64,000 bases of DNA from Solirubrum puertoriconensis (GTDB lineage: Bacteria > Bacteroidota > Bacteroidia > Cytophagales > Hymenobacteraceae): NCBI RefSeq assembly GCF_001483135.1, contig NZ_LNAL01000006.1, positions 558,003 through 622,002 on the forward strand, read 5' to 3'. The notes below the pieces were generated by a model. It did no database searches. It was given only the letters and a program-made list of their open reading frames with translations, and was not told where the DNA came from. Made by a program: the position numbers and the translations under genes. Shown here in pieces: positions 1-64,000 of this stretch; the stretch's first letter is position 1, and each line of letters begins with the position of its first letter.

Positions 1-842
1 CCAAGCTCTATTTCGCGCTGGCGCAGCTCCGCCACCCGCGCCTCCACCGGGCGGGCATCGTCGGTGGCGTGGCGGGCATAGATGCGCAGCGAGCCGCCGT
101 GGGTGGGCAGTTCCTCCACGTCGAAGAGGGTAAGGCCGTGGTGAGCAAAAATGCGCTCTACGGTGTAAAACGAGAGGTAGCTGAAATGCTCGTGGTAGAT
201 GGTATCGAACTGCCGCCCTTCAATCAGGCGCAGCAAGTGCGGAAATTCCATCGTGAGCACCCCGCCGGGCTTAAGCATGATTTTGAGCCCGCCCACAAAA
301 TCGTTGATGTCGGGCACGTGGGCTAGCACGTTGTTGCCGATCAGCAAATCGGCCTGCCCGTAGGTTGAAGCTACTTCTTGGGCCGTGCGGCGCCCGAAAA
401 ACTTGCTGAGGGTGTTGATGCCCTTGCTGCGGGCGGCGTCGGCTACGTTGCCGGCCGGCTCGATGCCGAGCACCGGAATGTCTCGCTCGAGAAAGTACTG
501 CAGCAGGTAACCGTCGTTGCTGGCCACTTCCACCACAAACTCCTCCGGCCCGATGCCAAAGCGGGTAACCATTTGCTCGGTGTAGCGGCGGGCGTGGGCC
601 AGCCACGTGGTGGAGTACGAGGAGAAGTAGCAGTATTCGTCGCGGAAGATTTTATCGGCCGGCAAAAAGTCGCCGACCTGCACCAGAAAGCAGCTGCCGC
701 ACACGCGGGCGTGCAGCGGGTACTGGGCCTCGGCCCGGTTGAAGTCCTCGGGCCGCACAAAATCCTCGCACAAGGGCGACGTGCCCAGGTCGACCAGGGT
801 GGTGTGCAGCGCCTCGCCGCAGAAGCGGCAGCGGGGTTCCAT
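1..842 (-). CDS. Class I SAM-dependent C-methyltransferase with N-terminal zinc-binding domain (3' partial)
   Basis: The frame is open from an ATG at 842 down to base 1, so the C-terminus lies outside the window. Residues 1-55 carry Cys pairs at 5/8 and 48/51, the pattern of the putative zinc-binding domain that precedes sugar C-methyltransferases (TylCIII type). A SAM-binding motif VVEVASNDGYLL follows near residues 103-114, then IGNNVLAHVPDINDF and a FDTIYHEHFSYL segment typical of this family. Members methylate a carbon of NDP-keto-deoxysugars used in O-antigen or glycan synthesis, so a cytoplasmic role in surface-sugar synthesis is likely. The remnants upstream (rfbC-like and rfbF-like) belong to the same kind of pathway. 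The family is clear; the exact sugar substrate is not. Confidence 0.88.
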   Translation of the reverse strand, partial: MEPRCRFCGEALHTTLVDLGTSPLCEDFVRPEDFNRAEAQYPLHARVCGSCFLVQVGDFLPADKIFRDEYCYFSSYSTTWLAHARRYTEQMVTRFGIGPEEFVVEVASNDGYLLQYFLERDIPVLGIEPAGNVADAARSKGINTLSKFFGRRTAQEVASTYGQADLLIGNNVLAHVPDINDFVGGLKIMLKPGGVLTMEFPHLLRLIEGRQFDTIYHEHFSYLSFYTVERIFAHHGLTLFDVEELPTHGGSLRIYARHATDDARPVEARVAELRQREIEL

Positions 843-989
843 CGCGGGTTGCACTGCATGGGGCAGCGGATTGCGCCGGTTTTTTTGCGTGGCCGCGGGC
901 AGCGGGGCGGCCGATGCGGTAGGTAGTGTTGCAGTCATCAGCAGACTATTTTGTGGTCAGATGATAAAGTGGCACGAGCGCGTGCCCGA

Positions 990-1370
990 CCAATGCGGGG
1001 TAGCACACGTCGGTACCGACTTGCAGTATGAGCAAGCCCTAGGTGAAGAGGACCGGCTTGAACAGCATCCAGAAGGATGTATCCGTTCGCGCTACGCCCG
1101 CCTACTGGCTGTCGGTAATTAGCTTCTTGCCTAGGTTCACAATCACGTGGTAGGTGGCGCCGCGGGGGCAGAGTACCCGCTTGATTTCGGCGCAAGGCTC
1201 CTGCTGCATGTGCAGGGCGCGCAACATACCCCGGCGCAGATTCGACAACGAATTGTCTTGCACCGAGGCAGCCCGGTTTTCGTAGGTATCAAACTCGATT
1301 TAGCACTACGAGCGGGCAATCAAGTCCCGTCCATCGGCCATACGCCTCGCATCGAAGATGAAAACGCTAG
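990..1370 (-). pseudogene. Remnant of a dTDP-4-dehydrorhamnose 3,5-epimerase-like (RfbC-type) gene
   Basis: On the minus strand one frame reads VQDNSLSNLRRGMLRALHMQ followed by EPCAEIKRVLCPRGATYHVIVNLG, which matches the conserved core of the RfbC family (VQDN-S..-RGVLRGLH.Q, A..K.V.C..G.I.DV.VDLR). Two in-frame stops lie just upstream of this core, near 1300-1310, and a stop follows near 1102. A short piece, LQVGTDVCYPALVGHALVPLYH, around 970-1035 is left in a different reading frame. The catalytic region is therefore interrupted at both ends and cannot make a full enzyme. Intact relatives epimerise NDP-4-keto-6-deoxyhexoses. The decay fits the neighbouring rfbF remnant; the exact ends are approximate. 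Confidence 0.7.
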
Positions 1371-1624
1371 GTAGCTCGTATTGTGGAAATTATGCAGTGT
1401 GGATGGTTGCAACTGCCGGAGCAGCTGGCCGGGCGTAAGGTGGGTGCTACTTCGGCACCTAGGGGCCGTGGCAAGCAGGGGGGACGGCCTGGCGCAGCCG
1501 CCGAAGCCGATAAAGCGTTAGTTGAAGGTGCGGATGGTGGGCACGGTAACTCGCCCGCCGACAAGGGCTGCACCGGCGCCAAGAGGACTTGTGCCAGCAA
1601 CGGGTCGGCTGCGGCGGGTTCGTC

Positions 1625-1934
1625 GCCCCACACCTTGCATGCGACGGCGCCGCGCTGCCACAAGTCGGCGAGCAGGTTTTGTCGTGCAGCATGTTCCTGG
1701 GCTGCCAGAAGCCGGTGTGCCAGTGCGCTGTCACCTTGCCGTCAGCACCGAGGCGATTGAGCCACGCTTTGTCTCAGACGATGCCGTCGTGCTCGGTGAT
1801 GCCAGTGGCCGGCGTAGATATTTATGATGTGCTACAGGATGGGCCGCCCCTATCTCAACCATAGGCTTAGGGCGGACGCCGCGTTCCTCGCTGATGCGGG
1901 TGCCGTAGCCGCCCGCCAGGATAACTGCTTTCAT
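1625..1934 (-). pseudogene. Remnant of glucose-1-phosphate cytidylyltransferase (rfbF-like), internally deleted
   Basis: The start at 1934 encodes [17 protein letters not shown] followed by RPKPMVEIG, the nucleotide-binding N-terminus of RfbF-type sugar nucleotidyltransferases. A frameshift after about 30 residues moves GRPIL[13 protein letters not shown] (the GKPILWHIMKIY block of the family) into another frame. About 150 bases later HTGFWQP and LWQRGAVACKVW appear in yet other frames and match the C-terminal GFWQ.MDTLR and LW..G.APWKVW signatures. About 180 central residues expected in this roughly 257-residue family are missing, so this is a deleted and frameshifted relic. The active enzyme would make CDP-glucose for deoxysugar synthesis. 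The gene it may have been fused to or followed by (1371-1624) can no longer be recognised. Confidence 0.75.
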
Positions 1935-2478
1935 GTTTCATGTATGAAGAGCGGTTTAGGGAGAGTAGCTGATGAGTTGTCATGCACGACTTGTTTAGAG
2001 TAATGTGCACGCTAGGCAGAGCAACAGATATGATTAAAGTTATCATTAATTGAAAGTTAATTGATATTAATCCACTTATTTATTTTTTAAAGTATATACA
2101 TGATTTGATTTGTTCAATACAAGCAATAGGTAAATAACAGGTGCTTACCTGTTGAAACGCAGATTTCGTGACTTAGCCAGTTGACTGTTGCGCTGCACGT
2201 AAGGGCGGCTAAGCTGCGGCGCGGTACCTGTCGGTACGCCATGCGCATGGCTTGTCGAGGTGACGCCGTTTGGGTGTAGTGGCATTAGGAGGCTAGGAGC
2301 GGAACCAGCGCGTTAACTCAGGCTTACGGCCCTGTTTTGATGCCATGAACTCGTGACCTTTTCCGGTTGGTGGTTTGCGCCACACCTGCCTTAATGCTCC
2401 TTAAGTACTTCGGAGCAAGACACGCCAACCTACTCAGGCCGGCAACCGTACCCGGCAGCACCCGCCAAGCCGCTGCCT
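1935..2478. other. Gene-free spacer with an AT-rich core
   Basis: No convincing gene is visible. Bases about 2020-2150 are strikingly AT-rich compared with the surrounding GC-rich sequence, with runs such as TTATTTATTTTTTAAAG. The flanks are GC-rich and contain only short open frames without recognisable motifs. It separates the decayed sugar cluster from the GAF-domain gene and could hold a promoter or a breakpoint. Confidence 0.5.
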
Positions 2479-3024
2479 ATGCCCGCTCCCGATACTGCCG
2501 AACTCGAACAAACCCTAGGTCAAAACCAAGTGCCCGAAGCCGCTCTTGAACAGGCACTAGCCCAAATCGGCCACCACCTGCGCGCCGACCGGTGCTTTCT
2601 GTACGTGCGCAACCCTGAGCGTGGCCGGGGCCGCATTGCCTTGGTGTGGCGCCTCGATGAAGCCGTGCCCGACCCGCGCCACCCGTGGCAAGACGACACC
2701 GGCGAGCTGCCACAGCAAGACCCGCTGTTCCGGGCTGCTCTGGCTGCACAACCCTCGGTGTTTGTGGATGACGTAGAAGCCGCCGGCCCCGAGGTACTCA
2801 ACCGCGAGTTCGAGCGGAAAACCTTTGGGCACCGGGCACTGGTGCATGCCCACATCGTGGACGAAGCCGGCCAGCTGTGGGCCATTTTGCAGCCTTGCGT
2901 ATTCGACCACCCTCGCCACTGGACGCCCGCCGAACGCGCGTACATTGAAGCGGCGCTGCCGTTGCTGCTGCCCGTGGTGCAGGCCTACATGCACGGGCAG
3001 AATACTCCCGAACAGCTGCCCTAG
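2479..3024 (+). CDS. GAF domain-containing protein
   Basis: This 181-residue soluble protein is essentially one GAF domain. It opens with an amphipathic helix (LEQALAQIGHHLRADRCFLYV, in two parts: helix 7-25 and strand 36-42) and continues with the alternating strands, the VFVDDVEA turn and the terminal helix (RAYIEAALPLLLPVVQAYM in shorter pieces) expected for the fold. There is no kinase, cyclase or output domain, so it is a stand-alone sensor or binding module. No cofactor-binding Cys or His of phytochromes stands out. The next gene is convergent and unrelated. The domain call is fairly safe; the ligand and role are unknown. Confidence 0.75.
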   Translation: MPAPDTAELEQTLGQNQVPEAALEQALAQIGHHLRADRCFLYVRNPERGRGRIALVWRLDEAVPDPRHPWQDDTGELPQQDPLFRAALAAQPSVFVDDVEAAGPEVLNREFERKTFGHRALVHAHIVDEAGQLWAILQPCVFDHPRHWTPAERAYIEAALPLLLPVVQAYMHGQNTPEQLP

Positions 3025-3037
3025 GTGCTGGTGGCTT

Positions 3038-3679
3038 TTACCCAGCTTGGGTGCCGTTTAGCTCGTGCTGCAGGGCTTCGAAAAACAGGCCTACGTGGTA
3101 GCCATCGGCCAGGCCGTGGTGTACGTTCACGGCTACAGGCATCAGCAGCTGTTCGCCCACCTTGCGGTAGCGGCCCACCGAAAGTTTGGGGATGCTATCG
3201 GGGTGGGAGAAAGAGCGGGCGTGGGTGAGGCCCGTAAACGACAGCCACGGAATAGCCGAAAAATGCACTACATCGAGGCGGGCGGCATTGGGGCTCAGCC
3301 GCAGGCCGGTGCTCTGCTGCACGGCCTCCATTTCGGCCGACAGCCCTAGGCCAAACTGAGTAAGCTCGGCGGCGTAGGGCACAAAGGAAAAGGCAAACGT
3401 GGAGTCGGGGCGGGTGAGCGTGGCCGATACGTGCACCTCGTCGTAACAGTACACTTGCCCGTCTTCGATGCGGTAGCGGAAGGCTTCGACCTGGTTAACG
3501 GCACGCAGCACCGCATGCAGGTACACCTGAAAAAACGAGACACCTAGGGCTTTGGCACGCTCGTACGCTGCGCTTACCTCCACATCGGCCACAATGCCAA
3601 AAAACGGCTCCTCGAAGGCGGAGAAGAAGGCAAAATGCTCGCGGCGGTTCCAGGTGGCTAAGTCAATCGGCTGCTTCAT
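3038..3679 (-). CDS. Chloramphenicol acetyltransferase-like acyltransferase
   Basis: The 213-residue product resembles the CAT (CatA/CatB3-unrelated, trimeric CoA-dependent) family along its length: an N-terminus MKQPIDLATWNRREHF..F typical of CATs, and the catalytic HHGLADG motif (HHxxxDG) at residues 187-193. The ATG at 3679 is preferred to an upstream TTG at 3688 because CAT proteins begin exactly here. Family members transfer acetyl groups from acetyl-CoA to hydroxyls, classically of chloramphenicol, but many chromosomal Bacteroidota relatives have no shown antibiotic activity, so resistance is only a possibility. The gene is divergent from the HAD gene at 3733 with only 53 bases between the start codons. 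Confidence 0.85.
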   Translation of the reverse strand: MKQPIDLATWNRREHFAFFSAFEEPFFGIVADVEVSAAYERAKALGVSFFQVYLHAVLRAVNQVEAFRYRIEDGQVYCYDEVHVSATLTRPDSTFAFSFVPYAAELTQFGLGLSAEMEAVQQSTGLRLSPNAARLDVVHFSAIPWLSFTGLTHARSFSHPDSIPKLSVGRYRKVGEQLLMPVAVNVHHGLADGYHVGLFFEALQHELNGTQAG

Positions 3680-3694
3680 GGGGCGCAAGTTCGG

Positions 3695-3702
3695 TAACTT
3701 TG
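3695..3702 (+). promoter_or_regulatory. Bacteroidota -7 element (TAACTTTG) for the HAD gene
   Basis: TAACTTTG matches the TAnnTTTG -7 consensus of Bacteroidota sigma factor. It lies about 30 bases upstream of the ATG at 3733, which supports that ATG over the TTG at 3700 that overlaps the element. Confidence 0.5.
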
Positions 3703-3732
3703 CCCGGCATCCGTACGCTTACCATTGTCTCC

Positions 3733-4446
3733 ATGCCTGCTCCTAAGCTCGTAGCCTTCGACGCCGACGATACCCTGTGGCCCAACCAGCCGCACTACGA
3801 CTACGCCGAAGCCCAACTCTACGAACTGCTTACCCACTACGCCGACGCCGACACCCTAGGTCAGCACTTTTACCAGGTGCAGCGCCGCAACTTACCGCTG
3901 TTTGGCTACGGCGCCAAGTCGTTTATGCTGGGCATGATCGAGACGGTAATCGAGCTAACCCACGGCCGCGTTACGGGCCACGAAATTCAGCAGATACTCG
4001 AATACGGCAAGCGCCTGCTCGATTTTCCCATCGAGCTGCTGCCCCACGTGCCCGAGGTACTAACCACCCTCAAAGAGCGCAAAATACCGCTGATGCTGCT
4101 CACCAAAGGTGACTTGTTCGACCAAGAAAGCAAGCTAGCCCGCTCTGGCCTAGGCGAGTACTTCGACCACCTGGAGATTGTGAGCGAGAAGAACGAGGAT
4201 ACCTACCGCCGCATTCTGGCGCGTTACCAATTGCTGCCCGAGGAGTTCCTGATGATCGGCAACTCGTTGAAATCCGACGTGCTGCCCGTAGCGTGCCTAG
4301 GTGCTCACGCCGTGTACGTGCCCTACCACACCACCTGGATACACGAACGCGTACCTGCCGAAGAACTCGAAGGCGTGGCCTTCCACCAGATCAGTTCCCT
4401 TGCCGAAGTACCTGATTACCTAACCGAACTAGAGCTACAAGGTTAA
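3733..4446 (+). CDS. HAD-superfamily hydrolase (phosphatase)
   Basis: The 237-residue protein has all four HAD motifs: motif I FDADDTLW (nucleophile Asp10, acid Asp12), motif II LLTKGD near 127, a conserved Lys in VSEKNEDTY, and motif IV GNSLKSD. The helical cap sits between motif I and II (C1 type). HAD enzymes of this shape dephosphorylate small metabolites in the cytoplasm; the substrate cannot be read from sequence. The start at 3733 is chosen because translation from the TTG at 3700 would overlap the -7 promoter element and add residues without family support. Its promoter region is shared with the divergent CAT-like gene. Confidence 0.87.
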   Translation: MPAPKLVAFDADDTLWPNQPHYDYAEAQLYELLTHYADADTLGQHFYQVQRRNLPLFGYGAKSFMLGMIETVIELTHGRVTGHEIQQILEYGKRLLDFPIELLPHVPEVLTTLKERKIPLMLLTKGDLFDQESKLARSGLGEYFDHLEIVSEKNEDTYRRILARYQLLPEEFLMIGNSLKSDVLPVACLGAHAVYVPYHTTWIHERVPAEELEGVAFHQISSLAEVPDYLTELELQG

Positions 4447-4448
4447 AG

Positions 4449-4510
4449 AGCTAGTTTCCCTCCTCAGATGAATTCCGCGTTTCGAGCGGCGTGGGCTAGG
4501 GGTGGTTGAC
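4449..4510. repeat. Copy of a dispersed repeat (CTAGTTCCCCTCCTCAGATGA ... GGGCTAGGGGTGGTTGA family, degenerate)
   Basis: AGCTAGTTTCCCTCCTCAG at 4449 and GGGCTAGGGGTGGTTGAC ending at 4510 are the two ends of a module that appears intact as an inverted pair at 49820-49980 and again at 30943-30997. The centre differs between copies. Confidence 0.65.
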
Positions 4511-4530
4511 CTCTAGTTGTGTACCAAAGG

Positions 4531-4719
4531 CGTCATGCTGAGCTTATCGAACCGACGGTCGGCTTAGTCCTTTACCAATGATATTGGAGAGTATTCTCGT
4601 CTGGGAACAGGAGTCACTATCTGTGGACGCGGACTACAACCGAAGGTCGGCGTAGCCAAAGGCCGCGCTACACCGGGCAACGAAGCGGGGGAGATGCTTC
4701 GACTATGCTCAGCATGACG
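4531..4719. repeat. MITE/REP-like element bounded by 13-bp inverted repeats
   Basis: CGTCATGCTGAGC at 4531-4543 is exactly inverted as GCTCAGCATGACG at 4707-4719, and the similarity extends imperfectly inward. The interior contains a hairpin-like GCGGACTAC...GTAGCC...GCGCTACAC piece related to the repeat at 12153-12238. No ORF is contained. Together with 4449-4510 it fills the 321-base gap between the HAD gene and the LytTR regulator. Confidence 0.6.
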
Positions 4720-4767
4720 TTTTGAGTTAAATAGTTCTGTGTCCAGCGCTTCTGGCAGCAGAGGAAA

Positions 4768-5541
4768 CTAACCCTCCAACCAATTCTTCACCGCCGCAGC
4801 CTTTTCGCGACTTACAATCACCTCATCGTTAGGTGCCGGTTGCAAATCGAGCTTCAGCTTGCCGTTGAACCACGGATGCAGGCGCTGCACGGCCGATAGC
4901 TGGGCAATAAACTGCCGGTTGAGGCGAAAAAACTGCTTAGCATCGAGCAACTGCTCGAGCTGCTCCAAGGTGTAATCGACGAGGTAGCGTTGCCCTAGGT
5001 GCGTAACGAGCGTAACGGTTTCGTTGCGGCTCTGGAACCACGCAATGTCGGTGGCTTGAATGGGTAACAGCTGCTCGCCTTGCCGCACCAAAAACCGCGT
5101 TTTGGGTTGCGGTGCTGCCGATTGCGTGTTGGTGTTGAGCAAGCTTTGCAGGCGCTGCGCCACCTCCGAGGCAGCCAAAGCGGGGCTGTGCCACTGCCGC
5201 AGCTTTTGCAGGGCGGTTTGCAGCTCGGCCAACTTAATGGGCTTCAGCAGGTAATCAACGCTGTGTGTTTTGAACGCTTGCAGGGCGTACTGATCATAAG
5301 CCGTGGTGAAGATGACGGGCGTGGTAACCACCAGCTGATCGAACACATCAAGGCTGATGCCGTCGGCGAGGTGGATATCGGCCAGAATGAGGTGCGGCTC
5401 GGGGTGGGTGCGCAGCCACTCCACGGCCCCGGCTACGGTGTCGCAGTGGGCAACTACCTGCGCATCGGGGGCGGCTTGGGCAAGCAGGCGCTGCAGCCGC
5501 TCGGCCGCCGGATATTCGTCTTCGAGCAGTAAAACGTTCAT
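4768..5541 (-). CDS. LytTR-family response regulator
   Basis: The 257-residue protein has a receiver domain at 1-120 with acidic residues Glu7/Asp8, phospho-acceptor Asp55 in LILADIHL and Lys100 in DYLLKPIK. A LytTR DNA-binding domain occupies about 148-255, including FFRLNRQFIAQL and the end KLKLDLQP. Such regulators bind direct repeats upstream of target genes after phosphorylation by a LytS-type kinase. The partner kinase is immediately upstream (42-base gap) and the two are probably co-transcribed with the two membrane-protein genes before it. Which genes it controls cannot be told from the window; the operon itself is a common target. Confidence 0.93.
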   Translation of the reverse strand: MNVLLLEDEYPAAERLQRLLAQAAPDAQVVAHCDTVAGAVEWLRTHPEPHLILADIHLADGISLDVFDQLVVTTPVIFTTAYDQYALQAFKTHSVDYLLKPIKLAELQTALQKLRQWHSPALAASEVAQRLQSLLNTNTQSAAPQPKTRFLVRQGEQLLPIQATDIAWFQSRNETVTLVTHLGQRYLVDYTLEQLEQLLDAKQFFRLNRQFIAQLSAVQRLHPWFNGKLKLDLQPAPNDEVIVSREKAAAVKNWLEG

Positions 5542-5583
5542 CAGGGTGGTGCCAATTCAGTGGAGGTGCTACCCAGGGCTGCT

Positions 5584-6642
5584 TTAGCTGGCCAGGGCTT
5601 TGCTGCCGAGCTCGGCGCCCGTGGGCTCAGGAGCCAGCAAGGGCAACTGCACGCTGAAGGTAGTTGCCTCGTCGAGCACCGCAACGGGGCGCTGCGGAGC
5701 CAGCAGGGCATACCGCTCGCGAATGTTGCGCAGGCCCGTGCCGGTGCTGGGCCCCAGGCTGGTGATGCGGGCGCGGCGGGCATTGAGCACCGTTAGCCAG
5801 CCATCGGCGGTGGCGGCTACGTGCACGTGCAGCGGATTTTGGCGCGAGGCTTCGTTATGCTTCAGGGCATTTTCGATGAGCAGCTGCACGCTAAGCGGGG
5901 CCACCCGGTGCTCGAGCAACTCGGCGGGCACCGCTAGGCTTACCTGCAGGTTGTCGCGCAAGCGGGCTTTTTGCAGCGCCACGTAGGCCTCCACAAACGC
6001 CAGCTCGTCGTGCAGCGGCACCAGGCTCCGCTCGCGGCTCAGCAGCACGTAGCGGTACACATCGGCGAGGCGCTCCACAAAGTCCTGGGCGGGCTCGTTG
6101 TCGGGCTCGATGAGGGCCGAGAGCGTGTTGAGGGAGTTGAACAGAAAATGCGGATCGAGCTGCTGCTGCAGGGCTTCGAGCTGGGCGCGTTGGTTGGCGC
6201 TTTGCAGCTGCTCGGCCCGCCGCACGTTTTGCTCCCACTGCAGAAAAAAATGTCGGCTTTCGTAGCCCAGCTGCACCACCGTGGTAGGTATCAGATCGAA
6301 GATAATTTGCTGCGCCATAAACGCAGGCGCTAGGCTGAAGTATTGCGGCATGAACAGGTGCATGAGCGCTACTAAGCCAATGGTAGCCAAGCTGGTGTAG
6401 AGCAAGCTGCCCACGGCCAACCACCACAGGCGCCGGGCCGTTTGGTGCACCTCTGGAAAGCGTTGCAACAACACATCCCAGAGGGCGCGGTTGCCCAGCC
6501 ACAGCACCGCCGTGAAGAGCAGCGACACGGCCCAACTAACCAAGAACACCGGCCACGAGAGCAAGTGGCCGCCGTTGCCGAGCAGCACAATGAGTAGGCT
6601 GAGCAGCGGTATTCCGATTAGGCGAATGCGACGGTCGTTCAT
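5584..6642 (-). CDS. LytS/YpdA-type sensor histidine kinase
   Basis: The 352-residue protein starts with a membrane domain of about four helices (roughly 8-120, no large periplasmic loop), followed by a coiled-coil segment and a His_kinase domain with the phospho-acceptor His165 in QLDPHFLFNSLN. The C-terminal ATPase part has the N-box LIENALKHN and the GTGLRNIRERY G-box. ATG 6642 (MNDRRIRLIGIP) is preferred; the longer frame from 6687 begins at the last codon of the upstream gene and adds 15 unlikely residues. It should phosphorylate the LytTR regulator encoded next. A short four-helix sensor domain suggests sensing within the membrane. Confidence 0.92.
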   Translation of the reverse strand: MNDRRIRLIGIPLLSLLIVLLGNGGHLLSWPVFLVSWAVSLLFTAVLWLGNRALWDVLLQRFPEVHQTARRLWWLAVGSLLYTSLATIGLVALMHLFMPQYFSLAPAFMAQQIIFDLIPTTVVQLGYESRHFFLQWEQNVRRAEQLQSANQRAQLEALQQQLDPHFLFNSLNTLSALIEPDNEPAQDFVERLADVYRYVLLSRERSLVPLHDELAFVEAYVALQKARLRDNLQVSLAVPAELLEHRVAPLSVQLLIENALKHNEASRQNPLHVHVAATADGWLTVLNARRARITSLGPSTGTGLRNIRERYALLAPQRPVAVLDEATTFSVQLPLLAPEPTGAELGSKALAS

Positions 6643-6687
6643 GGCGAAGAGCTGACGGCCCCTGGGAAGCGCCGTGAAGATAACCAC

Positions 6688-7548
6688 CTAGGGCAGTGAA
6701 ACGAGCGGCAGGCCCTGCACGGCATGCCAGTACAGCCACGCTACGCCGCCGGCATAGAGCGCGGCAAACAGTACCACACTTAGGGCCTGAACGTTGGGCC
6801 GTAGCTGCGGCAGGTAGCGCGTAATCAGCCAGCCTACCAGCGGTATGGCTTGCAGCGCGTGCAGACCCAGGAAGTGCGCGGCGCGCAAATCACCGTGGCG
6901 GGTGCTCCAGCCCAGTAAGGGCAGGCCGGCGCCGCCGTCGGCGGCGCCTACGGTGTGCGCCAGGCGAGCCGACATGCTGCCGCCCACCGCGCTGCCTACC
7001 AGGAACAAAATCAACCCTAGGCGCATGCCCCAAACCCAGGCCGAGGAGCCGTGGGGCCGGTGCCGGAACATCAGCCAAATGGCCCACACAATGGCAATGG
7101 TGTTGATGAGGATAAACACGCCCATCAGCTGAAACACAACGGCATCGAATAAGGAGCTGATGTTGAAGTGCGAGGTAGTGCCGCGCGCGGCTTGCAGGTA
7201 CACGCAGCTGATTTCGATGGCCAGGGCCACGCCCACCAAGCGCCCGATGCGGCGGGCACTGCGTTGCACCTGCGCGGGCAAATCGGCCAGCAGCCACGCC
7301 AACGACCACAAGTACACCACCCCAGCAATGCTGAACTTAATGGGCTTTACCCACACGTTGAGCCCCGTTACGGTGCGCTCATCCAAAGGCCATAGCACCA
7401 GGGCTGCCGCCATTAGCGCTACGTGCAGCCAGCCAGCCCAGGCCAACGCCGGTTGGCAACCGTGGATGATGCGCAGCCAGGTGGGGCGCTTGAGCAACGC
7501 GGCAGGAACTGCCTCAACGGCCATGGCGGGGGCAAGTGCAGTTTTCAT
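6688..7548 (-). CDS. Polytopic membrane protein, about seven helices
   Basis: The 286-residue protein has about seven hydrophobic helices (near 35-52, 70-88, 102-120, 133-157, 172-190, 225-240 and 255-275). Polar residues embedded in or near helices, including TSHFNISS and RHGDLRAAHFLGLHALQ, could bind a cofactor or metal. I recognise no named family with certainty. It sits between the ABA4-like gene (36 bases upstream) and the LytS kinase (45 bases downstream), all in the same direction, so it is probably part of the same operon and may be the sensed or regulated component. Function unknown. Confidence 0.8.
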   Translation of the reverse strand: MKTALAPAMAVEAVPAALLKRPTWLRIIHGCQPALAWAGWLHVALMAAALVLWPLDERTVTGLNVWVKPIKFSIAGVVYLWSLAWLLADLPAQVQRSARRIGRLVGVALAIEISCVYLQAARGTTSHFNISSLFDAVVFQLMGVFILINTIAIVWAIWLMFRHRPHGSSAWVWGMRLGLILFLVGSAVGGSMSARLAHTVGAADGGAGLPLLGWSTRHGDLRAAHFLGLHALQAIPLVGWLITRYLPQLRPNVQALSVVLFAALYAGGVAWLYWHAVQGLPLVSLP

Positions 7549-7584
7549 AGGTCAGAAAGGGCTGGTTGTGTAAGTGCAGATGGG

Positions 7585-8040
7585 TTAGGCAAGCGTAGTG
7601 GTAGCAACCTCGGTGGCAGGAGCGGGGCGCAACAGGCGCAACCCAGCGTAGAGCAGCAGCCCAAGCGGGCCTACCAGGAAGGTGAACAACAGGGCCGGAA
7701 TTAGCAGCACGTGCGGCAGGCCGCGGCGCTCGGCATCGCGCACTTCCCAAATGCCCACGCACAAATCAAAGCACAGGTAGTGCGCCCAGCCGGCGGTTAG
7801 GGCCCACGGGTCGCGGAACAAGGCGGCCACTTCGGCCAGCGAGCCGAAGCCGCCTTCGCCGCCGTGCTGGCCTAGGTAGTGCACCACCAACAAGCAGCCG
7901 TAGGCGGCGGCGTAAAGCAGCGGCCAGGCGCCGCTGCGTACCAAGCGGCGCGTAACCACCCAGCGCGGGGCCACGGCCAGCAGCAGCCAGGCCGGCAATA
8001 TCAGCGTGTTGGCGATGGTAAAGGCGAGTTCGGGCGTCAT
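7585..8040 (-). CDS. ABA4-like family membrane protein (DUF4281)
   Basis: The 151-residue product has four hydrophobic helices and the DUF4281 pattern WAHYLCFDLCVGIWEVRD at about 95-112 followed by LLFTFLVGPLGLLLYAGLR. ABA4 of plants is needed for neoxanthin synthesis; bacterial relatives are mostly uncharacterised but occur in pigmented species. The ATG at 8040 is chosen because the frame upstream (to 8232) has no family similarity. It is the first gene of a four-gene minus-strand run ending with a LytS/LytTR pair. A link with carotenoid chemistry is inference from the family name only. Confidence 0.8.
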   Translation of the reverse strand: MTPELAFTIANTLILPAWLLLAVAPRWVVTRRLVRSGAWPLLYAAAYGCLLVVHYLGQHGGEGGFGSLAEVAALFRDPWALTAGWAHYLCFDLCVGIWEVRDAERRGLPHVLLIPALLFTFLVGPLGLLLYAGLRLLRPAPATEVATTTLA

Positions 8041-8237
8041 GGTGGAGCGGCGGTGTAGTACAGCTCGAAAGTACTGCCGCGCGGGGCCGGGTGGTAGCGC
8101 AACCCGGGCGAAACGGACTACCCGCCGGGTGAACTGTAGCAAGCCACCGGGCGAACCGCAGCACAAACAATTGGTCCTGCCAGGGTTATTTACCTGGATT
8201 TGGCCCGCGCTGCCGACACCTAAGCTGCCCACGCCCG

Positions 8238-8245
8238 TACTTTTG
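8238..8245 (+). promoter_or_regulatory. Candidate -7 element (TACTTTTG)
   Basis: TACTTTTG fits TAnnTTTG. It ends four bases before the GTG at 8250, so either the transcript is leaderless or the start codon or the promoter call is wrong. Confidence 0.35.
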
Positions 8246-8249
8246 CCCT

Positions 8250-8975
8250 GTGAACCTGCTCGTCCACTACTCGTTGCTTGGAGGCTTGCTTGCCATTGGC
8301 TGGCCCGCTGCTGCTCGCTCCTTTTCAGCTAGCCCCAACATCCTAGGTGCGGCCGATAGCAGCCGCGTGCGGCAGGCGCACCGGCGGGTGGTATTTCAGT
8401 TCGATCAGCGGTTTTCGCTGCTGCAAAACGAGCTGGTGGGCATCAACGGCGTGAAGCTGGGCGTGGAGTGGCGCGGCCGCCTGCGCACCGGCGTGGGCGT
8501 ATATTTTCTGGGCAGTGCTTTGCCCACCAATGCGCCGGCACCCTTTCCGCTGCCGGCTGGCACCGAAAACACTGTGCGCTTTCGCTATGCCGCTCTTTAC
8601 GGCGAGTACGTGCTCATTGGCACGCCGCGCTGGGAGCTAAGCGTGCCCGTGCAAGCGGGACTGGGCCGCTACTACGTGCGCTACGAGCAACCCGATGGCA
8701 GCGTATACCGCACGCCGCGGCAGCATATTTGGCTTGTCGAGCCAACCCTGGGTGGGCACATGCGCGTGTTTCGGTGGGTAGGAGTGGGCGCCGGCGCCGG
8801 TTACCGTCAAGCCTTGCTCACCAACAAAAACCTCGAAAACGACATCAGCGGTGCCATTTTTTACGGCCGCGTAAAGCTCTTTTTGGGCGACCTGTACAAA
8901 ATCGTGCGGGGCCGGCAGCGGTTGTTTTCGCAGCAAGGCCTGCGCCGCTCCGATTACGTACCACACCAACCCTAG
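8250..8975 (+). CDS. Exported protein, possible outer-membrane beta-barrel
   Basis: The 241-residue protein starts with GTG and has an export signal (LLGGLLAIGWPAAARS). The mature part is built of alternating amphipathic strands rich in Gly and aromatic residues (GVKLGVEWRGRLRTGVGVYF, RYAALYGEYVLIG, VGVGAGAGYRQ), as in small outer-membrane barrels. No named family is recognised. The only in-frame start near the signal peptide is GTG 8250. It is divergent from the ABA4-like operon and converges on the small exported protein at 9051, with a shared hairpin between them. Exported status is fairly certain; the barrel is an inference. Confidence 0.72.
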   Translation: MNLLVHYSLLGGLLAIGWPAAARSFSASPNILGAADSSRVRQAHRRVVFQFDQRFSLLQNELVGINGVKLGVEWRGRLRTGVGVYFLGSALPTNAPAPFPLPAGTENTVRFRYAALYGEYVLIGTPRWELSVPVQAGLGRYYVRYEQPDGSVYRTPRQHIWLVEPTLGGHMRVFRWVGVGAGAGYRQALLTNKNLENDISGAIFYGRVKLFLGDLYKIVRGRQRLFSQQGLRRSDYVPHQP

Positions 8976-8982
8976 GTAAAAC

Positions 8983-9030
8983 GCCTCCGCCCCCAACCTA
9001 GGCTGTAGCAGCAGGGTTGGGGGCGGAGGC
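8983..9030. terminator. Bidirectional hairpin terminator
   Basis: A perfect 16-bp stem, GCCTCCGCCCCCAACC at 8983-8998 and its complement at 9015-9030, lies between two convergent genes. The loop begins with part of a CCTAGG site. Confidence 0.7.
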
Positions 9031-9050
9031 ACAAGCCGATAGGGGTGGGG

Positions 9051-9446
9051 TTACTGTTTAGTAACGGTTACGCCGGTAGAGGTGCGCGAGCGGCGCATCA
9101 TGAAGCGCATGGTTACGCCGTTGGTGCCCTTGCCGTCGAGGTCGTCGGTTTGCAGCAGCTCCCAACCCAACGAGCCCATGTAGTTAAGCGCCGTAACGTA
9201 GGTGCTGAATACCTGCAGCTTGCCCACTTCTACTTTCGAGAGCGAGCCGCCGCCCAGCTTTTCCATGCCGTAGCCGAAGTCGGAGAAGATGTCGCCGTTG
9301 TTGCGCACCGTTAGCTCGCAGTACTCGTAGCGAGCCGCATCGGGGGCTGCGGCAAGCGTAGCTGAGGGTTTGGTTTGGGCGCTGGCGGCCAACGGGGCAA
9401 CGGCGCAAGCAGCAAGCAAAAACGAAGCAGCGAAAAGCTTTTTCAT
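9051..9446 (-). CDS. Small secreted protein of unknown function
   Basis: The 131-residue product has a clear signal peptide (MKKLFAASFLLAACAVAPLA, cleavage after ASA near 23). The mature part starts with an Ala-rich linker and then has a compact segment with YEYCELTVRN and LNYMGSLGWELLQ, a pattern seen in Bacteroidota proteins that end in a GWEL motif of the DUF4177 type. That family assignment is tentative. A hairpin at 9482-9518 lies just upstream of the start and the gene has no close co-directional partner. Confidence 0.75.
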   Translation of the reverse strand: MKKLFAASFLLAACAVAPLAASAQTKPSATLAAAPDAARYEYCELTVRNNGDIFSDFGYGMEKLGGGSLSKVEVGKLQVFSTYVTALNYMGSLGWELLQTDDLDGKGTNGVTMRFMMRRSRTSTGVTVTKQ

Positions 9447-9844
9447 AAGCGGTTAGGGTATTCGAGGGTACTAAGAAAGCAAAAATGCCGGCTGCTTTAG
9501 CAACGCAGCCGGCATTTTCACTACTGAAAGTGCAAGAATATGGTTGAGCTTAGACGGAAGATACTTTTTAGGTGCTTTCGGATTAGTGGGGCACCTCTTT
9601 AGGCTGTCGTTCTGAGGAACGAGCCGAAGGACCCTCTCGCGCGGCAGCGACTTCCCTAGGTCGTCATGCAGAGGCGCAGCCGAACCAAAGGTCAGCGTAG
9701 CTAAGCATCTCGCCAGGTAGTATTCTACTAGCCAGCGTCAGCACGCGAGATTCCTCGCTTTGCTCGGAATGACGTTGGTTGCCTAGGTCGTACTTGCATA
9801 AGGAGGCTCTTTGGCCGGCGCCTCAGGATGAGGGTTTCCCTAGG
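9447..9844. other. Gene-free spacer with hairpin and repeats
   Basis: No gene is visible. The stretch holds an inverted repeat AAAATGCCGGCTGC (9482-9495) with its complement at 9505-9518, which may terminate the transcript of the peptidase gene upstream, then a degenerate REP-like repeat at 9606-9774, and three CCTAGG sites within about 190 bases. Confidence 0.6.
9606..9774. repeat. REP/MITE-like imperfect inverted repeat
   Basis: The ends GTCGTTCTGAGGAACGAG and, inverted, CTTTGCTCGGAATGACG belong to the same general GTCATnCTGAGC pattern as 4531-4719 and 26108-26169. Inside, TCGTCATGCAGAGGCGCAGC at 9661 is the reverse complement of the motif at 51589-51614 and 54560-54582. Confidence 0.55.
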
Positions 9845-12022
9845 TTAGTTCGCGTTCGGCAAGAATGAATACTTGCGGCCGTACTCCAGCATTTGCTGGG
9901 CAAAGTCGCTGGGGTACTCGAGCTTCACGTCTACCACTTTGCCTTCGCGCTCGACCGGCACCAAGCGCGGCTGAATGAAGCCGGCGTAGGGCGCAATGTT
10001 CAGCTTTTGGTAGCGCTGCAGCACCTCCTTGTGAATGGCTGGGTCCACTTTCACGCCGTAGGTCTCGATGAGGGTTTTGGCGCCGTTGTAGTCACCTTCG
10101 CTCGTAATGCGCTGGGTTTCGCGCAGCAGCTGGCCGAAGAGGTTGCGCAGCTTGTCGTAGTCGTTGATACGGAAGTAGGTTTTGCCGTCCTTCTGCACCT
10201 TCTCAACCACGTTGTCTTTGCGGCCCTTTTCATAAGCCCATTTGGCCACCATCTGGCGGTTGCGCATGTGCGCCTCCTCCACGGTTTCACCGAGGGTCAG
10301 ACGCGAAAGCTGCGTCATCAGGCCGTTGCGGATGTAGCTGTCGTACTCGGCTTTGCCTACCTCCAAGTTGGGCACCACGCCCAGCTGAATCAGCTTGTGG
10401 TCCATGAGGTAGTACAGGGCCACCAAGTCGGCGCGACCTTCCTCAATGGCCGAGGCGTAGCTTTTCAGGGTTTCCTTGGTGGTGCCTACGCCGGGGTTCA
10501 GCTGGCCCGACGCGTGGCCAATTACCTCGTGCATATCGGTGTGCAGCTTGCCGGCCAGCGAGCCATACTGCTTGGCACGCTGCTTTTCCTCGTCGGAGTA
10601 AGCAAACTCGTCGAGCATGCCGCCGGCCGAGGCTTGGTCGTAGGCTTCCACGATGTTGCCCAGCTGCACCGACTTCGAGCCGTGCTCCTTGCGAATCCAG
10701 GTAGCGTTGGGCAGGTTGATGCCGATGGGCGTGGCCGGGGCCGCATCGCCCGACTCCACAACGGTGGTAATTACCTTGGCCGTGATGCCCACCACGTTCT
10801 TCTTTTTGTGCTCGGGCTTGATAGGCGAGTTGTTCTCAAACCACTGCGCCTGGTCGCCGATGGCCTTGATGCGCTTGGTGGCCTCCAGGTCCTTAAACGA
10901 CACCACCGATTCGTACGACGCGCGGTAGCCCAGCGGGTCGCCGTACACCTCGATAAAGCCGTTCACCACATCCACCCGCGACTTGGTATCGTGCACCCAG
11001 GCAATGTTGTAGTCGTCCCACACCTTCAGGTCGCCGGAGCTGTAGTACTTCACGAGCTTCTGCAGGGCCAGCTTTTGCTCGGGCGTCTCGGCCACGTCGG
11101 CCGCTTTGCCTAGCCAATACACAATTTGCGTAATGGCCGGGCTGTAGAGGCCGCCCACTTTCCAGGGCTGCTCCACAATCTTGCCCGATTTGTCCTTTAC
11201 CAGCCGCGAGTTGAGGCCGTAGGAAATCGGGCGTAGGTCTTTCTTGTTGATTTTTTTGGCGTAGTAATCCTCTACCTCTTTCTGCGTCAGGTTTTGGTAG
11301 AAGTTGTTGGCCGAGGTTTTCACCAAATCCTGCCCAGCCTCCTGGTTTACGCGCTTGGCGTCGAGGGTGGGGTCGAAGATGACGGGCGTGATGGCGGCCA
11401 GGAACTGATCGACCGACTCGCCGGGCAGCAGCGGCAGCGACTTGCTATCGACGCCGCGTACCAGCTCGGCAAAGTACTCGCGCGAGCATTCGGGCACAAA
11501 CTTGCGGGTGCTGTAGTGGTGGTGCACGCCGTTGCTGAACCACACGCGCTTGGCGTACACGTTAAGCTTCTGGGCCTGATCTACCTGCTGCGTGTTGGAG
11601 GAGCTGGCCATGCGCTGCTGGTTGGCCTCCCACAGCGCCTCGAGGGTGCGGCGCACGCGCAGGTTGTGGCGATAATTTTGGTCGTAGATGATGTCGCGGC
11701 CGGCCAAAGCGGCTTCGTAGAGATAATACAGCAGTTCCTTCTGTTTGGGATCGAGCTGCTCGAAACCCGGCACCTGGTAGCGCAGCACACGTAAATCGGC
11801 AAACTGCTCGGTAACAACTTTAAAGGATTGTTCGTCGGCCGGCGCGGCCACTGGGGTAGCAGCAGGAGTGGCTGCGGCAGCTATGTCGGCGCCTAGGTTA
11901 TTTACAGCGTTGGAAGTGGCCGAAGCAGCGGCATCGGTGGTTGGTTGGGTGGTGGCAGCCGCGCAACCTGCCAAGCCGAGGCTCAGCAGCCACGCAGCGT
12001 GGCGGAAAAGGGTATTTTTCAT
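9845..12022 (-). CDS. Dipeptidyl-peptidase III-like zinc peptidase (M49), lipoprotein
   Basis: The 725-residue protein begins with a lipoprotein signal (LLSLGLAGC, lipid Cys20) and an Ala/Thr-rich linker. The M49 zinc motif HEVIGH lies at about 498-503 and the second ligand motif EEGRADLVALYYL about 40 residues later (family: EECRAE). M49 enzymes remove dipeptides from the N-terminus of peptides. The lipid anchor places it in the envelope, so it probably helps digest peptides in the periplasm or at the surface. ATG 12022 is used because the alternative at 12061 would put 13 residues before a perfect lipoprotein signal. Monocistronic. Confidence 0.92.
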   Translation of the reverse strand: MKNTLFRHAAWLLSLGLAGCAAATTQPTTDAAASATSNAVNNLGADIAAAATPAATPVAAPADEQSFKVVTEQFADLRVLRYQVPGFEQLDPKQKELLYYLYEAALAGRDIIYDQNYRHNLRVRRTLEALWEANQQRMASSSNTQQVDQAQKLNVYAKRVWFSNGVHHHYSTRKFVPECSREYFAELVRGVDSKSLPLLPGESVDQFLAAITPVIFDPTLDAKRVNQEAGQDLVKTSANNFYQNLTQKEVEDYYAKKINKKDLRPISYGLNSRLVKDKSGKIVEQPWKVGGLYSPAITQIVYWLGKAADVAETPEQKLALQKLVKYYSSGDLKVWDDYNIAWVHDTKSRVDVVNGFIEVYGDPLGYRASYESVVSFKDLEATKRIKAIGDQAQWFENNSPIKPEHKKKNVVGITAKVITTVVESGDAAPATPIGINLPNATWIRKEHGSKSVQLGNIVEAYDQASAGGMLDEFAYSDEEKQRAKQYGSLAGKLHTDMHEVIGHASGQLNPGVGTTKETLKSYASAIEEGRADLVALYYLMDHKLIQLGVVPNLEVGKAEYDSYIRNGLMTQLSRLTLGETVEEAHMRNRQMVAKWAYEKGRKDNVVEKVQKDGKTYFRINDYDKLRNLFGQLLRETQRITSEGDYNGAKTLIETYGVKVDPAIHKEVLQRYQKLNIAPYAGFIQPRLVPVEREGKVVDVKLEYPSDFAQQMLEYGRKYSFLPNAN

Positions 12023-12152
12023 GGATGAGTTGGGAAGGGCAAAAAAGCCGGCACAAAGCAACGCATTCGGCCTGCTAAATCACAATGCAAATACGGCGCC
12101 GTAATGGCGTAGCAAGCAGTGTAGTATTCTCAGTCGTTGCGCGGCTTGGCAT

Positions 12153-12238
12153 GATGTAGCGTGGGCTTGGCTACGCTACATTTTCCTAGGTACAAACAAT
12201 ACAATCCGCGGACGCGGACTACGGAGTCCGCGCTACAC
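12153..12238. repeat. Two small hairpins of a TGTAGCG...CGCTACA type
   Basis: TGTAGCGT and ACGCTACA pair around 12155-12181, and GCGGACT pairs with AGTCCGC at 12214-12233, followed by GCTACAC. Related sequence occurs at 4622-4672 and at the very end of the window (TGTAGCGCGGGCTGAAGCCC). Confidence 0.45.
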
Positions 12239-12242
12239 GCAA

Positions 12243-13361
12243 TTACAGGTCTAGCTGCTGCAGGGTGCCGCGCCGATCGAGCTTGCCGCTGGCGGTTTGG
12301 GCAAACGCGGGCACGTAGTGCACGGCACGTGGCACCTCGTAGCGGCCTAGTCGTTCGCGCAGCTTGTCGGCTACTTCAGTCCACTGTGCTTCGGCCAGCG
12401 GCTCGCCCTCGATGATGGCCGTTACCTGCTGACCTAGGCGCTCATCGGGCAGGCCCGTAACAAAGGCGCGGCGGCCCAAGTGGTTTAGCTCGGCCAGGGT
12501 TATTTCGAGCACCTGCTCTACTTTTTCGGCGGGCACTTTCACGCCGCCCGAATTGATGATGAAATCGGCGCGGCCAAGCCACTCAAACAAGTGGTGGTCG
12601 TTTTCGGCGAAGCGCACGAGGTCGTTGGTTTGGATAAGCTCCTGGTTGGTTACATCGCCCCGGATGGCGAGGCAGCCGCGTTCGTCCTGCTCCACGTGCA
12701 AGCCGGGCAGCACGCGGTAGTAGGGCGAGGCATCGGGGCCGTTGAGGCGACGCAGGGCAATGTGCGAGCAGGTTTCCGTCATGCCGTAAGTGTGGTAGAG
12801 CGGCACTTGTAGCGTGTCGGCAAGCTGCGTAAGCGAGTGGTCGACGGCCGCACTGCCAATCAGAATGGCTTTCATCTGCTCGAGCCTCGAGGCATGGCCC
12901 TGCTCCAGCACCGCGCGCAATTGCAACGGCACAAATGAGGCGAAATCAAATTGGGCATCGGGCGGGAGCAGGGCAAACGGGTTGGCCACGGGCTCGGTGA
13001 TGGTGAGGTGCAAACCGTGCTCCAGGGCCCGAATCAGCATCATCAGCCCACCGATAAATTCGCAGTTGAGACACACCAGCATGCGGTGGCCCAGGCCCAG
13101 CCCTAGGTGGCTCATGGTACGCTCGGCACTGGCAACCAATTGGCTGCGGCGCAGGGTAATGGGTTGAGGAGTGCCCGTAGAGCCCGAGGTGGTCAGCACA
13201 AATTCCTGGGCCCCGTTCAGCCACTGGCGGCAGTAGTCGAGCACGCGCGCTTCGTAGCCGTTTATTTCGCCGCCCGCGTGGGCAGGGTACTCCTGAATTT
13301 CGGTGTAGGTGTAGCGGCGGCCGTTGAGCAACAGCGAATCGGGGAGGGTGGTAGCGGGCAT
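12243..13361 (-). CDS. menE: o-Succinylbenzoate-CoA ligase (AMP-binding family)
   Basis: The 372-residue protein is a short acyl-CoA synthetase: P-loop TTSGSTGTPQPITL near 93-106, HTYGMTETCSHIAL, a GRADFIINSGGVKVPAEKVE block and the C-terminal catalytic Lys in SGKLDRRG. The shortened N-terminus is typical of Bacteroidota MenE. It activates o-succinylbenzoate with ATP and CoA before ring closure by MenB. Other menaquinone genes (menF, menD, menB) are about 6 kb away, so the pathway is split in this genome. The ATG at 13361 gives the family's usual N-terminus; the extra 39 codons upstream have no similarity. A different acyl substrate is possible but the men context supports MenE. Confidence 0.85.
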   Translation of the reverse strand: MPATTLPDSLLLNGRRYTYTEIQEYPAHAGGEINGYEARVLDYCRQWLNGAQEFVLTTSGSTGTPQPITLRRSQLVASAERTMSHLGLGLGHRMLVCLNCEFIGGLMMLIRALEHGLHLTITEPVANPFALLPPDAQFDFASFVPLQLRAVLEQGHASRLEQMKAILIGSAAVDHSLTQLADTLQVPLYHTYGMTETCSHIALRRLNGPDASPYYRVLPGLHVEQDERGCLAIRGDVTNQELIQTNDLVRFAENDHHLFEWLGRADFIINSGGVKVPAEKVEQVLEITLAELNHLGRRAFVTGLPDERLGQQVTAIIEGEPLAEAQWTEVADKLRERLGRYEVPRAVHYVPAFAQTASGKLDRRGTLQQLDL

Positions 13362-13561
13362 GCGGCGAAGGGTACGGGGCGAAAAAACAATAGCCGATAG
13401 CTGATACCGGCAACGCAAAAGAAAGGATGCACAGCCAATGCCCGTGCGACTGCCAAGAGCAACAGCGCCGACGGCCACCTAGGGTGCTGCTAAGTCGTTT
13501 GCGGTTGGTGGTTAAGTGCTGGCTTTTTGTAACTTATAATCAGCACCTAATCCTCAGCACT

Positions 13562-13765
13562 ATGAAAGCTCCTCAACTTCGTGCAGGCGGTCCGGCACCA
13601 GTGCCAAGCGCAACTGCTCCTTCGGTGCAAAGCGGCAGCCAGGTAACTCAACCGCAAACCCAAGCCCAACAATCCGACGAGGAAAAGGAAACCGAGGATG
13701 ACGCCCGGAAGCGCGACTTTTACGCGTGGGTGGCGGGTTGCGAAGGCTACGGCTCTATTTTCTGA
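13562..13765 (+). CDS. Small hydrophilic protein of unknown function
   Basis: A 67-residue ORF starting at ATG 13562. Residues 1-37 are Pro/Ala/Gln/Ser-rich and likely disordered; the middle EEKETEDDARK is strongly acidic; the end (FYAWVAGCEGYGSIF) is aromatic and contains one Cys. No family is recognised. The upstream region is AT-rich (TTTTTGTAACTTATAATC), plausible for a promoter. It lies between divergent menE and a convergent membrane-protein gene. The shape (disordered body, conserved-looking aromatic tail) resembles small leader or precursor peptides, but there is no modification gene nearby, so this is only a remark. Confidence 0.5.
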   Translation: MKAPQLRAGGPAPVPSATAPSVQSGSQVTQPQTQAQQSDEEKETEDDARKRDFYAWVAGCEGYGSIF

Positions 13766-13781
13766 TGTGATCGGGCGGCGT

Positions 13782-14210
13782 CTACGAAATCAGCCATTGC
13801 TGGTAACCGCGGGCAGTGGGCCAGTTGAGGGCCAGCAAGCCCGCAAACATTACTCCGTAATACAGCAGATCGAAAAACTGCCCGCTCGATTGGTACAGCA
13901 GCAGCGGCGGCAGGGCCAATAGCCCAAGCAGGCTGTTGCGCAAAATCAGGCGGCTCCGGAATACGCGGTGATTTTCGGCGCTGGGCCTCCGCAAATTGGG
14001 CCGCAGGTAGCGCGACATGGTGTAGAGGCTGCTGCCCACCATGAGTACCAGTAGGGCAGCCAAAATTACGTACGGACCCAGCGCGGGCGGCGGACCGGCG
14101 CCGGGCGAGTTCAGCCCACCGCCGGCCCACATCACCAAAGCCCCCATAAGCAGGGCTTGCAGCAGGTATTGCACTACGTGGATGGTTTGGGTAAGCCGAA
14201 TTGGGTCCAT
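13782..14210 (-). CDS. Small integral membrane protein
   Basis: The 142-residue product has four predicted membrane helices (about 15-30, 44-62, 88-105 and 113-130) and a short, basic central loop (SRYLRPNLRRPSAENHRVFRS in pieces). No conserved catalytic residues or known family are visible. It stands alone between the small ORF at 13562 (convergent) and the transglutaminase-like pseudogene. Function unknown. Confidence 0.7.
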   Translation of the reverse strand: MDPIRLTQTIHVVQYLLQALLMGALVMWAGGGLNSPGAGPPPALGPYVILAALLVLMVGSSLYTMSRYLRPNLRRPSAENHRVFRSRLILRNSLLGLLALPPLLLYQSSGQFFDLLYYGVMFAGLLALNWPTARGYQQWLIS

Positions 14211-14395
14211 GCAGGCACTCGGGCGGTAGTTCGTTTCAAATCCTTACGAGGATTGGATAAGTTATGGCGAACTACGGCACGGTGCCAAACGAATGGCTCA
14301 GGAACGCTGCACAAATGCGAAGCACAGCGGCATGCCTAGGTGTGGTTCGTGCGGCGCGCCTTTAAAATCGGGCTACGGAGCCACCGCAAGCAGGG

Positions 14396-15252
14396 CTATT
14401 CCGGATTCGGATGAAAATCGGCTAGTGAGGAGGTGCTCAGGAGGTAATCTAGCGGGAAGCGCCGCTGAAACACCGTTGGCGGCTTGCTGCCTGCCGGTAC
14501 CAGCATAAGCCTCGAGTTGCCGCCGAAGCGCACCGGCGCGCCGGGCAAAGGCGTCTGCCGTTGGTCGAAGGCTACTTCGTAAAAGTGAAGGTAGCGCTGC
14601 ACAAAGCGCCGATAGGCGCGTTGCTGGGCGGGAGCAACTGGGCCGCAGGCCCGGATTAAGCTCACGGGCTGGCCTTGCGCCCAGGCTGCCTGCAGCTCCA
14701 CGGCGTTCAGCGGTACCTGGTGCAGCGTGGGCATCAGGTCGAACTGGGCATCGAGCATGGCCCACTTGCGGTGTTCGGGCAGCCATACCTCCGTAAGCAC
14801 GTGGCCCGCACCGGCGCGCCGGGTTTTGGCATCCTGGGTTTTCAGCGCCAGCACGCGGGCTTTAAAGCCCAGGCCAGCAACGCGTCGGTAGTAACTTTGG
14901 CATACTCCACGCACCGAAAGTTTTTGCTTGCCTTGGCCTCGCTGATGATGGTGAGGACATTGGGGGCGGAGGGCTCGTTGCGGCCGCTGTGCTTCCAGAG
15001 CCGGTGCACCCATTGGCCCACCAGCAGGGCTTTGTCGCGAGCCAGAGGGGCGTGGGCGGTGAGATGCTGCAAACTGTTTTCGCGGCGCAACTGCCGCAGG
15101 TACGCATCCTGCGCCGTATCAAGGTATGCAAAGCCGGTGGCGGAGTTAGCCGTTTGGCTGCTGTACACCAGCGGTTTACTTTGCGCCCATCCGACCTGGG
15201 GCGCGAGCAAGAAAGCCGCTGCCAATACGCCTGCTTCTAACGCTTTGCGCAT
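14396..15252 (-). pseudogene. Transglutaminase-like exported protein, frameshifted
   Basis: Two overlapping minus-strand frames together make one protein. The first (start ATG 15252, stop 14842) has a signal peptide ending WAQS and the catalytic-Cys segment NFRCVEYAKVTTDALLA. The second continues with GLGFKARVLALKTQDA, then AGHVLTEVWLPEHRKWAMLD with the His and Asp of the Cys-His-Asp triad, to a stop at 14396. The switch lies near 14860-14890, in CTGGCCTGGGCTTTAAAGCC, and needs one indel. The fold matches transglutaminase-like proteins that follow RCVEYA...GLGF.ARVL.LKT...GAGHV. Either a real recent mutation, a sequencing error or, least likely, programmed frameshifting. Confidence 0.78.
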
Positions 15253-15326
15253 GGGGCAAGGTGAAATGAAGAGTTCGAATCACACACGCGGTAGTGCAAG
15301 CCGCTGCTCGCCGTAATCGTGCCCCC

Positions 15327-16292
15327 TCAGGAATGCTGCACTATGGCAAAGTACAGCGGCATACCTAGGGTAATGTTAATAGGGAAGGTAACGCCCAGTG
15401 CCATGGGTATGTACAAGCCTGGGTCGGCCTTGGGAGCGGCCAAGCGCATGGCCGCGGGTACGGCAATGTACGAGGCGCTAGCAGCCAGAATAGCGAAGAT
15501 GAAGCGGTTGCCCACGTTTTCGGTAACCAAGTGACTGGCGCTGGCTACCAGGCAGCCATTCAGCAGCGGAACAAGCACTGCGAATACCGTTACAAAGCGC
15601 CCGTAGCGCGTGAAAGCGGTAAAGCGGCGCGCCGTAACCATGCCCATCTCGAGCAGGAAAATGGCCAAAAAGCCTTTGAAGATGTCGGTGGTGAAAGGCT
15701 TGATGCCATCGGCTTGCTTGGTATCGGCAATCAGGCCGATGAGCAAGCTGCCGAGCACCATCAGCACGCTGCCGTTGGTGAAGGAGTGCTGAATAATGGA
15801 GCGCAGGTTGGATTGGGTTTCTTCCGGGGCGGTTTCGGTGCGCATCATCAGGATAACCCCCACGATGATGGCCGGCGACTCCATCAGGGCCATTACGGCT
15901 ACCATGTGGCCGCTAAAATTGAGCTGCTGCGCTTCCAGGAAAGATACCGCCGACACGAACGTAACGGCGCTAACCGAGCCGTAGGCCGCTGCAATAGCGC
16001 CGGCGTCGCTGGTGCTCAGGCGTCGCTTCAGGATGAAGAACGTGTACAGCGGAATCAGTGCGGCAATCACCAAGCCGAAGAGCAGCGAGTACAGAATTTC
16101 GCTGCTGAAGGGGCTATGCGCCAGCTCTTGCCCACCTTTAAAGCCGATGGAAAACAGCAAGTACAGCGAGATGAACTTGCTGGTGGTTGGCGGAATCTCC
16201 AGGTCGCTTTTTACGGCCGTGGCTACAATGCCCAGGGCAAAAAACAGCAGGGTGGGGTTGGTGAGGTTGGAGATGAGTAGGTGTGAATCCAT
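15327..16292 (-). CDS. SbtA-family sodium-dependent bicarbonate permease
   Basis: The 321-residue protein has about ten membrane helices and SbtA signatures: FSIGFKGGQEL near 48-58, GSVSAVTFV and ESPAIIVG in the first half, LLEMGMVTARR in the second, and the C-terminal AMRLAAPKADPGLYIPMALGVTFP in pieces with the conserved FP.NI..G.PLY end. Cyanobacterial SbtA imports bicarbonate with Na+; relatives in heterotrophs are thought to feed carboxylation reactions. No SbtB-like PII protein gene is next to it. The gene is monocistronic. The family is certain; the transported ion in this organism is inferred. Confidence 0.88.
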   Translation of the reverse strand: MDSHLLISNLTNPTLLFFALGIVATAVKSDLEIPPTTSKFISLYLLFSIGFKGGQELAHSPFSSEILYSLLFGLVIAALIPLYTFFILKRRLSTSDAGAIAAAYGSVSAVTFVSAVSFLEAQQLNFSGHMVAVMALMESPAIIVGVILMMRTETAPEETQSNLRSIIQHSFTNGSVLMVLGSLLIGLIADTKQADGIKPFTTDIFKGFLAIFLLEMGMVTARRFTAFTRYGRFVTVFAVLVPLLNGCLVASASHLVTENVGNRFIFAILAASASYIAVPAAMRLAAPKADPGLYIPMALGVTFPINITLGMPLYFAIVQHS

Positions 16293-16673
16293 GCGGCGGC
16301 AAGCGGTTTTGCGGAACGGTTTATGTTTTGGAATGCAGGCTGGCGTGTAAAAGCGCTCTGCTGGTTTCGGCTGCTGTGCTGGCAGCGCAACCCGCAGCAG
16401 CTTGCTTGCAAAGCGGGCGCAAGTAAGTAATTAATAGTAAAACTATCATTTGTGATTATGTTACTTTTTAAAATACGGCAGCCTAGGTTGGTACCACTAG
16501 ATGGCATACAAGCGAGCGAGCCCGCACTGTGGGTGCGGGCTCGCAAAAAGTTGAAGCAAGGGCGTTGTTACCTCCTGCAGCCGGTTAGGCAAGCGGCAGT
16601 AAGGCGTGGCTTGCGAAGCTAGCTGCAGGAGGCTAGGTAAAACGTGCACTTGGGCACAAGAGTGCCGCTTTGC
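16293..16673. other. Gene-free spacer
   Basis: Contains an AT-rich patch at about 16425-16475 likely to hold the promoter of the permease gene, one CCTAGG site, and a hairpin GCGAGCCCGCAC (16516-16527) with its complement at 16533-16544. Further hairpin-like GCTTGC...GCAAGC material follows. No gene is seen. Confidence 0.5.
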
Positions 16674-17528
16674 TTAGGCAGTGGGCTTTTGGCCGCACAC
16701 AATGCGGGCACCAAAATCAATGGCGGCTTGGTGGTCGGGGTACTTCTGATCTACCAGCTCCAGCACCTCGCTTTTGATCTTGGCCTGGGTGCTGCCATCG
16801 GCTTTGCTCATGGCGGCCACTACGGGGGCCGCTACTTCGTTCATAAACGTCCAGTAGTTGTCGCGGCTACCGGCCCGAAGCTTACCGGTAACTTCCTGCT
16901 CGCTGATATTTACCAGCCCGGCTTGCTTAAGGATATCGGCCAGCATACCTGGATTGCCGCACCTGAACATGCCCGGCGCGCCAGGCGGCGGTGCCGGCAG
17001 CTGCATGTTTTTGTTGATGGTACCCATAATCATCGTCACCCAGGGGTTTTGCTCGGGCCTGCCCCACACAGCGGCGGCAATGCGCCCGCCGGGCTTCAGC
17101 ACCCGTCGCATTTCCTGCGCGGCCAGCTGCATATCGGGAAAGAACATAAAGCCCATGCGGCAGCTAACGGCATCGAATGTGTTGTCGGCAAAGGGCAGCT
17201 CGCACACGTCGCACGCCACGGTTTCGTAATTGCGAATGCCGCGTTTGGCGGCGTTGTCGCGGGCTACTTCCAACATGCCTTCGGCCAGGTCGGTAATTAC
17301 CACGTGGCCATCCTTCACCATTTTGGCTATGGTAAGGCCTGGCTCCCCCGTACCGGCGGCAATATCCAGCACTACATCGGTGCTGCGGAGTTGCAAAGCG
17401 CTGATGATTTCGTCGCCCATGGGCTTAAGCCAGTTCATGGTAAAATCGTCCCACTTGCGCCAGCCTGGCGAAAACTTGTTCCAGGTTTCCTTCTGCTGTT
17501 CCCTGATTTGTTCCAGTTGAGCTTCCAT
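16674..17528 (-). CDS. Class I SAM-dependent methyltransferase (UbiE/COQ5-like)
   Basis: The 284-residue protein has a canonical Rossmann methyltransferase core: motif I VVLDIAAGTGEPG near 52-64, post-I ITDLAEGMLEVAR, motif II NTFDAVSCRMGFMFF and motif III MRRVLKPGGRIA. The N-terminal helix (EQQKETWNKFSPGWRKWDD) is typical of methyltransferases that act on small hydrophobic substrates. It is not MenG by length or context, although the men genes are only about 2 kb away. The substrate cannot be determined. Neighbours face the same way but spacing is about 200 bases, so it is likely transcribed alone. Confidence 0.85.
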   Translation of the reverse strand: MEAQLEQIREQQKETWNKFSPGWRKWDDFTMNWLKPMGDEIISALQLRSTDVVLDIAAGTGEPGLTIAKMVKDGHVVITDLAEGMLEVARDNAAKRGIRNYETVACDVCELPFADNTFDAVSCRMGFMFFPDMQLAAQEMRRVLKPGGRIAAAVWGRPEQNPWVTMIMGTINKNMQLPAPPPGAPGMFRCGNPGMLADILKQAGLVNISEQEVTGKLRAGSRDNYWTFMNEVAAPVVAAMSKADGSTQAKIKSEVLELVDQKYPDHQAAIDFGARIVCGQKPTA

Positions 17529-17726
17529 GGAGTGTGGCTGTTAAAGGTTGGGGAAGTTTAGGTCCACTGATCCAGGTATAAGATCTTATCTGCCAGCACG
17601 AAGCGCAATCACATAAACATGCGAGCGGGCCGCCGTAGCCTCAGCCACTTCAGCCAAAAACAAAGCCCACGCACCTTGCAGTTATGAACTCCGAGAAGCA
17701 ACGCCGCGAAAGCGACCTAGGGCAGC

Positions 17727-18311
17727 TTACGCCCTGATGGGCTCCGGTGCGTCCTTTAGATGCTCATACTTACCAAGCAGCTTGCCTAGGTGGTAGGTGG
17801 CCGGAATGATGGTTTTCTTCACAAACCCCGGAATCTCGGGCAGGTCGTATTCCGAGGCGTAGCGTTGCATCAGGTAAGCCCCGTCGAAACGCTCGGGCTC
17901 GGCGGTGCCGGTTTTGTTTTGGGCCGCGTAAATGGCCGACAAGAAAAACACGATGGTGTTGGCTGGCTTGATCCAACCTTCGCAGTGCAACACGTCGTCG
18001 CCGGCGTTCCAGAAGCGGTGGGGCGTGCCCCGCTCAAACAGCACCGTTTCGCCAGGGCCGGCATACTGCTTCGGCTGCCCCAGCACTTGGTAGCCAATGC
18101 GGCCTTCCAGTACCGTCAGCAATTCATCTTGCAGCCAGTGGGTGTGCATAACCGGGCCATGGCCAGGCTGCACAAAATTCTCTACCAGCACTCGGTCGCC
18201 GTCGGGTTCGGGCTGTACTCGTTGGAAGATGATTTTTTCGCCGATGCAGTTCTCGATGACGTGCGGGTACGTGATGTTCATCGGGGGTAAAAAGGTAATG
18301 GGTTGTACCAT
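17727..18311 (-). CDS. Cupin-domain protein
   Basis: The 194-residue protein has one cupin barrel at about 40-110: motif 1 GHGPVMHTHWLQDELLTVLEG (in the pattern G..H.H...E....EG) and motif 2 PGETVLFERGTPHRFWNAG. The His/Glu residues would bind one metal ion. The rest is helical (residues 120-190), longer than a simple cupin. The start at 18311 gives MVQPITF; an ATG at 18281 (MNITYPHVIE) is an equally good alternative. No enzyme activity can be assigned. It is not obviously part of an operon. Confidence 0.8.
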   Translation of the reverse strand: MVQPITFLPPMNITYPHVIENCIGEKIIFQRVQPEPDGDRVLVENFVQPGHGPVMHTHWLQDELLTVLEGRIGYQVLGQPKQYAGPGETVLFERGTPHRFWNAGDDVLHCEGWIKPANTIVFFLSAIYAAQNKTGTAEPERFDGAYLMQRYASEYDLPEIPGFVKKTIIPATYHLGKLLGKYEHLKDAPEPIRA

Positions 18312-18472
18312 GCCAACACCGCCGAGAGCATACTGCGTATACGTTGTGCTTCAGTAGGTTAGCTTGATGCAAAGGTGCCAGGCTTTGTTGCCTGTATCAA
18401 TCGCATAAGTATGTGGCTACGTGCTCGTTGAGCTGACGACAACGCTCGGCACTAACTTAACCGAGCAAACAA

Positions 18473-18506
18473 AAAGGCCCGCCCAACTTCGGTTGGGCGG
18501 GCCTTT
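18473..18506 (-). terminator. Rho-independent terminator of the DUF6370 gene
   Basis: Perfect 15-bp stem, AAAGGCCCGCCCAAC (18473-18487) and complement (18492-18506) with a TTCG loop; on the minus strand it is followed by TTTTTGTTT. Confidence 0.85.
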
Positions 18507-18603
18507 GCTAGGCCTAGGTGGCGTGAGGTTAAGCTGAGGAAATAAACAGAGTTGCCTCGTTGGTTTGCTTTAATAGGTAATGCAGCAGAGCACTGGGTCT
18601 GGC

Positions 18604-18936
18604 TTATCGGCCGGTTGCTACCGAATCGGGGAGCAGCCGGAATGAGGTAGCCACAAAACGGCTTTTAACCACCTTTCCGCTGACCTCGGCTCGCCGGATG
18701 GCGTTGCAAAGCCCATCGTTAGCGTGGGCGTCGCCGTGCGAGTCGATAGAGGTGCCATCAACGAAATATGCTTTGTCTCCGATACGAACGGCCAAGTCGC
18801 AGCCCTTGCCGGGCAGCCCTAGGCGGCATTGCCCGCACGATGCTTCTACCACCTGCTTGGCCGGTGCCGGCGTGGTTTGGCCTAGGGCCGGAGCTGCAAG
18901 CCCAGCCAACAACGGAAGAAATGCCAACAGCTTCAT
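18604..18936 (-). CDS. DUF6370-like exported Cys-rich protein
   Basis: The 110-residue product has a signal peptide (MKLLAFLPLLAGLAAPALGQ) and a compact domain starting ASCGQCRLGLPGKGCDLAVR, with Cys in CGQC and GKGCDL and a later GLCNAIR. This Cys pattern with the IGDKAYFVDGT strand matches DUF6370, periplasmic proteins of unknown function that resemble metal-binding or redox modules. ATG 18936 is chosen because the longer frame to 18996 runs through the menB terminator hairpin. Located in the periplasm or membrane; role unknown. Confidence 0.78.
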   Translation of the reverse strand: MKLLAFLPLLAGLAAPALGQTTPAPAKQVVEASCGQCRLGLPGKGCDLAVRIGDKAYFVDGTSIDSHGDAHANDGLCNAIRRAEVSGKVVKSRFVATSFRLLPDSVATGR

Positions 18937-18982
18937 GGGAGCAGGAGAAATAGGCCGAAGTACAAAGTACGTGTGAAAAGCC

Positions 18983-19018
18983 AAAAAGGCCCGCACAACG
19001 CAGGTGTGGGGGCCTTTG
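18983..19018 (-). terminator. Terminator downstream of menB
   Basis: AAAGGCCCGCACA and TGTGGGGGCCTTT pair with one mismatch; the minus-strand transcript ends in TTTTTGG. It lies 23-58 bases after the menB stop. Confidence 0.7.
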
Positions 19019-19040
19019 CGGTGCCCAGGTGGCGCAAGGC

Positions 19041-19865
19041 TTAGGGGAATTTGGGGTACTTCGAGAAGTCGGGCTTACGCTTCTCCATAAAGGCATTTTT
19101 GCCCTCTTTGGCTTCCTCCGAAAGGTAGTACAGCAGCGTGGCGTTGCCGGCCAACTCCTGAATACCAGCTTGGCCATCGAGTTCGGCGTTGAACGACGAC
19201 TTGAGCATGCGCAGCGCCAGCGGGCTTTTCTCCAGCATCTTGAAGCACCACTCCAGGGTGGTGGCCTCCAACTGCTCCAGCGGCACCACTTTGTTCACGA
19301 GGCCCATGTCGAGGGCTTCCTGGGCGTTGTACTGGTCGCAGAGGTACCAGATTTCGCGGGCTTTCTTCTGGCCTACGATGCGGGCCAGGTACGAAGCGCC
19401 GAAGCCACCGTCGAACGAGCCTACTTTCGGGCCGGTTTGGCCAAAGCGGGCGTTTTCGGCGGCAATGCTTAGGTCACACACCACGTGCAGCACGTGGCCG
19501 CCGCCAATGGCCCAACCAGCCACCATAGCCACTACCGGCTTCGGAATGGAGCGGATTTGCTTTTGCAGGTCGAGCACGTTCAGGCGCGGAACGGTGTCCT
19601 CACCCACGTAGCCGCCGTGGCCGCGTACGCTCTGGTCGCCGCCCGAGCAAAAGGCTTGGCCGCCTTCGCCGGTGAGGATGATAACGCCGATGTCGGTGCG
19701 GTTGCGGCAAATGTCCATTGCCTCAATCATCTCCTGCACCGTGAGCGGGGTGAAGGCGTTGTGCACCTGCGGGCGGTTGATGGAGATTTTGGCAATGCCT
19801 TGGTAGTAGCTGAACAGGATTTCCTTGAATTCCTTGATCGGCGTCCAGGTAACTTGCTGGGACAT
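19041..19865 (-). CDS. menB: 1,4-Dihydroxy-2-naphthoyl-CoA synthase
   Basis: The 274-residue enzyme is a crotonase-fold protein with the MenB marks: [18 protein letters not shown] (residues about 69-86), the oxyanion-hole segment [18 protein letters not shown] and [18 protein letters not shown]. It closes the second ring of menaquinone from o-succinylbenzoyl-CoA, made by MenE. The Gly in QTGPK is the residue that in bicarbonate-dependent MenB enzymes leaves room for bicarbonate, as in Escherichia coli. The start is ATG 19865, nine bases after the menD stop, so menD-menB form an operon ended by the terminator at 18983-19018. Confidence 0.95.
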
Positions 19866-19874
19866 AGAAGAAAA

Positions 19875-21716
19875 TTAAGCAGAGAAAGCACGGCGCACGG
19901 CCGCACGGTATTGTTCGAAGAAGGCCGCGTTGGTGGCCGAATCGGTAGTGATTTCGAGCACAGCGGCGTTGCCTTTCTTAGTGGGCGCAAAGAAAACCGG
20001 CAACGCCTTATCTAGTTCGGCAAAGGTGCGGGCGGTGTAGTAACCTAGGCCAAAATCGCGGGCCGTGTTTTCGGCCGTCAGCTGCTGGCGTGTCTCGAAG
20101 AACTCCTCCAGCTCGGGCTGCTGCCGCGGCCCGTCAATCAGCCGGAAAATGCCGCCCGCATGGTTGTTGATGAGGATGATCTTGAGGTTAGGCGTGGGGT
20201 AGTTGTGCCAAAACGCGTTGCGGTCGTAGAAAAACGCCACGTCGCCGGTAAGGAGCACCACCGGGCGCTCGGGGTTGGCGAGGGCCGCGCCCACGGCCGT
20301 GGAATTGCAGCCATCGATGCCGCTGGTACCGCGGTTGGCAAATACCTCAATTGCGCGCTCGGCCGGCACACCTAGGATGTTGGCGTAGCGCACGGCCATG
20401 CTGTTGGCCAAGTGCAGCGCGGCGCGGTCGGGCAGCTGCTGCAGAGCGCGGTAAATAGCCGTAAACTCGTTGAACGGCTGCTGCGACTGCTGCATGAACT
20501 CCGCCAGAAACTGAGTAGCCCAGCCGTTGGCACGTTGCCAAGGCGTGCTGAACGCATCCTTGGGCGCCGCGGCTTCGTCGCGGGCCGAGCCGGGGCCTTG
20601 CCACGTAAGGCGGGGAGGTTTGCTGCCACCCATAGCAGTAGCCAACTCGGCTTCGGTAGTTTTGGGTTGATCAGCCAACAGCGCCTCGAAAAAGGCAGCT
20701 GGCTCCATGCGGATAATGCGCGTGAGCGAGCGGAACGTGTCGGCCACGGCGCCGGCTTGCTGCACGTGCCAGTGTTGCTGCGGAGCGTAGTCGCGCAGGT
20801 AATTTTTAAGGGCCTTCGAGATGAGCGACTGCCCAAAGGTGATGAGCAGCTCGGGGCGCAAGGCTTCCTTTAGTCCTTGCTCCGGCACAGCCATAAACAC
20901 GTCCTGCCGACCTAGGGGCGCGGAGCGCACGTCGTAGTCGGAGCCCACGGGTAAGTGCACGTTGGCAATCAGGTCGCCCACCACAGGAATTTGGTAAGCC
21001 GCACCTAGGCGGCGCAGCGCCAGCAGCAAAGGCTCGTCGGCGGGGTGCTGGCCGGCTACGATAAGCACGCGCTTGGTTTGGCGCAGCTGCGTGCGCAGCA
21101 CCTCCAGCTCGCCAGCGGGCAGTTGCGGCGCGCCGGCCACCTCGCGGTTGATCTTAACGGCCTCGTACTTGATTTCCTCGCCCGCGGCCGGGTAAAAAGG
21201 CTCGCGCAACGGCACGTTCACCTGCACCGGGCCCTGCGGAAACTCCTGCGCTAGGTTGATAGCTTCGTTTACCAACCGTGTGGCGTGCCACTCTGCATCG
21301 CGGTGCGCGAAATCGACGGGCAACTCAAAGGCCGCCTTGGCGTGGCGCCCGTACAAGTTGGTCTGCCGAATGGTCTGGCCGTCGAGTTGATCAATCCACT
21401 CCGGCGGGCGGTCGGCCGTGAATACCACCAAGGGCACCCGCTGAAAGTAGGCCTCGGCCACGGCCGGCGCGTAGTTCAGGCCTGCCGTGCCCGAGGTGCA
21501 TACCAGCGCCACCGGCCGCCCTTGCGCCTGGGCCAGCCCTAGGCCAACAAAAGCCGCAGCGCGCTCATCGGGCACCACGCGCACGCGCAGCTCGGGGTGG
21601 CGGGCAAAGGCAATGGTAAGCGGCGCCGAGCGCGAACCGGGCGACAACACCACATCGGTGATGCCGTGCTGGGCACAGATCTCGGCGATGTTGTGGATGG
21701 GCTGGAGCGTTGACAA
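19875..21716 (-). CDS. menD: 2-Succinyl-5-enolpyruvyl-6-hydroxy-3-cyclohexene-1-carboxylate synthase
   Basis: The 613-residue protein is a thiamine-diphosphate enzyme. The N-terminal PYR domain has DVVLSPGSRSAPLTIAFARH near 20-40 and a Glu/Arg-rich GLG loop; the C-terminal PP domain has ANRGTSGIDGCNSTAVGAA and the diphosphate-Mg motif GDVAFFYDRNAFWHN. It adds alpha-ketoglutarate to isochorismate. The start codon appears to be TTG at 21716; a TACCTTTG promoter element sits just upstream at 21740-21747, leaving a leader of about 17 bases and no room for an earlier ATG. Some length beyond the usual 550-560 residues comes from an insert at about 360-410. Confidence 0.94.
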   Translation of the reverse strand: MSTLQPIHNIAEICAQHGITDVVLSPGSRSAPLTIAFARHPELRVRVVPDERAAAFVGLGLAQAQGRPVALVCTSGTAGLNYAPAVAEAYFQRVPLVVFTADRPPEWIDQLDGQTIRQTNLYGRHAKAAFELPVDFAHRDAEWHATRLVNEAINLAQEFPQGPVQVNVPLREPFYPAAGEEIKYEAVKINREVAGAPQLPAGELEVLRTQLRQTKRVLIVAGQHPADEPLLLALRRLGAAYQIPVVGDLIANVHLPVGSDYDVRSAPLGRQDVFMAVPEQGLKEALRPELLITFGQSLISKALKNYLRDYAPQQHWHVQQAGAVADTFRSLTRIIRMEPAAFFEALLADQPKTTEAELATAMGGSKPPRLTWQGPGSARDEAAAPKDAFSTPWQRANGWATQFLAEFMQQSQQPFNEFTAIYRALQQLPDRAALHLANSMAVRYANILGVPAERAIEVFANRGTSGIDGCNSTAVGAALANPERPVVLLTGDVAFFYDRNAFWHNYPTPNLKIILINNHAGGIFRLIDGPRQQPELEEFFETRQQLTAENTARDFGLGYYTARTFAELDKALPVFFAPTKKGNAAVLEITTDSATNAAFFEQYRAAVRRAFSA

Positions 21717-21739
21717 AGGCAGAATGCAGTTTGGCGCGG

Positions 21740-21747
21740 CAAAGGTA
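21740..21747 (-). promoter_or_regulatory. -7 element (TACCTTTG) of menD-menB
   Basis: The minus strand reads TACCTTTG, matching TAnnTTTG, 24 bases upstream of the menD start. It indicates that menD-menB have their own promoter separate from menF. Confidence 0.6.
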
Positions 21748-21836
21748 AACCGCTGACTTTACTGATTCCGCTGCTTACGCAGATTCAGCCGTTGCGGTCA
21801 GCTTACCACCTAGGGGCCAGGCGCATGAAGATGCAG

Positions 21837-23045
21837 CTAGGCATCCAGTACCGAGCCTACGGTGCGCAGCTTCAACTCCGTCTCCTGCCACTCGCGGCTT
21901 GGGTCCGATTCGGACGTGAGGCCCGTGCCGGCGTACAGAATGGCCTCGGTGGGCCGCAGCTGCATGCAGCGCAGGTTCACGAACAGCCGCGAAATGCCCG
22001 GCGTAGGCAGGTTTACCGGACCTAGGAAACCGCTGTAATACGTGCGGTCGTAGCCTTCGTGGCGCTGCAAAAAGCTGAGCGCCGCCTCGCGAGGCATGCC
22101 GCCTACGGCCGAGGTGGGGTGCAACAGGCGCAGCATATCGGTGCCCAGCGTCGGGAAACGGTTGCGCTTCAGATCGACGCGGAAGTCGGTGCGCAGGTGC
22201 AGCAGGTTGCCAGCGGCCACCGTGCGCGGGCCGGTTTCGTCGTAATCGCGCAGGCGCAGTTGCTTGAAGCAGCCCACAATATAGCGCGCCACTAACGCTT
22301 GCTCCTCAATGTCTTTCTGGCGCCACACAGCCGTTTGCGCGGTCATTTCTTCCGTGATGGGCTGTGTACCCGCCAAGGCCATGGTACGGAACTCCGAACC
22401 ATCAATCTCCACCAGAATTTCGGGCGTGGCGCCCAACCAAGTGCCCGCCTGCGGCGCACTCACCAGCGACACAAACGCCCTAAGGTGCTGGCGGCAAAGC
22501 GCATCAAAAGCACCTAGGGCATCGAAGCCAGCGGGCAGCGGCCGGCGCGCCGCGCGGCTCGATACTACCTTCACTACCTCGCCCGCCCGAATGGCAGCCA
22601 CGCCGCGTGCTACTAAGGCTTCGTAGGTTTCGCGGTCGGCAGTATTGGGCAGGGGTTGGGGGCTTACGTGCCACGGTAACTCTTCGGGCGCGGTGGTATC
22701 GTGCAATACGCGTTGCACGGCAGCGGCGGCTTCGGCCGGCAGGGCATGCGAAAGCGTTAGCTGTTGGCCGGCCGAGAGGTCGAGCACGGCATCGGCAGGC
22801 AGCAGCATGGCCTCGGCCGTGTCGCTGTCCTGAAAAGGATAAAAGGCAAAACCGGCTTGCGCCGTGGGCTCGAGCGAAGGCGGCAAACCCGATAGGTGCA
22901 GGGGACGCAGGCTGAGCAACAGCACGGGGGCCGCGGCGTTGGGCAGGCGCCACAACGCCACCGAGCCGCCGTGGCGCAAAGCCAGCGCTGCTAGCCGGCG
23001 CACGGTGGCGTGCGCAACTGTTTCGGCTACCGCGGGGCTGCTCAC
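21837..23045 (-). CDS. menF: Isochorismate synthase (chorismate-binding enzyme)
   Basis: The 402-residue protein has the C-terminal chorismate-utilising domain: KVVSSRAARRPLP near 155-168, GTWLGATPEILVEIDG, MALAGTQPI, the LLHLRTDFR segment, and the end HPTSAVGGMPREAALSFLQRHEGYDR with YYSGFLGPV. It converts chorismate into isochorismate, the entry step to menaquinone. The start is GTG 23045, overlapping the stop of the upstream hotdog gene by four bases (GTGA), so the two are translationally coupled. The N-terminal 130 residues are poorly conserved, as in other MenF/EntC proteins. EntC-like function for a siderophore is less likely given menD and menB next door. Confidence 0.93.
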   Translation of the reverse strand: MSSPAVAETVAHATVRRLAALALRHGGSVALWRLPNAAAPVLLLSLRPLHLSGLPPSLEPTAQAGFAFYPFQDSDTAEAMLLPADAVLDLSAGQQLTLSHALPAEAAAAVQRVLHDTTAPEELPWHVSPQPLPNTADRETYEALVARGVAAIRAGEVVKVVSSRAARRPLPAGFDALGAFDALCRQHLRAFVSLVSAPQAGTWLGATPEILVEIDGSEFRTMALAGTQPITEEMTAQTAVWRQKDIEEQALVARYIVGCFKQLRLRDYDETGPRTVAAGNLLHLRTDFRVDLKRNRFPTLGTDMLRLLHPTSAVGGMPREAALSFLQRHEGYDRTYYSGFLGPVNLPTPGISRLFVNLRCMQLRPTEAILYAGTGLTSESDPSREWQETELKLRTVGSVLDA

Positions 23046-23488
23046 GATTGCGGAGCTTTAGCGGCCGGCAAGTCAATCACGGCCATAGTTATGCGGCTGA
23101 TGCACACCAGGGCGTCGGTTTCTTCGTGCCGAATTTTTATTTCCCACACCTGCGTGGAGCGGCCCACGTGGATGGCTTCGGCGCGACCCACTACGTAACC
23201 CGAGCGCACCCCCTTGAGGTGATTGGCGTTGATTTCCAACCCCACACAAGCCTGCCGCGTACGGTCTACTTGCAGCACTGCGCCAATACTACCCAGCGTT
23301 TCGGCCAAGGCTACCGAGGCGCCGCCGTGGAGCAGCCCCATGGGCTGGTGCGTGCGGTGGTCAACGGGCATCCGGCCTTCAATCATTCGCTCGCCCACCG
23401 CCGTGAGCTCAATGCCAAGGGTTTCGCCCATGGTGTTGCGGCACCACGCGTTGAGTTCGACAAGGGTAGGGAAGGAAGCAGGCAGCAT
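23042..23488 (-). CDS. Hotdog-fold thioesterase (PaaI/MenI-like)
   Basis: The 148-residue protein has a hotdog domain with the HGGASVALAETLGS signature near 54-67 (catalytic Glu in ALAET) and the GLEINANHLKGVRSGYV strand that lines the CoA site. It is coupled to menF by a four-base overlap and belongs to a menaquinone cluster, so hydrolysis of 1,4-dihydroxy-2-naphthoyl-CoA (the MenI step) is the best guess. Related 1,4-DHNA-CoA thioesterases have this size and fold. The specific activity is inferred from context. Confidence 0.82.
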   Translation of the reverse strand: MLPASFPTLVELNAWCRNTMGETLGIELTAVGERMIEGRMPVDHRTHQPMGLLHGGASVALAETLGSIGAVLQVDRTRQACVGLEINANHLKGVRSGYVVGRAEAIHVGRSTQVWEIKIRHEETDALVCISRITMAVIDLPAAKAPQS

Positions 23489-23570
23489 CGCGTATCAGCA
23501 AATAGGTGTTCATCGGCCCGCAAGCACTACTTTCGGGCCCTTATTCAGCAAAACTACGCCCCGAAACTGC

Positions 23571-24185
23571 GTGGTCAAGAAAATCTATCTCATTCGCCAC
23601 GGCCAGACGTACTTCAACGTGCGCGGCATTGTGCAGGGCAGCGGCGTCGATGCGCCCCTCAACGAGCAGGGGTTTGCGCAGGCCGCGCAATTCCACAGCG
23701 CCTACCACGATGTACCCTTCGACCGGGTGTACATCTCCACGCTGATGCGCACGCGCCAATCGGTGCAGCCTTTCCTCGACGCTGGTTTGCCCCACGAGCA
23801 GCACCGCGCCCTCGACGAAATCAGCTGGGGCCACCGCGAGGGCACGCGCATTACGCCCGAAGAAGACATCGAGTACCACGGCATCCTGAAAGCCTGGCAA
23901 CGTGGCGAAACCCACCTGGCTTTTGCCGGTGGCGAGAGCCCCGAGCAGGTAGCCGCGCGTCAGAAGCCTTTTATAGAAGAAGTGCTACGCGGCCGCCCCG
24001 ACGAGGAAACCATTTTGGTGTGCATGCACGGCCGCGCCATGCGCGTGCTGCTGTGCCAACTGCTCAATTATCCGCTCAGTGCCATGGACCTTTTCGACCA
24101 TCGTAACCTATGCCTGTACCGAGTGAATTATACGGGCTCCATGTTCAGCGTACGCTCGTATATGGATACGCAGCATTTGGGCTGA
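23571..24185 (+). CDS. Histidine phosphatase family protein (phosphoglycerate mutase-like)
   Basis: The 204-residue protein starts with GTG 23571 (VKKIYLIRHGQT), giving the RHG catalytic motif at residues 9-11 and the second catalytic His in VCMHGRAMRVL. Arg in LMRTRQSVQPF and Glu in LDEISWGHREG complete the phosphate pocket. Members are cytoplasmic phosphatases or mutases of small phospho-compounds; it is too divergent to name as GpmB or CobC. A longer in-frame extension to 23223 runs antisense through the hotdog gene and has no similarity. It is divergent from the menF operon (82-base gap). Confidence 0.88.
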   Translation: MVKKIYLIRHGQTYFNVRGIVQGSGVDAPLNEQGFAQAAQFHSAYHDVPFDRVYISTLMRTRQSVQPFLDAGLPHEQHRALDEISWGHREGTRITPEEDIEYHGILKAWQRGETHLAFAGGESPEQVAARQKPFIEEVLRGRPDEETILVCMHGRAMRVLLCQLLNYPLSAMDLFDHRNLCLYRVNYTGSMFSVRSYMDTQHLG

Positions 24186-24206
24186 CAACGATTGCATAAA
24201 TTCTGG

Positions 24207-24238
24207 TTTGTGCCCGCGAGAAATACGGTCTATTTTTG
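24207..24238 (+). promoter_or_regulatory. Promoter of the PDH E2 gene: -33 TTTG and -7 TATTTTTG
   Basis: TTTG at 24207-24210 and TATTTTTG at 24231-24238 are spaced by 20 bases, the classic Bacteroidota arrangement, 28 bases before the ATG at 24267. Confidence 0.65.
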
Positions 24239-24266
24239 GCGGCTTGAACCCAACTGACGACTTGAA

Positions 24267-26090
24267 ATGGCCGAAATCATAAAAATGCCCAAGATGAGCG
24301 ACACGATGACCGAAGGGGTCATTGCTGCGTGGCTCAAAAAGGTGGGCGACAAGGTAAAGTCTGGCGATATCCTGGCTGAGGTAGAAACCGATAAGGCTAC
24401 CATGGAGCTCGAGAACTACGAAGACGGTACCTTGCTCTATATCGGTCCGAAAGAGAAAGAAGCCGTGCCGGTTGATGGCGTACTCGCCATTGTAGGCAAA
24501 GAAGGCGAAGATATTTCTGGCTTGCTAAGCCAAATTGGCGGCAACGGCGGTGCGGCTGCACAGCCTGCCCCGGCACCCGCTCCGGCCGCTGCTCCTGCGC
24601 CTGCACCCGCGCCGCAGGCAGCTGCTCCGGCCCCGGCTGCAGCCGCTACCACTACGGCTAAGCCCGCTGCCGGCAACGGCAAAAAGGCTACGGTGGTACG
24701 CATGCCCAAAATGAGCGACACCATGACGGAGGGCGTAATTGCCTCGTGGCTCAAAAAGGTAGGCGACAAAGTGAAATCGGGCGACATTCTGGCCGAAGTG
24801 GAAACCGACAAGGCTACCATGGAGCTGGAAAACTACGAAGACGGCACCCTGCTGTACATTGGCCCGAAGGATGGCGAGTCGGTGCCCGTTGACGGTGTGC
24901 TGGCCATCATCGGCGAAGAAGGTGCCGACGTTGATGCCCTCCTAGGTGGTGGCTCAGGCGGCAGTCAGCAGGGCGGGTTTACGCCTACTGCGGCTGGCGA
25001 GACCGAGCAGAACGATGCCCGCGCCAACTCGGAGCTGGAAGAAGCAAAAACCGACCGCGACATTCAGGCCCGCGCCGAGGCTACCGGCCAGTCGTCGGGT
25101 GGTGTTGCGGTGCCGGCAGGCTCGCAAGGCCAGGCTACCTCGCAGGGCACGCCGCAAGGTGGTCGCGTGTTTGTTTCGCCGCTGGCTAAGCGCATTGCGC
25201 AGGAGAAAGGCATCGACCTGAATACCGTGAAGGGCTCGGGCGAAAACGGCCGCATCGTATCGCGCGACCTGGAGAACGTACAGCCCGGCGCTCAGCCCCA
25301 GGCTGCTTCGGCTCCGCAAGCGGCTCCCGCTGCCGCTCCGGCACCTGCTGCCCAAGCTGCTCCGGCCCCGGCCGCTGCGCCTGCTCCGGCTGCCCCCGCT
25401 GCTGCCGAAGGCACCTACACCGACACGCCCGTGTCGCAGATGCGCAAGGTTATTGCCCGCCGCCTGGCCGAAAGCAAGTTCTCGGCGCCGCACTTCTACC
25501 TCACGATGGAAATTTCGATGGACAAAGCCATCGAAGCCCGTCAGCGCCTCAACGAACTGTCGCCGGTAAAGCTGTCGTTCAACGACCTCGTCATCAAAGC
25601 TTCGGCGGTGGCTCTGAAGCAGCACCCGGTAATCAACTCCTCGTGGCTGGGCGACAAGATCCGCCAGAATAAGGTGGTGAACATCGGCGTGGCCGTGGCC
25701 GTGGAAGAAGGCTTGCTGGTACCGGTAATTCGCAACGCCGATCAGAAAGGTCTGTCGCAGATTGCCAACGAGGTAAAAGACCTAGCCGGCAAAGCCAAGA
25801 ACAAAAAGCTGCAGCCCTCGGAGTGGGAAGGCAACACCTTCACCATTTCGAACCTAGGCATGTTCGGCATTGAGGAGTTCACGGCCATCATTAACCCGCC
25901 CGATGCTTGCATCCTGGCAGTGGGTGGTATCAAGCAAACGCCGGTAGTGAAGGATGGTCAGATCGTGGTGGGCAACATCATGAAAGTGACCATGTCGTGC
26001 GACCACCGCGTGGTAGACGGTGCCAGCGGTGCCGCCTTCCTGCAGACGCTGAAAGGCCTGCTGGAAGACCCTATGCGCATGCTCATCTGA
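24267..26090 (+). CDS. Pyruvate dehydrogenase complex E2, dihydrolipoamide acetyltransferase with two lipoyl domains
   Basis: The 607-residue protein has two nearly identical lipoyl domains (residues about 2-80 and 142-220), each with the lipoylated Lys in ETDKATMELENY. An Ala/Pro-rich linker joins them, and another Gln/Ala-rich linker leads to the E3/E1-binding domain (FVSPLAKRIAQEKGIDL near 290-306, ending GRIVSRDLE). The catalytic domain (about 375-607) ends with the acetyltransferase motif SCDHRVVDGASGA. It carries acetyl groups from E1 to CoA in the cytoplasm. Neither E1 nor E3 is adjacent. The upstream promoter is well formed; a hairpin element follows at 26108. Branched-chain or 2-oxoglutarate E2 are less likely with this domain layout. 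Confidence 0.93.
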   Translation: MAEIIKMPKMSDTMTEGVIAAWLKKVGDKVKSGDILAEVETDKATMELENYEDGTLLYIGPKEKEAVPVDGVLAIVGKEGEDISGLLSQIGGNGGAAAQPAPAPAPAAAPAPAPAPQAAAPAPAAAATTTAKPAAGNGKKATVVRMPKMSDTMTEGVIASWLKKVGDKVKSGDILAEVETDKATMELENYEDGTLLYIGPKDGESVPVDGVLAIIGEEGADVDALLGGGSGGSQQGGFTPTAAGETEQNDARANSELEEAKTDRDIQARAEATGQSSGGVAVPAGSQGQATSQGTPQGGRVFVSPLAKRIAQEKGIDLNTVKGSGENGRIVSRDLENVQPGAQPQAASAPQAAPAAAPAPAAQAAPAPAAAPAPAAPAAAEGTYTDTPVSQMRKVIARRLAESKFSAPHFYLTMEISMDKAIEARQRLNELSPVKLSFNDLVIKASAVALKQHPVINSSWLGDKIRQNKVVNIGVAVAVEEGLLVPVIRNADQKGLSQIANEVKDLAGKAKNKKLQPSEWEGNTFTISNLGMFGIEEFTAIINPPDACILAVGGIKQTPVVKDGQIVVGNIMKVTMSCDHRVVDGASGAAFLQTLKGLLEDPMRMLI

Positions 26091-26107
26091 GGAAAATAAC
26101 GCTCACT

Positions 26108-26169
26108 TGTCATCCTGAGCACAGCGAAGACCCTTTTCCCTAAGGGTCTTCGCTGTGCTCAGGATGACA
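26108..26169. repeat. Perfect 28-bp inverted repeat (palindromic element)
   Basis: The arm TGTCATCCTGAGCACAGCGA... at 26108-26135 is exactly inverted at 26142-26169 around a 6-base loop. The termini (GTCATCCTGAGC) match the GTCATnCTGAGC pattern of 4531-4719. It lies between the E2 stop and the hslV start (15 bases away), so it can act as terminator, mRNA-stabilising hairpin or translation control of hslV. Confidence 0.8.
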
Positions 26170-26184
26170 GTTTTTAACTGGCTT

Positions 26185-26733
26185 ATGACTCGCATTAGAT
26201 CAACAACCGTCCTAGGCATTCGGCACAACGGCGAAATTGCCGTAGGAGCCGATGGCCAGGCCACCATGGATAAGCACGTAGCCAAAAACAATGTGCGCAA
26301 AATTCGGCAGCTGCACGGCGGCAAAGTCGTGACGGGTTTTGCTGGCTCCACGGCCGATGCCTTCACGCTGTTGGAGCGCTTCGAAGAGAAACTGGGCCAG
26401 TTTGGCGCCAACCTTAAGCGCGCTGCTATTGAGCTGGCCAAGGACTGGCGCAAAGACCAATACCTGCGCAAGCTGGAAGCCATGATGGTGGTAGCCGACC
26501 GCGACGAACTGCTGATTGTAGCCGGCACCGGCGACGTGCTCGAGCCCGACTCCGATGTGGCTGCCATTGGCTCGGGTGCTATGTATGCCCAAGCCGCCGC
26601 ACTAGCCCTCAAAAAGCACGCGCCGCACCTCACGGCCCGCCAAATGGTAGAAGAAGCCCTGCACATTGCGGCCGATATCTGCATTTACACCAACCACAAC
26701 ATCATCATTGAGGAGCCAAGCCAAACGGCCTAA
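26185..26733 (+). CDS. hslV: ATP-dependent protease peptidase subunit HslV
   Basis: The 182-residue protein is a proteasome-beta-type peptidase: MTRIRSTTVLGIRHNGEIAV, with the catalytic Thr exposed after removal of a short propeptide (Thr7, before TVLG), and the family motif GADGQATMDKHVAKN. It forms a double hexamer that is opened by the ATPase HslU to degrade unfolded proteins. HslU is not in this window, so the two are unlinked or lie elsewhere. The start at 26185 is right after the palindrome; the in-frame ATG at 26155 would lie inside the hairpin and add ten residues that do not belong to the family. Confidence 0.93.
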   Translation: MTRIRSTTVLGIRHNGEIAVGADGQATMDKHVAKNNVRKIRQLHGGKVVTGFAGSTADAFTLLERFEEKLGQFGANLKRAAIELAKDWRKDQYLRKLEAMMVVADRDELLIVAGTGDVLEPDSDVAAIGSGAMYAQAAALALKKHAPHLTARQMVEEALHIAADICIYTNHNIIIEEPSQTA

Positions 26734-26738
26734 CACTC

Positions 26739-27242
26739 ATGACTGAGGACCTGATTTACTACAACTCTCGCTGGCGCTACGCACTGCTCACTTTTGGTGG
26801 GCTCGTGTTTGTGGCCATGGGCGTATGGTTGCTGGTGAAAACAGAAAATGGGGGCGCAGGCCTGATTACCATCCTGTTCTTCGGCACTGGTGTGGCCGTT
26901 GGCATTTGGCAACTGGCCGATACTCGTCCGAGACTGCGAATCACCGACGAAGGCATTCTGGATCGAACGCTAGGAGTGGGCCTGATACATTGGGCCGACA
27001 TTGCTGACGCGTACGTGAATGCCGTAAATCACGAGTACTTCATTTGCCTGCACCTGTACAACGAAGAAGAGTACACCAGTCGGCTGTCGCCTTTGCGGCG
27101 CAAGCTGGCAAATGCCAATCAGGCGCTTGGCTTCACCACAATTTCCATCAACCTCAGCGGCGTTGACCTTAGCCCGGAGCAACTCTTAGAGTACATCCTA
27201 AAGCAAAGCGCCGCGGCGCAGCTTCAGCGCCCTACAACCTAA
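26739..27242 (+). CDS. STM3941-like membrane protein
   Basis: The 167-residue protein has two hydrophobic helices (about 14-31 and 40-57) followed by a soluble domain with LRITDEGILDRTLGVGLIHWADI and IISINLSGVDLSPEQL-like strands, the arrangement of the STM3941 family (PH-like domain near the membrane). Function in that family is unknown. It starts five bases after the hslV stop and is very probably co-transcribed. No catalytic motif is seen. Confidence 0.72.
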   Translation: MTEDLIYYNSRWRYALLTFGGLVFVAMGVWLLVKTENGGAGLITILFFGTGVAVGIWQLADTRPRLRITDEGILDRTLGVGLIHWADIADAYVNAVNHEYFICLHLYNEEEYTSRLSPLRRKLANANQALGFTTISINLSGVDLSPEQLLEYILKQSAAAQLQRPTT

Positions 27243-27391
27243 AGTACTGCCCCGGGCGAGTTGCTTTTGTTAGCAACCTAGGGGCAATAGCACGCAGTTC
27301 AGAATCGTCGATGTCACGTATGCTGGTTGAACGATTCCGGGCTGCATTTTGATTGTACACCGCACACTCTCTACTACCGAACTCTGACTCG

Positions 27392-28363
27392 ATGAACGTA
27401 ACCAACTTCCTCAAGCACCATTACCGCCACTTCAACGCTGCTGCCCTGATCGACGCAGCCGAAGGCTACAACAAGCACCTCGCCGAAGGTGGCAAGATGA
27501 TGATTACCCTGGCTGGCGCCATGAGCACCGCCGAAATGGGCATTCAGCTGGCTGAACTCATTCGCCAGGACAAAGTGCATATCATCAGCTGCACGGGTGC
27601 CAACCTCGAGGAGGACATCTTCAACCTAGTAGCGCACGACTTTTATGAGCGCGTGCCGAACTACCGCGACCTTACGCCGGCCGACGAGCAAGCCCTGCTC
27701 GAGCGCCACATGAACCGCGTAACCGACACCTGCATTCCGGAAGAGGAAGCCATGCGCCGCCTCGAGCACTCGGTGCTGAAATTCTGGGAACAGGCCGACA
27801 AAGCCGGCGAGCGGTACTTCCCGCACGAGTTTTTCTACCAAATCCTGAAGTCGGGCGAGCTGGAGCAGTACTACCAAATCGACCCCAAGGACTCGTGGAT
27901 GCTGGCTGCGGCCGAAAAGAACCTGCCGATCATCTGCCCGGGCTGGGAAGACTCAACCCTAGGTAACATCTTCGCCGGTCACGTAATCTCGGGCGACATC
28001 AAGAACGTGCACACCGTACGCACGGGCATCGAGTACATGATGTACCTGGCCGAGTGGTACACCAAAAACGCGCAGGAGGAAAGCACTGTGGGCTTCTTCC
28101 AGATCGGCGGCGGCATTGCCGGCGACTTCCCGATTTGCGTAGTGCCGATGCTGCACCAAGACTTGCAGCGCACGGGCGTGCCGCTGTGGGGCTACTTCGC
28201 TCAAATCTCCGATTCCACTACCTCGTACGGTTCGTACTCGGGTGCTGTCCCGAACGAGAAAATCACTTGGGGCAAGCTGGGCCAAGACACGCCGAAGTTC
28301 ATCATCGAATCGGATGCTACCATTGTGGCGCCGCTGATCTTCGCGATGGTGCTGGGCCAGTAA
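27392..28363 (+). CDS. Deoxyhypusine synthase-like protein
   Basis: The 323-residue protein aligns with the deoxyhypusine synthase family along its length: GGKMMITLAGAMSTAEMG near 32-49, HIISCTGANLEEDIFN, a HEFFYQIL helix, NLPIICPGWEDSTLGN, FFQIGGGIAGDFPICVVPML and the catalytic-Lys motif EKITWGK near residue 297. In eukaryotes and archaea the enzyme moves an aminobutyl group from spermidine to eIF5A. Bacteria have no eIF5A; bacterial relatives make homospermidine or other polyamines, or have unknown targets. ATG 27392 is preferred to 27353. It ends at a strong terminator and appears monocistronic. Confidence 0.87.
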   Translation: MNVTNFLKHHYRHFNAAALIDAAEGYNKHLAEGGKMMITLAGAMSTAEMGIQLAELIRQDKVHIISCTGANLEEDIFNLVAHDFYERVPNYRDLTPADEQALLERHMNRVTDTCIPEEEAMRRLEHSVLKFWEQADKAGERYFPHEFFYQILKSGELEQYYQIDPKDSWMLAAAEKNLPIICPGWEDSTLGNIFAGHVISGDIKNVHTVRTGIEYMMYLAEWYTKNAQEESTVGFFQIGGGIAGDFPICVVPMLHQDLQRTGVPLWGYFAQISDSTTSYGSYSGAVPNEKITWGKLGQDTPKFIIESDATIVAPLIFAMVLGQ

Positions 28364-28380
28364 TTGGCTTAGCCTGCAAC

Positions 28381-28424
28381 GCAAAGCCCGCTGCGGAAGC
28401 TTCCGCAGCGGGCTTTGCGTTTTT
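28381..28424 (+). terminator. Rho-independent terminator
   Basis: GCAAAGCCCGCTGCGGAAGC and its exact complement form a 38-base perfect palindrome at 28381-28418, followed by GTTTTT. It ends the deoxyhypusine synthase-like gene. Confidence 0.88.
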
Positions 28425-28433
28425 GAGGTTGGG

Positions 28434-29036
28434 CTATTTTACCAGAAAGTCAGCAACAGGAAAGTATTCGTCCGCTCTGAATTTATCTCCTTTACTTAGG
28501 AATTGATCATAGTGGTCGGGTGGTAACTGTCGGTCCTTCCGGCCGCTAATAAATGCTTGGACAAACCTGCCGTATTCTGAAGATGCACCTTGGGCACCTA
28601 ACTGCCAACGTGTTGTATCAAGAGCTACTTGGCCCACCAACCGAAACTTAGCAGCATTATCGGTGAGGCAGTCGTTTCGCACCGACTCTATGTCTACGCA
28701 GGTAACGTACCCTGCCGGATCCAGAGAACTTGCCACCTTACGGCCGAACAGGCGGTGTCTTTTAACCTCTGCTATAGATGGAGCTTGTTTGGCTGCGTAG
28801 TCAGTGAATACCAACTCATACCAGATATGGGTTGAATCCTCAGTCTCTTTTACGTAACCGCTTACGATGGCTGCGCCGGTCGTAACGCTGTCTACTTCAA
28901 AAGCTAGGACATCACCTCGCCGATAAATCAGTTCGTCGGGATTGATGGGTAAGTACTGTACAGCTTTGTCTTCTTCGAAATCACAGTTTGTCAATAGAAA
29001 AGCAAGCGGTAAAAAGCAAGCCCTAACGATGCGCAT
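28434..29036 (-). CDS. Lipoprotein of unknown function
   Basis: The 200-residue product has a lipoprotein signal (FLPLAFLLTNC, lipid Cys18). The mature part is a soluble domain with strands (GDVLAFEVDSV, HIWYELVFTDY) and two further Cys (VTCVDIES and NDCLTD) that could form a disulphide. No known family is recognised. GC content looks lower than in the neighbours, for example around 28500-29000, which hints at a different origin. It converges on the deoxyhypusine synthase-like gene and is transcribed alone. Confidence 0.68.
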   Translation of the reverse strand: MRIVRACFLPLAFLLTNCDFEEDKAVQYLPINPDELIYRRGDVLAFEVDSVTTGAAIVSGYVKETEDSTHIWYELVFTDYAAKQAPSIAEVKRHRLFGRKVASSLDPAGYVTCVDIESVRNDCLTDNAAKFRLVGQVALDTTRWQLGAQGASSEYGRFVQAFISGRKDRQLPPDHYDQFLSKGDKFRADEYFPVADFLVK

Positions 29037-29126
29037 TTATTAAGTTGTTAGCTGGGAATAAATGTAAGACTGATCTTTAGTTTGACCAGCGCGTTGGCCT
29101 AACGGCCTCGTTTCAACTTTGTGAAC

Positions 29127-30044
29127 TCACCGTACCGGTGCCGCTAGCTCGGAGCGTGATTTGGGGGCTGTTTTCTGTCGGAAGTCTTCGAGCAGGCTGG
29201 GGTCTTGGCGGATGAGCGAGAACATGATGACTATTTGCACTGATATCAGGCTCACCACAAGCACCATGGTTTGCAGCACCACGGTGCCAATGCTGCGCAC
29301 CCATTTGTCCTCCACAGGCATGCGGGCTGGCTCGAGCAGTTGGCGGAACACCCACGCAGAATAAGCCATGTAGGGCAACATGGTAAGCATCATCCAGGAC
29401 TGCAGCGCCGGGAAGTAGCGTATCAGCAGCAGCAGCGGAACCATAAATACGGTGGAGATGATGGTGGTGGTACCGGATATGAACGCCTGGCTAAGCAGCA
29501 TCTCCGCGAAGTTGAATTTTGAAGGCCGCAGCAGCCACACGGCCAGCGCCGCATTTGCGGGCAGAATGATCAAGTAAATCAGCGTAGGATACTTGGCATA
29601 GAGCTGCATGTAACGCTCCATTACGAGTTGCACCAGCCGCGGCATTTCGGCTTGCTGGGCAGCTGGTACGGGGTTTATGCCCACTGCCGAGAGCAGCAGC
29701 ATGCTCACGGCGGTAATCAATAGCAAATAGGTGATGGGCCGGAAGTGCTGGGCCCGCCGGCCGGCCATGTACTCGTGCAGGGTGGCGCCGGGCCGCGTTA
29801 GCATCTGGCGTAGGGTGTAGCCAACGCCCTTATCGACGTGCCAGATGGAGTGCGGCAGATCGTGAAACAGCAGGAAGCGCAGGGTGAAGCGGTGCGTGTG
29901 GTGCGCATCTTGCCCACAGTGGGCGCAATACCGATCGGTGATGGCGGTGCCGCAGTTAAGGCAGGCGGTGGCGTGGTGCGGTGCTTCGTCGGGGCCAACG
30001 GCTGCCAGGCTTGGGGCAGGCGCTAAGTTAGCGGTGGTATTCAT
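29127..30044 (-). CDS. DUF3667 zinc-ribbon membrane protein
   Basis: The 305-residue protein starts with a Zn-ribbon, CLNCGTAITDRYCAHCGQDA at about 28-47, followed by the DUF3667 block TLRFLLFHDLPHSIWHVDKG, and then about five membrane helices. The motif TRPGATLHEYMAGRRAQHFRP near 86-106 is a family signature. Bacteroidota carry several such genes; their role is unknown, though a place in the inner membrane with a cytosolic metal-binding head is clear. It is divergent from the OBAP-like gene at 30159. Confidence 0.87.
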   Translation of the reverse strand: MNTTANLAPAPSLAAVGPDEAPHHATACLNCGTAITDRYCAHCGQDAHHTHRFTLRFLLFHDLPHSIWHVDKGVGYTLRQMLTRPGATLHEYMAGRRAQHFRPITYLLLITAVSMLLLSAVGINPVPAAQQAEMPRLVQLVMERYMQLYAKYPTLIYLIILPANAALAVWLLRPSKFNFAEMLLSQAFISGTTTIISTVFMVPLLLLIRYFPALQSWMMLTMLPYMAYSAWVFRQLLEPARMPVEDKWVRSIGTVVLQTMVLVVSLISVQIVIMFSLIRQDPSLLEDFRQKTAPKSRSELAAPVR

Positions 30045-30158
30045 GGCGGTTGGTGTGGTGCTTAAGCCTGAATAATAGAAAATTACCCGACACTTGAAAG
30101 CTCGCCCGAACGCCGGCCTAGGTGGTACGTAAGCAAGGCTACGTCACCACCGTCCGGA

Positions 30159-30926
30159 ATGAGCTATATGACAACATCTATCCGATGCTTGCGGGCCGTT
30201 GCGGCCGCCTTGCCGTTGCTGCTTAGTGCCTGCGGCGACCAAAACACCAAGTCGCCGGTGCAGGCCCCAGGCGCCGAGAAATCAGCTAAAACCAAGGTGC
30301 TCGAAGTTGGGGCCGATGTGCTCCAAGGCAAAGCCCCGCTGCGCCAGCTCGACATGTACCTCGACGGCTTTCACTTCTACAACGGCCGCATGAACGAGCA
30401 GATGGAGGCGCACCACTTCTGTCAAAAACTTAACGAAGACGTAACGCAGTGCGTGATTTACGACGGCAACGAAGCCGGTGCCAAAATCATGGGCATCGAG
30501 TACATCATTTCGCGGCGGTTGTTTGAGAAGCTGCCGGCCGAAGAAAAGAAGCTCTGGCACAGCCACAGCTACGAGGTAAAATCGGGTACGCTGGTAGCGC
30601 CGGGCATACCTGAGGTAGCCGAGCACGAGCTGATGGAGCAGATTGTGAGCACCTACGGCAAAACTCTGCACACCTGGCACACCGACAAGGACAAAGAACT
30701 GCCCTACGGCGGTCCGCAACTGATGATGGGCTTCACCAAAGATGGCCAAGCCGACACGGCCATGATAGCCCGCCGCGACCGACGCCTAGGTATATCGAGC
30801 AAGGAGAACCGCGAGCGGCGTGCCGACATCCAAGCCCCACCCGTGCTGCCCGGCGCCAATGCTTGGGAGAAAGGCGAGGTGCGGCAGTTCAGCATCAGCA
30901 ACCAAGCCGGCAGCCACAACCACTAA
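30159..30926 (+). CDS. OBAP-family lipoprotein (DUF1264)
   Basis: The 255-residue protein has a lipoprotein signal (LPLLLSACGD, lipid Cys near 26) and an OBAP domain: LDMYLDGFHFYNG near 67-79, EAHHFCQKLNEDVTQCVIYD, AKIMGIEYIIS, and LWHSHSYEVKSGTLVAPG, ending with HTWHTDKDKELPYGGPQLMMGF. The family is named after plant oil-body-associated proteins, and bacterial members are of unknown function. The lipid anchor implies an envelope location. The conserved His-rich stretches suggest metal or ligand binding. It is followed by a repeat copy and a hairpin at 31080-31112. Confidence 0.87.
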   Translation: MSYMTTSIRCLRAVAAALPLLLSACGDQNTKSPVQAPGAEKSAKTKVLEVGADVLQGKAPLRQLDMYLDGFHFYNGRMNEQMEAHHFCQKLNEDVTQCVIYDGNEAGAKIMGIEYIISRRLFEKLPAEEKKLWHSHSYEVKSGTLVAPGIPEVAEHELMEQIVSTYGKTLHTWHTDKDKELPYGGPQLMMGFTKDGQADTAMIARRDRRLGISSKENRERRADIQAPPVLPGANAWEKGEVRQFSISNQAGSHNH

Positions 30927-30942
30927 GTGAAAGAACGAAGCT

Positions 30943-30997
30943 CCCCTCCTCAGCTGAGGAGGGGACGCGGCGGTTTACCGCCGCTGGGGTGGTTGAC
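30943..30997. repeat. Copy of the CCCCTCCTCAG.TGAGGAGGGG ... GGGGTGGTTGA repeat
   Basis: A perfect 22-base palindrome CCCCTCCTCAGCTGAGGAGG... at 30943-30964 is followed by a second hairpin GGCGG...CCGCC and GGGGTGGTTGAC, the same end as at 4493-4510 and 49863-49876. Confidence 0.65.
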
Positions 30998-31079
30998 AAT
31001 CGTTGCTGACGCCCGCACCATCCGCCTGCCAGGCCTGCCACCCGCTCCACCCGCAAAACCACCTAGGGGCCCAAAGCAC

Positions 31080-31112
31080 AAGCGCCTGCCCCAGTAGCTG
31101 GAGCAGGCGCTT
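31080..31112. terminator. Hairpin terminator between convergent genes
   Basis: AAGCGCCTGC (31080-31089) pairs with GCAGGCGCTT (31103-31112); it lies between the ends of the OBAP and the membrane-protein genes. Confidence 0.55.
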
Positions 31113-31140
31113 GGTGTTGTAGCTAACTTAAGTCAGAAAC

Positions 31141-31620
31141 CTAGAAGCGGAACAGCGGACGAGCCGGGTTCCAGATGCCCCACGGAATCATGAGCAGCAC
31201 CAGCAGCAGGGCAATGCCGAAGTAAATGGCGGCGCGGCGGTGCTTGGTTACGTCGTCGGCGGGCTTTTTGGAAAGCGAGCGGCCGATTTGGGCAAACACC
31301 ACGGCCAGAACCATGGTGGTAATGTGCTCAACGCCCCAGAAACGGGCCGCGGGGTCTTTCATCACGGCACCCATGCCGCCGGCAGCCTCCATGCCTTTCA
31401 CGCCGAAGGGGCTGAGGGCAAAGTACAGAATCAGGCCAAGCAGCAACTGCAGGTGCATCGAGCCGATAAAGGCAGCACCCATACCGTTGTCGGCACCGGT
31501 GTAGGGTTTGCGGCCAAGCCAGCCCGAGAGGGCGCGGAACAGCGCAATCAGGCCAAAAATCAGCACAAGCCAGCGCGACCAAGAGTGCAGCAGCAGTACG
31601 ATGGAGTAGGCAGAGGTCAT
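31141..31620 (-). CDS. Four-helix membrane protein, cytochrome b-like
   Basis: The 159-residue protein has four membrane helices with His in the first (LLLHSWSRWLVLI), second (GSMHLQLLLG) and third (GVEHITTMVLAV) and in the loop before the fourth (TKHRRAAIYFG). These paired His look like possible heme ligands, as in small cytochrome b-type proteins, but no family is certain. ATG 31620 is used because the longer frame upstream overlaps the 2H phosphoesterase gene. It lies 68 bases after the phosphoesterase gene in the same direction and may be co-transcribed. Confidence 0.72.
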   Translation of the reverse strand: MTSAYSIVLLLHSWSRWLVLIFGLIALFRALSGWLGRKPYTGADNGMGAAFIGSMHLQLLLGLILYFALSPFGVKGMEAAGGMGAVMKDPAARFWGVEHITTMVLAVVFAQIGRSLSKKPADDVTKHRRAAIYFGIALLLVLLMIPWGIWNPARPLFRF

Positions 31621-31688
31621 AAGTAGCGGGTTGGTGAGGCGGTAAAGGTCGGGGGCGCGGCCGAAAATGCCGCACGCCGCGGCAAAAA

Positions 31689-32237
31689 TCAGCGGTGCAA
31701 CTCGCCCTCGAGCGGGTACACTTCCTCCGGAATAAATTGCTCGCCCTCTTGCCGCAAAATGGCCAGGTTGCTGATGCGCAGCTTCAGGTTGTAGGTTTGC
31801 TCGTTGAGGTACTGCAGCACGGGGCCCAGCAGTTCGGGGGTGGTATCGTGCAGGGCCAGCGAAATGTGCGGCAGCCACAGCTCGGGCGTGCTAAACTTAT
31901 CGGTGCGCAGGCACAGCGGGGCCGTAGCCGCCAGCAAGCGGGTGTGCAGGCGATTTAGCTCCTCGGAGCGCAGCACCGGGATGTAAATAACCGGATTGGG
32001 CCCCGGAAACAGCCCCAGCCCCGTGGTGTAGGCCTCGAAAGGCGGGGTAGTGGCGGCTACGTCTTCGAGTACTTGCTTTAAGGATTCGTGCTGGCTTACG
32101 CCGGCCAGCAGGTAAGTAATGTGCGGGTCGGGGGTGTCCTGCACATCGTCGAGCCCGAACTCATCTTCCAGGCTCTGAATGATGCCGTTGATCAGGGACG
32201 CGTTCTGCAGGTTCAGCAGGGAAGTAATAGCTAGCAT
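31689..32237 (-). CDS. 2'-5' RNA ligase family (2H phosphoesterase) protein
   Basis: The 182-residue protein has the two HxT/S motifs of the 2H superfamily: PHITYLLAG near 38-46 and PHISLALHD near 124-132. The spacing between the two fits LigT/CPD-type enzymes, which open cyclic phosphodiesters or seal 2'-5' RNA bonds. The substrate is not predictable. It begins nine bases after the stop of the DinB-like gene and is likely in one transcript with it. Confidence 0.8.
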   Translation of the reverse strand: MLAITSLLNLQNASLINGIIQSLEDEFGLDDVQDTPDPHITYLLAGVSQHESLKQVLEDVAATTPPFEAYTTGLGLFPGPNPVIYIPVLRSEELNRLHTRLLAATAPLCLRTDKFSTPELWLPHISLALHDTTPELLGPVLQYLNEQTYNLKLRISNLAILRQEGEQFIPEEVYPLEGELHR

Positions 32238-32246
32238 ATGCCGCGC

Positions 32247-32837
32247 TTAAACTGCCGAAGGGCTCTGAAGGTTAAGGCCGGGATTGGCTTGCTGGCGCAT
32301 GGCAGCATTAAACTGCTCGCTCTGGCCGCGCGGAATGCTGAGGGTTTGCCACTCCTCGCCGCGAAGGTGCTTGGCGAGTTGAACCAGCTGGCCGGTGTGG
32401 TAGGCATAATGGGTTATTTGCCGCTGCAGCGCACCTAGGGCGGTGTAAGGCTCTTGCCTGATGTATACGGTGCGCAGCCAATCGGCGGGGTGCTGCTCGA
32501 GGTGGTCGAGCACAGCCCAGAGCACGGGCCACGCTTGCTGCCACTGCTGCTGCAACCGCGCTACGGCCGCGGGCGAGGTCGGCTCCTCAAATTCTTGGTC
32601 GCGGTGGCGGTCGGGCTTTTCGCCGTCGGTAGTCCAGAAGTCGGTAAAGCGCGAGCGAAGATTGCCCACGAGGTGCTGCACCAGCACGGCCGCGCTGTTC
32701 GACTCGGGCCCTGGGCGCCACAGCCATTGCTCGGGCGTGAGCTGGGCCAGGGCCTTATCGGCAAGTGCTTTGTATTGCTGAAAGCCATGGCGAACGGTGG
32801 CCAGCAGGCCGGCCGCCAACGCATCGGGAGCTGACAT
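32247..32837 (-). CDS. DinB-like / DUF1572 protein
   Basis: The 196-residue protein is an all-helical DinB-type four-helix bundle: His of LVQHLVGNLRSRFTDFW near 52-68 and of THYAYHTGQLVQLAKHL near 137-153 supply the metal triad. The sequence NLRSRFTDFWTTDGEKPDR is the DUF1572 signature. Such proteins are metal-dependent and some are bacillithiol- or mycothiol-dependent transferases; a specific activity cannot be given. ATG 32837 is used; the longer frame from 32918 overlaps the promoter region. Divergent from the AsmA-like gene. Confidence 0.85.
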   Translation of the reverse strand: MSAPDALAAGLLATVRHGFQQYKALADKALAQLTPEQWLWRPGPESNSAAVLVQHLVGNLRSRFTDFWTTDGEKPDRHRDQEFEEPTSPAAVARLQQQWQQAWPVLWAVLDHLEQHPADWLRTVYIRQEPYTALGALQRQITHYAYHTGQLVQLAKHLRGEEWQTLSIPRGQSEQFNAAMRQQANPGLNLQSPSAV

Positions 32838-32960
32838 AAGCAGGGGCAATAGGGTGGGAGATGGTGCTGCTAAGGTAAACGGCCGCCCGGCATTGCGGCC
32901 CAACATCGGCCACGGCAACGGGTTTTTCGTTTACGCACTGGCCAACTAGCCCCATCAGCA

Positions 32961-35147
32961 ATGCCTAACGTTCCGACTACCCAACCCGAAGTTGCGGCCA
33001 GCGCCCCGCCGCGCCGGCCGCGGCGTTGGCTGTGGTGGGTGGGCGGCGCGGTGCTGCTGCTGGTGGGGCTGGCAGCCCTAGGTTTGCGCCTGCTCGACCC
33101 CTGGCTGCAACGTACGCTGCAGGAGCAGGTAGCCCGCAAAACCAACGGGCAATATGAGTTGCGCATTGGGGCGCTGCGCACCAGCTTGCGGCAAGGCTCG
33201 CTCACGCTGCGCAACGTGTGGGTGCGGCCCGCTGGTTGGCCCAAGCACAAGCAGGCAGCCGGCCAGCCCGCGCTGTGGCTGCTGCTCACCGTCGACCACG
33301 TGCGCGTGGGTGGCGTAAGCTTAGGCGCGTTGCTGAAGGGCGAGCTGGTAGCCGTGGATACCGTGCTGATTGAAACCGTGCGGGCGCAGGTACTCAGCAC
33401 ACCCACCAACCCCGCCGGCACCAAACCCCTGCACGAGCAATTGCCCAAACGCATACCGGGTATTCGCATCGGGCATTTTGCGCTGCGCGATGTGCGCGCA
33501 GCCTCGGGCCTGCAGGGGCAACGCTCCCAGTTGCGGCAAGGCAACCTCGTGGCGCAGGATATCCTGATAAGCCGCGGCGGTGCTTCCGACTCAACCCGCC
33601 TAGGGTATGCGTCGGCCTTCGAGATGAATGCCACCGGGCTCGAGGCGCAGGTGCCCGGCCACCACGTGCGCTTGGGGGCGGCGCGCTTCAGCAGCCGCAG
33701 CCGGCAGCTTCAGCTCGATTCGTTGCGTGTGGTGCCCGTGGCTGATAAGCAGGCCAAGCCAGGCAGTACCAAGGCCGATCTGTGGTTGCCGCAGGTGCGG
33801 CTGAGCGGCCTGCAACCCAGGTTGCTGCCGCGCCGCGTGCTGCAGGCCGATTCGCTGCGCGTTGTGGCTATGCGCCTGCAGTTGGCCGCTCCCGCAACAC
33901 CGCCCCCGCCGCTGCACAAAATGCTGGCTCCTTACCTGCAGCGCGTGCAAGTAGGCCATGTGCACCTAGGGCAAGGCCAGCTGCGCGTAACGCGCGTATC
34001 CATGATGCCAGAAGTGCGCGACCTCAACATTGTGGGCACCAACATCCGCATCGACTCAATTGCTGCCAAGGATGCCCAGCGGGTGCTGTACGCCCGCGAC
34101 TGGCAGGTACGCACCGGCCCCACCCAGCTTCGCATCGATGCTCCTTACTACCGCGTGCGCACCGAGCACCTAGGGCTGAGTACCCGCGGGCGGCAACTGC
34201 GCATTACGGGCTTGCTGATTCAGCCGAACATGGGTCCCGAAGCCTTGGCCCGCGGCAAAGGGCACCAGGCCTCGCACGTCACGTTCCGGCTGCCCGAGCT
34301 GCGCGTAACCGGGCTCGACTTCGGAGCTCTGGAACGACGAAAGGCCGTGCTGATGCGGGAGTTAGAGCTGCGCAACCCGCGCCTGCACATCATCAGCAAC
34401 TCCAAACACCCCATCAACCCCAATCTCTCGGTGGTAACGCCCGAAAACGTGGGCAAGCTGCCGTTTCGGCTCGATGTGCGTACGCTGCGCGTGCGCAATT
34501 TCGATATGCGTTTCACCTTCACGGGCAAGCGGGCGTTGCGGCCGGGGCATTTTACCATTACGCGCCTCAACGGGGTAGGCACCAACATCAGCAACGACCC
34601 CAAGCGCATGAGTGCCGCTCGCCCCGCCGTGCTGCAAGCCACAGCCTACCTAGGAGGCAAGTGCCGCCTGCAAGCCAAGGCCTGGGTGCCGCTGCTCGAT
34701 GCCAACGGAACGCACCGCGTGGAGGGCACCTTTGGCCCCACGCCTTTTGCGCTGCTCAACCCCGTTACCGAGCCTACGCGCTTTGCCCGCTTCGAGCGGG
34801 GGCAGCTGCACGGGCTGCGGGCCACGCTGCTAGTAAACCGCCGCGAGGTAACCGGCACCGTATGGGCCCGCTACTCCAACCTGAAAGTGGATTTGCTGAG
34901 CCGGCGCGGCGGTGGCCCCGACCGGCAGAAGCTGCTGACCAAAGTGGTGTCGAAGGCGAGCAACGTACTGGTAGTGCGCGACGACAACCCGCGCAGCAAA
35001 GGCAAGCCGCTGGAGCCCGGCAAAATTCGCTCCGACCGCAACCTGCACTACGGTGTGTTTTCGGTGTGGCTGCAGGGCATGAACAGTGGCCTGCTCAACA
35101 GCGTAGGCGTGCCCAGCAAAATGGCCGAAGAAATCAGCGAGCTGTAG
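32961..35147 (+). CDS. Large membrane-anchored periplasmic protein, AsmA-like
   Basis: The 728-residue protein has a basic N-terminus (PPRRPRRWLWW), one membrane helix at about 24-42 and then a long repetitive beta-rich periplasmic part with few charged runs and no catalytic motif. The first domain (LDPWLQRTLQEQVARKTNGQ, LRIGALRTSLRQGSLTLRNV) is how AsmA/TamB/DUF748-type proteins begin. Such proteins form long grooves that carry lipids between membranes, a plausible role here. No Cys. The C-terminus (NSGLLNSVGVPSKMAEEI) is short and soluble. It stands alone between the DinB-like gene and a convergent subtilase. Family call is by architecture, not by a firm motif. Confidence 0.65.
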   Translation: MPNVPTTQPEVAASAPPRRPRRWLWWVGGAVLLLVGLAALGLRLLDPWLQRTLQEQVARKTNGQYELRIGALRTSLRQGSLTLRNVWVRPAGWPKHKQAAGQPALWLLLTVDHVRVGGVSLGALLKGELVAVDTVLIETVRAQVLSTPTNPAGTKPLHEQLPKRIPGIRIGHFALRDVRAASGLQGQRSQLRQGNLVAQDILISRGGASDSTRLGYASAFEMNATGLEAQVPGHHVRLGAARFSSRSRQLQLDSLRVVPVADKQAKPGSTKADLWLPQVRLSGLQPRLLPRRVLQADSLRVVAMRLQLAAPATPPPPLHKMLAPYLQRVQVGHVHLGQGQLRVTRVSMMPEVRDLNIVGTNIRIDSIAAKDAQRVLYARDWQVRTGPTQLRIDAPYYRVRTEHLGLSTRGRQLRITGLLIQPNMGPEALARGKGHQASHVTFRLPELRVTGLDFGALERRKAVLMRELELRNPRLHIISNSKHPINPNLSVVTPENVGKLPFRLDVRTLRVRNFDMRFTFTGKRALRPGHFTITRLNGVGTNISNDPKRMSAARPAVLQATAYLGGKCRLQAKAWVPLLDANGTHRVEGTFGPTPFALLNPVTEPTRFARFERGQLHGLRATLLVNRREVTGTVWARYSNLKVDLLSRRGGGPDRQKLLTKVVSKASNVLVVRDDNPRSKGKPLEPGKIRSDRNLHYGVFSVWLQGMNSGLLNSVGVPSKMAEEISEL

Positions 35148-35212
35148 CGCTTTGGTGCCCAGCGGTACAGGCGCTGGCAGGACCTAGGGCGCAAGCATCA
35201 GGCAGAAAAAAC

Positions 35213-35242
35213 AACGGCCCGGAACACGCGTTCCGGGCCGTT
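35213..35242 (-). terminator. Terminator of the secreted subtilase gene
   Basis: AACGGCCCGGAAC (35213-35225) pairs perfectly with 35230-35242; on the minus strand it is followed by TTTTTT (after one G). Confidence 0.8.
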
Positions 35243-35264
35243 GCAGTAGGCGAAGCAATGGTGC

Positions 35265-38024
35265 TTAGCGCGTCAGGATAAGGCGGCCGCTCTGGGTTTT
35301 GGCGCCCGTCGAGAGCTTGTAGAGGTACGTACCGGCAGGCAGCTTGGCGCCATCGAAGGTGTGCTGATGGAAGCCGGCGCTCTGCTGGGCATTCACTACG
35401 GTTTCAACCTTGCGGCCCATCACGTCATATACCTCCAGCCGTACGGGTGCGGCTTCGGCCAACTGGTAGGTGAATACCGTGCGCTGTGCGAAGGGGTTGG
35501 GAGCAGCGTATACCGGCGCATCAATGGGCGGAGCAGTTTCCGTTACGGTACTAGCAGCGGTGGCCGAGGCGGTGCTGGCAGCAGCATCCACGGGGGCAGA
35601 GGTCCACTGATCGTGGGTGCGCGTTACGATTACGGCAAAATCGGCCCGCTTTACTTTTTGCTGCGGCTTGAAAGTGGCGTGCAGCGTGGGCTGTAAGTCG
35701 TAGGGGCCTTGCATCACGCTGTAGTAGGCGTTGATGAGGTTCATATCCAGAGCTACTTGCACGTAGCCCTCTAGGCCGGCCGGAATCTGTGCCGCATCGT
35801 CAATGGCAATGCGCTGGCCGTTTACCTCCACCGTAACGGGGCCGGTGGCTTGCTGCGCTTTGTTTTGCAGCCCTAGGCTTTGCACCAGCGAGTACGCCAG
35901 GCTAGCCCGCGTAACGGCGGCGTTCGGAGCAAATACACCGGCCGAAACCGGCTGCATCACGCCGTTTTGCACGTGGTATCGGTCGCGCAGCGCCGCACCG
36001 CGGGCCGTTACCGATTCGGCCAACAGCGCCTGCGCCCCCGATACGTCGCCAAACGAGTTGGTGCCGCTTACGGGCAGGTACTGGCGCACGGCCTGGCCCA
36101 TCAGCAGGTAATCGGCCAGCTGAATGCGGCTGAGGTCTTGGTCGGGCTTAAAGCCGTTGCTCAGGCCATCCATCAGGCGTTTGCTGATGGCCAGCTGAAT
36201 GGAGGCTTCGGCCGGGTGGCCCGCAGCGTCGCCCAAGCCCGTCGAACCTAGGGCTTTGTTCAGGGCAATGGTGCCCGAAACGGTTTCGGGTAGGGCAGCG
36301 CCCTGCAGGCCATCGAGGCGCACCGTCCAGGTGCCGGCCTCGGGGCTTGCTACGGCTACTGCACGGCCGGGGCTGGTGGCAAACAGCACCGAAATGCCCG
36401 ATGCGTAACGCTTACCGCTCGGCGACAGCAGCACCAGGTTTACCGGGTTGCCGGTTTCGCCCAGCAGGCCAGTTACTTTGCAGCTGACCTCCAACGACGA
36501 GGTGCCGGCCGGTACCGCAAACGTTTGGCTGTTGGTGGCCGTGGTAGCCGGGTTGAAATTAATGGTGAACGGCGCGTTCGAAACGGCCGAGTTCACACTG
36601 CTGTTGAAGGTGCGCTTGGCGTTTACCGTGGGGCCGTAACCGGCAGCTCGGAAGGCGCGGTCGACGGCGGCGTAGGCGTTGGCCATGCCGTGGCCTATTT
36701 CCCACGACTCGCGGTTGGGCAGGTTGGTAGCGGTTTGCTCCAAAATGCTCTTCACCTCGGCCGGCGTCAGGTTGGGGTTAGCGTCCAGCATCAGGGCCAC
36801 AATACCAGCTACATGCGGTGCCGACATGGACGTGCCGGTCAGGTGCGTGTAGAAGGGTACGTGGGCTGGCTCCAAGTTTTCAACGTCCTGCTGGCTGCTT
36901 AGCAGCCCAATGGGCGACACCGCGCGCGTCGACACGATATCGGTGCCGGGGGCAGTTACAGTCGGCTCGTCGCGCCACGGAAAGGTTTGGCCATCGATGG
37001 TTACCGTGCCGCCCACGCCCTTACGGCCGCGCGACGACGAGGGCGCCAGCACACCCGCTTTGTCGGAGTTGGCTACCGTAATTACCCACGGGGCCTTTTT
37101 GTAGTTGCCCGTAATGGTGCCCGAGCCCGCCCCCGAGTTGCCCGCCGAAAACACCACCACAATGTTGCGGTCGACGCAGCGCTTGGTGGCAATGGTAATC
37201 GGGTCGTTCGGGTTCGGCTCGGTGGCAATGTCGGAGGTGGTGCCGAAGGAGTTGGTGATAACGCGGATGTTGTACTGGAACTGATTGACCAGCGCGTAGT
37301 CGAAGGCGCCTACCACATCCAGAATAAACAAGCCCGCGCCCGTTCCGTAGCCGATCAGGTCGGCACCGGGCGCTACGCCGGCGTGCTTGCCGTTGGAGGC
37401 CGCACCCGTGGCCCCCACAATACCGGCTACGTGCGTGCCGTGGCCACCGGTTTGGTCGGTATTGGGCACGTTTTCGAGGTAGGTAATGGGCAGCAGTGCG
37501 TTTTGGGTATTTAGGTTGGTGGTGCCCAGTACGTTCTGCTTCAGGTTTTTACCTAGGGTGTGGTCGGGGTGCGTGCCATCAATACCCGAGTCGTTCACTA
37601 CCACGCCAATGCCCTTGCCCGACACCGGCAAACCGCCGTTGCGCTGCGTAAACAAAGGCTCGAGGCGGGCGCGTTGCGCACCCGTCAGGGCGGTGGCACC
37701 GTCGTTGTCGCGCACCAGCGAGCGGTTCAGGTAAATAGATGCCACGTTGGGATCCTGCGCCAAGCGGTTGATTTGCGAGCTGGTGGCCAGCACACCCGCC
37801 ACCGGCAGCGCGCGCATGGTTACGCCCTGCAAAATGCCCAGCTGCTGCAACGAGAGCTTGTTGGCCAGGGTAGGGGCCGAGTTGCCCTTAAAAGTCACCA
37901 CCACCTGATGCAGATCAAGCGGATTGGAGAGAAGAGGCTTCAGGTGTGTGTCGAGGTAGGCTTGTGCGGAAGCAGCCCCGGTGCTGCCCATCCAGAGCAA
38001 CACACCGAGTAAAGTTTTCTTCAT
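35265..38024 (-). CDS. Subtilisin-like serine protease (S8) with SLH-like region and T9SS C-terminal domain
   Basis: The 919-residue protein has a signal peptide (1-21), a propeptide-like domain, then an S8 catalytic domain with Asp145 (NDSGIDGTHPDH), His195 (GGHGTHVAG), Asn296 and Ser399 (GTSMSAPHVAG). A beta-domain (P-domain type) follows at about 475-600. Segments near 635-690, 700-770 and 790-835 (FGDVSGAQAL, AVTRASLAYSLV, KVKRADFAVIVTR) look like S-layer-homology repeats. The end (APNPFAQRTVFTYQL...AGTYLYKLSTG) is a type A T9SS sorting domain, so it is probably exported through the outer membrane and surface-attached or released. Monocistronic. Confidence 0.9.
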   Translation of the reverse strand: MKKTLLGVLLWMGSTGAASAQAYLDTHLKPLLSNPLDLHQVVVTFKGNSAPTLANKLSLQQLGILQGVTMRALPVAGVLATSSQINRLAQDPNVASIYLNRSLVRDNDGATALTGAQRARLEPLFTQRNGGLPVSGKGIGVVVNDSGIDGTHPDHTLGKNLKQNVLGTTNLNTQNALLPITYLENVPNTDQTGGHGTHVAGIVGATGAASNGKHAGVAPGADLIGYGTGAGLFILDVVGAFDYALVNQFQYNIRVITNSFGTTSDIATEPNPNDPITIATKRCVDRNIVVVFSAGNSGAGSGTITGNYKKAPWVITVANSDKAGVLAPSSSRGRKGVGGTVTIDGQTFPWRDEPTVTAPGTDIVSTRAVSPIGLLSSQQDVENLEPAHVPFYTHLTGTSMSAPHVAGIVALMLDANPNLTPAEVKSILEQTATNLPNRESWEIGHGMANAYAAVDRAFRAAGYGPTVNAKRTFNSSVNSAVSNAPFTINFNPATTATNSQTFAVPAGTSSLEVSCKVTGLLGETGNPVNLVLLSPSGKRYASGISVLFATSPGRAVAVASPEAGTWTVRLDGLQGAALPETVSGTIALNKALGSTGLGDAAGHPAEASIQLAISKRLMDGLSNGFKPDQDLSRIQLADYLLMGQAVRQYLPVSGTNSFGDVSGAQALLAESVTARGAALRDRYHVQNGVMQPVSAGVFAPNAAVTRASLAYSLVQSLGLQNKAQQATGPVTVEVNGQRIAIDDAAQIPAGLEGYVQVALDMNLINAYYSVMQGPYDLQPTLHATFKPQQKVKRADFAVIVTRTHDQWTSAPVDAAASTASATAASTVTETAPPIDAPVYAAPNPFAQRTVFTYQLAEAAPVRLEVYDVMGRKVETVVNAQQSAGFHQHTFDGAKLPAGTYLYKLSTGAKTQSGRLILTR

Positions 38025-38410
38025 AGAGTACTGTGAGGTAAGGGTTGTGCCCACATGTACGAACAAGCCTGCCGTAACGGTTTTTACACCATTGAAGAAT
38101 ATTTATTGAAAAATGAATAATAATCGCAGGCGAATATTATGCACGCCTCATAATTGATAGTGTTTTCTTGCGAAGATTATTAATCAGTTCTATAGGACTT
38201 AAGCTCGAATTTAAATAGTATAATTCATTAAATCATGCAATTGCCCAGTGCGGCTACAGTGTTTAACCAATACCTGAAAGTTAGCTTTTCAGGCCTGTCA
38301 AGCTATCGAAACCCCGCAGCCTCAAGCTCAAAAAAGTTACCCAGGCTATAGCCTGCGTATGCATTAGCGGCAGTCTCGGCTAGCCAACGGCAAATCCTTG
38401 CACCAAAAGG
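38025..38410. other. AT-rich gene-free spacer
   Basis: Bases about 38085-38240 are very AT-rich (for example ATATTTATTGAAAAATGAATA). It separates two divergent genes, so promoters for both the subtilase and the desaturase are expected here. No ORF or clear hairpin is seen. Confidence 0.5.
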
Positions 38411-39355
38411 ATGGCTAGTTCGTTTAACAACTACCGCCAAGCCATGCCCGGCGGGGCAACGCCAAGTCCAATGTCGGGGTTGTTGCGTAAGTTTCGAAAG
38501 CAGCAACCGAACCGAAGCAAGCGGACTTCCTCCCCAGAGGTGCCCAGGTTTCTTTTAGGGCCTGCATACACGCACCTCTTACCGCTTGGGATAATGATTA
38601 TTTGGGCCGCTTTTTTTGCGCACTGGTACCTGTCACTGTTTGCGCAGTCGTTCTTTCAGCACCGCTACGCCGCGCACCGCATGTTTAGCATGCACCCGCT
38701 GTGGGAGCGGTTTTTCTTTGTCTTTACATTCCTGGTACAGGGCTCAAGCTTTATGTCGCCGCGGGGGTACGCGCTGCTGCACCGCATGCACCACGCCTAC
38801 TCCGATACCGACAAAGACCCGCATTCGCCGCACAACTCCACCAATGCCTTCGGGATGATGTGGAAAACGCGCACTGTTTACCAGGAGGTGCTGAAGGACG
38901 AACACCCCAACGCGCGCCGGTTTGCAAGCGGTGACTACCCCGAGTGGGTAGCCCTCGAAGAGTTTGGCAACAAGTGGTACACGCGCGTGGGTTGGGGCGC
39001 GCTGTACGTGGGGTTCTACGTGGCGTTTGCCACGGCGTGGTGGCAGTACCTGCTGCTACCCGTGCACTTTGCCATGGGGGCCGTACACGGCGCCATCGTC
39101 AACTGGGGCGGGCACAAGTACGGCTACCAGAACTTTGATAACCACGACAAGTCGCGCAACTCCTTGTTCTTCGACTTCCTCACCGGCGGCGAGCTATTCC
39201 AGAACAACCACCACAAGCTGCCCATGCGCGTCAACTTCGGCGTAAAGTGGTGGGAACTCGACCCCACTTACCCCGTCATCTGGACATTGGATAAGCTTCG
39301 GATTGTGCGCATCAAGCGCAAAGAAGGCCACAGTACTGTACCAGTAGCGGCCTAA
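38411..39355 (+). CDS. Fatty acid (acyl-CoA type) desaturase
   Basis: The 314-residue membrane protein has the three His boxes of di-iron desaturases: HRYAAH at 84-89, HRMHH at 124-128 and NNHHKLP near 256-262, plus the extra NWGGHKYG. About four membrane helices flank the boxes (about 55-72, 98-115, 195-215, 215-235). It introduces a double bond into fatty acyl chains using O2 and electrons from ferredoxin or cytochrome b5, and so adjusts membrane fluidity; cold response is a common role. The start at 38411 follows a long AT-rich spacer. A terminator at 39378-39414 ends the gene. Confidence 0.93.
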   Translation: MASSFNNYRQAMPGGATPSPMSGLLRKFRKQQPNRSKRTSSPEVPRFLLGPAYTHLLPLGIMIIWAAFFAHWYLSLFAQSFFQHRYAAHRMFSMHPLWERFFFVFTFLVQGSSFMSPRGYALLHRMHHAYSDTDKDPHSPHNSTNAFGMMWKTRTVYQEVLKDEHPNARRFASGDYPEWVALEEFGNKWYTRVGWGALYVGFYVAFATAWWQYLLLPVHFAMGAVHGAIVNWGGHKYGYQNFDNHDKSRNSLFFDFLTGGELFQNNHHKLPMRVNFGVKWWELDPTYPVIWTLDKLRIVRIKRKEGHSTVPVAA

Positions 39356-39377
39356 TTGCAGATGCAATTCGTAAGCA

Positions 39378-39414
39378 AAGCGGGCTGCCACCTCTCCCAG
39401 GTGGCAGCCCGCTT
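39378..39414. terminator. Bidirectional terminator
   Basis: A perfect 16-bp stem, AAGCGGGCTGCCACCT at 39378-39393 and its complement at 39399-39414, between the convergent desaturase and kinase genes. Confidence 0.8.
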
Positions 39415-39435
39415 GCGTTTGCAGGGTAGCTAGTC

Positions 39436-40533
39436 CTAATCAGGTAAAGAAGCCAAAACTGGCAGCTCGATCCGGAAGGAGGAACCTTTGCTTTCCACGC
39501 TCTCAAAGGTGATATGACCGTTGTGCAGGCCTACAATCGTTTTAATAACCGACATACCTAGGCCGGTGGTTTTCTCGCCGCGCAGGCCTGGGCGCCGCGC
39601 TTTCGTAAACTTATCAAACAACACCGGCTGCAGCGCCTCCGGTATGCCAATGCCGTCATCTAGTACGCTGATGCCCACGCCTGCTGGTAAGGGCTCTACC
39701 TTAATGGTGATGTTGCCGCCATCGTGCGTAAACTTGATGGCATTGGAAATTAGGTTGTTGAGTACCTGCTCAAACTTGTTCTTGTCGCAGTTGACGTAAA
39801 TGGGCTCGTTGGGGGCAACAAAATGGAAGTGTTTGTCCAGTTTTTGCGCCGAGCGTTGGTATTCTTCCACTAAGGTGTGCGCCCACGCTACCATATCCAA
39901 TCGTTCGCGCTTCAGCACTACGTTGGCGGACTCCATAAACTCCTGATCCACAAAATCCCGAATTAGATCGACGCTATCCTTGCAGGTTTCGTGCAGTAGC
40001 CGAACCAGCTCGTTCAGGGAAGCATCTTGGTACGCCAAGGATTGCTGAGCAATGTGCTCGGCTAGCTGTTGCGCTACCACCAGCGGGCCCGCCAGGTCGT
40101 GCGACAGAATTTCGAGCGTAGCGTTCTTTTTGGCGTTGTACTTGTGGGCATTATCCATGTACTGCTTGGTGCGCGTGATGTCGTGCGCGGTGCCGCTGAG
40201 GTACGTTTCGTTGTTGGGGCCATTAACGCGCATAAGGGTGAGGCATAGCCATTGTCGGCTTCCGTCGGGGTGTTTGAGCCGTAATTCCACATCCTCAATA
40301 AGCTCGCCGCTGAGCGCGCGGGCGAGCTTATCGGCCAAGAACTCCAAGTCGTCGGGGTGCATGCAGGCTTTGAGCTGGGGTAGCTCTTCGTTCACGTACT
40401 CCACATTACCACCTAGGATACGCTCGTAGGTAGGGCTCACGTACAACACGCGTCGCGAAGCAATATCGTACAAGAAGTAAATGGCTTGGCTACTCTCAAT
40501 GAGCGGCCCAAATAGTAGCTCAAAATCGACCAT
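39436..40533 (-). CDS. PAS-domain sensor histidine kinase
   Basis: The 365-residue protein has no membrane helix. An N-terminal PAS domain (about 8-120, ending in GTAHDITRTKQYMD) is followed by the dimerisation helix with phospho-acceptor His in EILSHDLAGPLVVAQQ near 142-157, and an HATPase_c domain with N-box NNLISNAIKFTHDG, G1 VLDDGIGIPE and G2 EKTTGLGMSVIKTI. A cytosolic signal is likely. ATG 40533 is chosen; the 26 codons upstream lack similarity. No response-regulator gene is adjacent, so the partner is elsewhere. A short AT-poor promoter region of about 280 bases lies upstream. Confidence 0.9.
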   Translation of the reverse strand: MVDFELLFGPLIESSQAIYFLYDIASRRVLYVSPTYERILGGNVEYVNEELPQLKACMHPDDLEFLADKLARALSGELIEDVELRLKHPDGSRQWLCLTLMRVNGPNNETYLSGTAHDITRTKQYMDNAHKYNAKKNATLEILSHDLAGPLVVAQQLAEHIAQQSLAYQDASLNELVRLLHETCKDSVDLIRDFVDQEFMESANVVLKRERLDMVAWAHTLVEEYQRSAQKLDKHFHFVAPNEPIYVNCDKNKFEQVLNNLISNAIKFTHDGGNITIKVEPLPAGVGISVLDDGIGIPEALQPVLFDKFTKARRPGLRGEKTTGLGMSVIKTIVGLHNGHITFESVESKGSSFRIELPVLASLPD

Positions 40534-40815
40534 AGGATCGGGTACAATGAGTAGTAGTGTACCACCGTGCTGTGCATTTAGTTGTGCAAAACCGCCTGCT
40601 CTGTCGCCCACAAATCCCTAGGGCCTTGGTGTTACTACTGCTGTGCCACAGTGCGGGTACGTAGAGAAGGCAACCCAAAATCAGCAATTGCCCTATGGCT
40701 AAACCCGTATTAATCCAGGATCAATAGGCAAGGCTGCTCCGTTAAAGGGCAAATAATCGGACAATCGACCGATCGGTACACATTCCTCATCTGTCCTTTC
40801 TAGGCACCATTTGCC

Positions 40816-41124
40816 GTGTTACAACCAGTTACTGCCAATCACCTACACTTGCACCTAGTGCCTGCCGGGCGTCGTCTCGATTTCGATACCAGCCCCGGCA
40901 GCTACGCCTACGTTTACCGCCGCTGCCGCAACCAGCAGTGGCAGTGCGTAGCCCAAAACGCCTGCAGTCCTTACCTGGATCAGGCCGTGCTCGAGCCGAG
41001 CGCCGCACCCGAATACATGGTGTACTACCGCAACGCCGATGGCACTACCACCGCCGAAACCACCGTGGTTCGTGCCGACCCCGCCGGCATGCCAATCAGC
41101 CCAAGCTGGATTAATTTAGCCTAG
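40816..41124 (+). CDS. Small hypothetical protein
   Basis: A 102-residue ORF starting with GTG 40816. The sequence looks like a compact beta-domain (RRLDFDTSPGSYAYVYRRC, YMVYYRNADGTTTAETTVV), with Cys in CRNQQWQC and ACSPYL. No signal peptide or family is recognised. CTAGGC overlaps the stop codon. The frame is supported only by GC-rich codon usage and by the way it fills the gap between the kinase and the convergent membrane-protein gene; a terminator shared with that gene follows. Confidence 0.5.
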   Translation: MLQPVTANHLHLHLVPAGRRLDFDTSPGSYAYVYRRCRNQQWQCVAQNACSPYLDQAVLEPSAAPEYMVYYRNADGTTTAETTVVRADPAGMPISPSWINLA

Positions 41125-41184
41125 GCGCAGGCAGCACGAGCTGTAATAACCCAAATGCATAGCTGGATCTTCGCTTTCGCCATT

Positions 41185-41220
41185 AACACAAAACGGGGCA
41201 GCATTGCCCCGTTTTGTGTT
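41185..41220. terminator. Bidirectional terminator overlapping a stop codon
   Basis: AACACAAAACGGGGCA (41185-41200) pairs perfectly with 41205-41220. The last bases of the stem are part of the stop codon of the membrane-protein gene at 41219. Confidence 0.78.
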
Positions 41221-42739
41221 AATGATAAAACCGTTTTTCTTCCTTCGTGATGCGCCAGTAGTGAAGCATTTTGCCTTGCTCCTCGGAGTATTTCGAATCG
41301 GTGATGGTTCCCCAGTTCATAATGGAGCAATCGGATTCGAGATGCACCACCTTTTCCTTTGATTGGGCAATTGTTTGCAACGCCGCTACTTCGCAGTTAT
41401 TCTCGCGTAGGTTGGAGCGGTCGGTGGCAGAATAAAACCACACCAATGCTGCTAAGGCTGCTATGTATGCGTATTTATAACCGTTTGCAAAACGGGAGAG
41501 TAGATAAATACTTGTTGTAGAGAATAAATAAATAAAGCACAGCGTGACGGGAATAATAGTATCCCGTCTCAAAATGTACGGGCGAACATCCCGGTAGCCG
41601 CCCAGCGGCAGCAGGGCTAAATACAAGGCAGCAAGTGCCAGCAGCCACAGGGCTGTTTTGCGCAGCGCTTTGGCCTTTTCATCCTTGAAGCCAAACGCTA
41701 CTACAGCCACATTAAACAACGTAGCGAAAAAAAGCAGCGGAAAAGCCCAAGAGCCGCCCAGCATTATCGGAATGCCCAACCAAAGCTTCTCGTACCGTTG
41801 AGCTAAGGTGTAAGTAGTTATATTCTCCGAATTGTGCGTGCCGATGTACAGTGAATAGGCACAAACCAGAATCAAGAAACAAAATTGCGCAGTTACACCC
41901 CAGGGTAAATTTCTGATTGCGCTCCAGGCCTTGATAACAAACGTTTCGGAAGAGTTGCTGCGTTGGCTGTAGTTGCGTTGCCACAAATACAACAGCATGG
42001 CGCCACTCATCAGGCCGGCCACCGCCGGAATGAGCGGTCCGTTCAGAGCCAATACCACTGCAAATGCTGGCAGAATAATGTGCCATATAACTGACACTTG
42101 TTTCTGCGCTTGTGCAAAAAAGCGCCGGTAAAAAGGCAGAAAGTATACCAGCAACAGTGCTAACGGCAAGGCGTAGAAGATAGTGTAAGTGATAGACCGA
42201 TCGATAATGCCTATTTCCTCGTGAAACCCTGCCGTTTGGAAGAAGGGCGTGGCCAACAAGGCCGCTATCAGAAATACTTTTGCCGATAACGAAACCCGCT
42301 CGCCAGCATAATAGGCGAGTAAGCTTATCAGTGCCGCCTGAATGATTGTCTTCGCAATGGCACAGGCCATGTAGGTGCTGTAAATAGGATCTACAAACGC
42401 TTGCAGCCAGAGCGGCACATTGTGCATGTACTGGTAGAGCGTTGCGAAAGCAAAGTATCGGTTGGGGCTGCTGTAATACTGATTTTGCAACAGAACCTTG
42501 AGCCCCAGCGGATCATCCAGGATTAACGTGTACCAAGGCCGCGGCAGCACGTGAGCAACCATGTCGCCATCGTGCGGTACGTTGAGATGCTGAACGTAAG
42601 AGTATCCTAGGTCGAGCAGTAACGGGAGGAGCAGCAGCCAATGCGCCGAGCGCAAGAATTGCTGCCAAAGTGAGGCAGTTTTGGCAGCGGGTGCCTCTGA
42701 AATAGAACTAGGATTAGCAGAAAGGCTTGGTTCCGACAT
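41219..42739 (-). CDS. Polytopic membrane protein of unknown function
   Basis: The 506-residue protein has a short hydrophilic N-terminus and about 10-12 membrane helices, with a final soluble tail of about 60 residues (CEVAALQTIAQSKEKVVHLE, SDCSIMNWGTITDSKYSEE). The overall layout (first helix, a loop rich in aromatic and acidic residues such as HLNVPHDGDMVAHVLPRPWY, then repeated helices) resembles glycosyltransferase-C-like integral membrane proteins, but no catalytic signature is sure. ATG 42739 is taken; the longer frame from 42841 contains unusual Pro/Ser sequence. GC content is a little lower than in most neighbours. Transcribed alone. Confidence 0.75.
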   Translation of the reverse strand: MSEPSLSANPSSISEAPAAKTASLWQQFLRSAHWLLLLPLLLDLGYSYVQHLNVPHDGDMVAHVLPRPWYTLILDDPLGLKVLLQNQYYSSPNRYFAFATLYQYMHNVPLWLQAFVDPIYSTYMACAIAKTIIQAALISLLAYYAGERVSLSAKVFLIAALLATPFFQTAGFHEEIGIIDRSITYTIFYALPLALLLVYFLPFYRRFFAQAQKQVSVIWHIILPAFAVVLALNGPLIPAVAGLMSGAMLLYLWQRNYSQRSNSSETFVIKAWSAIRNLPWGVTAQFCFLILVCAYSLYIGTHNSENITTYTLAQRYEKLWLGIPIMLGGSWAFPLLFFATLFNVAVVAFGFKDEKAKALRKTALWLLALAALYLALLPLGGYRDVRPYILRRDTIIPVTLCFIYLFSTTSIYLLSRFANGYKYAYIAALAALVWFYSATDRSNLRENNCEVAALQTIAQSKEKVVHLESDCSIMNWGTITDSKYSEEQGKMLHYWRITKEEKRFYH

Positions 42740-42947
42740 TCCGAGCGGGAGTACTTGAGATTCTGGGAAAGCCAAACCAACCACTTGCGGCACTGGGGAT
42801 ATAGAAAACCGAAATGGCGCTTGGCTAATGCTGTAGGGCATTGAGTGCGTCTACAAATATCCAACAATGTTGAGGGGATATCCTTGAAGCCCATCATTAT
42901 TCGTGCAGCAACCCACGCTAGCCGCCGGGGTAGCACCGCCACACGCG

Positions 42948-42991
42948 AAAAGGGGTGCCCACATCCGCAAGCAGACGTGGGCACCCCTTTT
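42948..42991. terminator. Terminator downstream of the lipoprotein subtilase
   Basis: AAAAGGGGTGCCCAC (42948-42962) pairs with GTGGGCACCCCTTTT (42977-42991); the minus-strand transcript would end in TTTT. Confidence 0.78.
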
Positions 42992-43016
42992 TGTGCAGGC
43001 AAGTACTTCTTAAAGC

Positions 43017-44525
43017 CTACTGCACCTGCGATACGGCTCGCAAAGCATTCAGGCGGCCGTAGCCGTAGTATGGGTCGCGGCCGGGTTTGCCTAGGTCGTC
43101 GGCGGAGGCCCGAAGAGCAGCCTCTACCTGCGCCGGAGCCAATTGCCCGCCGTGCTGACCGATGATGAGGGCCGCAACGCCTGCCGCATGCGGGGCCGCC
43201 ATGCTCGTGCCAGCCGACCAGGTGTACCCGCCGGCGCGGTTGGTGCTCAGTACCATGTCAAACGCCCATACATTCGAGCGGAATCCGCGGAAGTTCACCA
43301 GCTCGTTGGTGGGGTAGGCAAAGTCGCCGCCCGGGGCCGCAAAGGAAACATCGGCCGTACCGTAGTTGGTGTAAGAGGCTACCCGGTCGAGGCTGGTGCC
43401 GGGGGTGTTGGCCCAGCCCATAGGCCCTGTGGCCGAAATGGATATAACGCCGGGCGAGGTAGCAGGTATGTTTACGAGGTTGCCGTCTTTGTTGCCGTTG
43501 TTGGCATCGTTGCCGGCAGCAGCAATTACCGTTACGCCTTGTTGGCGGGCGTAGGTAGTGGCTTTGCCAATAGCAACCAGCAGTTCCTGAATTTCGCGGG
43601 TTTCGTTCACGAGCACGTCGTCGGCGGGGTTATCGGGCGTGCCGTTGTCGTCGAGGTAGCGGTTGTTGTGCGGAATGGCCGCCCCCAGGCTCAGGTTAAT
43701 TACATCGGCCTGCTGCGCCACCGCATAGTAGATGCCATTGATCATCCAGGAGAAGGAGCCTGACCCGTTGTCGTTCAGTACTTTCACCAGTATCAGCTTG
43801 GCTTCGGGGGCTACGCCCACCACCCCTAGGTTGTTATCGAGGGCGGCAACGGTGCCAGCCGTATGGGTACCGTGGCTGAAGGCCATTCCCATGAACTGCG
43901 CGGGTTCGGTAGGCACAAACGAGCGGCTAGCCACAATGTTGGCTTTCAAATCGGGGTGCTCCAGGTCGAAGCCGCCATCGAGCACGGCCACGCGCACGTT
44001 TTGGCCACGGGCTCCTTTGCTCCAGGCCTGTGGCACCTGCAGGGCCTCGAAACCCCACTGCAATGCGTAAAAGGGATTGGTGCTACCTAGGGCAGCGCCG
44101 CCAGCTGCGGCAGCGGTGGCCGCGTCGGCATCGAGCGTACGCGGTTGGGGGTTGTAGCCTTGGTAACTGAAATCGTGGATAACGGAGCGTACGCCCGCTA
44201 TTTTGGAGGCTTTGCTGGCAAAATCGGGGTCGGATGAAGTAGCCGTTGCCAACCCTATTTCGTTGAGCTGCGCCGTGAGCTGGCCGTTAGCCGAAGTCGT
44301 CTTGCTTTCCAGGTCGGCGGGCAGCTTATCGGTTGCTGAGATGATGATGTATTGATGGGCCCGCCGTACAAATGCGGCCGAGCCCGAAGCTGCAGAAGCG
44401 TTATTGACTTGTTCGGCTGCAGTGGAGCTGGCGGGATTTACATCCTGCTTGTTGCAACCAACGGTAAACAGCAGACCTAGGAAGGCCGAAGAAATAGCAG
44501 TGAAGTTGAATAGGTTGTTTTTCAT
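43017..44525 (-). CDS. Subtilisin-like serine protease (S8), lipoprotein
   Basis: The 502-residue protein has a lipoprotein signal (LLFTVGC, lipid Cys24) and a Ser/Ala/Asn-rich linker with a prodomain-like region (about 45-135). The S8 core follows: Asp in VAVLDGGFDLEHPD, His in FSHGTHTAGTV, Asn in AAAGNDANNG and Ser in GTSMAAPHAAGVAAL. It lacks a T9SS C-terminal domain, unlike the larger subtilase at 35265, so it should stay anchored in the envelope. It may turn over or process envelope proteins. ATG 44525 is selected because the extended frame to 44591 puts 22 residues before the lipoprotein signal. Confidence 0.9.
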   Translation of the reverse strand: MKNNLFNFTAISSAFLGLLFTVGCNKQDVNPASSTAAEQVNNASAASGSAAFVRRAHQYIIISATDKLPADLESKTTSANGQLTAQLNEIGLATATSSDPDFASKASKIAGVRSVIHDFSYQGYNPQPRTLDADAATAAAAGGAALGSTNPFYALQWGFEALQVPQAWSKGARGQNVRVAVLDGGFDLEHPDLKANIVASRSFVPTEPAQFMGMAFSHGTHTAGTVAALDNNLGVVGVAPEAKLILVKVLNDNGSGSFSWMINGIYYAVAQQADVINLSLGAAIPHNNRYLDDNGTPDNPADDVLVNETREIQELLVAIGKATTYARQQGVTVIAAAGNDANNGNKDGNLVNIPATSPGVISISATGPMGWANTPGTSLDRVASYTNYGTADVSFAAPGGDFAYPTNELVNFRGFRSNVWAFDMVLSTNRAGGYTWSAGTSMAAPHAAGVAALIIGQHGGQLAPAQVEAALRASADDLGKPGRDPYYGYGRLNALRAVSQVQ

Positions 44526-44981
44526 GCTCAGAGGCTTGGAGTTTGTATACCCCAAGTGAGGCATTTGTCTAATTATATCAAAACAGTACAATCAACTAGT
44601 TATAAAATCACAATAATGTTTTACTATATAGTAGCTCATCTCTTTTAACGATTTGAAGACCGATGTAGCCGCTGAGCATGAATCGACGGTATTGTTAAGG
44701 CTTATTCCTGTCGGGCTTATTATGGGCCTTTTGTTAAAATACAATTGCCCAATTAAGGTTATGTTGCTGATACATAAAATGAAACATCAGCAGTAAGCAG
44801 GTTGGGTAGCCAAAGCCAACGTGCAGACCAGTCGTAACAGCGCGCTTTCTACACCGCGGCAGAGCGACAATAGGGGCCAAGCTATCGACCAGCTCGTCAA
44901 TTGACCGTATAAGGAACTGCCAGTAGCGTGGCCCGCCCCGCGGGCGCTCTGGAACCCTATTCATTACCAACCTCCGGCCTT
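44526..44981. other. Gene-free spacer, AT-rich at its left end
   Basis: Bases about 44560-44670 are AT-rich and should contain the subtilase promoter (minus strand). The rest is mixed, with no motif seen and no ORF of coding quality; the minus frame at 44734-44970 lacks any similarity. Confidence 0.5.
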
Positions 44982-45320
44982 ATGCCTACCACACCCAACT
45001 TCCCGCACCAGCCCAACGACGAAGCTCCACGCAAGCCCGGTACTGACGCCCGCGTAAACGACGGCTCGAACGATAACCCCGATGAGTTCAGCGAATTCCG
45101 CAAGTCCGGCTCGTCGCCCACCGAAGATTACTCCCGCGAAAGCCGCCAGGCCGACCCTGCTCAGCAACCCGGCCACGCGGAGCAAAACCAAAACCCCGAA
45201 GCCGTGCGGGCTGCCCAAGACAGTTCGTACGACGAGCAGCGCGAAGCTTGGGCCGATGATGACCCGCGCTACGGCAGCGGCCCCCGGCCAGTGCCTACCG
45301 ACGGGCAACCAAACGAGTAG
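44982..45320 (+). CDS. Hydrophilic, probably disordered small protein
   Basis: The 112-residue ORF from ATG 44982 has no hydrophobic segment and is dominated by Pro, Asp, Glu, Asn, Gln, Arg and Ser (for example HQPNDEAPRKPGTDARVNDG and EQREAWADDDPRYGSGP). The composition suggests an unstructured, water-binding protein of the kind linked to stress protection, but no family motif is visible. A strong hairpin terminator at 45353-45388 directly follows, which supports a real transcript. The function is unknown. Confidence 0.6.
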   Translation: MPTTPNFPHQPNDEAPRKPGTDARVNDGSNDNPDEFSEFRKSGSSPTEDYSRESRQADPAQQPGHAEQNQNPEAVRAAQDSSYDEQREAWADDDPRYGSGPRPVPTDGQPNE

Positions 45321-45352
45321 CTAGTTGCCTAGCATACCTGGATAGTAAGTAA

Positions 45353-45388
45353 AAAGGCCGCGTTCCTCCGGTGAGGAACGCGGCCTTT
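45353..45388 (+). terminator. Rho-independent terminator
   Basis: AAAGGCCGCGTTCCTC (45353-45368) pairs perfectly with 45373-45388. It ends the gene at 44982 and may work in both directions. Confidence 0.78.
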
Positions 45389-45484
45389 CGTGGTTTTTAC
45401 AGCAGTAGCACAATCCTGCTAATGGGCTAAACTCTTAAAGAGTAAGGCTAGGGGCTATCAATCTGGCGTCAGGTGCGGCTTGGC

Positions 45485-46684
45485 CTAACGCGCAGCACCC
45501 GGGCGAGCCAGGTAGTAGGGTGTGTAGCCTTGCCACGCAGTAGGGGTAAACTCATCGGCAATGGTAAGCCGCAGTAGGCTGCGGAAGGCACTTTCGGCAT
45601 TGTCGCTGTTGCTCATCAGTAACACCCCAATGCCGCGCTCAGGAAACAGAATGGAGTAGTGCTGAAACCCATCGCCGTGGCCTTCCTTAAAGGCGCCAAC
45701 CCCATGCGGGGAGTGCAGCAAGCCCCAACCCAACCCGTAGGCCAGCTGTAAGTGGTCGTAAGCGGTGGTATCGCGGCGAGCCAGCGGCCCCATTTGCTGC
45801 ACCGAATGAATGGTAATTTGGGGGCGTAGCAGCTCGGCCCAGGATTCCGGCCGCAGCAAGCGCCGTTGCAGCACGGCTTCGAGAAACCGGGTATAGTCGG
45901 CAGGTGTGGTTTCGAGGGTGCTGGCGCTGCGGGGTTCGTTGTCCTTGTCTTTGGGTAGCACCTTGCCGGCCGCATCGTGGCCGTGGCAGTAATGCGCCTC
46001 AAAACGCGGTTGCCACTGGTAGCTGGAGGTGCTCATACCTAGGGGGCCAAATACCTTCTCTTGCATCAGCTCCTCCAATGAGCGGCCCAGCTTGTGCTCG
46101 AGCACCACTTGCAGGTACACCAGGCCCTCGCCCGAATAGCTGTAGCGGGCGCCCGGTTGCCGGTGTACCCGTAGTTGCTCGTCGGGCTCATCCCAGCGCC
46201 AGTTAGCCATGCCCGTGGTGTGGCTGAGGCACATTCGAGCCGTAATGCGTTGGTAAAGCGTATCGTGGCGTAACGCGCTGTAATCGTCGTGCCAGCGGGT
46301 GCGGGGCTTGTACTCGTATATGGGCCGGGGTAGGTACTTCTGCAGGGGTTCGTCGAGGCTAAGCTGGCCTTCTTCCACCAACTTGAGCACGAGCACCGCA
46401 AAAACGGCTTTGCTGAGCGAGGCCCCGTAAAACTCCGTGTCGAAGCGCAGCGGCTCTCCGGTTTCGGCGTTTCGTACCCCAAACGCCTGTTGGTATACCG
46501 CCCGACCATCGTTAAACACAGCTACTGCCAGCCCCGCCACCCGAGCCGAATCAACTACCTGCTGGATGCGCTGGGTTAGCTCGGTAGTGCGAATGCGCGA
46601 GCCGTTAAGCCGGGTAATGTGCCCCGAAGAGTTGCAGGCACTTAGCAGTAGAGTAATGAGCAATAGTCGGGATAACACATTCAT
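45485..46684 (-). CDS. Serine hydrolase (beta-lactamase family), lipoprotein
   Basis: The 399-residue protein has a lipoprotein signal (LLITLLLSAC) and a class C beta-lactamase/penicillin-binding-like domain: the SxxK motif in ASLSKAVFA near 91, the Tyr motif in YSYSGEGLVYLQ and a C-terminal EGHGDGFQHYSI segment in place of the KTG box. Such proteins are esterases, DD-peptidases or of unknown function, and few hydrolyse beta-lactams. Location is the envelope. ATG 46684 is used because it places the signal peptide at the N-terminus. Monocistronic. Confidence 0.86.
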   Translation of the reverse strand: MNVLSRLLLITLLLSACNSSGHITRLNGSRIRTTELTQRIQQVVDSARVAGLAVAVFNDGRAVYQQAFGVRNAETGEPLRFDTEFYGASLSKAVFAVLVLKLVEEGQLSLDEPLQKYLPRPIYEYKPRTRWHDDYSALRHDTLYQRITARMCLSHTTGMANWRWDEPDEQLRVHRQPGARYSYSGEGLVYLQVVLEHKLGRSLEELMQEKVFGPLGMSTSSYQWQPRFEAHYCHGHDAAGKVLPKDKDNEPRSASTLETTPADYTRFLEAVLQRRLLRPESWAELLRPQITIHSVQQMGPLARRDTTAYDHLQLAYGLGWGLLHSPHGVGAFKEGHGDGFQHYSILFPERGIGVLLMSNSDNAESAFRSLLRLTIADEFTPTAWQGYTPYYLARPGAAR

Positions 46685-46880
46685 AATACGGTTATTGAGG
46701 AGGCCAATGAATGTAGCGATTATCACAGCGTTTCCCCGAAGCTGGCGCGAGTTTAGCGCAACGTAACTCGTGACCAGTCATGACGTGAAACTCGGCCCCA
46801 CTGCCGCTGTTAGCGGCGCGCGATTTGGAGACCATTCTATTCAAACGCGTTGGTCGTTTTGATGAGGAGAGGCGACAGAA

Positions 46881-47183
46881 CTAAGTTTCAGACGATGCTT
46901 CTTTTAAATCTGTAGCTTCTACTATTTCAATATTTTCTTCTATGTCACATTCACAGGTCAAAACTTGCCAACCACACTTGGGACATTGTTCTTGGTCACA
47001 TCTAAAGGTGTGATACATACCTTCCTTTACCCCACAATCTCCACATGTATCCTTAGGGATTAAAGCACCGGATATAAAAATTTCTTCTTCACCGAAAGGA
47101 ATGCGATTAAATTCTTTGCTTTCTATTTTGTATCCGTTTAAGAACTGAGCTTCTATTATTGATGATGGATGCTTTCTATCCAT
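46881..47183 (-). CDS. Small zinc-ribbon protein
   Basis: The 100-residue protein has a cluster of Cys/His: CGDCG at about 47-51, H58 and C61 in MYHTFRCDQE, then CPKCGWQVLTCECD at 66-78. The pattern HxxxCDxExCPxCGxQxxxCxC is shared with many small uncharacterised zinc-binding proteins. N- and C-termini are acidic and helical. It lies 27 bases downstream of the HEPN-like gene in the same direction, so the pair is probably an operon. Like its partner it is clearly AT-rich against a GC-rich chromosome, a sign of recent transfer. Function unknown; a role as regulator or partner of the HEPN protein is inference. Confidence 0.72.
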   Translation of the reverse strand: MDRKHPSSIIEAQFLNGYKIESKEFNRIPFGEEEIFISGALIPKDTCGDCGVKEGMYHTFRCDQEQCPKCGWQVLTCECDIEENIEIVEATDLKEASSET

Positions 47184-47210
47184 TTCTTCACCATGATATA
47201 TAACAAATTG

Positions 47211-47702
47211 TTAATTAAATTTACTTAAAAGCTCAGCTTCAAGATACCATAGTTCTTGATCAATTATGTTCTGTAAATCAGAATTAATGTGCTTTCTGTA
47301 GAAGAAATGAATAAATTCGAATAATTTGCAATATATAGACTCTGCTTGTTTTTCATTTAAATTGTATTCGTAGTGAACTATATTATTACGAAATTTTATT
47401 GCTCTGATTATGATTTGTTTTTCTTTAATATCAATATTGACAGAATCAAGTGCAATTAATCTATCTAATCCTTGTTGTAATGATACAGTGTTTTTGGGGT
47501 TGTCAATATTTTCATACACTAAAATTTTGTGATGAGATGCTAGTAAGTGTTTGATTAATAGTTCTAGTCCTTGTATAAGATGAAGAATTGCGAAGGGCCA
47601 TTTATTAGGCTTGTCTCTAGCTCTCTCAACATCATAAATTGACTCTTCTATAAAATTGCTAGCATTTTCTAAAAGGTCAAATTTTCGTTCAAATACATCC
47701 AT
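47211..47702 (-). CDS. HEPN-like protein
   Basis: The 163-residue protein is all-helical. After LIQGLELLIKHLLASHHKIL near 43-62 comes a variable loop and then IIIRAIKFRNNIVHYEYN near 98-115, in which RNNIVH fits the Rx4-6H motif of HEPN RNases, followed by a closing helix (CKLFEFIHFFYRKH). HEPN proteins often act as RNase toxins or in defence (AbiV, RnlA and HEPN/MNT pairs). The codons are AT-rich, unlike the flanking genes. The ATG at 47702 is used since the longer frame to 47819 overlaps the start of the divergent ABC-F gene. No MNT antitoxin is nearby; its companion is the zinc-ribbon gene. Confidence 0.72.
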   Translation of the reverse strand: MDVFERKFDLLENASNFIEESIYDVERARDKPNKWPFAILHLIQGLELLIKHLLASHHKILVYENIDNPKNTVSLQQGLDRLIALDSVNIDIKEKQIIIRAIKFRNNIVHYEYNLNEKQAESIYCKLFEFIHFFYRKHINSDLQNIIDQELWYLEAELLSKFN

Positions 47703-47774
47703 TTTTTGCTGAGTATTGATAGTTCGAAGTTGGCTGCTTAAGTGAGGTAAGCCTAAGGTAATAGCCAAACGCCG

Positions 47775-47782
47775 TACCTTTG
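47775..47782 (+). promoter_or_regulatory. -7 element (TACCTTTG) of the ABC-F gene
   Basis: TACCTTTG matches TAnnTTTG, 26 bases before the ATG at 47809. It also lies upstream of the divergent HEPN-like gene. Confidence 0.6.
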
Positions 47783-47808
47783 CAGTTCCTGCGCTGCAAG
47801 GTACTTCC

Positions 47809-49746
47809 ATGATTTCCATCTCCGACCTCGACTTTCACTTTGGTGCCCGTACGCTTTACGACGGTGCCAACCTGCACATCAAGCCCAAAGACAAAATCGG
47901 CCTTATCGGGCTGAACGGCCAGGGCAAATCAACGCTGCTGCGCCTATTGGTGGGGGAGTACCGCCCCGATGGCGGCTCCATCTCGATGAGCAAAGACGTA
48001 ACGCTGGGCTTCCTGAACCAGGATTTGCTTAGCTACGACTCGCACGAGCCCATTCTGGTAGTGGCTATGCAAGCGTTCGAAGAAGCCCTAGGTCTGCAGA
48101 AGAAGATCGACGAGGTGCTGCTGGAATTTGAAAACAACTACACCGACGACCTCGTGGATAAGCTGGCTGCCTTGCAGGAGCGTTTCGAGGCCCTAGGTGG
48201 CTACACCATGCAGGCCCGCACCGAAGAGATTCTGGAAGGCCTGGGCTTTACCACCGAGGAGCTGCAGAAGCCGCTGAAGCTGTTTTCGGGTGGCTGGCGC
48301 ATGCGCGTGATGTTGGCTAAGATCCTTTTGCAGGAACCCTCGCTGCTGCTGCTCGACGAACCAACCAACCACTTGGACTTGCCCTCCATTAAGTGGATTG
48401 AGAATTACCTGGCCGACTACGAAGGCGCGGTTATCATCGTGTCGCACGACCGCGAATTCCTCGACAACACCACCAACATGACGGTGGAAGTTACGGGCGG
48501 CAAGCTGGTGCCTTACGCGGGCAACTATTCTTTCTATATGGAGGAAAAAGCTCTGCGCGACGAGATTCAACAAGGGGCATTCGACAACCAGCAGGCCGCT
48601 ATCCGGCAGGCCGAGCGCTTTATCGAGCGTTTTAAGGCCAAGGCGTCCAAGGCTAAGCAAGCCCAGAGCCGCCAAAAGATGCTCGACAAAATGGAGCGCA
48701 TCGACTCGGTAGCGCCCGAGGCAGCCAAAGTGAACTTCTCGTTCCGCTTCTCGGTGCAGCCCGGCCGCCACATCCTGCGCATGGAGCACGTCACGAAGAA
48801 GTACGGCGAGAAGCTGATCTTCCGCGATACCAACGTGCACATCGAGCGTGGCGACAAAATTGCGCTGATTGGGGCCAACGGCAAGGGTAAATCGACGCTG
48901 ATGCGCATGGTGTCGGGCTCGGAGGGGCCAACCTCGGGCACGCACCAGCTGGGTCACAACGTGATTATGGCCTTTTACGCCCAGCACCAGCTGGAAAGCC
49001 TGAACGTGGACAACGAGGTGCTGCAGGAGATGGTGCAGGCCGGTTCCAAGCGCACCGAAATGGAATTGCGCTCGGTGCTGGGCTCGTTCCTGTTCACCGG
49101 CGACTCGGTTTTCAAGAAGATCAAGGTACTTAGCGGGGGCGAAAAAAGCCGCGTGGCCCTGGCCAAAACGCTGATTTCGGAAGCTAACTTCCTGCTGCTC
49201 GACGAACCCACCAACCACCTGGATATGCAGTCGGTGGGCATCCTGATTCAGGCGTTGGAGCAGTTCGAGGGCACTTTCCTGGTCATCAGCCACGACCGTT
49301 ACTTCGTGGAGAACGTGGCCACCAAAATCTGGTACATCGAGGATTACCAGCTGAAGGAATACCCCGGCACCTACCACGAATACGAGCAGTGGCAGGAGGA
49401 GCGCGCCAAGGAGGCCAAGAAGCTTGGCCTAAGTGCCCCGGCTGCCCCCAAGGCCAAGCCGGTGGAGGTGAAGAAAGAGCTTAGCCAGTCGGAGCGCGAA
49501 ACTGCTCAGCGCGAGTTGAAGCAGGTAAGCAAGCAGCTACAAGAGGTGGAAGCCCGCGTAAGCAAGCTGGAGCATGAGCTGGCCGGCTACGAAAAGCAGC
49601 TCGCCGACCCCAACATCTACAACAACGCCGCGCAGCTGAAAGACGCCACGGTGAAGTTTGAGCAGGTGAAGAAGGAACTGGGCAAAGTAAACGACCAGTG
49701 GAGCGAGTTGGCCGAAAAAGTTGAAGACCTAGAAGGTAAGCTGTAA
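47809..49746 (+). CDS. ABC-F family ATPase (Uup/YdiF-like)
   Basis: The 645-residue protein has two ABC ATPase domains without membrane helices: Walker A GLNGQGKST near 36-44, signature LFSGGWRMR and Walker B LLLDEPTNHLD in the first, and GANGKGKST, LSGGEKSR and LLLDEPTNHLD in the second. The linker between them is long and basic, ABC-F-type. The C-terminus (about 560-645) is a predicted coiled coil rich in Glu and Lys, as in Uup. Such proteins act on the ribosome in translation or, in some, antibiotic protection; nothing here separates the two. A TACCTTTG promoter precedes it and a terminator with a CCTAGG site in its loop region follows. Confidence 0.93.
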   Translation: MISISDLDFHFGARTLYDGANLHIKPKDKIGLIGLNGQGKSTLLRLLVGEYRPDGGSISMSKDVTLGFLNQDLLSYDSHEPILVVAMQAFEEALGLQKKIDEVLLEFENNYTDDLVDKLAALQERFEALGGYTMQARTEEILEGLGFTTEELQKPLKLFSGGWRMRVMLAKILLQEPSLLLLDEPTNHLDLPSIKWIENYLADYEGAVIIVSHDREFLDNTTNMTVEVTGGKLVPYAGNYSFYMEEKALRDEIQQGAFDNQQAAIRQAERFIERFKAKASKAKQAQSRQKMLDKMERIDSVAPEAAKVNFSFRFSVQPGRHILRMEHVTKKYGEKLIFRDTNVHIERGDKIALIGANGKGKSTLMRMVSGSEGPTSGTHQLGHNVIMAFYAQHQLESLNVDNEVLQEMVQAGSKRTEMELRSVLGSFLFTGDSVFKKIKVLSGGEKSRVALAKTLISEANFLLLDEPTNHLDMQSVGILIQALEQFEGTFLVISHDRYFVENVATKIWYIEDYQLKEYPGTYHEYEQWQEERAKEAKKLGLSAPAAPKAKPVEVKKELSQSERETAQRELKQVSKQLQEVEARVSKLEHELAGYEKQLADPNIYNNAAQLKDATVKFEQVKKELGKVNDQWSELAEKVEDLEGKL

Positions 49747-49769
49747 GACGGCTAAAGCTAGGAAGGAGG

Positions 49770-49793
49770 GAGCCAGCGCCTAGGTGCTGGCTC
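49770..49793 (+). terminator. Rho-independent terminator of the ABC-F gene
   Basis: GAGCCAGC (49770-49777) pairs with GCTGGCTC (49786-49793) with a further CC/GG pair around a CCTAGG, followed by CTTCTTTTTT. Confidence 0.75.
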
Positions 49794-49819
49794 CTTCTTT
49801 TTTGTATCTAATCCTTTAA

Positions 49820-49980
49820 GCTAGGGCTAAGAAGCTAGTTCCCCTCCTCAGATGAGGAGGGGCTAGGGGTGGTTGAAAAGCTAGAGTTACAGACTAGATA
49901 TAAAGGTCGTTCAAGCGTCAAGGTCAACCACCCCTAGCCCCTCCTCATCTGAGGAGGGGAACTAGCTTCTTGGCCCTAGC
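49820..49980. repeat. 57-bp inverted repeat with internal palindromes
   Basis: The arms at 49820-49876 and 49924-49980 are complementary with one mismatch. Each arm contains CCCCTCCTCAGATGAGGAGG (in the second arm ATC replaces GAT), flanked by AGCTAGTT and CTAGGGGTGGTTGA. Single, degenerate copies of this module are at 4449-4510 and 30943-30997. The spacer of 47 bases has no recognisable gene. Confidence 0.85.
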
Positions 49981-50066
49981 TTTATAAAGTGACTGTTTAT
50001 TTACAGCACAAATAATTCAGCTTTTCAGCCTTTCAACAGTTGAGAAGAGAATCGAGCATTTAGCCC

Positions 50067-50074
50067 TAGTTTTG
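50067..50074 (+). promoter_or_regulatory. Candidate -7 element (TAGTTTTG)
   Basis: TAGTTTTG fits TAnnTTTG and ends 20 bases before the ATG at 50095 of the T9SS plug gene. Confidence 0.45.
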
Positions 50075-50094
50075 GCCGAATCGTACTTGCTAGT

Positions 50095-51471
50095 ATGCTC
50101 CGTAGCTCCGCCTCTATTTTACTGTTACTTGCCGCCACTGCCTGCGTGCCCCTGGGTACGCCCATCACCGACCCCAACGCCGGCCGCCCCGGGCAGGGTA
50201 GCGCCGTGCAGGCACCTAGGGCCAATCAGCAGCTGCGCTTCGAGGATGCCATTTACGACCCCGACGTGCTGAGCGTGCAGTGCTACGCCGCCACGGGGCA
50301 GCCCACCGAAATTTTCAGCCCGCCGGTGGTGCCGCTGTCGGCCAGTGGCAGCATGGTGCTGGAGTTCGATATTTTGGGCAGCCAGAGCCGCCGCCTCACC
50401 GCGCGCCTTGTGCACTGCAATGCCGACTGGACGCCCTCCGTCCTCACGGATCTGCAGTTCCTTAACGAAATCAACGAATTCAACCTCATGCAGTACCGCA
50501 CCTCGGTGGGTACGCAGGTGCCGTATTTTCACTACCGCTTGCCTGTTCCGGCGGTTAAGCTGTCGGGCAATTTCCTGCTGGTAGTGCAAGATGGCACCAC
50601 CCGGCAGCCGGTGTTGTCGCGGCGTTTGTTGGTGTTCGATAACCTGGTAGAAGTGGGGGCGCAGCTGGGCTTGGCGCCCGGCGGCAACGCCCGCTACACC
50701 ATGCAGCAAATTGACTTCGTTATCCGCTACGGCAACTACCCCCTCGTGAACCCGGCCGTGGAAACCAAGGTGGTGATGCGTCAGAACTTCCGCTGGGACA
50801 ACGCCAAGTACAACCTGCGGCCCACGTTTGTGCGCGATGCCGAGCAACAGCTCGATTACCAGTACTTCAACTTCGAGAATGCCTTTCCGGCGTTCAACGA
50901 GTTTCGGTTTGCCGATTTGCGCTCCTTGCGCACCATGGGGGTAGGCGTAGCTCAGCTCAACATCCAATCCTCGCCGCGCGAGGTACTGCTACTGCCCGAA
51001 GAAAGCCGCGCCGAGCGGGCCTACACCCAGTACGAGGACGCCGACGGGCAGCGCGTGTTCGAGAGCCGCGAATACGGCAACGGCGCCACCAACGCCGATT
51101 ACGTCTGGACGACCTTTCAGCTGCGCGCCCCCAGCGTAGCGCCTGGCCCCGTGTACGTGTTCGGCGCCCTCACCGATTGGAAGCTCAAGGAGGACTTCAA
51201 GCTAACCTACAACGCCGCCCAGCAGCTTTACACCGGCCGCGCGCTGCTCAAGCAGGGCTACTACAACTACTACTTTGTGGTGGGCCAGCCCGGCGCCGTG
51301 CCCGATGCAGGCTACTTTGAGGGCAGCTACCAACTCACCCAAAACCAGTACGATATTCTGGTGTATTACCGCCCGCCCGGCACCCGCACCGATTTGCTTG
51401 TTGGTTACCGCCCGCTGGTAGTAAACGGCGCCCAAGTGCGCACCTCGCAGCCCAGCCCTTTCCGCCGCTGA
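50095..51471 (+). CDS. T9SS plug-type protein (DUF5103)
   Basis: The 458-residue protein has a lipoprotein-like signal (ILLLLAATAC, Cys17) and a long beta-rich domain with the DUF5103 features: DPDVLSVQCYA near 55-65, FDILGSQSRRLTARLVHCNADW near 88-109 in pieces, QYRTSVGTQVPYFHY and the C-terminal YVFGALTDWKLKEDFKLTY plus YYNYYFVVGQ. In Flavobacterium and Porphyromonas studies a Plug protein closes the SprA translocon of the type IX secretion system on the periplasmic side. It fits with the T9SS-exported subtilase of this window. The other T9SS genes are not here. The DUF5103 assignment is from memory of the family. Confidence 0.82.
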   Translation: MLRSSASILLLLAATACVPLGTPITDPNAGRPGQGSAVQAPRANQQLRFEDAIYDPDVLSVQCYAATGQPTEIFSPPVVPLSASGSMVLEFDILGSQSRRLTARLVHCNADWTPSVLTDLQFLNEINEFNLMQYRTSVGTQVPYFHYRLPVPAVKLSGNFLLVVQDGTTRQPVLSRRLLVFDNLVEVGAQLGLAPGGNARYTMQQIDFVIRYGNYPLVNPAVETKVVMRQNFRWDNAKYNLRPTFVRDAEQQLDYQYFNFENAFPAFNEFRFADLRSLRTMGVGVAQLNIQSSPREVLLLPEESRAERAYTQYEDADGQRVFESREYGNGATNADYVWTTFQLRAPSVAPGPVYVFGALTDWKLKEDFKLTYNAAQQLYTGRALLKQGYYNYYFVVGQPGAVPDAGYFEGSYQLTQNQYDILVYYRPPGTRTDLLVGYRPLVVNGAQVRTSQPSPFRR

Positions 51472-51513
51472 TCGGCCGCGCACCCAGGCTGTGCCTGGAA
51501 AGGATGAAACGGG

Positions 51514-51614
51514 TCATGCTTCATCTGGCGTCCGTTTGCCGAAGCATCTCTGCCGCTTCGCTGGATAGAAGGTTACTATCAGGAGAGATGCTTTGGCTGC
51601 GCCTCTGCATGACG
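51514..51614. repeat. REP-like repeat copy
   Basis: GTTACTATCAGGAGAGATGC at 51572 and TTGGCTGCGCCTCTGCATGA up to 51612 recur almost unchanged at 54541-54582, and in reverse complement inside 9661-9684. An inward-facing GTCATGCTTCATC lies at the left end. Confidence 0.6.
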
Positions 51615-51678
51615 TTCAGTTACCACCTAGGGCACAGCAGCAGCAGGGGCAACCCTAGGATGGAGTAATTAAGCCCAT

Positions 51679-52227
51679 TCACTCGGAGGCCTGCCCCAGG
51701 GCGCGCTGCGTGTCGCGCACTACCGTGGCCCAGGTTTGCTGCATCAGCTCGGCATCTACGCCGGTGCGCTCCACGTACTGTTGCTGGTATTGTTGCAGGC
51801 GGTTGTGCAGGGCCCGCGCCCGCGCCTGAAAGCCTGCAAAGTCGGCTACCAGCTGCCCTTTGTGCTCGGGCTGCAGCAGCCGCTGGGCATGTACCTTGAA
51901 ATACGTGTCGGCCAGGTATTCGCGCAACATTAAAACTTGCTGCAGCTCGTCGCGGTCGGCATCGGCTAGCTGATAAGCCATTTGCGTTTCGATGGCCAAA
52001 ATACCGGCGGGCTTCGCGGCTGCGGCGTACTCCTCAAACAAAGCTGTGTATTGCTCCGGCGTTTCGGGCTTCACCTGAAACAGCTTATCAAAGATGAGCA
52101 TGTTGGCCAGCTGCTGCTCCACGGCTTGGCCGAAGTACACGGCCAGCCCGAAGTGCGCGTATACTTCCTTGGTTTGCTCTTCGGGGCTGAGCTGCTGAAA
52201 ATGATCGAGGATGGGCTGAATGTTCAT
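51679..52227 (-). CDS. Hypothetical soluble protein, helical
   Basis: The 182-residue protein is predicted to be helical, with a first helix MNIQPILDHFQQLSPEEQTKE and further helices rich in Glu/Gln/Arg and Leu, and no signal peptide or membrane segment. It has no conserved motif that I recognise. The ATG at 52227 is chosen since the alternative at 52284 adds a short hydrophobic stretch overlapping a CCTAGG-rich promoter region. It converges on the T9SS plug gene and is divergent from the M48 gene. Function unknown. Confidence 0.7.
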   Translation of the reverse strand: MNIQPILDHFQQLSPEEQTKEVYAHFGLAVYFGQAVEQQLANMLIFDKLFQVKPETPEQYTALFEEYAAAAKPAGILAIETQMAYQLADADRDELQQVLMLREYLADTYFKVHAQRLLQPEHKGQLVADFAGFQARARALHNRLQQYQQQYVERTGVDAELMQQTWATVVRDTQRALGQASE

Positions 52228-52437
52228 AACGATTGTGGAGCAGCCTGCAAGTACGGCAAAAAGCAATTGGCCCGGTATTGGCAAATGCCCGGGTACCTAG
52301 GGCCATCTTGCTGCTGGCGGAATACCCCGGCGTAGGCCAACGGTTGTACTACTCGTAACCTTAGCCTGCATCTGAACCGTTGCAGGCATAGTTGCTCTCG
52401 TAACAACTTTCCCACCCCGACACTTCTTACCATTCAT

Positions 52438-53883
52438 ATGCATACCAACTTGCTCCGCCGACTCCGGCCTTTGGCCCTGCTTGGCCTGCTGCTCCCGCTG
52501 GCTGGCTCTACCAGTCCTGCCTTTTACGCACCAGCTAACCGTGCGCCCGTGCAAGGGGCGCAGCCCGATCCGCAGGTAGTTGCCATGTTTGGCCTGCTCG
52601 ACAACGCCAAGCTGCAGAGCTACATCGACGAGAAAGGCCTGCAAATGGGGCGTATTTCCGACCGCCCCGCCGATGTAAAAGGCTTCACCATCGTCGATTC
52701 GCCCATCATCAACGCCTTCGCCACCCCCGATGGCCACGTGTACTTTACGCGCGGCATTATGGCGCACTTCAACAACGAAGCGCAGTTTGCCGGTGTGCTG
52801 GGCCACGAAATTGGCCACATTACGGCGCGCCACGGCCAGAAGCAGCAAACCCGCTCCACCATTGCCAACGGGGCGCTTATCCTGGGTTCTATCTTGTCGC
52901 GGCGCGTGGCCTCGCTGGCGCAGCCCTTGTCGCAGGTGGCGGGCCTGGGGCTGCTGAAGTACGGCCGCGACGACGAAAACGAATCCGACCAGCTCGGGGT
53001 GAAGTACTCCAGCAAAATCGGCTACGACCCGGCTTCCATGGCCGATTTCTTCCTGACCTTGCAACGCACCGAGCAAAGCAGCGGCGCTGCCACGGTGCCC
53101 ACGTTCTTGTCGTCGCACCCGAACTCGGCCGACCGCTACCAGAACGTGAAAAAAATGGCCGTGCAAGCCGAGCAGCAAGCCGGCCGCCAGCTGGCCGTAA
53201 ACCGCGACCAGTACCTACGCATGATCGACGGCCTGGCCTACGGCGACGACCCGCGCCAGGGCTACGTAGAATCCGGCGCCTTTTACCACCCCGAGCTGAA
53301 GTTTCAATTTCCGGTGCCGCAGGGCTGGAAAACCCAAAACTCGCCGCAGCAATTTCAGATGGCTGAGCCCAATGGCCAGGCCGTGCAAGTGCTGCTGCTA
53401 GCCCCCGGCAACTCCCTCGACCAAGCCGCCCAAGCCTTAGCTGAGCAGCTAAAGCTGCAAAATGCCCAGGCTTCACGCACCACCATCAACAGCTTCCCGG
53501 CTATTGCCGTGCAAGGCGACCAAATCGGCCAGAACCAGCAGGGCCAACAGGGCATTACGGCGCGTACGCTGTCCTATCTTATTCAGGATGGCCAAACCAT
53601 TTATGCCCTGGTGGGCATGAGCGCACCCAGCACCTTCAGCTCCTATGGCCCCACGTTCCAGCGCGTGGCCCAAGGTTTCCGCCGCCTCACCGATGCCAAC
53701 AAAATCAACCGCCAGCCCGAGCGCGTGCGCATCAAAACCGCCAAAGCCGGCCAAACCCTAGCTTCGGCGCTGGCGGCCAACGGCGTACCTAGCAGGCGCT
53801 ACGAAGAAATGGCTATTTTGAATGGCATGAAAACCACCGATAAGATGACGGCTGGGCAGCTGTTTAAGGTGGTCGGCAAGTAA
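52438..53883 (+). CDS. M48-family metalloprotease (BepA-like), exported
   Basis: The 481-residue protein has a signal peptide (LALLGLLLPLAGS) and an M48 catalytic domain: AFATPDGHVYFTRGIM near 90-106, the zinc motif HEIGHITARHGQ near 124-135 and the Glu in ENESDQLGVKYSSK near 179-192. The second half has no repeat of TPR type but a soluble domain (about 280-420) and a C-terminal LysM-like end (AGQTLASALAANGVPSRRYEEMAIL in pieces). BepA-type proteases work on outer-membrane proteins in the periplasm, and a similar quality-control role is likely. Not in an operon. Confidence 0.9.
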   Translation: MHTNLLRRLRPLALLGLLLPLAGSTSPAFYAPANRAPVQGAQPDPQVVAMFGLLDNAKLQSYIDEKGLQMGRISDRPADVKGFTIVDSPIINAFATPDGHVYFTRGIMAHFNNEAQFAGVLGHEIGHITARHGQKQQTRSTIANGALILGSILSRRVASLAQPLSQVAGLGLLKYGRDDENESDQLGVKYSSKIGYDPASMADFFLTLQRTEQSSGAATVPTFLSSHPNSADRYQNVKKMAVQAEQQAGRQLAVNRDQYLRMIDGLAYGDDPRQGYVESGAFYHPELKFQFPVPQGWKTQNSPQQFQMAEPNGQAVQVLLLAPGNSLDQAAQALAEQLKLQNAQASRTTINSFPAIAVQGDQIGQNQQGQQGITARTLSYLIQDGQTIYALVGMSAPSTFSSYGPTFQRVAQGFRRLTDANKINRQPERVRIKTAKAGQTLASALAANGVPSRRYEEMAILNGMKTTDKMTAGQLFKVVGK

Positions 53884-53901
53884 CTCTGACGGCCATACTT
53901 C

Positions 53902-53940
53902 AAAGGGCTAGGCTTCGAGTTTGTCAAGGCTTAGCCCTTT
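53902..53940. terminator. Hairpin between convergent genes
   Basis: AAAGGGCTAGGC and GCTTAGCCCTTT pair with one G/T mismatch between the ends of the M48 and the next gene; it overlaps the last codons of the minus-strand gene. Confidence 0.5.
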
Positions 53941-54360
53941 TATGTGTCTTTCAATTTCTGCTGGCTCAAACAAGATCCACACGTCGTCGCCGATCGGTAA
54001 GCGTGGCACGAAATCATCTTCAGCGTACCAGTTGGCGATGCCCACTTGGTGCTCGCCGAACGTCAGTACTACCAAATGCGGCTCGTTGAAATACGTTACC
54101 GACTTCTTGCCCTCAGTTCCTTCTTCAAACCACGTTTCTTCCTTGAGCCCGTATACGGAGAATGTGGTTAAGCACTGGCTTAGGCAACGCTGCCAGTATG
54201 CTGAACTGGGTTCGTAACGCTCGAGAGCCTGGCAAAAGGACTCGTGTGATATGCCTAGGCTGTAACTCATCCAGCCTTCTACGTTGGTCCAACTGAAATA
54301 CAACCTAGGCCCCGCCTTCAAAGGAAAGCTCCAGTTGAAGGGCAATGATGTCGGTGCCAT
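53908..54360 (-). CDS. Hypothetical cytosolic protein
   Basis: The 150-residue protein has no signal or membrane helix and reads as an alpha/beta domain with aromatic and acidic residues (YFSWTNVEGWMSYSLG, ANWYAEDDFVPRLP, EPAEIERHIKGLSLDKLEA). No family is recognised. ATG 54360 is used; the extension to 54429 has no coding character. Some CCTAGG sites are in it, one of them out of the usual Leu-Gly frame (54303). Alone between a convergent M48 gene and the ychF terminator. Confidence 0.6.
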   Translation of the reverse strand: MAPTSLPFNWSFPLKAGPRLYFSWTNVEGWMSYSLGISHESFCQALERYEPSSAYWQRCLSQCLTTFSVYGLKEETWFEEGTEGKKSVTYFNEPHLVVLTFGEHQVGIANWYAEDDFVPRLPIGDDVWILFEPAEIERHIKGLSLDKLEA

Positions 54361-54506
54361 GTTGATTGTTAATAAGGTCGTGTTCCGGATAAATGTCGTG
54401 GTAGCACACGGCCTGCAGCTTACGGCCACAGGCTGAATTTAGTGGCTTGATAATATGCTGATTTAGTGATTCCTCCATCATATGTTGGTGCGAAGACCGA
54501 ACAGAA

Positions 54507-54537
54507 AACGCCCCGGCCGAATTCCGGCCGGGGCGTT
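54507..54537 (-). terminator. Terminator of ychF
   Basis: AACGCCCCGGCCG (54507-54519) pairs perfectly with 54525-54537, followed on the minus strand by TTTTC. Confidence 0.75.
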
Positions 54538-54540
54538 GAA

Positions 54541-54582
54541 GTTACTATTCAGCGAGATGCTTCGGCTTCGCCTCTGCATGAC
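54541..54582. repeat. REP-like repeat copy
   Basis: GTTACTATTCAGCGAGATGC followed by TTCGGCTTCGCCTCTGCATG is nearly identical to 51572-51614. Confidence 0.6.
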
Positions 54583-54600
54583 CAGCTAGAATAATCCTGA

Positions 54601-55701
54601 TTACACGTTGAAGCGGAAGTGCATGATGTCGCCGTCCTGCACCACGTATTCCTTGCCTTCCACAGCCATTTTGCCGGCTTCTTTGATCTTGGCTTCCGAG
54701 CGGTACTGCTCGTAGTCGGCCAGCTTGATTACCTCGGCGCGGATGAAGCCTTTCTCGAAATCAGAGTGGATGACGCCGGCTGCGGCCGGGGCTTTGTCGC
54801 CGCGGTGGATGGTCCAGGCGCGTACTTCCTTCACACCGGCGGTGAAGTAGGTAATCAGGTTCAGGATGTCGTACGAAGCGCGGATGAGCTTATCCAGGCC
54901 CGACTCCGTGAGGCCGTACTCACCCAGGAACATAGCTTTTTCCTCGGGGTCGTCCATTTCGGCAATCTGCGATTCGATGGCGGCCGAAATCACCACTACC
55001 TGGGCGTTTTCGTTGGCAATATGGGCGCGCAGGGCATCTACGTACTTGTTGCCGCCGGCTGGGATGCTAGCTTCGTCAACGTTGGCAGCGTAGATAACCG
55101 GCTTGATGGTGAGCAGCTGCAGGTCTTCAACGGCCGCCAGTTCTTCTTCCGAAGCATCGAGCGAGCGGGCGTTGTTGCCAGCCTCCAGGTGCGCCTTGAA
55201 GCGTTGCAGCGCGGCAACCTCTTTCTTCGCTACGGCGTCGCCGCTCTTGGCCGAGCGCTCCGACTTCTGCAGCTTCTTGTCGATGCTTTCGAGGTCTTTC
55301 AGCTGCAGCTCTGTGTCGATTACGTCTTTGTCGAACACGGGGTCGACGCCGCCGGCTACGTGCACGATGTTGGGGTCGTCGAAGCAGCGCACTACGTGGA
55401 TGATGGCATCAACCTCGCGGATGTTGGCCAAGAACTTGTTGCCGAGGCCTTCGCCCTTGGAGGCGCCTTTTACGAGGCCGGCAATGTCGACGAACTCCAC
55501 GATGGTGGGCACCACGCGCTCGGGCTTCACAATCTCCTCCAGCACTTGCAGGCGCGCATCGGGCACGGTTACCACGCCCACGTTGGGCTCGATGGTGCAG
55601 AAGGGGTAGTTGGCCGACTCGGCCTTGGCGTTCGACAACGCGTTGAACAGGGTAGACTTACCTACGTTAGGCAGCCCGACAATACCGCAGCGAAGACCCA
55701 T
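54601..55701 (-). CDS. ychF: Redox-regulated ATPase / GTPase-like YchF (Obg family)
   Basis: The 366-residue protein has the N-terminal GIVGLPNVGKSTLFNALSN P-loop at about 6-24, the switch segment FVDIAGLVKGASKGEGLGN, the NxxE motif variant KPVIYAANVDE that makes the family prefer ATP, a coiled-coil insert (about 130-200) and a C-terminal TGS domain ending QDGDIMHFRFNV. YchF/OLA1 proteins bind the ribosome and control stress responses. A TACCTTTG promoter element lies at 55767-55774. Monocistronic with its own terminator. Confidence 0.97.
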   Translation of the reverse strand: MGLRCGIVGLPNVGKSTLFNALSNAKAESANYPFCTIEPNVGVVTVPDARLQVLEEIVKPERVVPTIVEFVDIAGLVKGASKGEGLGNKFLANIREVDAIIHVVRCFDDPNIVHVAGGVDPVFDKDVIDTELQLKDLESIDKKLQKSERSAKSGDAVAKKEVAALQRFKAHLEAGNNARSLDASEEELAAVEDLQLLTIKPVIYAANVDEASIPAGGNKYVDALRAHIANENAQVVVISAAIESQIAEMDDPEEKAMFLGEYGLTESGLDKLIRASYDILNLITYFTAGVKEVRAWTIHRGDKAPAAAGVIHSDFEKGFIRAEVIKLADYEQYRSEAKIKEAGKMAVEGKEYVVQDGDIMHFRFNV

Positions 55702-55766
55702 GTCTTTCTATAATTCTGAATGTTGAGTTCTGAGTGCTGAACTAGACCTAGGGCCTAATGCGGGGG

Positions 55767-55774
55767 CAAAGGTA
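55767..55774 (-). promoter_or_regulatory. -7 element (TACCTTTG) of ychF
   Basis: On the minus strand TACCTTTG matches TAnnTTTG and precedes the ychF ATG (55701) by about 65 bases, leaving a 5' leader. Confidence 0.55.
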
Positions 55775-55851
55775 CGAAGCACCGACGGGGTTAGCACAGA
55801 TGAAACAGAAGTGGGCCGAATGCTAGGCTCCTCTCCGTTGTGTTTAGCCGC

Positions 55852-56412
55852 TTAGTTGAACGCGTAGCGGTAATACGCCGGAATTTCGCGCAAGAGGCTG
55901 TACATATCCCGAAGCTCGAAATAGTCTGCGTGTGCTCCGTATACCTGATGGTTGCCTTGTTGCTTTAGGAGCATTTTGGTGCGGGTAATATGGTAGAATT
56001 GCGACACAACTAGCACCGAGCCCAATTGCTGGCGTTGCGCCACAGCAGCAAAGTTTTGGGCCGTAGCCCGCGTGGTGTTTCCTAGGTTATCCTCGATGAT
56101 GGCATCGGCAGGGACGCCAGCAGCTTCGAGATAAGCAGCCATAGCCCGGCCTTCGTAATGGCCCTCTTTGCCGAGCCCACCGCTCACCATCACAACGGGA
56201 GCCAGCTTTTGCCGATACAACTCCAAGCCTTTGTCGAGCCGCGCCTGCAAGCGAGCCGACAGCGTGCCATTGGGATTAACTGTGTTGCCTAGGATCAGGA
56301 TGCAATCGGCCGGTTGCGGATTGTCGTCGAGGCCATCCAAAGTGGTGAGGATAGCGTGAGATACGAACCAGAAAACCAGGAATTGAGCAAAGAGGCGTAG
56401 GGCCGGTTTCAT
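55852..56412 (-). CDS. YdcF/SanA-family protein (DUF218)
   Basis: The 186-residue protein has an N-terminal membrane helix (about 7-25) and a DUF218 domain: ADCILILGNTVNPNGTLSARL, APVVMVSGGLGKEGHYEGRAM and EDNLGNTTRATAQNFAAVAQR, followed by VVSQFYHITRTKMLLKQQG. These motifs form a nucleotide- or phosphate-binding pocket. SanA relatives act in envelope permeability; the reaction is unknown. ATG 56412 is used; the longer frame begins with a Cys-rich piece that is not conserved. Confidence 0.88.
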   Translation of the reverse strand: MKPALRLFAQFLVFWFVSHAILTTLDGLDDNPQPADCILILGNTVNPNGTLSARLQARLDKGLELYRQKLAPVVMVSGGLGKEGHYEGRAMAAYLEAAGVPADAIIEDNLGNTTRATAQNFAAVAQRQQLGSVLVVSQFYHITRTKMLLKQQGNHQVYGAHADYFELRDMYSLLREIPAYYRYAFN

Positions 56413-56516
56413 AATCACACTGCGTATAAACTGGCTACTGCAAAAGCAACAACGCGCCACCACCTAGGCCGGAGCCGCGGCGGAAGCGCGTTGCGTAAGA
56501 AGGGGTGCCGTAAAGC

Positions 56517-56864
56517 TTAGTAATTGTCGGGCGTATAGGCAGGGCCGTCGTAGCGGTTAGGATCCTCGAAAGCAGGGCGGGGGCGGTCGAGCTCGGCCAC
56601 TTCCTCAGGCGTGAGCAGCTCTTGGCGCACGTAGTCGATGGCATCTTGCAGCGCATCAGCAAATTTCAAGAAGTCCTCTTTGTACAGAAAAATCTTGTGT
56701 TTCTCGTAGGAGAAAGTGTCGTCGTCGCGGAGGCGGCGCTTGCTTTCGGTAATCGTCAGGTAATAGTCCTGACCGCGCGTTGCCTTCACGTCGAAGAAAT
56801 ACGTGCGCTTGCCGGCTTTAATGCGCTGGGAATAAATCTCGTCCTGTTCGTAGCGGTCTTCCAC
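56517..56864 (-). CDS. PUR-family DNA/RNA-binding protein (DUF3276)
   Basis: The 115-residue protein starts with GTG 56864 and has the PUR-alpha-like fold of DUF3276: IYSQRIKAGKRTYFFDVKATRGQDYYLTITE in parts, SKRRL and KIFLYKEDFLKFADALQDAIDYV. The tail (EVAELDRPRPAFEDPNRYDG) is acidic and flexible. A Borrelia relative (BpuR/EbfC-type PUR) binds nucleic acids; the Bacteroidota proteins are thought to act likewise. No ATG lies in frame within 30 bases upstream, so GTG is the likely start. Probably transcribed alone, with the divergent DUF58 gene starting about 260 bases away. Confidence 0.82.
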   Translation of the reverse strand: MEDRYEQDEIYSQRIKAGKRTYFFDVKATRGQDYYLTITESKRRLRDDDTFSYEKHKIFLYKEDFLKFADALQDAIDYVRQELLTPEEVAELDRPRPAFEDPNRYDGPAYTPDNY

Positions 56865-57125
56865 GGGGTCCAGCTTAAAGATGAAGAAATGGAAACTTGA
56901 TTGGGTTATTCTGAGAAGATTGAAAAATCTCCGGCTAAAGCTACCGGTTAGGCGTGGTATATGAAAATTTATTGCAAAAAATAGTGTCTAGCTAAGTTTG
57001 GGTCCAATTTATTGACGTAAGCCTGGCACATTTCCGCGGTAGCTCGGCCGTCGGGGGCACTTGCCCGGCAACTTGCGCGTTACTTTCGCAGTCTGTATTG
57101 GTGCACACCTGCCTTATCCGTTGCC

Positions 57126-58049
57126 ATGCCTCCCCAGCCACTCGACCTAGCCGCCGTCCGCTCGTTTGAAAACCTGGAGTTTTTGGCGCGTCAGCTGGTC
57201 GATGGTTTTATCACGGGCTTGCACCAGTCGCCGTACCACGGCTTTTCGGTGGAGTTTTCGGAGCACCGCCTCTACAACCCCGGCGAAAGCACCCGCCACC
57301 TCGATTGGAAAGTGCTGGCCCGCACCGATAAGCTTTTTGTGAAGCGCTACGAGGAGGAAACCAACCTGCGCTGCCACATTCTGCTCGACGTGTCGTCGTC
57401 GATGTACTACCCGCGGCCGAGCAACGACAAGCTGCACTTTTCGGTGCTGTGCGCCGCGGCGCTGGCCACGCTCCTGCAAAAGCAGCGCGACGCGGTAGGG
57501 CTCGTCACGTTTTCCGACAAAGTGGAGATACAAACGCCCGTGCGCTCTACCAGCACGCACCGCCACACCTTATTGCTGCAGCTGCAGCAGCTAATGGAGC
57601 GGCAGGCACCCACCGAGCGCGGCGGCACCGAGGTGGCCAGGGTAATTCACCAGATTGCGCAGCAAATCCCCAAACGCTCGCTTGTCATCATCTTTTCGGA
57701 TATGCTCGGGCGCAGCCAGCAAAAGCAAGCCGACACGCTGGCCGCCTTGCAGCACTTGCGCCACCAGCACCACGAGGTGCTGCTGTTTCACGTGATGGAC
57801 CGCGCCACCGAAGCCGATTTCGATTTTGCCGAACGCCCCTACGTGTTTGAGGACGTTGAAACCGGAGAGCGGGTAAAGCTGAGCCCGGCGCAGGTGCGCG
57901 AGCAGTACCGCGCCGCTATGCAGCAGTTTACGCAGGAGCTGGCCGAGCGCTGCGGCCAGTATCGCATCGATTTTGTACCCGTCGATATTCGCGAACCATT
58001 CGACCGGGTGCTGTACGCTTACCTGGTAAAGCGCGGCAAAGTGCGCTAG
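57126..58049 (+). CDS. DUF58 domain-containing protein (MoxR-associated, von Willebrand-like)
   Basis: The 307-residue protein has the DUF58 motif EHRLYNPGESTRHLDWKVLARTDKLFVKRYEEE near 46-78 (in pieces) and a von Willebrand A domain with the MIDAS start DVSSSM, plus an SDMLGRSQQKQ segment. It has no membrane helix. In other genomes DUF58 proteins are next to MoxR ATPases, but none is in this window. A weak -7 sequence (TACTTTCG) is present about 40 bases upstream. Possible role: co-chaperone or metal insertion with MoxR. It is followed by a two-helix membrane ORF 18 bases later. Confidence 0.87.
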   Translation: MPPQPLDLAAVRSFENLEFLARQLVDGFITGLHQSPYHGFSVEFSEHRLYNPGESTRHLDWKVLARTDKLFVKRYEEETNLRCHILLDVSSSMYYPRPSNDKLHFSVLCAAALATLLQKQRDAVGLVTFSDKVEIQTPVRSTSTHRHTLLLQLQQLMERQAPTERGGTEVARVIHQIAQQIPKRSLVIIFSDMLGRSQQKQADTLAALQHLRHQHHEVLLFHVMDRATEADFDFAERPYVFEDVETGERVKLSPAQVREQYRAAMQQFTQELAERCGQYRIDFVPVDIREPFDRVLYAYLVKRGKVR

Positions 58050-58067
58050 CCAGTTTCCTCTTTTGAA

Positions 58068-58256
58068 ATGATTGACTTCCCGTTACTGATTATCTGCGTT
58101 GTTCTCACGTTTTTCAGCGCGCTCATCACCACGTACATAGCCCAGGGCAGGCCGTTTTGGCGCTGGTTTATCATTGGCATGCTGCTGCCCTACGTGAGCA
58201 TTTTCATTGCCATGATCGTGGCATACCTCGATCAGAAAAAAGAAAAACAGGCGTAG
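58068..58256 (+). CDS. Two-helix membrane protein
   Basis: A 62-residue ORF with two hydrophobic helices (about 5-24 and 34-53), a GRPFWRW loop between them, and a basic tail (DQKKEKQA). It is 18 bases after the DUF58 stop in the same direction, so they are likely co-transcribed. No family or function can be given. Confidence 0.65.
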   Translation: MIDFPLLIICVVLTFFSALITTYIAQGRPFWRWFIIGMLLPYVSIFIAMIVAYLDQKKEKQA

Positions 58257-58277
58257 AAGTAGCGTTGCTGCCTAACG

Positions 58278-58916
58278 CTAAGGCTTAGGCTCGTTGTCCA
58301 AAGACTGCCACAGGTACTTGCATGCTACTGAGCGGTAAGGGCGCCACGGTTCGGCCAATTCTGTCATGCGGCGCAGTAGCGCGCGGCCGGCTTCCTCGAG
58401 TTGGTAGTGGCGGCGCATGGCGTTCTGAATTCCTAGGTCACCTTCGGCGAAAACATCGGGCTGGTCGAGGGCGAACATCTGCAGCATTTGGGCCGTCCAG
58501 CGGCCTACACCTTTTATTTGGATGAGGTGCTGAGTAAAGGCGTCCTCATCAAGCTGCGAAAGGTGGGCATGGTCGAGCTGACCTTGCAGGGCAAACTCGG
58601 CAATAGCCCGCAGGTAACCGGCTTTTTGCTTCGAAATGCCCACGGCACGCAGCTCGTCGTCGGAGAGGTGTACCAGCACGTTGGGCTCGGGGTAGCCGTC
58701 GGGCTTAAACAGGCTTTCGAGCTTGCGCCAGATGGCAGCGGCGGCTTTGGTCGAGATCTGCTGGCTCACAACTGCCTTCAATAAGGCTAGGTACAGGTCT
58801 TCGTGCGCTGAGGGCTTAATAGGGCGGCCTTGTGCAATGAGGGCGGCCAAGATGGGGTCGGCTTGGCTGAGGTGCTGTAGGGCAGCGGCCATTTCGAAGG
58901 AGGTGGGAGCGGGCAT
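58278..58916 (-). CDS. DNA-3-methyladenine glycosylase (AlkA-like, HhH-GPD)
   Basis: The 212-residue protein has the HhH-GPD fold: the EDLYLALLKAVVSQQISTKAA helix near 38-58, the helix-hairpin-helix IKGVGRWTAQMLQMFAL near 134-150 and the catalytic Asp in FAEGDLGIQNAM near 156-167. It removes alkylated bases from DNA in base-excision repair. It lacks the N-terminal AlkA domain, so it belongs to the shorter Mag1/AlkA-2 type. Convergent with the two-helix ORF. Confidence 0.9.
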   Translation of the reverse strand: MPAPTSFEMAAALQHLSQADPILAALIAQGRPIKPSAHEDLYLALLKAVVSQQISTKAAAAIWRKLESLFKPDGYPEPNVLVHLSDDELRAVGISKQKAGYLRAIAEFALQGQLDHAHLSQLDEDAFTQHLIQIKGVGRWTAQMLQMFALDQPDVFAEGDLGIQNAMRRHYQLEEAGRALLRRMTELAEPWRPYRSVACKYLWQSLDNEPKP

Positions 58917-58945
58917 TTACAGTTAATTATCAGCAGGATAGGAGC

Positions 58946-59599
58946 CTAGTCGATATCGTGCGCAATGGTAGGCACCGAAAAATGCTCCAGGATTTCGCCC
59001 GTAGGAGCAAGGCGCACGCCCGTAAGGCATGACCCAGTGTAAGCCCCAGTATCGATGTAGAGTGCATCGTGAGCTGTATCGTGGTAATAGCGGCCGTTGT
59101 CGGTGGGGGTGTGGCCTAGCACTTGCCGCTTGCCTAGGTGCCGCAAGGGGCCGCGGCGCCACAGGATGCCATCAGTATTATCAGGGTCGAAGGGGTCGGC
59201 GGTATCAGCAATGCCGGCGTGGCTTACTACCACGTGGGCATTCTCCCAAGCCATGGGGCGCTGGGTTATCCAAGCCAGGTGCTCGCGCAGCAAGTCGTCG
59301 CGGCCGTTGTATTGCGCCACGGTGCTTTTGCCGCCCCAACTCAGCCAGTTTTTATTGGGCCCATCGGGGCCGTAGTGAATGAGCATTTCGTACTCGTGGT
59401 TGCCGAGCAAAAAGGCCGTGCGGCCGGGGTGCTGCGCTTCCAGCTCGCGGGCCAGCTGCACGCACTCGGGGCTGTAGCGGCCCCGGTCTACCAAGTCGCC
59501 AACTTGGATGAGCAGCTCTTCGGCTGGCTTCCAATGCCGCAGCAAGGCCTCGAAGGTGTGGTAGCAGCCGTGCACATCTCCAACTACAAACAAATTCAT
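58946..59599 (-). CDS. Metallophosphoesterase (PPP-type Ser/Thr phosphatase)
   Basis: The 217-residue protein carries the metallophosphatase signatures in order: GDVHGCYHTF near 7-16, GDLVDRGRY near 33-41, LLGNHEYEM near 63-71, VVSHAGIADTADP near 123-135 and GHTPTDNGRYY near 162. Family members dephosphorylate proteins or ApppA-type nucleotides; the physiological target here is unknown. It is 29 bases upstream of the glycosylase in the same direction and may share a transcript. Confidence 0.88.
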   Translation of the reverse strand: MNLFVVGDVHGCYHTFEALLRHWKPAEELLIQVGDLVDRGRYSPECVQLARELEAQHPGRTAFLLGNHEYEMLIHYGPDGPNKNWLSWGGKSTVAQYNGRDDLLREHLAWITQRPMAWENAHVVVSHAGIADTADPFDPDNTDGILWRRGPLRHLGKRQVLGHTPTDNGRYYHDTAHDALYIDTGAYTGSCLTGVRLAPTGEILEHFSVPTIAHDID

Positions 59600-59653
59600 G
59601 CGGGGCGGGTGCTTGGGGCTAATGGTTGAAGCCTGCGGAATACGGCAGCGAAG

Positions 59654-60901
59654 TTACTTGCCAAGGCTTTTCAGCACTCTTTGGATAAGGCCGTCCATGG
59701 CTTTGTCCTCGATCCAGCGGGCAACAATCACGAGGTCGTTTTCCTGATCCACGTACACGATGTTGGCACCGGCTCCTAGGTGAGCAAAGGCCGTAGCAGG
59801 CGCACTGGGGTACAGCTTGCGGTCGGTGTTCAGGAAGTAGTTCATGAAGCCGTAGGTGGGCTGCGCGGGTGTTGGAGTGCGGGCCAGTTTCAGCCACCCA
59901 GGGGCAATCAGCTGCTTGCCGTTCCACTGGCCACCGCGCAATGTGAGGTAACCGAAACGGGCTTGATCGAGCGCCGAGATAAACAGGCCACCGCCCCAAT
60001 GCGAACCGCCACTTACGGCCTGCATGGGCACGCCGTCCATCACCACCCAGGAGTTTTCGTAGCCCGTCCAGCGCCACGAGCTGGAAGCGCCGATGGGGTC
60101 CATGATGCGCTCTTTGAGCACCTGCGGCAGCGGGCGGCGCCACACATTCATGATGGCCAAGGCCAGCACGTTCACGCGGGTGTCGTTGTACTTATATACC
60201 GAGCCCGGAGCGTTGCGCGGCCGCGTGCGCCATTCGGTGGCGGGGCCCTGCGGGCGGTCGGCCCAATCGGGTTTGCCCCACAGCGTGCCTTCCCAGTCGG
60301 AAGTTTGGCGCAGCAGGTGGTCCCAATTAATGAGGCGGTTGTGCTCGGTATCGAACAACTCAATTACATCCTGCTGGCCCAGCTCGTCGGCTTTGTTAGC
60401 CGGGGTGTTCCAGGGGTTGAAGGTAATGATGGGCGCCATGTAGGGCGCTACTTTGTCGTCGAGGCTGCGAATGAGGCCATGCTGGTGGGCTAGGCCCACC
60501 ATCGTCGAAACAAAGCTTTTGGCTACGCTGAAGGTGAGGTCGACGCGCTGCGGCTCGCCCCATTGCGCCACGATGTAACCGTTTTTGATGATGAGCCCGG
60601 TGGGGGCGCCGCGCTCCTTCATGGGCCCGATGGGGTAGCCGAAAGGCTCGCGCCCGAAGGCGCTCTGGTAGTGCGCATCACGCAGGTCGCGCGGGGCTTT
60701 GCTTTCGTTGGCAATGGCGTACTGCACGGCCTCTTGCAGCGCGGCGGGGTTCATGCCCATGGCTTCGGGCCGGCGTTGCTCCCAATTGCTGGCGGGCGGA
60801 AAGTAGGCTTTGGTTTTACGCTGCGCCTGCGCTTGGCCTAGGTGCACGAGGCAAAGCAGCAGCAACAGCAACGAGCGGGCAGAGGGGGTGGAGCTAGGCA
60901 T
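59654..60901 (-). CDS. Serine hydrolase (beta-lactamase family), exported
   Basis: The 415-residue protein has a signal peptide (LLLLLLCLVHLGQAQA) and the penicillin-binding/beta-lactamase fold: SxxK in FSVAKSFVSTMVG near 137-149, a Tyr-motif region with YKYNDTRVNVLAL, and a C-terminal GGGLFISALDQARFGYLTLRGG. There is no KTG box in the usual place. Esterase or DD-peptidase activity is more likely than beta-lactam hydrolysis. ATG 60901 places the signal peptide correctly; the frame to 60949 is too long. The previous gene is the phosphoesterase 54 bases downstream. Confidence 0.87.
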   Translation of the reverse strand: MPSSTPSARSLLLLLLCLVHLGQAQAQRKTKAYFPPASNWEQRRPEAMGMNPAALQEAVQYAIANESKAPRDLRDAHYQSAFGREPFGYPIGPMKERGAPTGLIIKNGYIVAQWGEPQRVDLTFSVAKSFVSTMVGLAHQHGLIRSLDDKVAPYMAPIITFNPWNTPANKADELGQQDVIELFDTEHNRLINWDHLLRQTSDWEGTLWGKPDWADRPQGPATEWRTRPRNAPGSVYKYNDTRVNVLALAIMNVWRRPLPQVLKERIMDPIGASSSWRWTGYENSWVVMDGVPMQAVSGGSHWGGGLFISALDQARFGYLTLRGGQWNGKQLIAPGWLKLARTPTPAQPTYGFMNYFLNTDRKLYPSAPATAFAHLGAGANIVYVDQENDLVIVARWIEDKAMDGLIQRVLKSLGK

Positions 60902-61209
60902 AATGACAAACCTAGTGTTTTCAGGCGCTTCGGCGGCGGTGTATGCCAAAGATTACAAACCCGCCAAAAGCCGCTCAGAACAACATTATGCAAGCTATTG
61001 CCCCACTAATAGACCCTTAAATTGCAAATCGGAAAGATACTTTTTGTAGAGTATGCTTAAAATTTGAGCCGTAATTTTGCTTTGTTTTCGTAGCAGCAAT
61101 AGTGCTGGAGCCGTAAGCAATGAATAGCCAACCGGCCGACGCATAATGTGCCAATTTTGCCAGCATCCGGGCTTGTGCGCCCGGTTCGTGGCTCGAGTTT
61201 ATTTGTTCT
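60902..61209. other. Spacer between divergent genes
   Basis: Moderately AT-rich; holds TAATTTTG (about 61070), which fits TAnnTTTG, and a short direct repeat GAGCCGTAA at two places about 40 bases apart. Otherwise no ORF or strong hairpin. Confidence 0.45.
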
Positions 61210-62388
61210 ATGCCCCTCCGACGCATCATCAGCCCCATTCGCGAACTCTCGGAGAGCGGAAAACTTGCCGGCTTACTACTGTTGCTAGCCACCGTGGTAT
61301 CGTTGGTGCTAAGCAACACGACGGCCGGCCCTGGCTACCTAGCATTCTGGGAAACCCACGTTGGCTACGGCCCGCTCGATAAATCCGTGTCGCACTGGAT
61401 CAACGACGGGCTCATGGCCATCTTCTTTTTTTTGGTTGGCCTCGAAATCAAGCGCGAGGTGCTCTACGGCGAGCTGGCTGAACCGCGGCAGGCCTTGCTG
61501 CCAGCCCTTGCGGCCATCGGAGGTGTGTTGTTTCCGGCTATTATACACTTGGCGTTTACGCGTGGCACCCCGGCCGCATCGGGCTGGGCCATTCCTACGG
61601 CTACCGATATTGCCTTTTCCCTAGGTATTCTGTCGTTGTTGGGCGATAGGGTGCCATTTGGGCTGCGGGTTTTCCTCACGGCGCTGGCTATCATCGACGA
61701 CCTGCTGGCTGTTATCATCATCGCGGCGTTTTATACCAGCGGCATACACACCGGCTTTTTGCTGGGGGCAGTCGCCATTTTCGCTGTGTTGGTAATGCTC
61801 AACCGCTTTAAGGTGAAGCCGCTTGGAGTATATATGCTGCTGGGCTTGGGGCTGTGGTTTTGCGTGCTGAAATCGGGCGTACACGCCACCATTGCAGGTG
61901 TGTTGCTGGCCCTAAGCATCCCTACCGATCGGCTCGAAGACCTGGAGCACGCCTTGCAAAAGCCCGTCAATTACCTGATTCTGCCGCTGTTTGCTTTGTG
62001 CAATACGGCCATTGTGCTTTCGGCTGATATCGTGCCTGAGCTGTTCTCGGGTTTGGCCCTAGGTGTTGGGCTGGGGCTGCTAGTTGGCAAGCCGCTGGGC
62101 ATTGTGGGCGTAACGTGGCTGGTGGTGCGCATGGGGCAGGGCCAACTGCCTACCAACGTCGACTGGCGCCGGTTTATCGGGTTGGGCTTTACGGCGGGCA
62201 TCGGTTTTACCATGGCCATTTTCATTGCCACGCTCTCGTACCAAAACCCAGCCGCTGTTGATTTGGCCAAGCTGGCTGTGCTTATTGGGTCGGCAGTTTC
62301 AGCCATTATCGGCATGACCATTCTGGCGCCAGGGCAGCTTGAGGAAGAACCCATCGACACAGTAGAGTTTCAGGAAAAAGCCAGTTAG
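61210..62388 (+). CDS. nhaA: Na+/H+ antiporter NhaA
   Basis: The 392-residue membrane protein has 11-12 helices and the NhaA signatures: FFFLVGLEIKREVLYGEL near 73-90, SGWAIPTATDIAFSLGILSLLG near 122-143, and the catalytic Asp pair in ALAIIDDLLAVIIIAAF near 156-172. The second half has GLALGVGLGLLVGKPLG and the LGFTAGIGFTMAIFIA helix. It exchanges Na+ for H+ across the inner membrane and keeps pH and salt balance. The gene is followed by a strong 26-bp-stem terminator. The rank of similar neighbours shows no co-transcription. Confidence 0.96.
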   Translation: MPLRRIISPIRELSESGKLAGLLLLLATVVSLVLSNTTAGPGYLAFWETHVGYGPLDKSVSHWINDGLMAIFFFLVGLEIKREVLYGELAEPRQALLPALAAIGGVLFPAIIHLAFTRGTPAASGWAIPTATDIAFSLGILSLLGDRVPFGLRVFLTALAIIDDLLAVIIIAAFYTSGIHTGFLLGAVAIFAVLVMLNRFKVKPLGVYMLLGLGLWFCVLKSGVHATIAGVLLALSIPTDRLEDLEHALQKPVNYLILPLFALCNTAIVLSADIVPELFSGLALGVGLGLLVGKPLGIVGVTWLVVRMGQGQLPTNVDWRRFIGLGFTAGIGFTMAIFIATLSYQNPAAVDLAKLAVLIGSAVSAIIGMTILAPGQLEEEPIDTVEFQEKAS

Positions 62389-62394
62389 GGTATT

Positions 62395-62450
62395 CGCCCC
62401 AACAAACAAGGCCCCGCAACACTGGTTGCGGGGCCTTGTTTGTTGGGGCG
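62395..62450. terminator. Bidirectional terminator, 26-bp perfect stem
   Basis: CGCCCCAACAAACAAGGCCC... at 62395-62420 pairs exactly with 62425-62450 around a 4-base loop (ACTG). It separates the convergent nhaA and threonine-aldolase genes. Confidence 0.85.
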
Positions 62451-62461
62451 GCTCTTTGCAT

Positions 62462-63487
62462 TTAGGCGTACTGCGGTACAGCGCGCAAAGCTTCGAGCAC
62501 GCGTTCAATGCCAGCGTCGTCCACATCGAGGTGGGTTACGAAGCGCACCATCTGCGGACCAAAGGCCGAGGCTTTAACGCCGAACTCGCCTAGGTGAGCC
62601 AGGAACTGGTCTTCGGTAAGACCCTCGCGCAGTCGGAAAATGACCAGGTTGGTTTCGGCCGGCAATACATACTCGACGTACGGCGCCTGCTCCAGCGCTT
62701 CGGCCAACTGGCGGGCGCGGCGGTGGTCGTCGGCAAGGCGCTCCACGTGGTTTTCGAGGGCGTAGAGACCAGCTGCGGCTAAATACCCGGCTTGGCGCCA
62801 GCCGCCGCCCATGGCTTTCCGAATGCGCTTGCACTTACGAATAAACTCCTGCGTGCCCACCAGCACCGAGCCCACGGGCGTACCCAGGCCTTTGCTCAGG
62901 CAAATCGAAATCGAGTCGAACAGCTGGCCGTAGTCTTCGCTGCGCTGGCCAGTGGCTACCAAAGCGTTGAAGATGCGGGCCCCATCGAGATGCAGCGGAA
63001 TGCTTTTGCTTTGGGCTAGCTCGGCAATTTCTTCGAGGGCCTGCCAGCTGTAGCAGCTGCCGCCGCCGCGGTTGTGGGTGTTTTCGAGGCTGATGAGGCT
63101 GGTATTGGGGTAATGCACGTTTTCCGAGCGAATGGCCGCTGCCACTTGCGCGGCCGTAAGCCGGCCCCGGTCGCCGGGCAGCAGCGCCACCGAGGCACCC
63201 GAGTGAAAGGCAATGCCGCCCACTTCCCAGAGGTAGATATGCGAGGTTTGCTCGCACACCACCTCCGACATCGGCTGCGTGTGTGCTTTGATGGCAATTT
63301 GGTTGGTCATGGTGCCGGAGGGGCAGAACAAGCCGGCCTCCATGCCGAAGCGGCTGGCACATTCGTTTTCCAGCTCCCGCACGGTGGGGTCCTCTTCGTA
63401 CACGTCGTCGCCTACCTGCGCGCAGAACATGGCCTCTAGCATGGCAGGGGTAGGGCGGGTAATGGTATCGGAGCGTAAATCAATCAT
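62462..63487 (-). CDS. ltaE: Low-specificity L-threonine aldolase
   Basis: The 341-residue enzyme has the N-terminal MIDLRSDTITRPTPAM, GDDVYEEDPTV near 27-37, the FCPSGTMTNQIAI phosphate-binding loop near 54-66 and the pyridoxal-binding Lys in SISICLSKGLGTPVGS near 196-205. It cleaves threonine and allo-threonine into glycine and acetaldehyde. The start at 63487 is ATG with the family N-terminus. A CCTAGGGTG sequence is just upstream; the promoter is not obvious. Transcribed alone. Confidence 0.93.
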   Translation of the reverse strand: MIDLRSDTITRPTPAMLEAMFCAQVGDDVYEEDPTVRELENECASRFGMEAGLFCPSGTMTNQIAIKAHTQPMSEVVCEQTSHIYLWEVGGIAFHSGASVALLPGDRGRLTAAQVAAAIRSENVHYPNTSLISLENTHNRGGGSCYSWQALEEIAELAQSKSIPLHLDGARIFNALVATGQRSEDYGQLFDSISICLSKGLGTPVGSVLVGTQEFIRKCKRIRKAMGGGWRQAGYLAAAGLYALENHVERLADDHRRARQLAEALEQAPYVEYVLPAETNLVIFRLREGLTEDQFLAHLGEFGVKASAFGPQMVRFVTHLDVDDAGIERVLEALRAVPQYA

Positions 63488-63665
63488 GGTTATTGAGGTA
63501 GAAGCACCTAGGGTGCTGTTACGGTTGCTGATGAGCTAGCCAGGCCGCTTGGCTTGGCCATTTGTGGATACCAAACTACAGCCCGGGCGCGAACTTGCTG
63601 CTATATTTGCCGCCCGAATTGGCAACAATCACTGGGCGAGGAGCAAAACGTGTCGAACTTTTGCT

Positions 63666-63673
63666 TACCTTTG
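63666..63673 (+). promoter_or_regulatory. -7 element (TACCTTTG) of the 52-residue ORF
   Basis: TACCTTTG matches TAnnTTTG, 40 bases before the ATG at 63713. A second TATATTTG at 63602-63609 might be an alternative. Confidence 0.5.
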
Positions 63674-63712
63674 CCCCCTCATTCTGCAGAATAGACTCAA
63701 ACCGACCGCGTC

Positions 63713-63871
63713 ATGACCGTTACTCGTCTTAAGCGTAAGCACCGCAAGAACATCGCCCGCGCCAACAACAAGGTGCAGGAAATTAAAGATCTGCTCCGCA
63801 CGCCCGTTCTGAAGAACGTGGACATCGAGGAGCTGAAGGCTAGCTTCAAAAAGAACGAAGCTGCTGCCTAA
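63713..63871 (+). CDS. Small basic protein, 52 residues
   Basis: An ATG at 63713 opens a 52-codon frame. The N-terminus (MTVTRLKRKHRKNIARANNK) is strongly basic and nucleic-acid-binding in look; the middle forms a helix (VQEIKDLLRTPVLKNVDIEE) and the end is KKNEAAA. It is too short to be caught by ordinary length cut-offs, but a good -7 element (TACCTTTG) upstream, a basic residue pattern and a strong terminator after it support a real gene. I recall similar short unannotated Bacteroidota ORFs but cannot name a family. Role may be ribosome- or DNA-associated (inference). Confidence 0.7.
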   Translation: MTVTRLKRKHRKNIARANNKVQEIKDLLRTPVLKNVDIEELKASFKKNEAAA

Positions 63872-63938
63872 GTTTTAAGCCGCGGCTTCCTCCGCGGGAA
63901 GCCGAAACGGCATCCCGGCCGGTCGGCTGGTAATAGCA

Positions 63939-63972
63939 AAAAGCGCCTTGCGTGGCCACGCAAGGCGCTTTT
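63939..63972 (+). terminator. Rho-independent terminator
   Basis: AAAAGCGCCTTGCGTGG and its exact complement form a 34-base palindrome, followed by GTTTTTTG. It ends the 52-residue ORF and may also work leftward. Confidence 0.88.
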
Positions 63973-64000
63973 GTTTTTTGTGTAGCGCGGGCTGAAGCCC

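Follow-up and report, generated by a model that had tools for sequence, protein, structure and literature searches.

Short oriented words over-represented on a chromosome are known from Chi and KOPS, and such polar systems are expected to show a clear strand bias. In the DNA uptake sequences (DUS) of Neisseriaceae, inverted pairs of the word are found in spacers. DUS, like the USS of Pasteurellaceae, are a single short exact word repeated thousands of times without orientation bias, and passages of PMC3630211 and PMC1939737 report even spacing and species dialects with a shared core. HIP1 and the alternate HIPs reach approximately one copy per kb, have a palindromic core and are sporadically replaced by other words, as stated in sections of PMC4390886. 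The word described here, from a 64-kb stretch of DNA (the window) in a Hymenobacter-type genome, is likewise present in thousands of copies, at approximately one per kb and on both strands, and, to be set beside HIP1, it is found in both genes and spacers. It differs from DUS and USS in belonging to another phylum, and in being 8 bp long with the palindromic core CCTAGG.

The window holds exactly 90 copies of CCTAGG, while 20.1 would be expected from base composition (G+C 0.585), so that the excess claimed in the original prediction (about 85 sites against about 20) is real. Markov models of order 1, 2 and 3 predict 14.2, 11.9 and 21.0 copies, respectively, and the order-4 model, proposed at the time as a check, predicts 65.8; the excess persists there but is only 1.37-fold, in a test of limited value, since the CCTAG and CTAGG counts that enter it are both raised by the same word. 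The excess is also genome-wide, as supposed, with 6212 copies in 4.80 Mb, or approximately one per 770 bases; the reversed control GGATCC occurs 136 times in the same genome, where it is under-represented in its own right and thus no neutral yardstick.

Non-random flanks had been noticed as well, and the exact count specifies them: 37 sites of the window carry A on the left but not T on the right, 39 carry T on the right but not A on the left, 14 carry neither, and none of the 90 carries both. The unit is the oriented octamer ACCTAGGG rather than the palindrome CCTAGG first proposed. Counted on both strands of 400 kb each in the window's genome (G000) and in its two close relatives of the same genus, also enriched (G004 and G007; triplets of values follow this order), the octamer is found 290, 321 and 306 times, against 7.9, 6.9 and 7.0 expected, while two outgroups (200 kb each) hold a single copy each, with 2.5 and 2.4 expected. 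Left A and right T on one CCTAGG were seen together 15, 6 and 9 times against 124, 124 and 113 expected, and four other palindromes had no comparable deficit, on small numbers. Single changes at positions 1-7 of the octamer have observed/expected ratios between 0 and 3.4 in the three genomes, and position 8 prefers G over C or A, with T least favoured. A longer repeat element was also considered and rejected, as information outside the octamer does not exceed 0.16 bits. As part of our best explanation, which we hold tentatively, the sites may be copies of one lineage-specific oriented recognition word.

Table 1. CCTAGG sites of the window. Start positions are given for classes of sites, first and last positions for octamers; + denotes ACCTAGGV, - denotes BCCTAGGT and. 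denotes neither. Genes were called with a simple hexamer caller made for this analysis.
Feature	Position	Orientation
Coding (23)	3543 12433 15364 20044 20371 20911 21004 22021 22513 25853 32434 33965 34169 34649 36247 37552 39557 40412 44086 44476 46038 50215 54304	+
Coding (26)	2514 3855 4296 4994 7871 8342 11892 13102 17785 24941 27958 30785 33077 42606 43090 43825 48087 48192 56081 58432 59133 59775 60837 61620 62058 62589	-
Coding, neither flank (11)	3345 4149 7016 18818 18881 21538 26211 33599 35872 54254 56288	.
Non-coding (11)	1458 8997 17716 21809 27277 31062 35183 51626 52296 55747 63507	+
Non-coding (11)	1038 1130 9655 9782 9839 12185 14335 16482 18513 30117 49779	-
Non-coding, neither flank (2)	40617 51654	.
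Gene edge (6)	6687+ 13478+ 56463+ 3020- 8971- 41120.	
Spacer octamer, member of trio between 9.65 and 9.84 kb	9654..9661	-
Spacer octamer	9781..9788	-
Spacer octamer	12184..12191	-
Gene-edge octamer	13477..13484	+
Spacer octamer	31061..31068	+
Spacer octamer	35182..35189	+
Spacer site without A/T flank	40616..40623	.
Spacer octamer, 28 bp from the 51654 site	51625..51632	+
Spacer octamer	63506..63513	+

Sixty of the 90 sites are coding, 24 are non-coding and six straddle a gene edge (Table 1); the nine spacer positions named at the outset each have a site at most two bases away, located in every case either outside called genes or at a gene edge. As predicted, coding sites are almost only in the Leu-Gly phase (58 of 60), with two read as CCT-AGG and none in the third phase. 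This is what a preference for the codon pair CTA-GG would give, in the absence of any role at the DNA level. Spacers, however, are approximately eightfold enriched in G000 (139 sites vs. 17.0 expected), and the word is not confined to coding sequence but is two- to threefold denser outside it (2.57-2.73 vs. 0.87-1.14 sites per kb in genes), which alone refutes a codon-usage origin. Outside the word, moreover, CTA is little used: it makes up 61% of the codons in C-Leu-Gly vs. just 6-9% in three other Leu contexts. Codon choice also depends on bases beyond the codon pair; CTA occupies 54 of the 60 AC-Leu-GGG codons in G000, and after C not preceded by A the third Gly base gives GGT in 255 of 412 cases, compared to 17 of 121 in G001. 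With genes and spacers alike enriched, codon usage alone is insufficient, as had been argued, and that origin is scarcely credible; genes are remodelled synonymously toward the word.

CCTAGG is also the most evenly spaced of the 153-175 words compared, and is spaced more evenly than by chance. Among 166, 175 and 153 words of 420-700 copies in the three genomes, it has the lowest close-pair ratio, with 264, 272 and 213 pairs 6-400 bp apart against 343, 366 and 283 expected. Unconverted Leu-Gly positions sit closer to another site (median 213 vs. 314.5 bp, p = 2e-8; in the other two genomes, 207 vs. 321, p = 4e-8, and 257 vs. 345.5, p = 2e-4). In the His/Asn/Asp/Tyr-Leu-Gly subset, the effect is seen in G000 (p = 0.03) and G004 (p = 0.04) and is absent from G007 (p = 0.82), in which gap-length variation is the same as random (1.04 vs. 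1.05).

Even spacing would fit equally well if the word were read in the cell by a chromosome-maintenance protein (a Chi-type recombination regulator, a nucleoid protein, or a factor in replication or segregation) for which one copy per few hundred bases suffices. We regard such a reader as unlikely, though a serious contender. The near absence of the word from presumed plasmid contigs suits it just as well: with plasmid status taken from contig size alone and 20-80 kb read of longer contigs, these hold 2 sites in 51 kb (G004), 11 in 120 kb (G007) and 2 in 12.5 kb (G000), compared to 1.15-1.7 per kb in other stretches. Recent arrival may be an alternative reason for the poverty of small contigs. 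A contrast between accessory and shared chromosome was not upheld, since density did not clearly differ between DNA missing from relatives and shared DNA in G000 (1.35 and 1.36 sites per kb) or G004 (1.20 and 1.42), and was lower in the missing DNA in G007 (0.86 and 1.22). ACCTAGGG does have a slight excess on one strand (156/134, 182/139 and 159/147), which speaks for a maintenance protein. Polar systems should, however, be strand-biased, and in the 400-kb stretches, where GC skew is positive overall, ACCTAGGV occurs 248, 277 and 225 times on the forward strand and 252, 247 and 233 times on the reverse; a further 100 kb of G007 gave 73 and 54 by strand. With the orientations this close to parity, the word is unlikely to be a replication-polar mark; it shares with Chi and KOPS its over-representation as a short oriented word but differs from them in having no clear strand polarity. 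Transcription orientation was also rejected, with same and opposite counts of 30/31, 39/38 and 41/42 in co-directional spacers; within genes, sites in the Leu-Gly phase are more often reverse-oriented (123/190, 129/181 and 102/138).

Branch changes were assigned by two-against-one parsimony in BLAST pieces of at least 150 bases, a first comparison with named relatives having yielded few aligned sites; the three enriched genomes hold most sites in common and are therefore not independent. Sites resist loss, in genes in two of the three genomes and in spacers most clearly in G004 and G007. Single-step losses, counted on both strands, numbered 48 vs. 215 (G000) and 32 vs. 256 (G004) expected from trinucleotide controls. 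In G000 spacers, 8 of 45 sites were lost, little under the control (22-25%), and 69 of 204 coding sites were lost in G007, above other words (26-28%). Single-step gains amounted to 38, 20 and 8, against 19.2, 14.1 and 11.6 expected. Sites one transition away were converted in 10/36, 6/40 and 2/23 cases with an A/T flank, and in 5/53, 1/46 and 1/37 cases without it. Compensatory turnover found no support in four of five comparisons, where genome-specific sites lacked new sites nearby, with p values of 0.04-0.09 in one.

Along the three terminal branches, each of the 33 gains made in a single step was C>T at position 3 of CCTAGG or G>A at position 4, and 20 more gains differed at several positions. 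Such uniformity would follow from a mutation or repair bias (e.g., very-short-patch repair opposite to Vsr) turning near-matches into functionless CCTAGG. In agreement with it, the flow is reversed in G007, the only one of the three genomes with Vsr: T>C or A>G changes at positions 3/4 account for 55 of 61 single-step losses there, and CTTGG changed to CCTGG in 69 cases, vs. 6 and 12 for the genomes without Vsr. The high coding-site loss in G007 is ascribed to Vsr. Other single-step gains had few opportunities, however, so that their absence says little, and a local bias is blind to a second site 200 bp away and should hit plasmids too, unless these are recent. As it also leaves unexplained the suppressed loss at other positions and the choice of the third Gly base, we consider it improbable that repair bias produced the word. 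Copies of the word probably built up on the chromosome of an ancestor that the species shared with its two close relatives, and selection or whole-word drive keeps them there still.

Across 200 genomes of the family, CCTAGG exceeds 5000 copies in nine, reaches 1209-2331 in four and stays at 888 or fewer in 187. Unlike DUS and USS, the word does not rise above background in most species of the family, and enriched species do not all share one word, which would be odd for a core maintenance function unless the others use other words. Other enriched species prefer ACCTAGGT or CCCTAGGG, both perfect palindromes, and the dialect is visible in their codons, G058 using CTA for 18 of 19 CC-Leu-GGG and G079 for 15 of 15 AC-Leu-GGT (rows with fewer than four CTA were left out). 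The palindromic octamers favoured in G058 and G079 would suit a dimeric DNA-binding protein, and ACCTAGGG could be viewed as joining a half-site of one kind to a half-site of the other. Dialects were not assigned to G137, G162 and G163, represented by 10-25 kb of sequence or too few sites. Further iterated octamers in relatives are CTACCCCC, GGGGCCCC, GCCCCCCA, AACTATAG (Pontibacter) and AAGTATAA, each resting on a single 20-kb locus per species and taken as leads only.

The original prediction also likened the word to HIP1, with a possible link to methylation and a solitary methyltransferase. The likeness holds for density, genome-wide occurrence and the use of other words in other species, in line with the roughly one copy per kb and sporadic replacement that sections of PMC4390886 give for HIPs. 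It fails for the unit, which is palindromic in the G058 and G079 dialects but not in the window's clade, where the A and T pair is depleted, and for the enzyme. In a Pfam search of PF01555 and PF00145 in eight genomes of the genus, and of PF02384, PF02086 and PF07669 in 14 genomes, no family had a match in G000, G004 and G007 alike. G000 has a single PF01555 match, adjoining a SmaI-family endonuclease on a 12.5-kb contig, and none to the other four families; G004 has one PF02384 match and one PF07669 match below cut-off, and none to PF00145, PF01555 or PF02086. Thus, no cognate candidate emerged from the five families. As parts of PMC4390886 indicate that some genomes with HIP1 have no CGATCG methyltransferase, the missing enzyme is no absolute bar; still, a HIP1-type palindrome kept by a solitary CCTAGG methyltransferase, e.g., via methyl-directed mismatch repair, is very improbable.

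The reading we prefer, at somewhat short of even confidence, is that selection maintains the word as a self-recognition signal specific to the chromosome, perhaps one that serves DNA uptake, and we infer that it marks self DNA. It would most likely act as DNA uptake sequences do: a surface or periplasmic receptor would bind word-bearing DNA, which would enter by way of ComEC and recombine with the chromosome; being taken up more often, word-bearing DNA would let the word accumulate there, with less to be gained wherever a neighbouring copy is only a few hundred bases off. Consistent with this, spacing is even, presumed plasmid contigs are poor in the word, relatives have dialects with a shared core (ACCTAGGG, ACCTAGGT and CCCTAGGG), and oriented pairs within 60 bp of each other in spacers are, as in DUS, inverted (5, 18 and 13) rather than tandem (1, 0 and 3). 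The ComEC family PF03772, as this reading calls for, has a match in each of the 37 genomes searched, but its being as common in non-enriched genomes speaks against uptake, as do the perfectly palindromic dialects, the departure of G007 in gains and coding losses, the lack of compensatory turnover and, in G000, both the near-control spacer losses and the undiminished density in chromosomal DNA missing from relatives. Unlike in DUS and USS, the type IV pilus/type II secretion ATPase PF00437, the one part of a type IV pilus-type apparatus searched, was found in none of nine enriched genomes and above cut-off in one of 37, a non-enriched one; the importer of Hymenobacteraceae would thus work without the usual type IV pilus motor. 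In the same phylum, Riemerella columbina favours its own DNA, according to a portion of PMC7965970. With most subscription papers outside the search, no paper was found joining Hymenobacter and 'uptake sequence', CCTAGG and Hymenobacter, or highly iterated palindromes and Bacteroidetes. Papers mentioning 'DNA uptake sequence' and Bacteroidetes exist, as do papers in which Hymenobacter and natural competence are each named a single time.

It is conceivable, although rather doubtful, that Hymenobacteraceae carry DNA self-recognition (uptake) words, the first of their kind in Bacteroidota: species-specific octamers, assembled in several lineages out of half-sites around CTAG, that can switch dialect and serve an importer lacking the type IV pilus motor, the Pontibacter AACTATAG and the other octamers being further dialects. 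In the literature consulted, hyper-iterated short words with a likely function are treated for Neisseriaceae, Pasteurellaceae and cyanobacteria; here, one is found in Bacteroidota, without a HIP-type methyltransferase among five families and without the uptake-type pilus ATPase. Moreover, the Vsr-bearing G007 looks like a case of such a word being eroded by a known repair enzyme. Relatives that have the word, lack it or use another one make up a natural series, which makes it testable, in environmental bacteria, how genomes come to thousands of copies of one word and by what means Bacteroidota with a preference for their own DNA tell it apart.

CCTAGG occurs 90 times in the window, where base composition predicts 20.1 copies, an order-2 Markov model 11.9 and an order-4 model 65.8, and 6212 times in the complete Solirubrum puertoriconensis genome (G000; 4.80 Mb, 8 contigs), where GGATCC, taken as a reversed control, is found 136 times. 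The original prediction of a strong over-representation is hence confirmed and extended, and the nine spacer positions it gave were all right, at most 2 bases off. The order-4 background it had proposed also leaves an excess, though the gap is far smaller than with composition or order 2. As to other palindromes, CGATCG and GGATCC are strongly under-represented in chunks of G000, two close relatives (G004 and G007) and two further genomes (G001 and G005), e.g., CGATCG with 27 copies against 180 expected in G000, and TGCGCA is approximately twofold over-represented in four of these five chunks.

Within the genus, three genomes (G000, G004 and G007) carry 5325 to 6212 copies of CCTAGG and the other five carry 123 to 249. 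These three are closest to one another, with 86.5 to 87.2% identity in the aligned chunk parts, and share 78 to 80% with two outgroups. Among 200 genomes of the family, taken out of a larger group, the word exceeds 5000 copies in nine, numbers 1209 to 2331 in four and does not exceed 888 in 187.

We then focused our attention on the bases around the site. In 400 kb of G000, A precedes CCTAGG in 46% of cases and T follows it in 47%, yet both flanks together occur only 15 times against 124 expected (6 against 124 in G004, 9 against 113 in G007); nothing comparable was seen at four other palindromes, for which numbers are small. CCTAGG is therefore not borne out as a palindromic unit in these genomes: the unit is an oriented octamer, ACCTAGGG, found on both strands 290 times against 7.9 expected in the 400 kb of G000, 321 against 6.9 in G004 and 306 against 7.0 in G007. 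Any single change at positions 1 to 7 brings the observed/expected ratio to between 0 and 3.4, while at position 8 C or A is still eight- to twelvefold enriched and T 1.7- to 3.3-fold. In each of two outgroups the octamer occurs once in 200 kb (2.5 and 2.4 expected). Chi and KOPS are words for which strand polarity is expected. ACCTAGGV, the plus orientation, shows no clear polarity in 400 kb of the three genomes, with 248, 277 and 225 forward and 252, 247 and 233 reverse copies (G000, G004 and G007), and a replication-polar word of that type is unlikely; ACCTAGGG taken alone has a slight strand skew.

Outside this genus, enriched genomes have preferences for different octamers, palindromic ones being counted over both strands. 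G058 favours CCCTAGGG (66 against 2.3 expected in 62 kb) and G079 favours ACCTAGGT (54 against 1.0 in 40 kb), a preference shared by G178, G180 and a H. crusticola locus; G184 and one BT559 locus lean towards ACCTAGGG and ACCTAGGC, and G137 is mixed. The share of the CTA codon mirrors these dialects: CTA fills 18 of 19 CC-Leu-GGG contexts in G058, 54 of 60 AC-Leu-GGG contexts in G000 and, for AC-Leu-GGT, all 15 of 15 in G079 and 16 of 17 in the group of G178, G180 and crusticola. Six named non-enriched loci have it in 6 of 115 C-Leu-Gly contexts. The named relatives, retrieved with one protein of G000, are mostly Hymenobacter species. Two loci titled Hymenobacter sp. BT559 (L017 and L018) hold 1 and 37 CCTAGG in 21.9 kb and share approximately 76% identity where aligned, perhaps reflecting different strains or a naming problem.

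Other iterated octamers were also observed in relatives. In two Pontibacter loci (L079 and L080), AACTATAG occurs 34 times per 22-kb locus against 0.5 and 0.7 expected, with a higher density in spacers, at 4.5 and 3.6 copies per kb, than the 0.6 and 1.0 per kb of genes, and a third (L081) has 28 AAGTATAA against 1.3. Further CTAG octamers are GGCTAGCC (L014 and L017; 15 sites in L014, or 30 over both strands, against 3.8) and TGGCCTAG (L020, L026, G171 and G172; 17 against 1.3 and 1.4 in L020 and L026). Hymenobacter loci have hyper-abundant CTACCCCC (L023, L035, L040 and L061), GCCCCCCA (L075 and L076) and GGGGCCCC (L041, L045 and L077); one strand carries more CTACCCCC than the other in L040 (19 and 6) and L061 (15 and 4), a skew not shared by L023 (8 and 11).

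Codon usage was analyzed next to spacer content, with genes called by a simple hexamer caller. In the 400 kb of G000, 355 CCTAGG lie in the Leu-Gly phase, 39 in the CCT-AGG phase and none in the third, with 139 non-coding and 34 at gene edges; density outside genes exceeds that inside (2.59 against 1.14 per kb in G000, 2.73 against 1.12 in G004 and 2.57 against 0.87 in G007). CTA is little used elsewhere: it accounts for 61% of the Leu codons preceded by C and followed by GG, against 6 to 9% in the three other contexts, and 1 to 4% in every context in outgroups. The third base of Gly is shifted as well, with GGT in 255 of 412 Leu-Gly pairs after C without a preceding A, against 17 of 121 in G001. 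Even the Leu-Gly dipeptide is 12 to 14% over expectation in the three enriched genomes, against 0.96 to 1.01 in outgroups.

Gain and loss were evaluated in 272 kb of three-way alignments, with expected values from trinucleotide controls. Counted over both strands, single-step losses numbered 48 against 215 expected on the G000 branch, 32 against 256 on the G004 branch and 122 against 254 in G007. Spacer sites were lost in 4 of 41 (G004) and 2 of 39 cases (G007), whereas other six-base words changed at a rate of 27 to 31%; the contrast is slight in G000, with 8 of 45 lost and a control of 22 to 25%. All 33 single-step gains over the three branches hit the two central bases, as C>T or G>A, and changes at several positions gave 20 more. 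Single-step gains, counted over both strands, were above control in G000 (38 against 19.2) and G004 (20 against 14.1); no excess was seen in G007 (8 against 11.6). Conversion of sites one transition off was more frequent where the A/T flank was present: 10 of 36, against 5 of 53 lacking it, in G000, 6 of 40 against 1 of 46 in G004, and 2 of 23 against 1 of 37 in G007.

Among the three, only G007 has a Vsr gene. There, 69 changes of CTTGG to CCTGG were counted, compared with 6 and 12 for the two relatives lacking Vsr, which looks like a genome-wide footprint of the enzyme. Of the 122 losses in G007, 110 (55 of 61) were T>C or A>G, matching the Vsr change, and occurred at control rate. Moreover, 69 of 204 coding sites were lost, above other words (26 to 28%), whereas non-coding sites were held as described. 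We infer that in G007 Vsr erodes the word at sites whose change is silent and that the copies in spacers are retained.

Spacing was also non-random. Gaps of at most 200 bp numbered 107, 127 and 101 (G000, G004 and G007), against 147, 153 and 125 after relocation keeping the coding/spacer split; this deficit persists if relocation is confined to the lattice formed by Leu-Gly opportunities, reaches approximately 400 bp and has faded by 1 kb. Overall gap variation is reduced in G000 and G004, but not in G007. Ranked among 166, 175 and 153 six-base words present in 420 to 700 copies, CCTAGG shows the lowest close-pair ratio in each genome (0.79, 0.76 and 0.74; medians 1.06 to 1.08), approached by the overlapping ACCTAG and, in G000 only, by AAGCGC (0.82). 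Leu-Gly opportunities left unconverted are closer to another site than are the converted ones (p 2e-8, 4e-8 and 2e-4), an effect that is weak in the His/Asn/Asp/Tyr-Leu-Gly subset and absent there in G007. Such spacing would not arise from a mutation bias that acts only locally.

The word is mostly chromosomal. Fetched stretches of contigs presumed, by size alone, to be plasmids held 2 sites in 51 kb (G004, three contigs) and 11 in 120 kb (G007, two contigs), and G000 has 2 on its 12.5-kb contig and 1 in the initial 20 kb of a 259-kb contig of unclear nature; stretches of three other large G000 contigs and of the G007 chromosome have 1.15 to 1.7 per kb. Low plasmid counts may reflect recent arrival of the plasmids. 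Two G007 chromosome stretches of about 8 kb unaligned to the other two genomes have 0 and 1 sites where approximately 10 are usual, but pooled accessory stretches of G000 are not poor in CCTAGG. The main rival to the uptake reading given below, that the word serves maintenance of the chromosome on which it mostly lies, seems to us only somewhat less likely than that reading.

Features located in the analysis
Feature	Genome	Position
T9SS plug protein	G000 (window)	50095-51471
Subtilase with Por secretion sorting domain	G000 (window)	35265-38066
Vsr gene (L183)	G007	C1:3010308-3010520
SmaI-type restriction-modification pair, PF01555 methylase and PF17411 nuclease, convergent, 12.5-kb contig (L083)	G000	C4:4122-7841
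Full T2SSE ATPase (L204)	G043, non-enriched	C16:16932-18044

Nearly all highly iterated palindromes (HIPs) of cyanobacteria are described as coming with a cognate methyltransferase (PMC4390886). G000 lacks PF00145, PF02086, PF02384 and PF07669, and its single PF01555 gene adjoins a SmaI-family nuclease; the suggested role in methylation thus finds no support among the families searched. SmaI cleaves CCCGGG. A HIP is a palindrome that nearly always comes with a methyltransferase, whereas here the word is an oriented octamer and no cognate enzyme was found in G000 among these five families; having tested these two features, we do not file it as a HIP. Uptake words of the DUS and USS type are reported in thousands of copies, evenly spaced, free of orientation bias and with dialects around a common core (PMC3630211, PMC1939737), and the CCTAGG word shares copy number, even spacing, lack of clear orientation bias and dialects with a common core. 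None of the nine enriched genomes matched the pilus ATPase family PF00437, which was above cut-off in 1 of 37 genomes; ComEC is present in all 37. As the motor known from uptake systems is missing here and uptake itself is a candidate role, we do not file the word under DUS. In Riemerella, of the same phylum, transformation is reported to require ComEC, DprA, ComF, RecA and four proteins without a known function, one of which is predicted to sit in a fimbrium (PMC8459023), and R. columbina favours its own DNA, the word recognised being left open by its authors (PMC7965970). Altogether, the reading that we favour, with somewhat less than even confidence, is that of a selected, chromosome-specific signal of self-recognition, acting like an uptake sequence.
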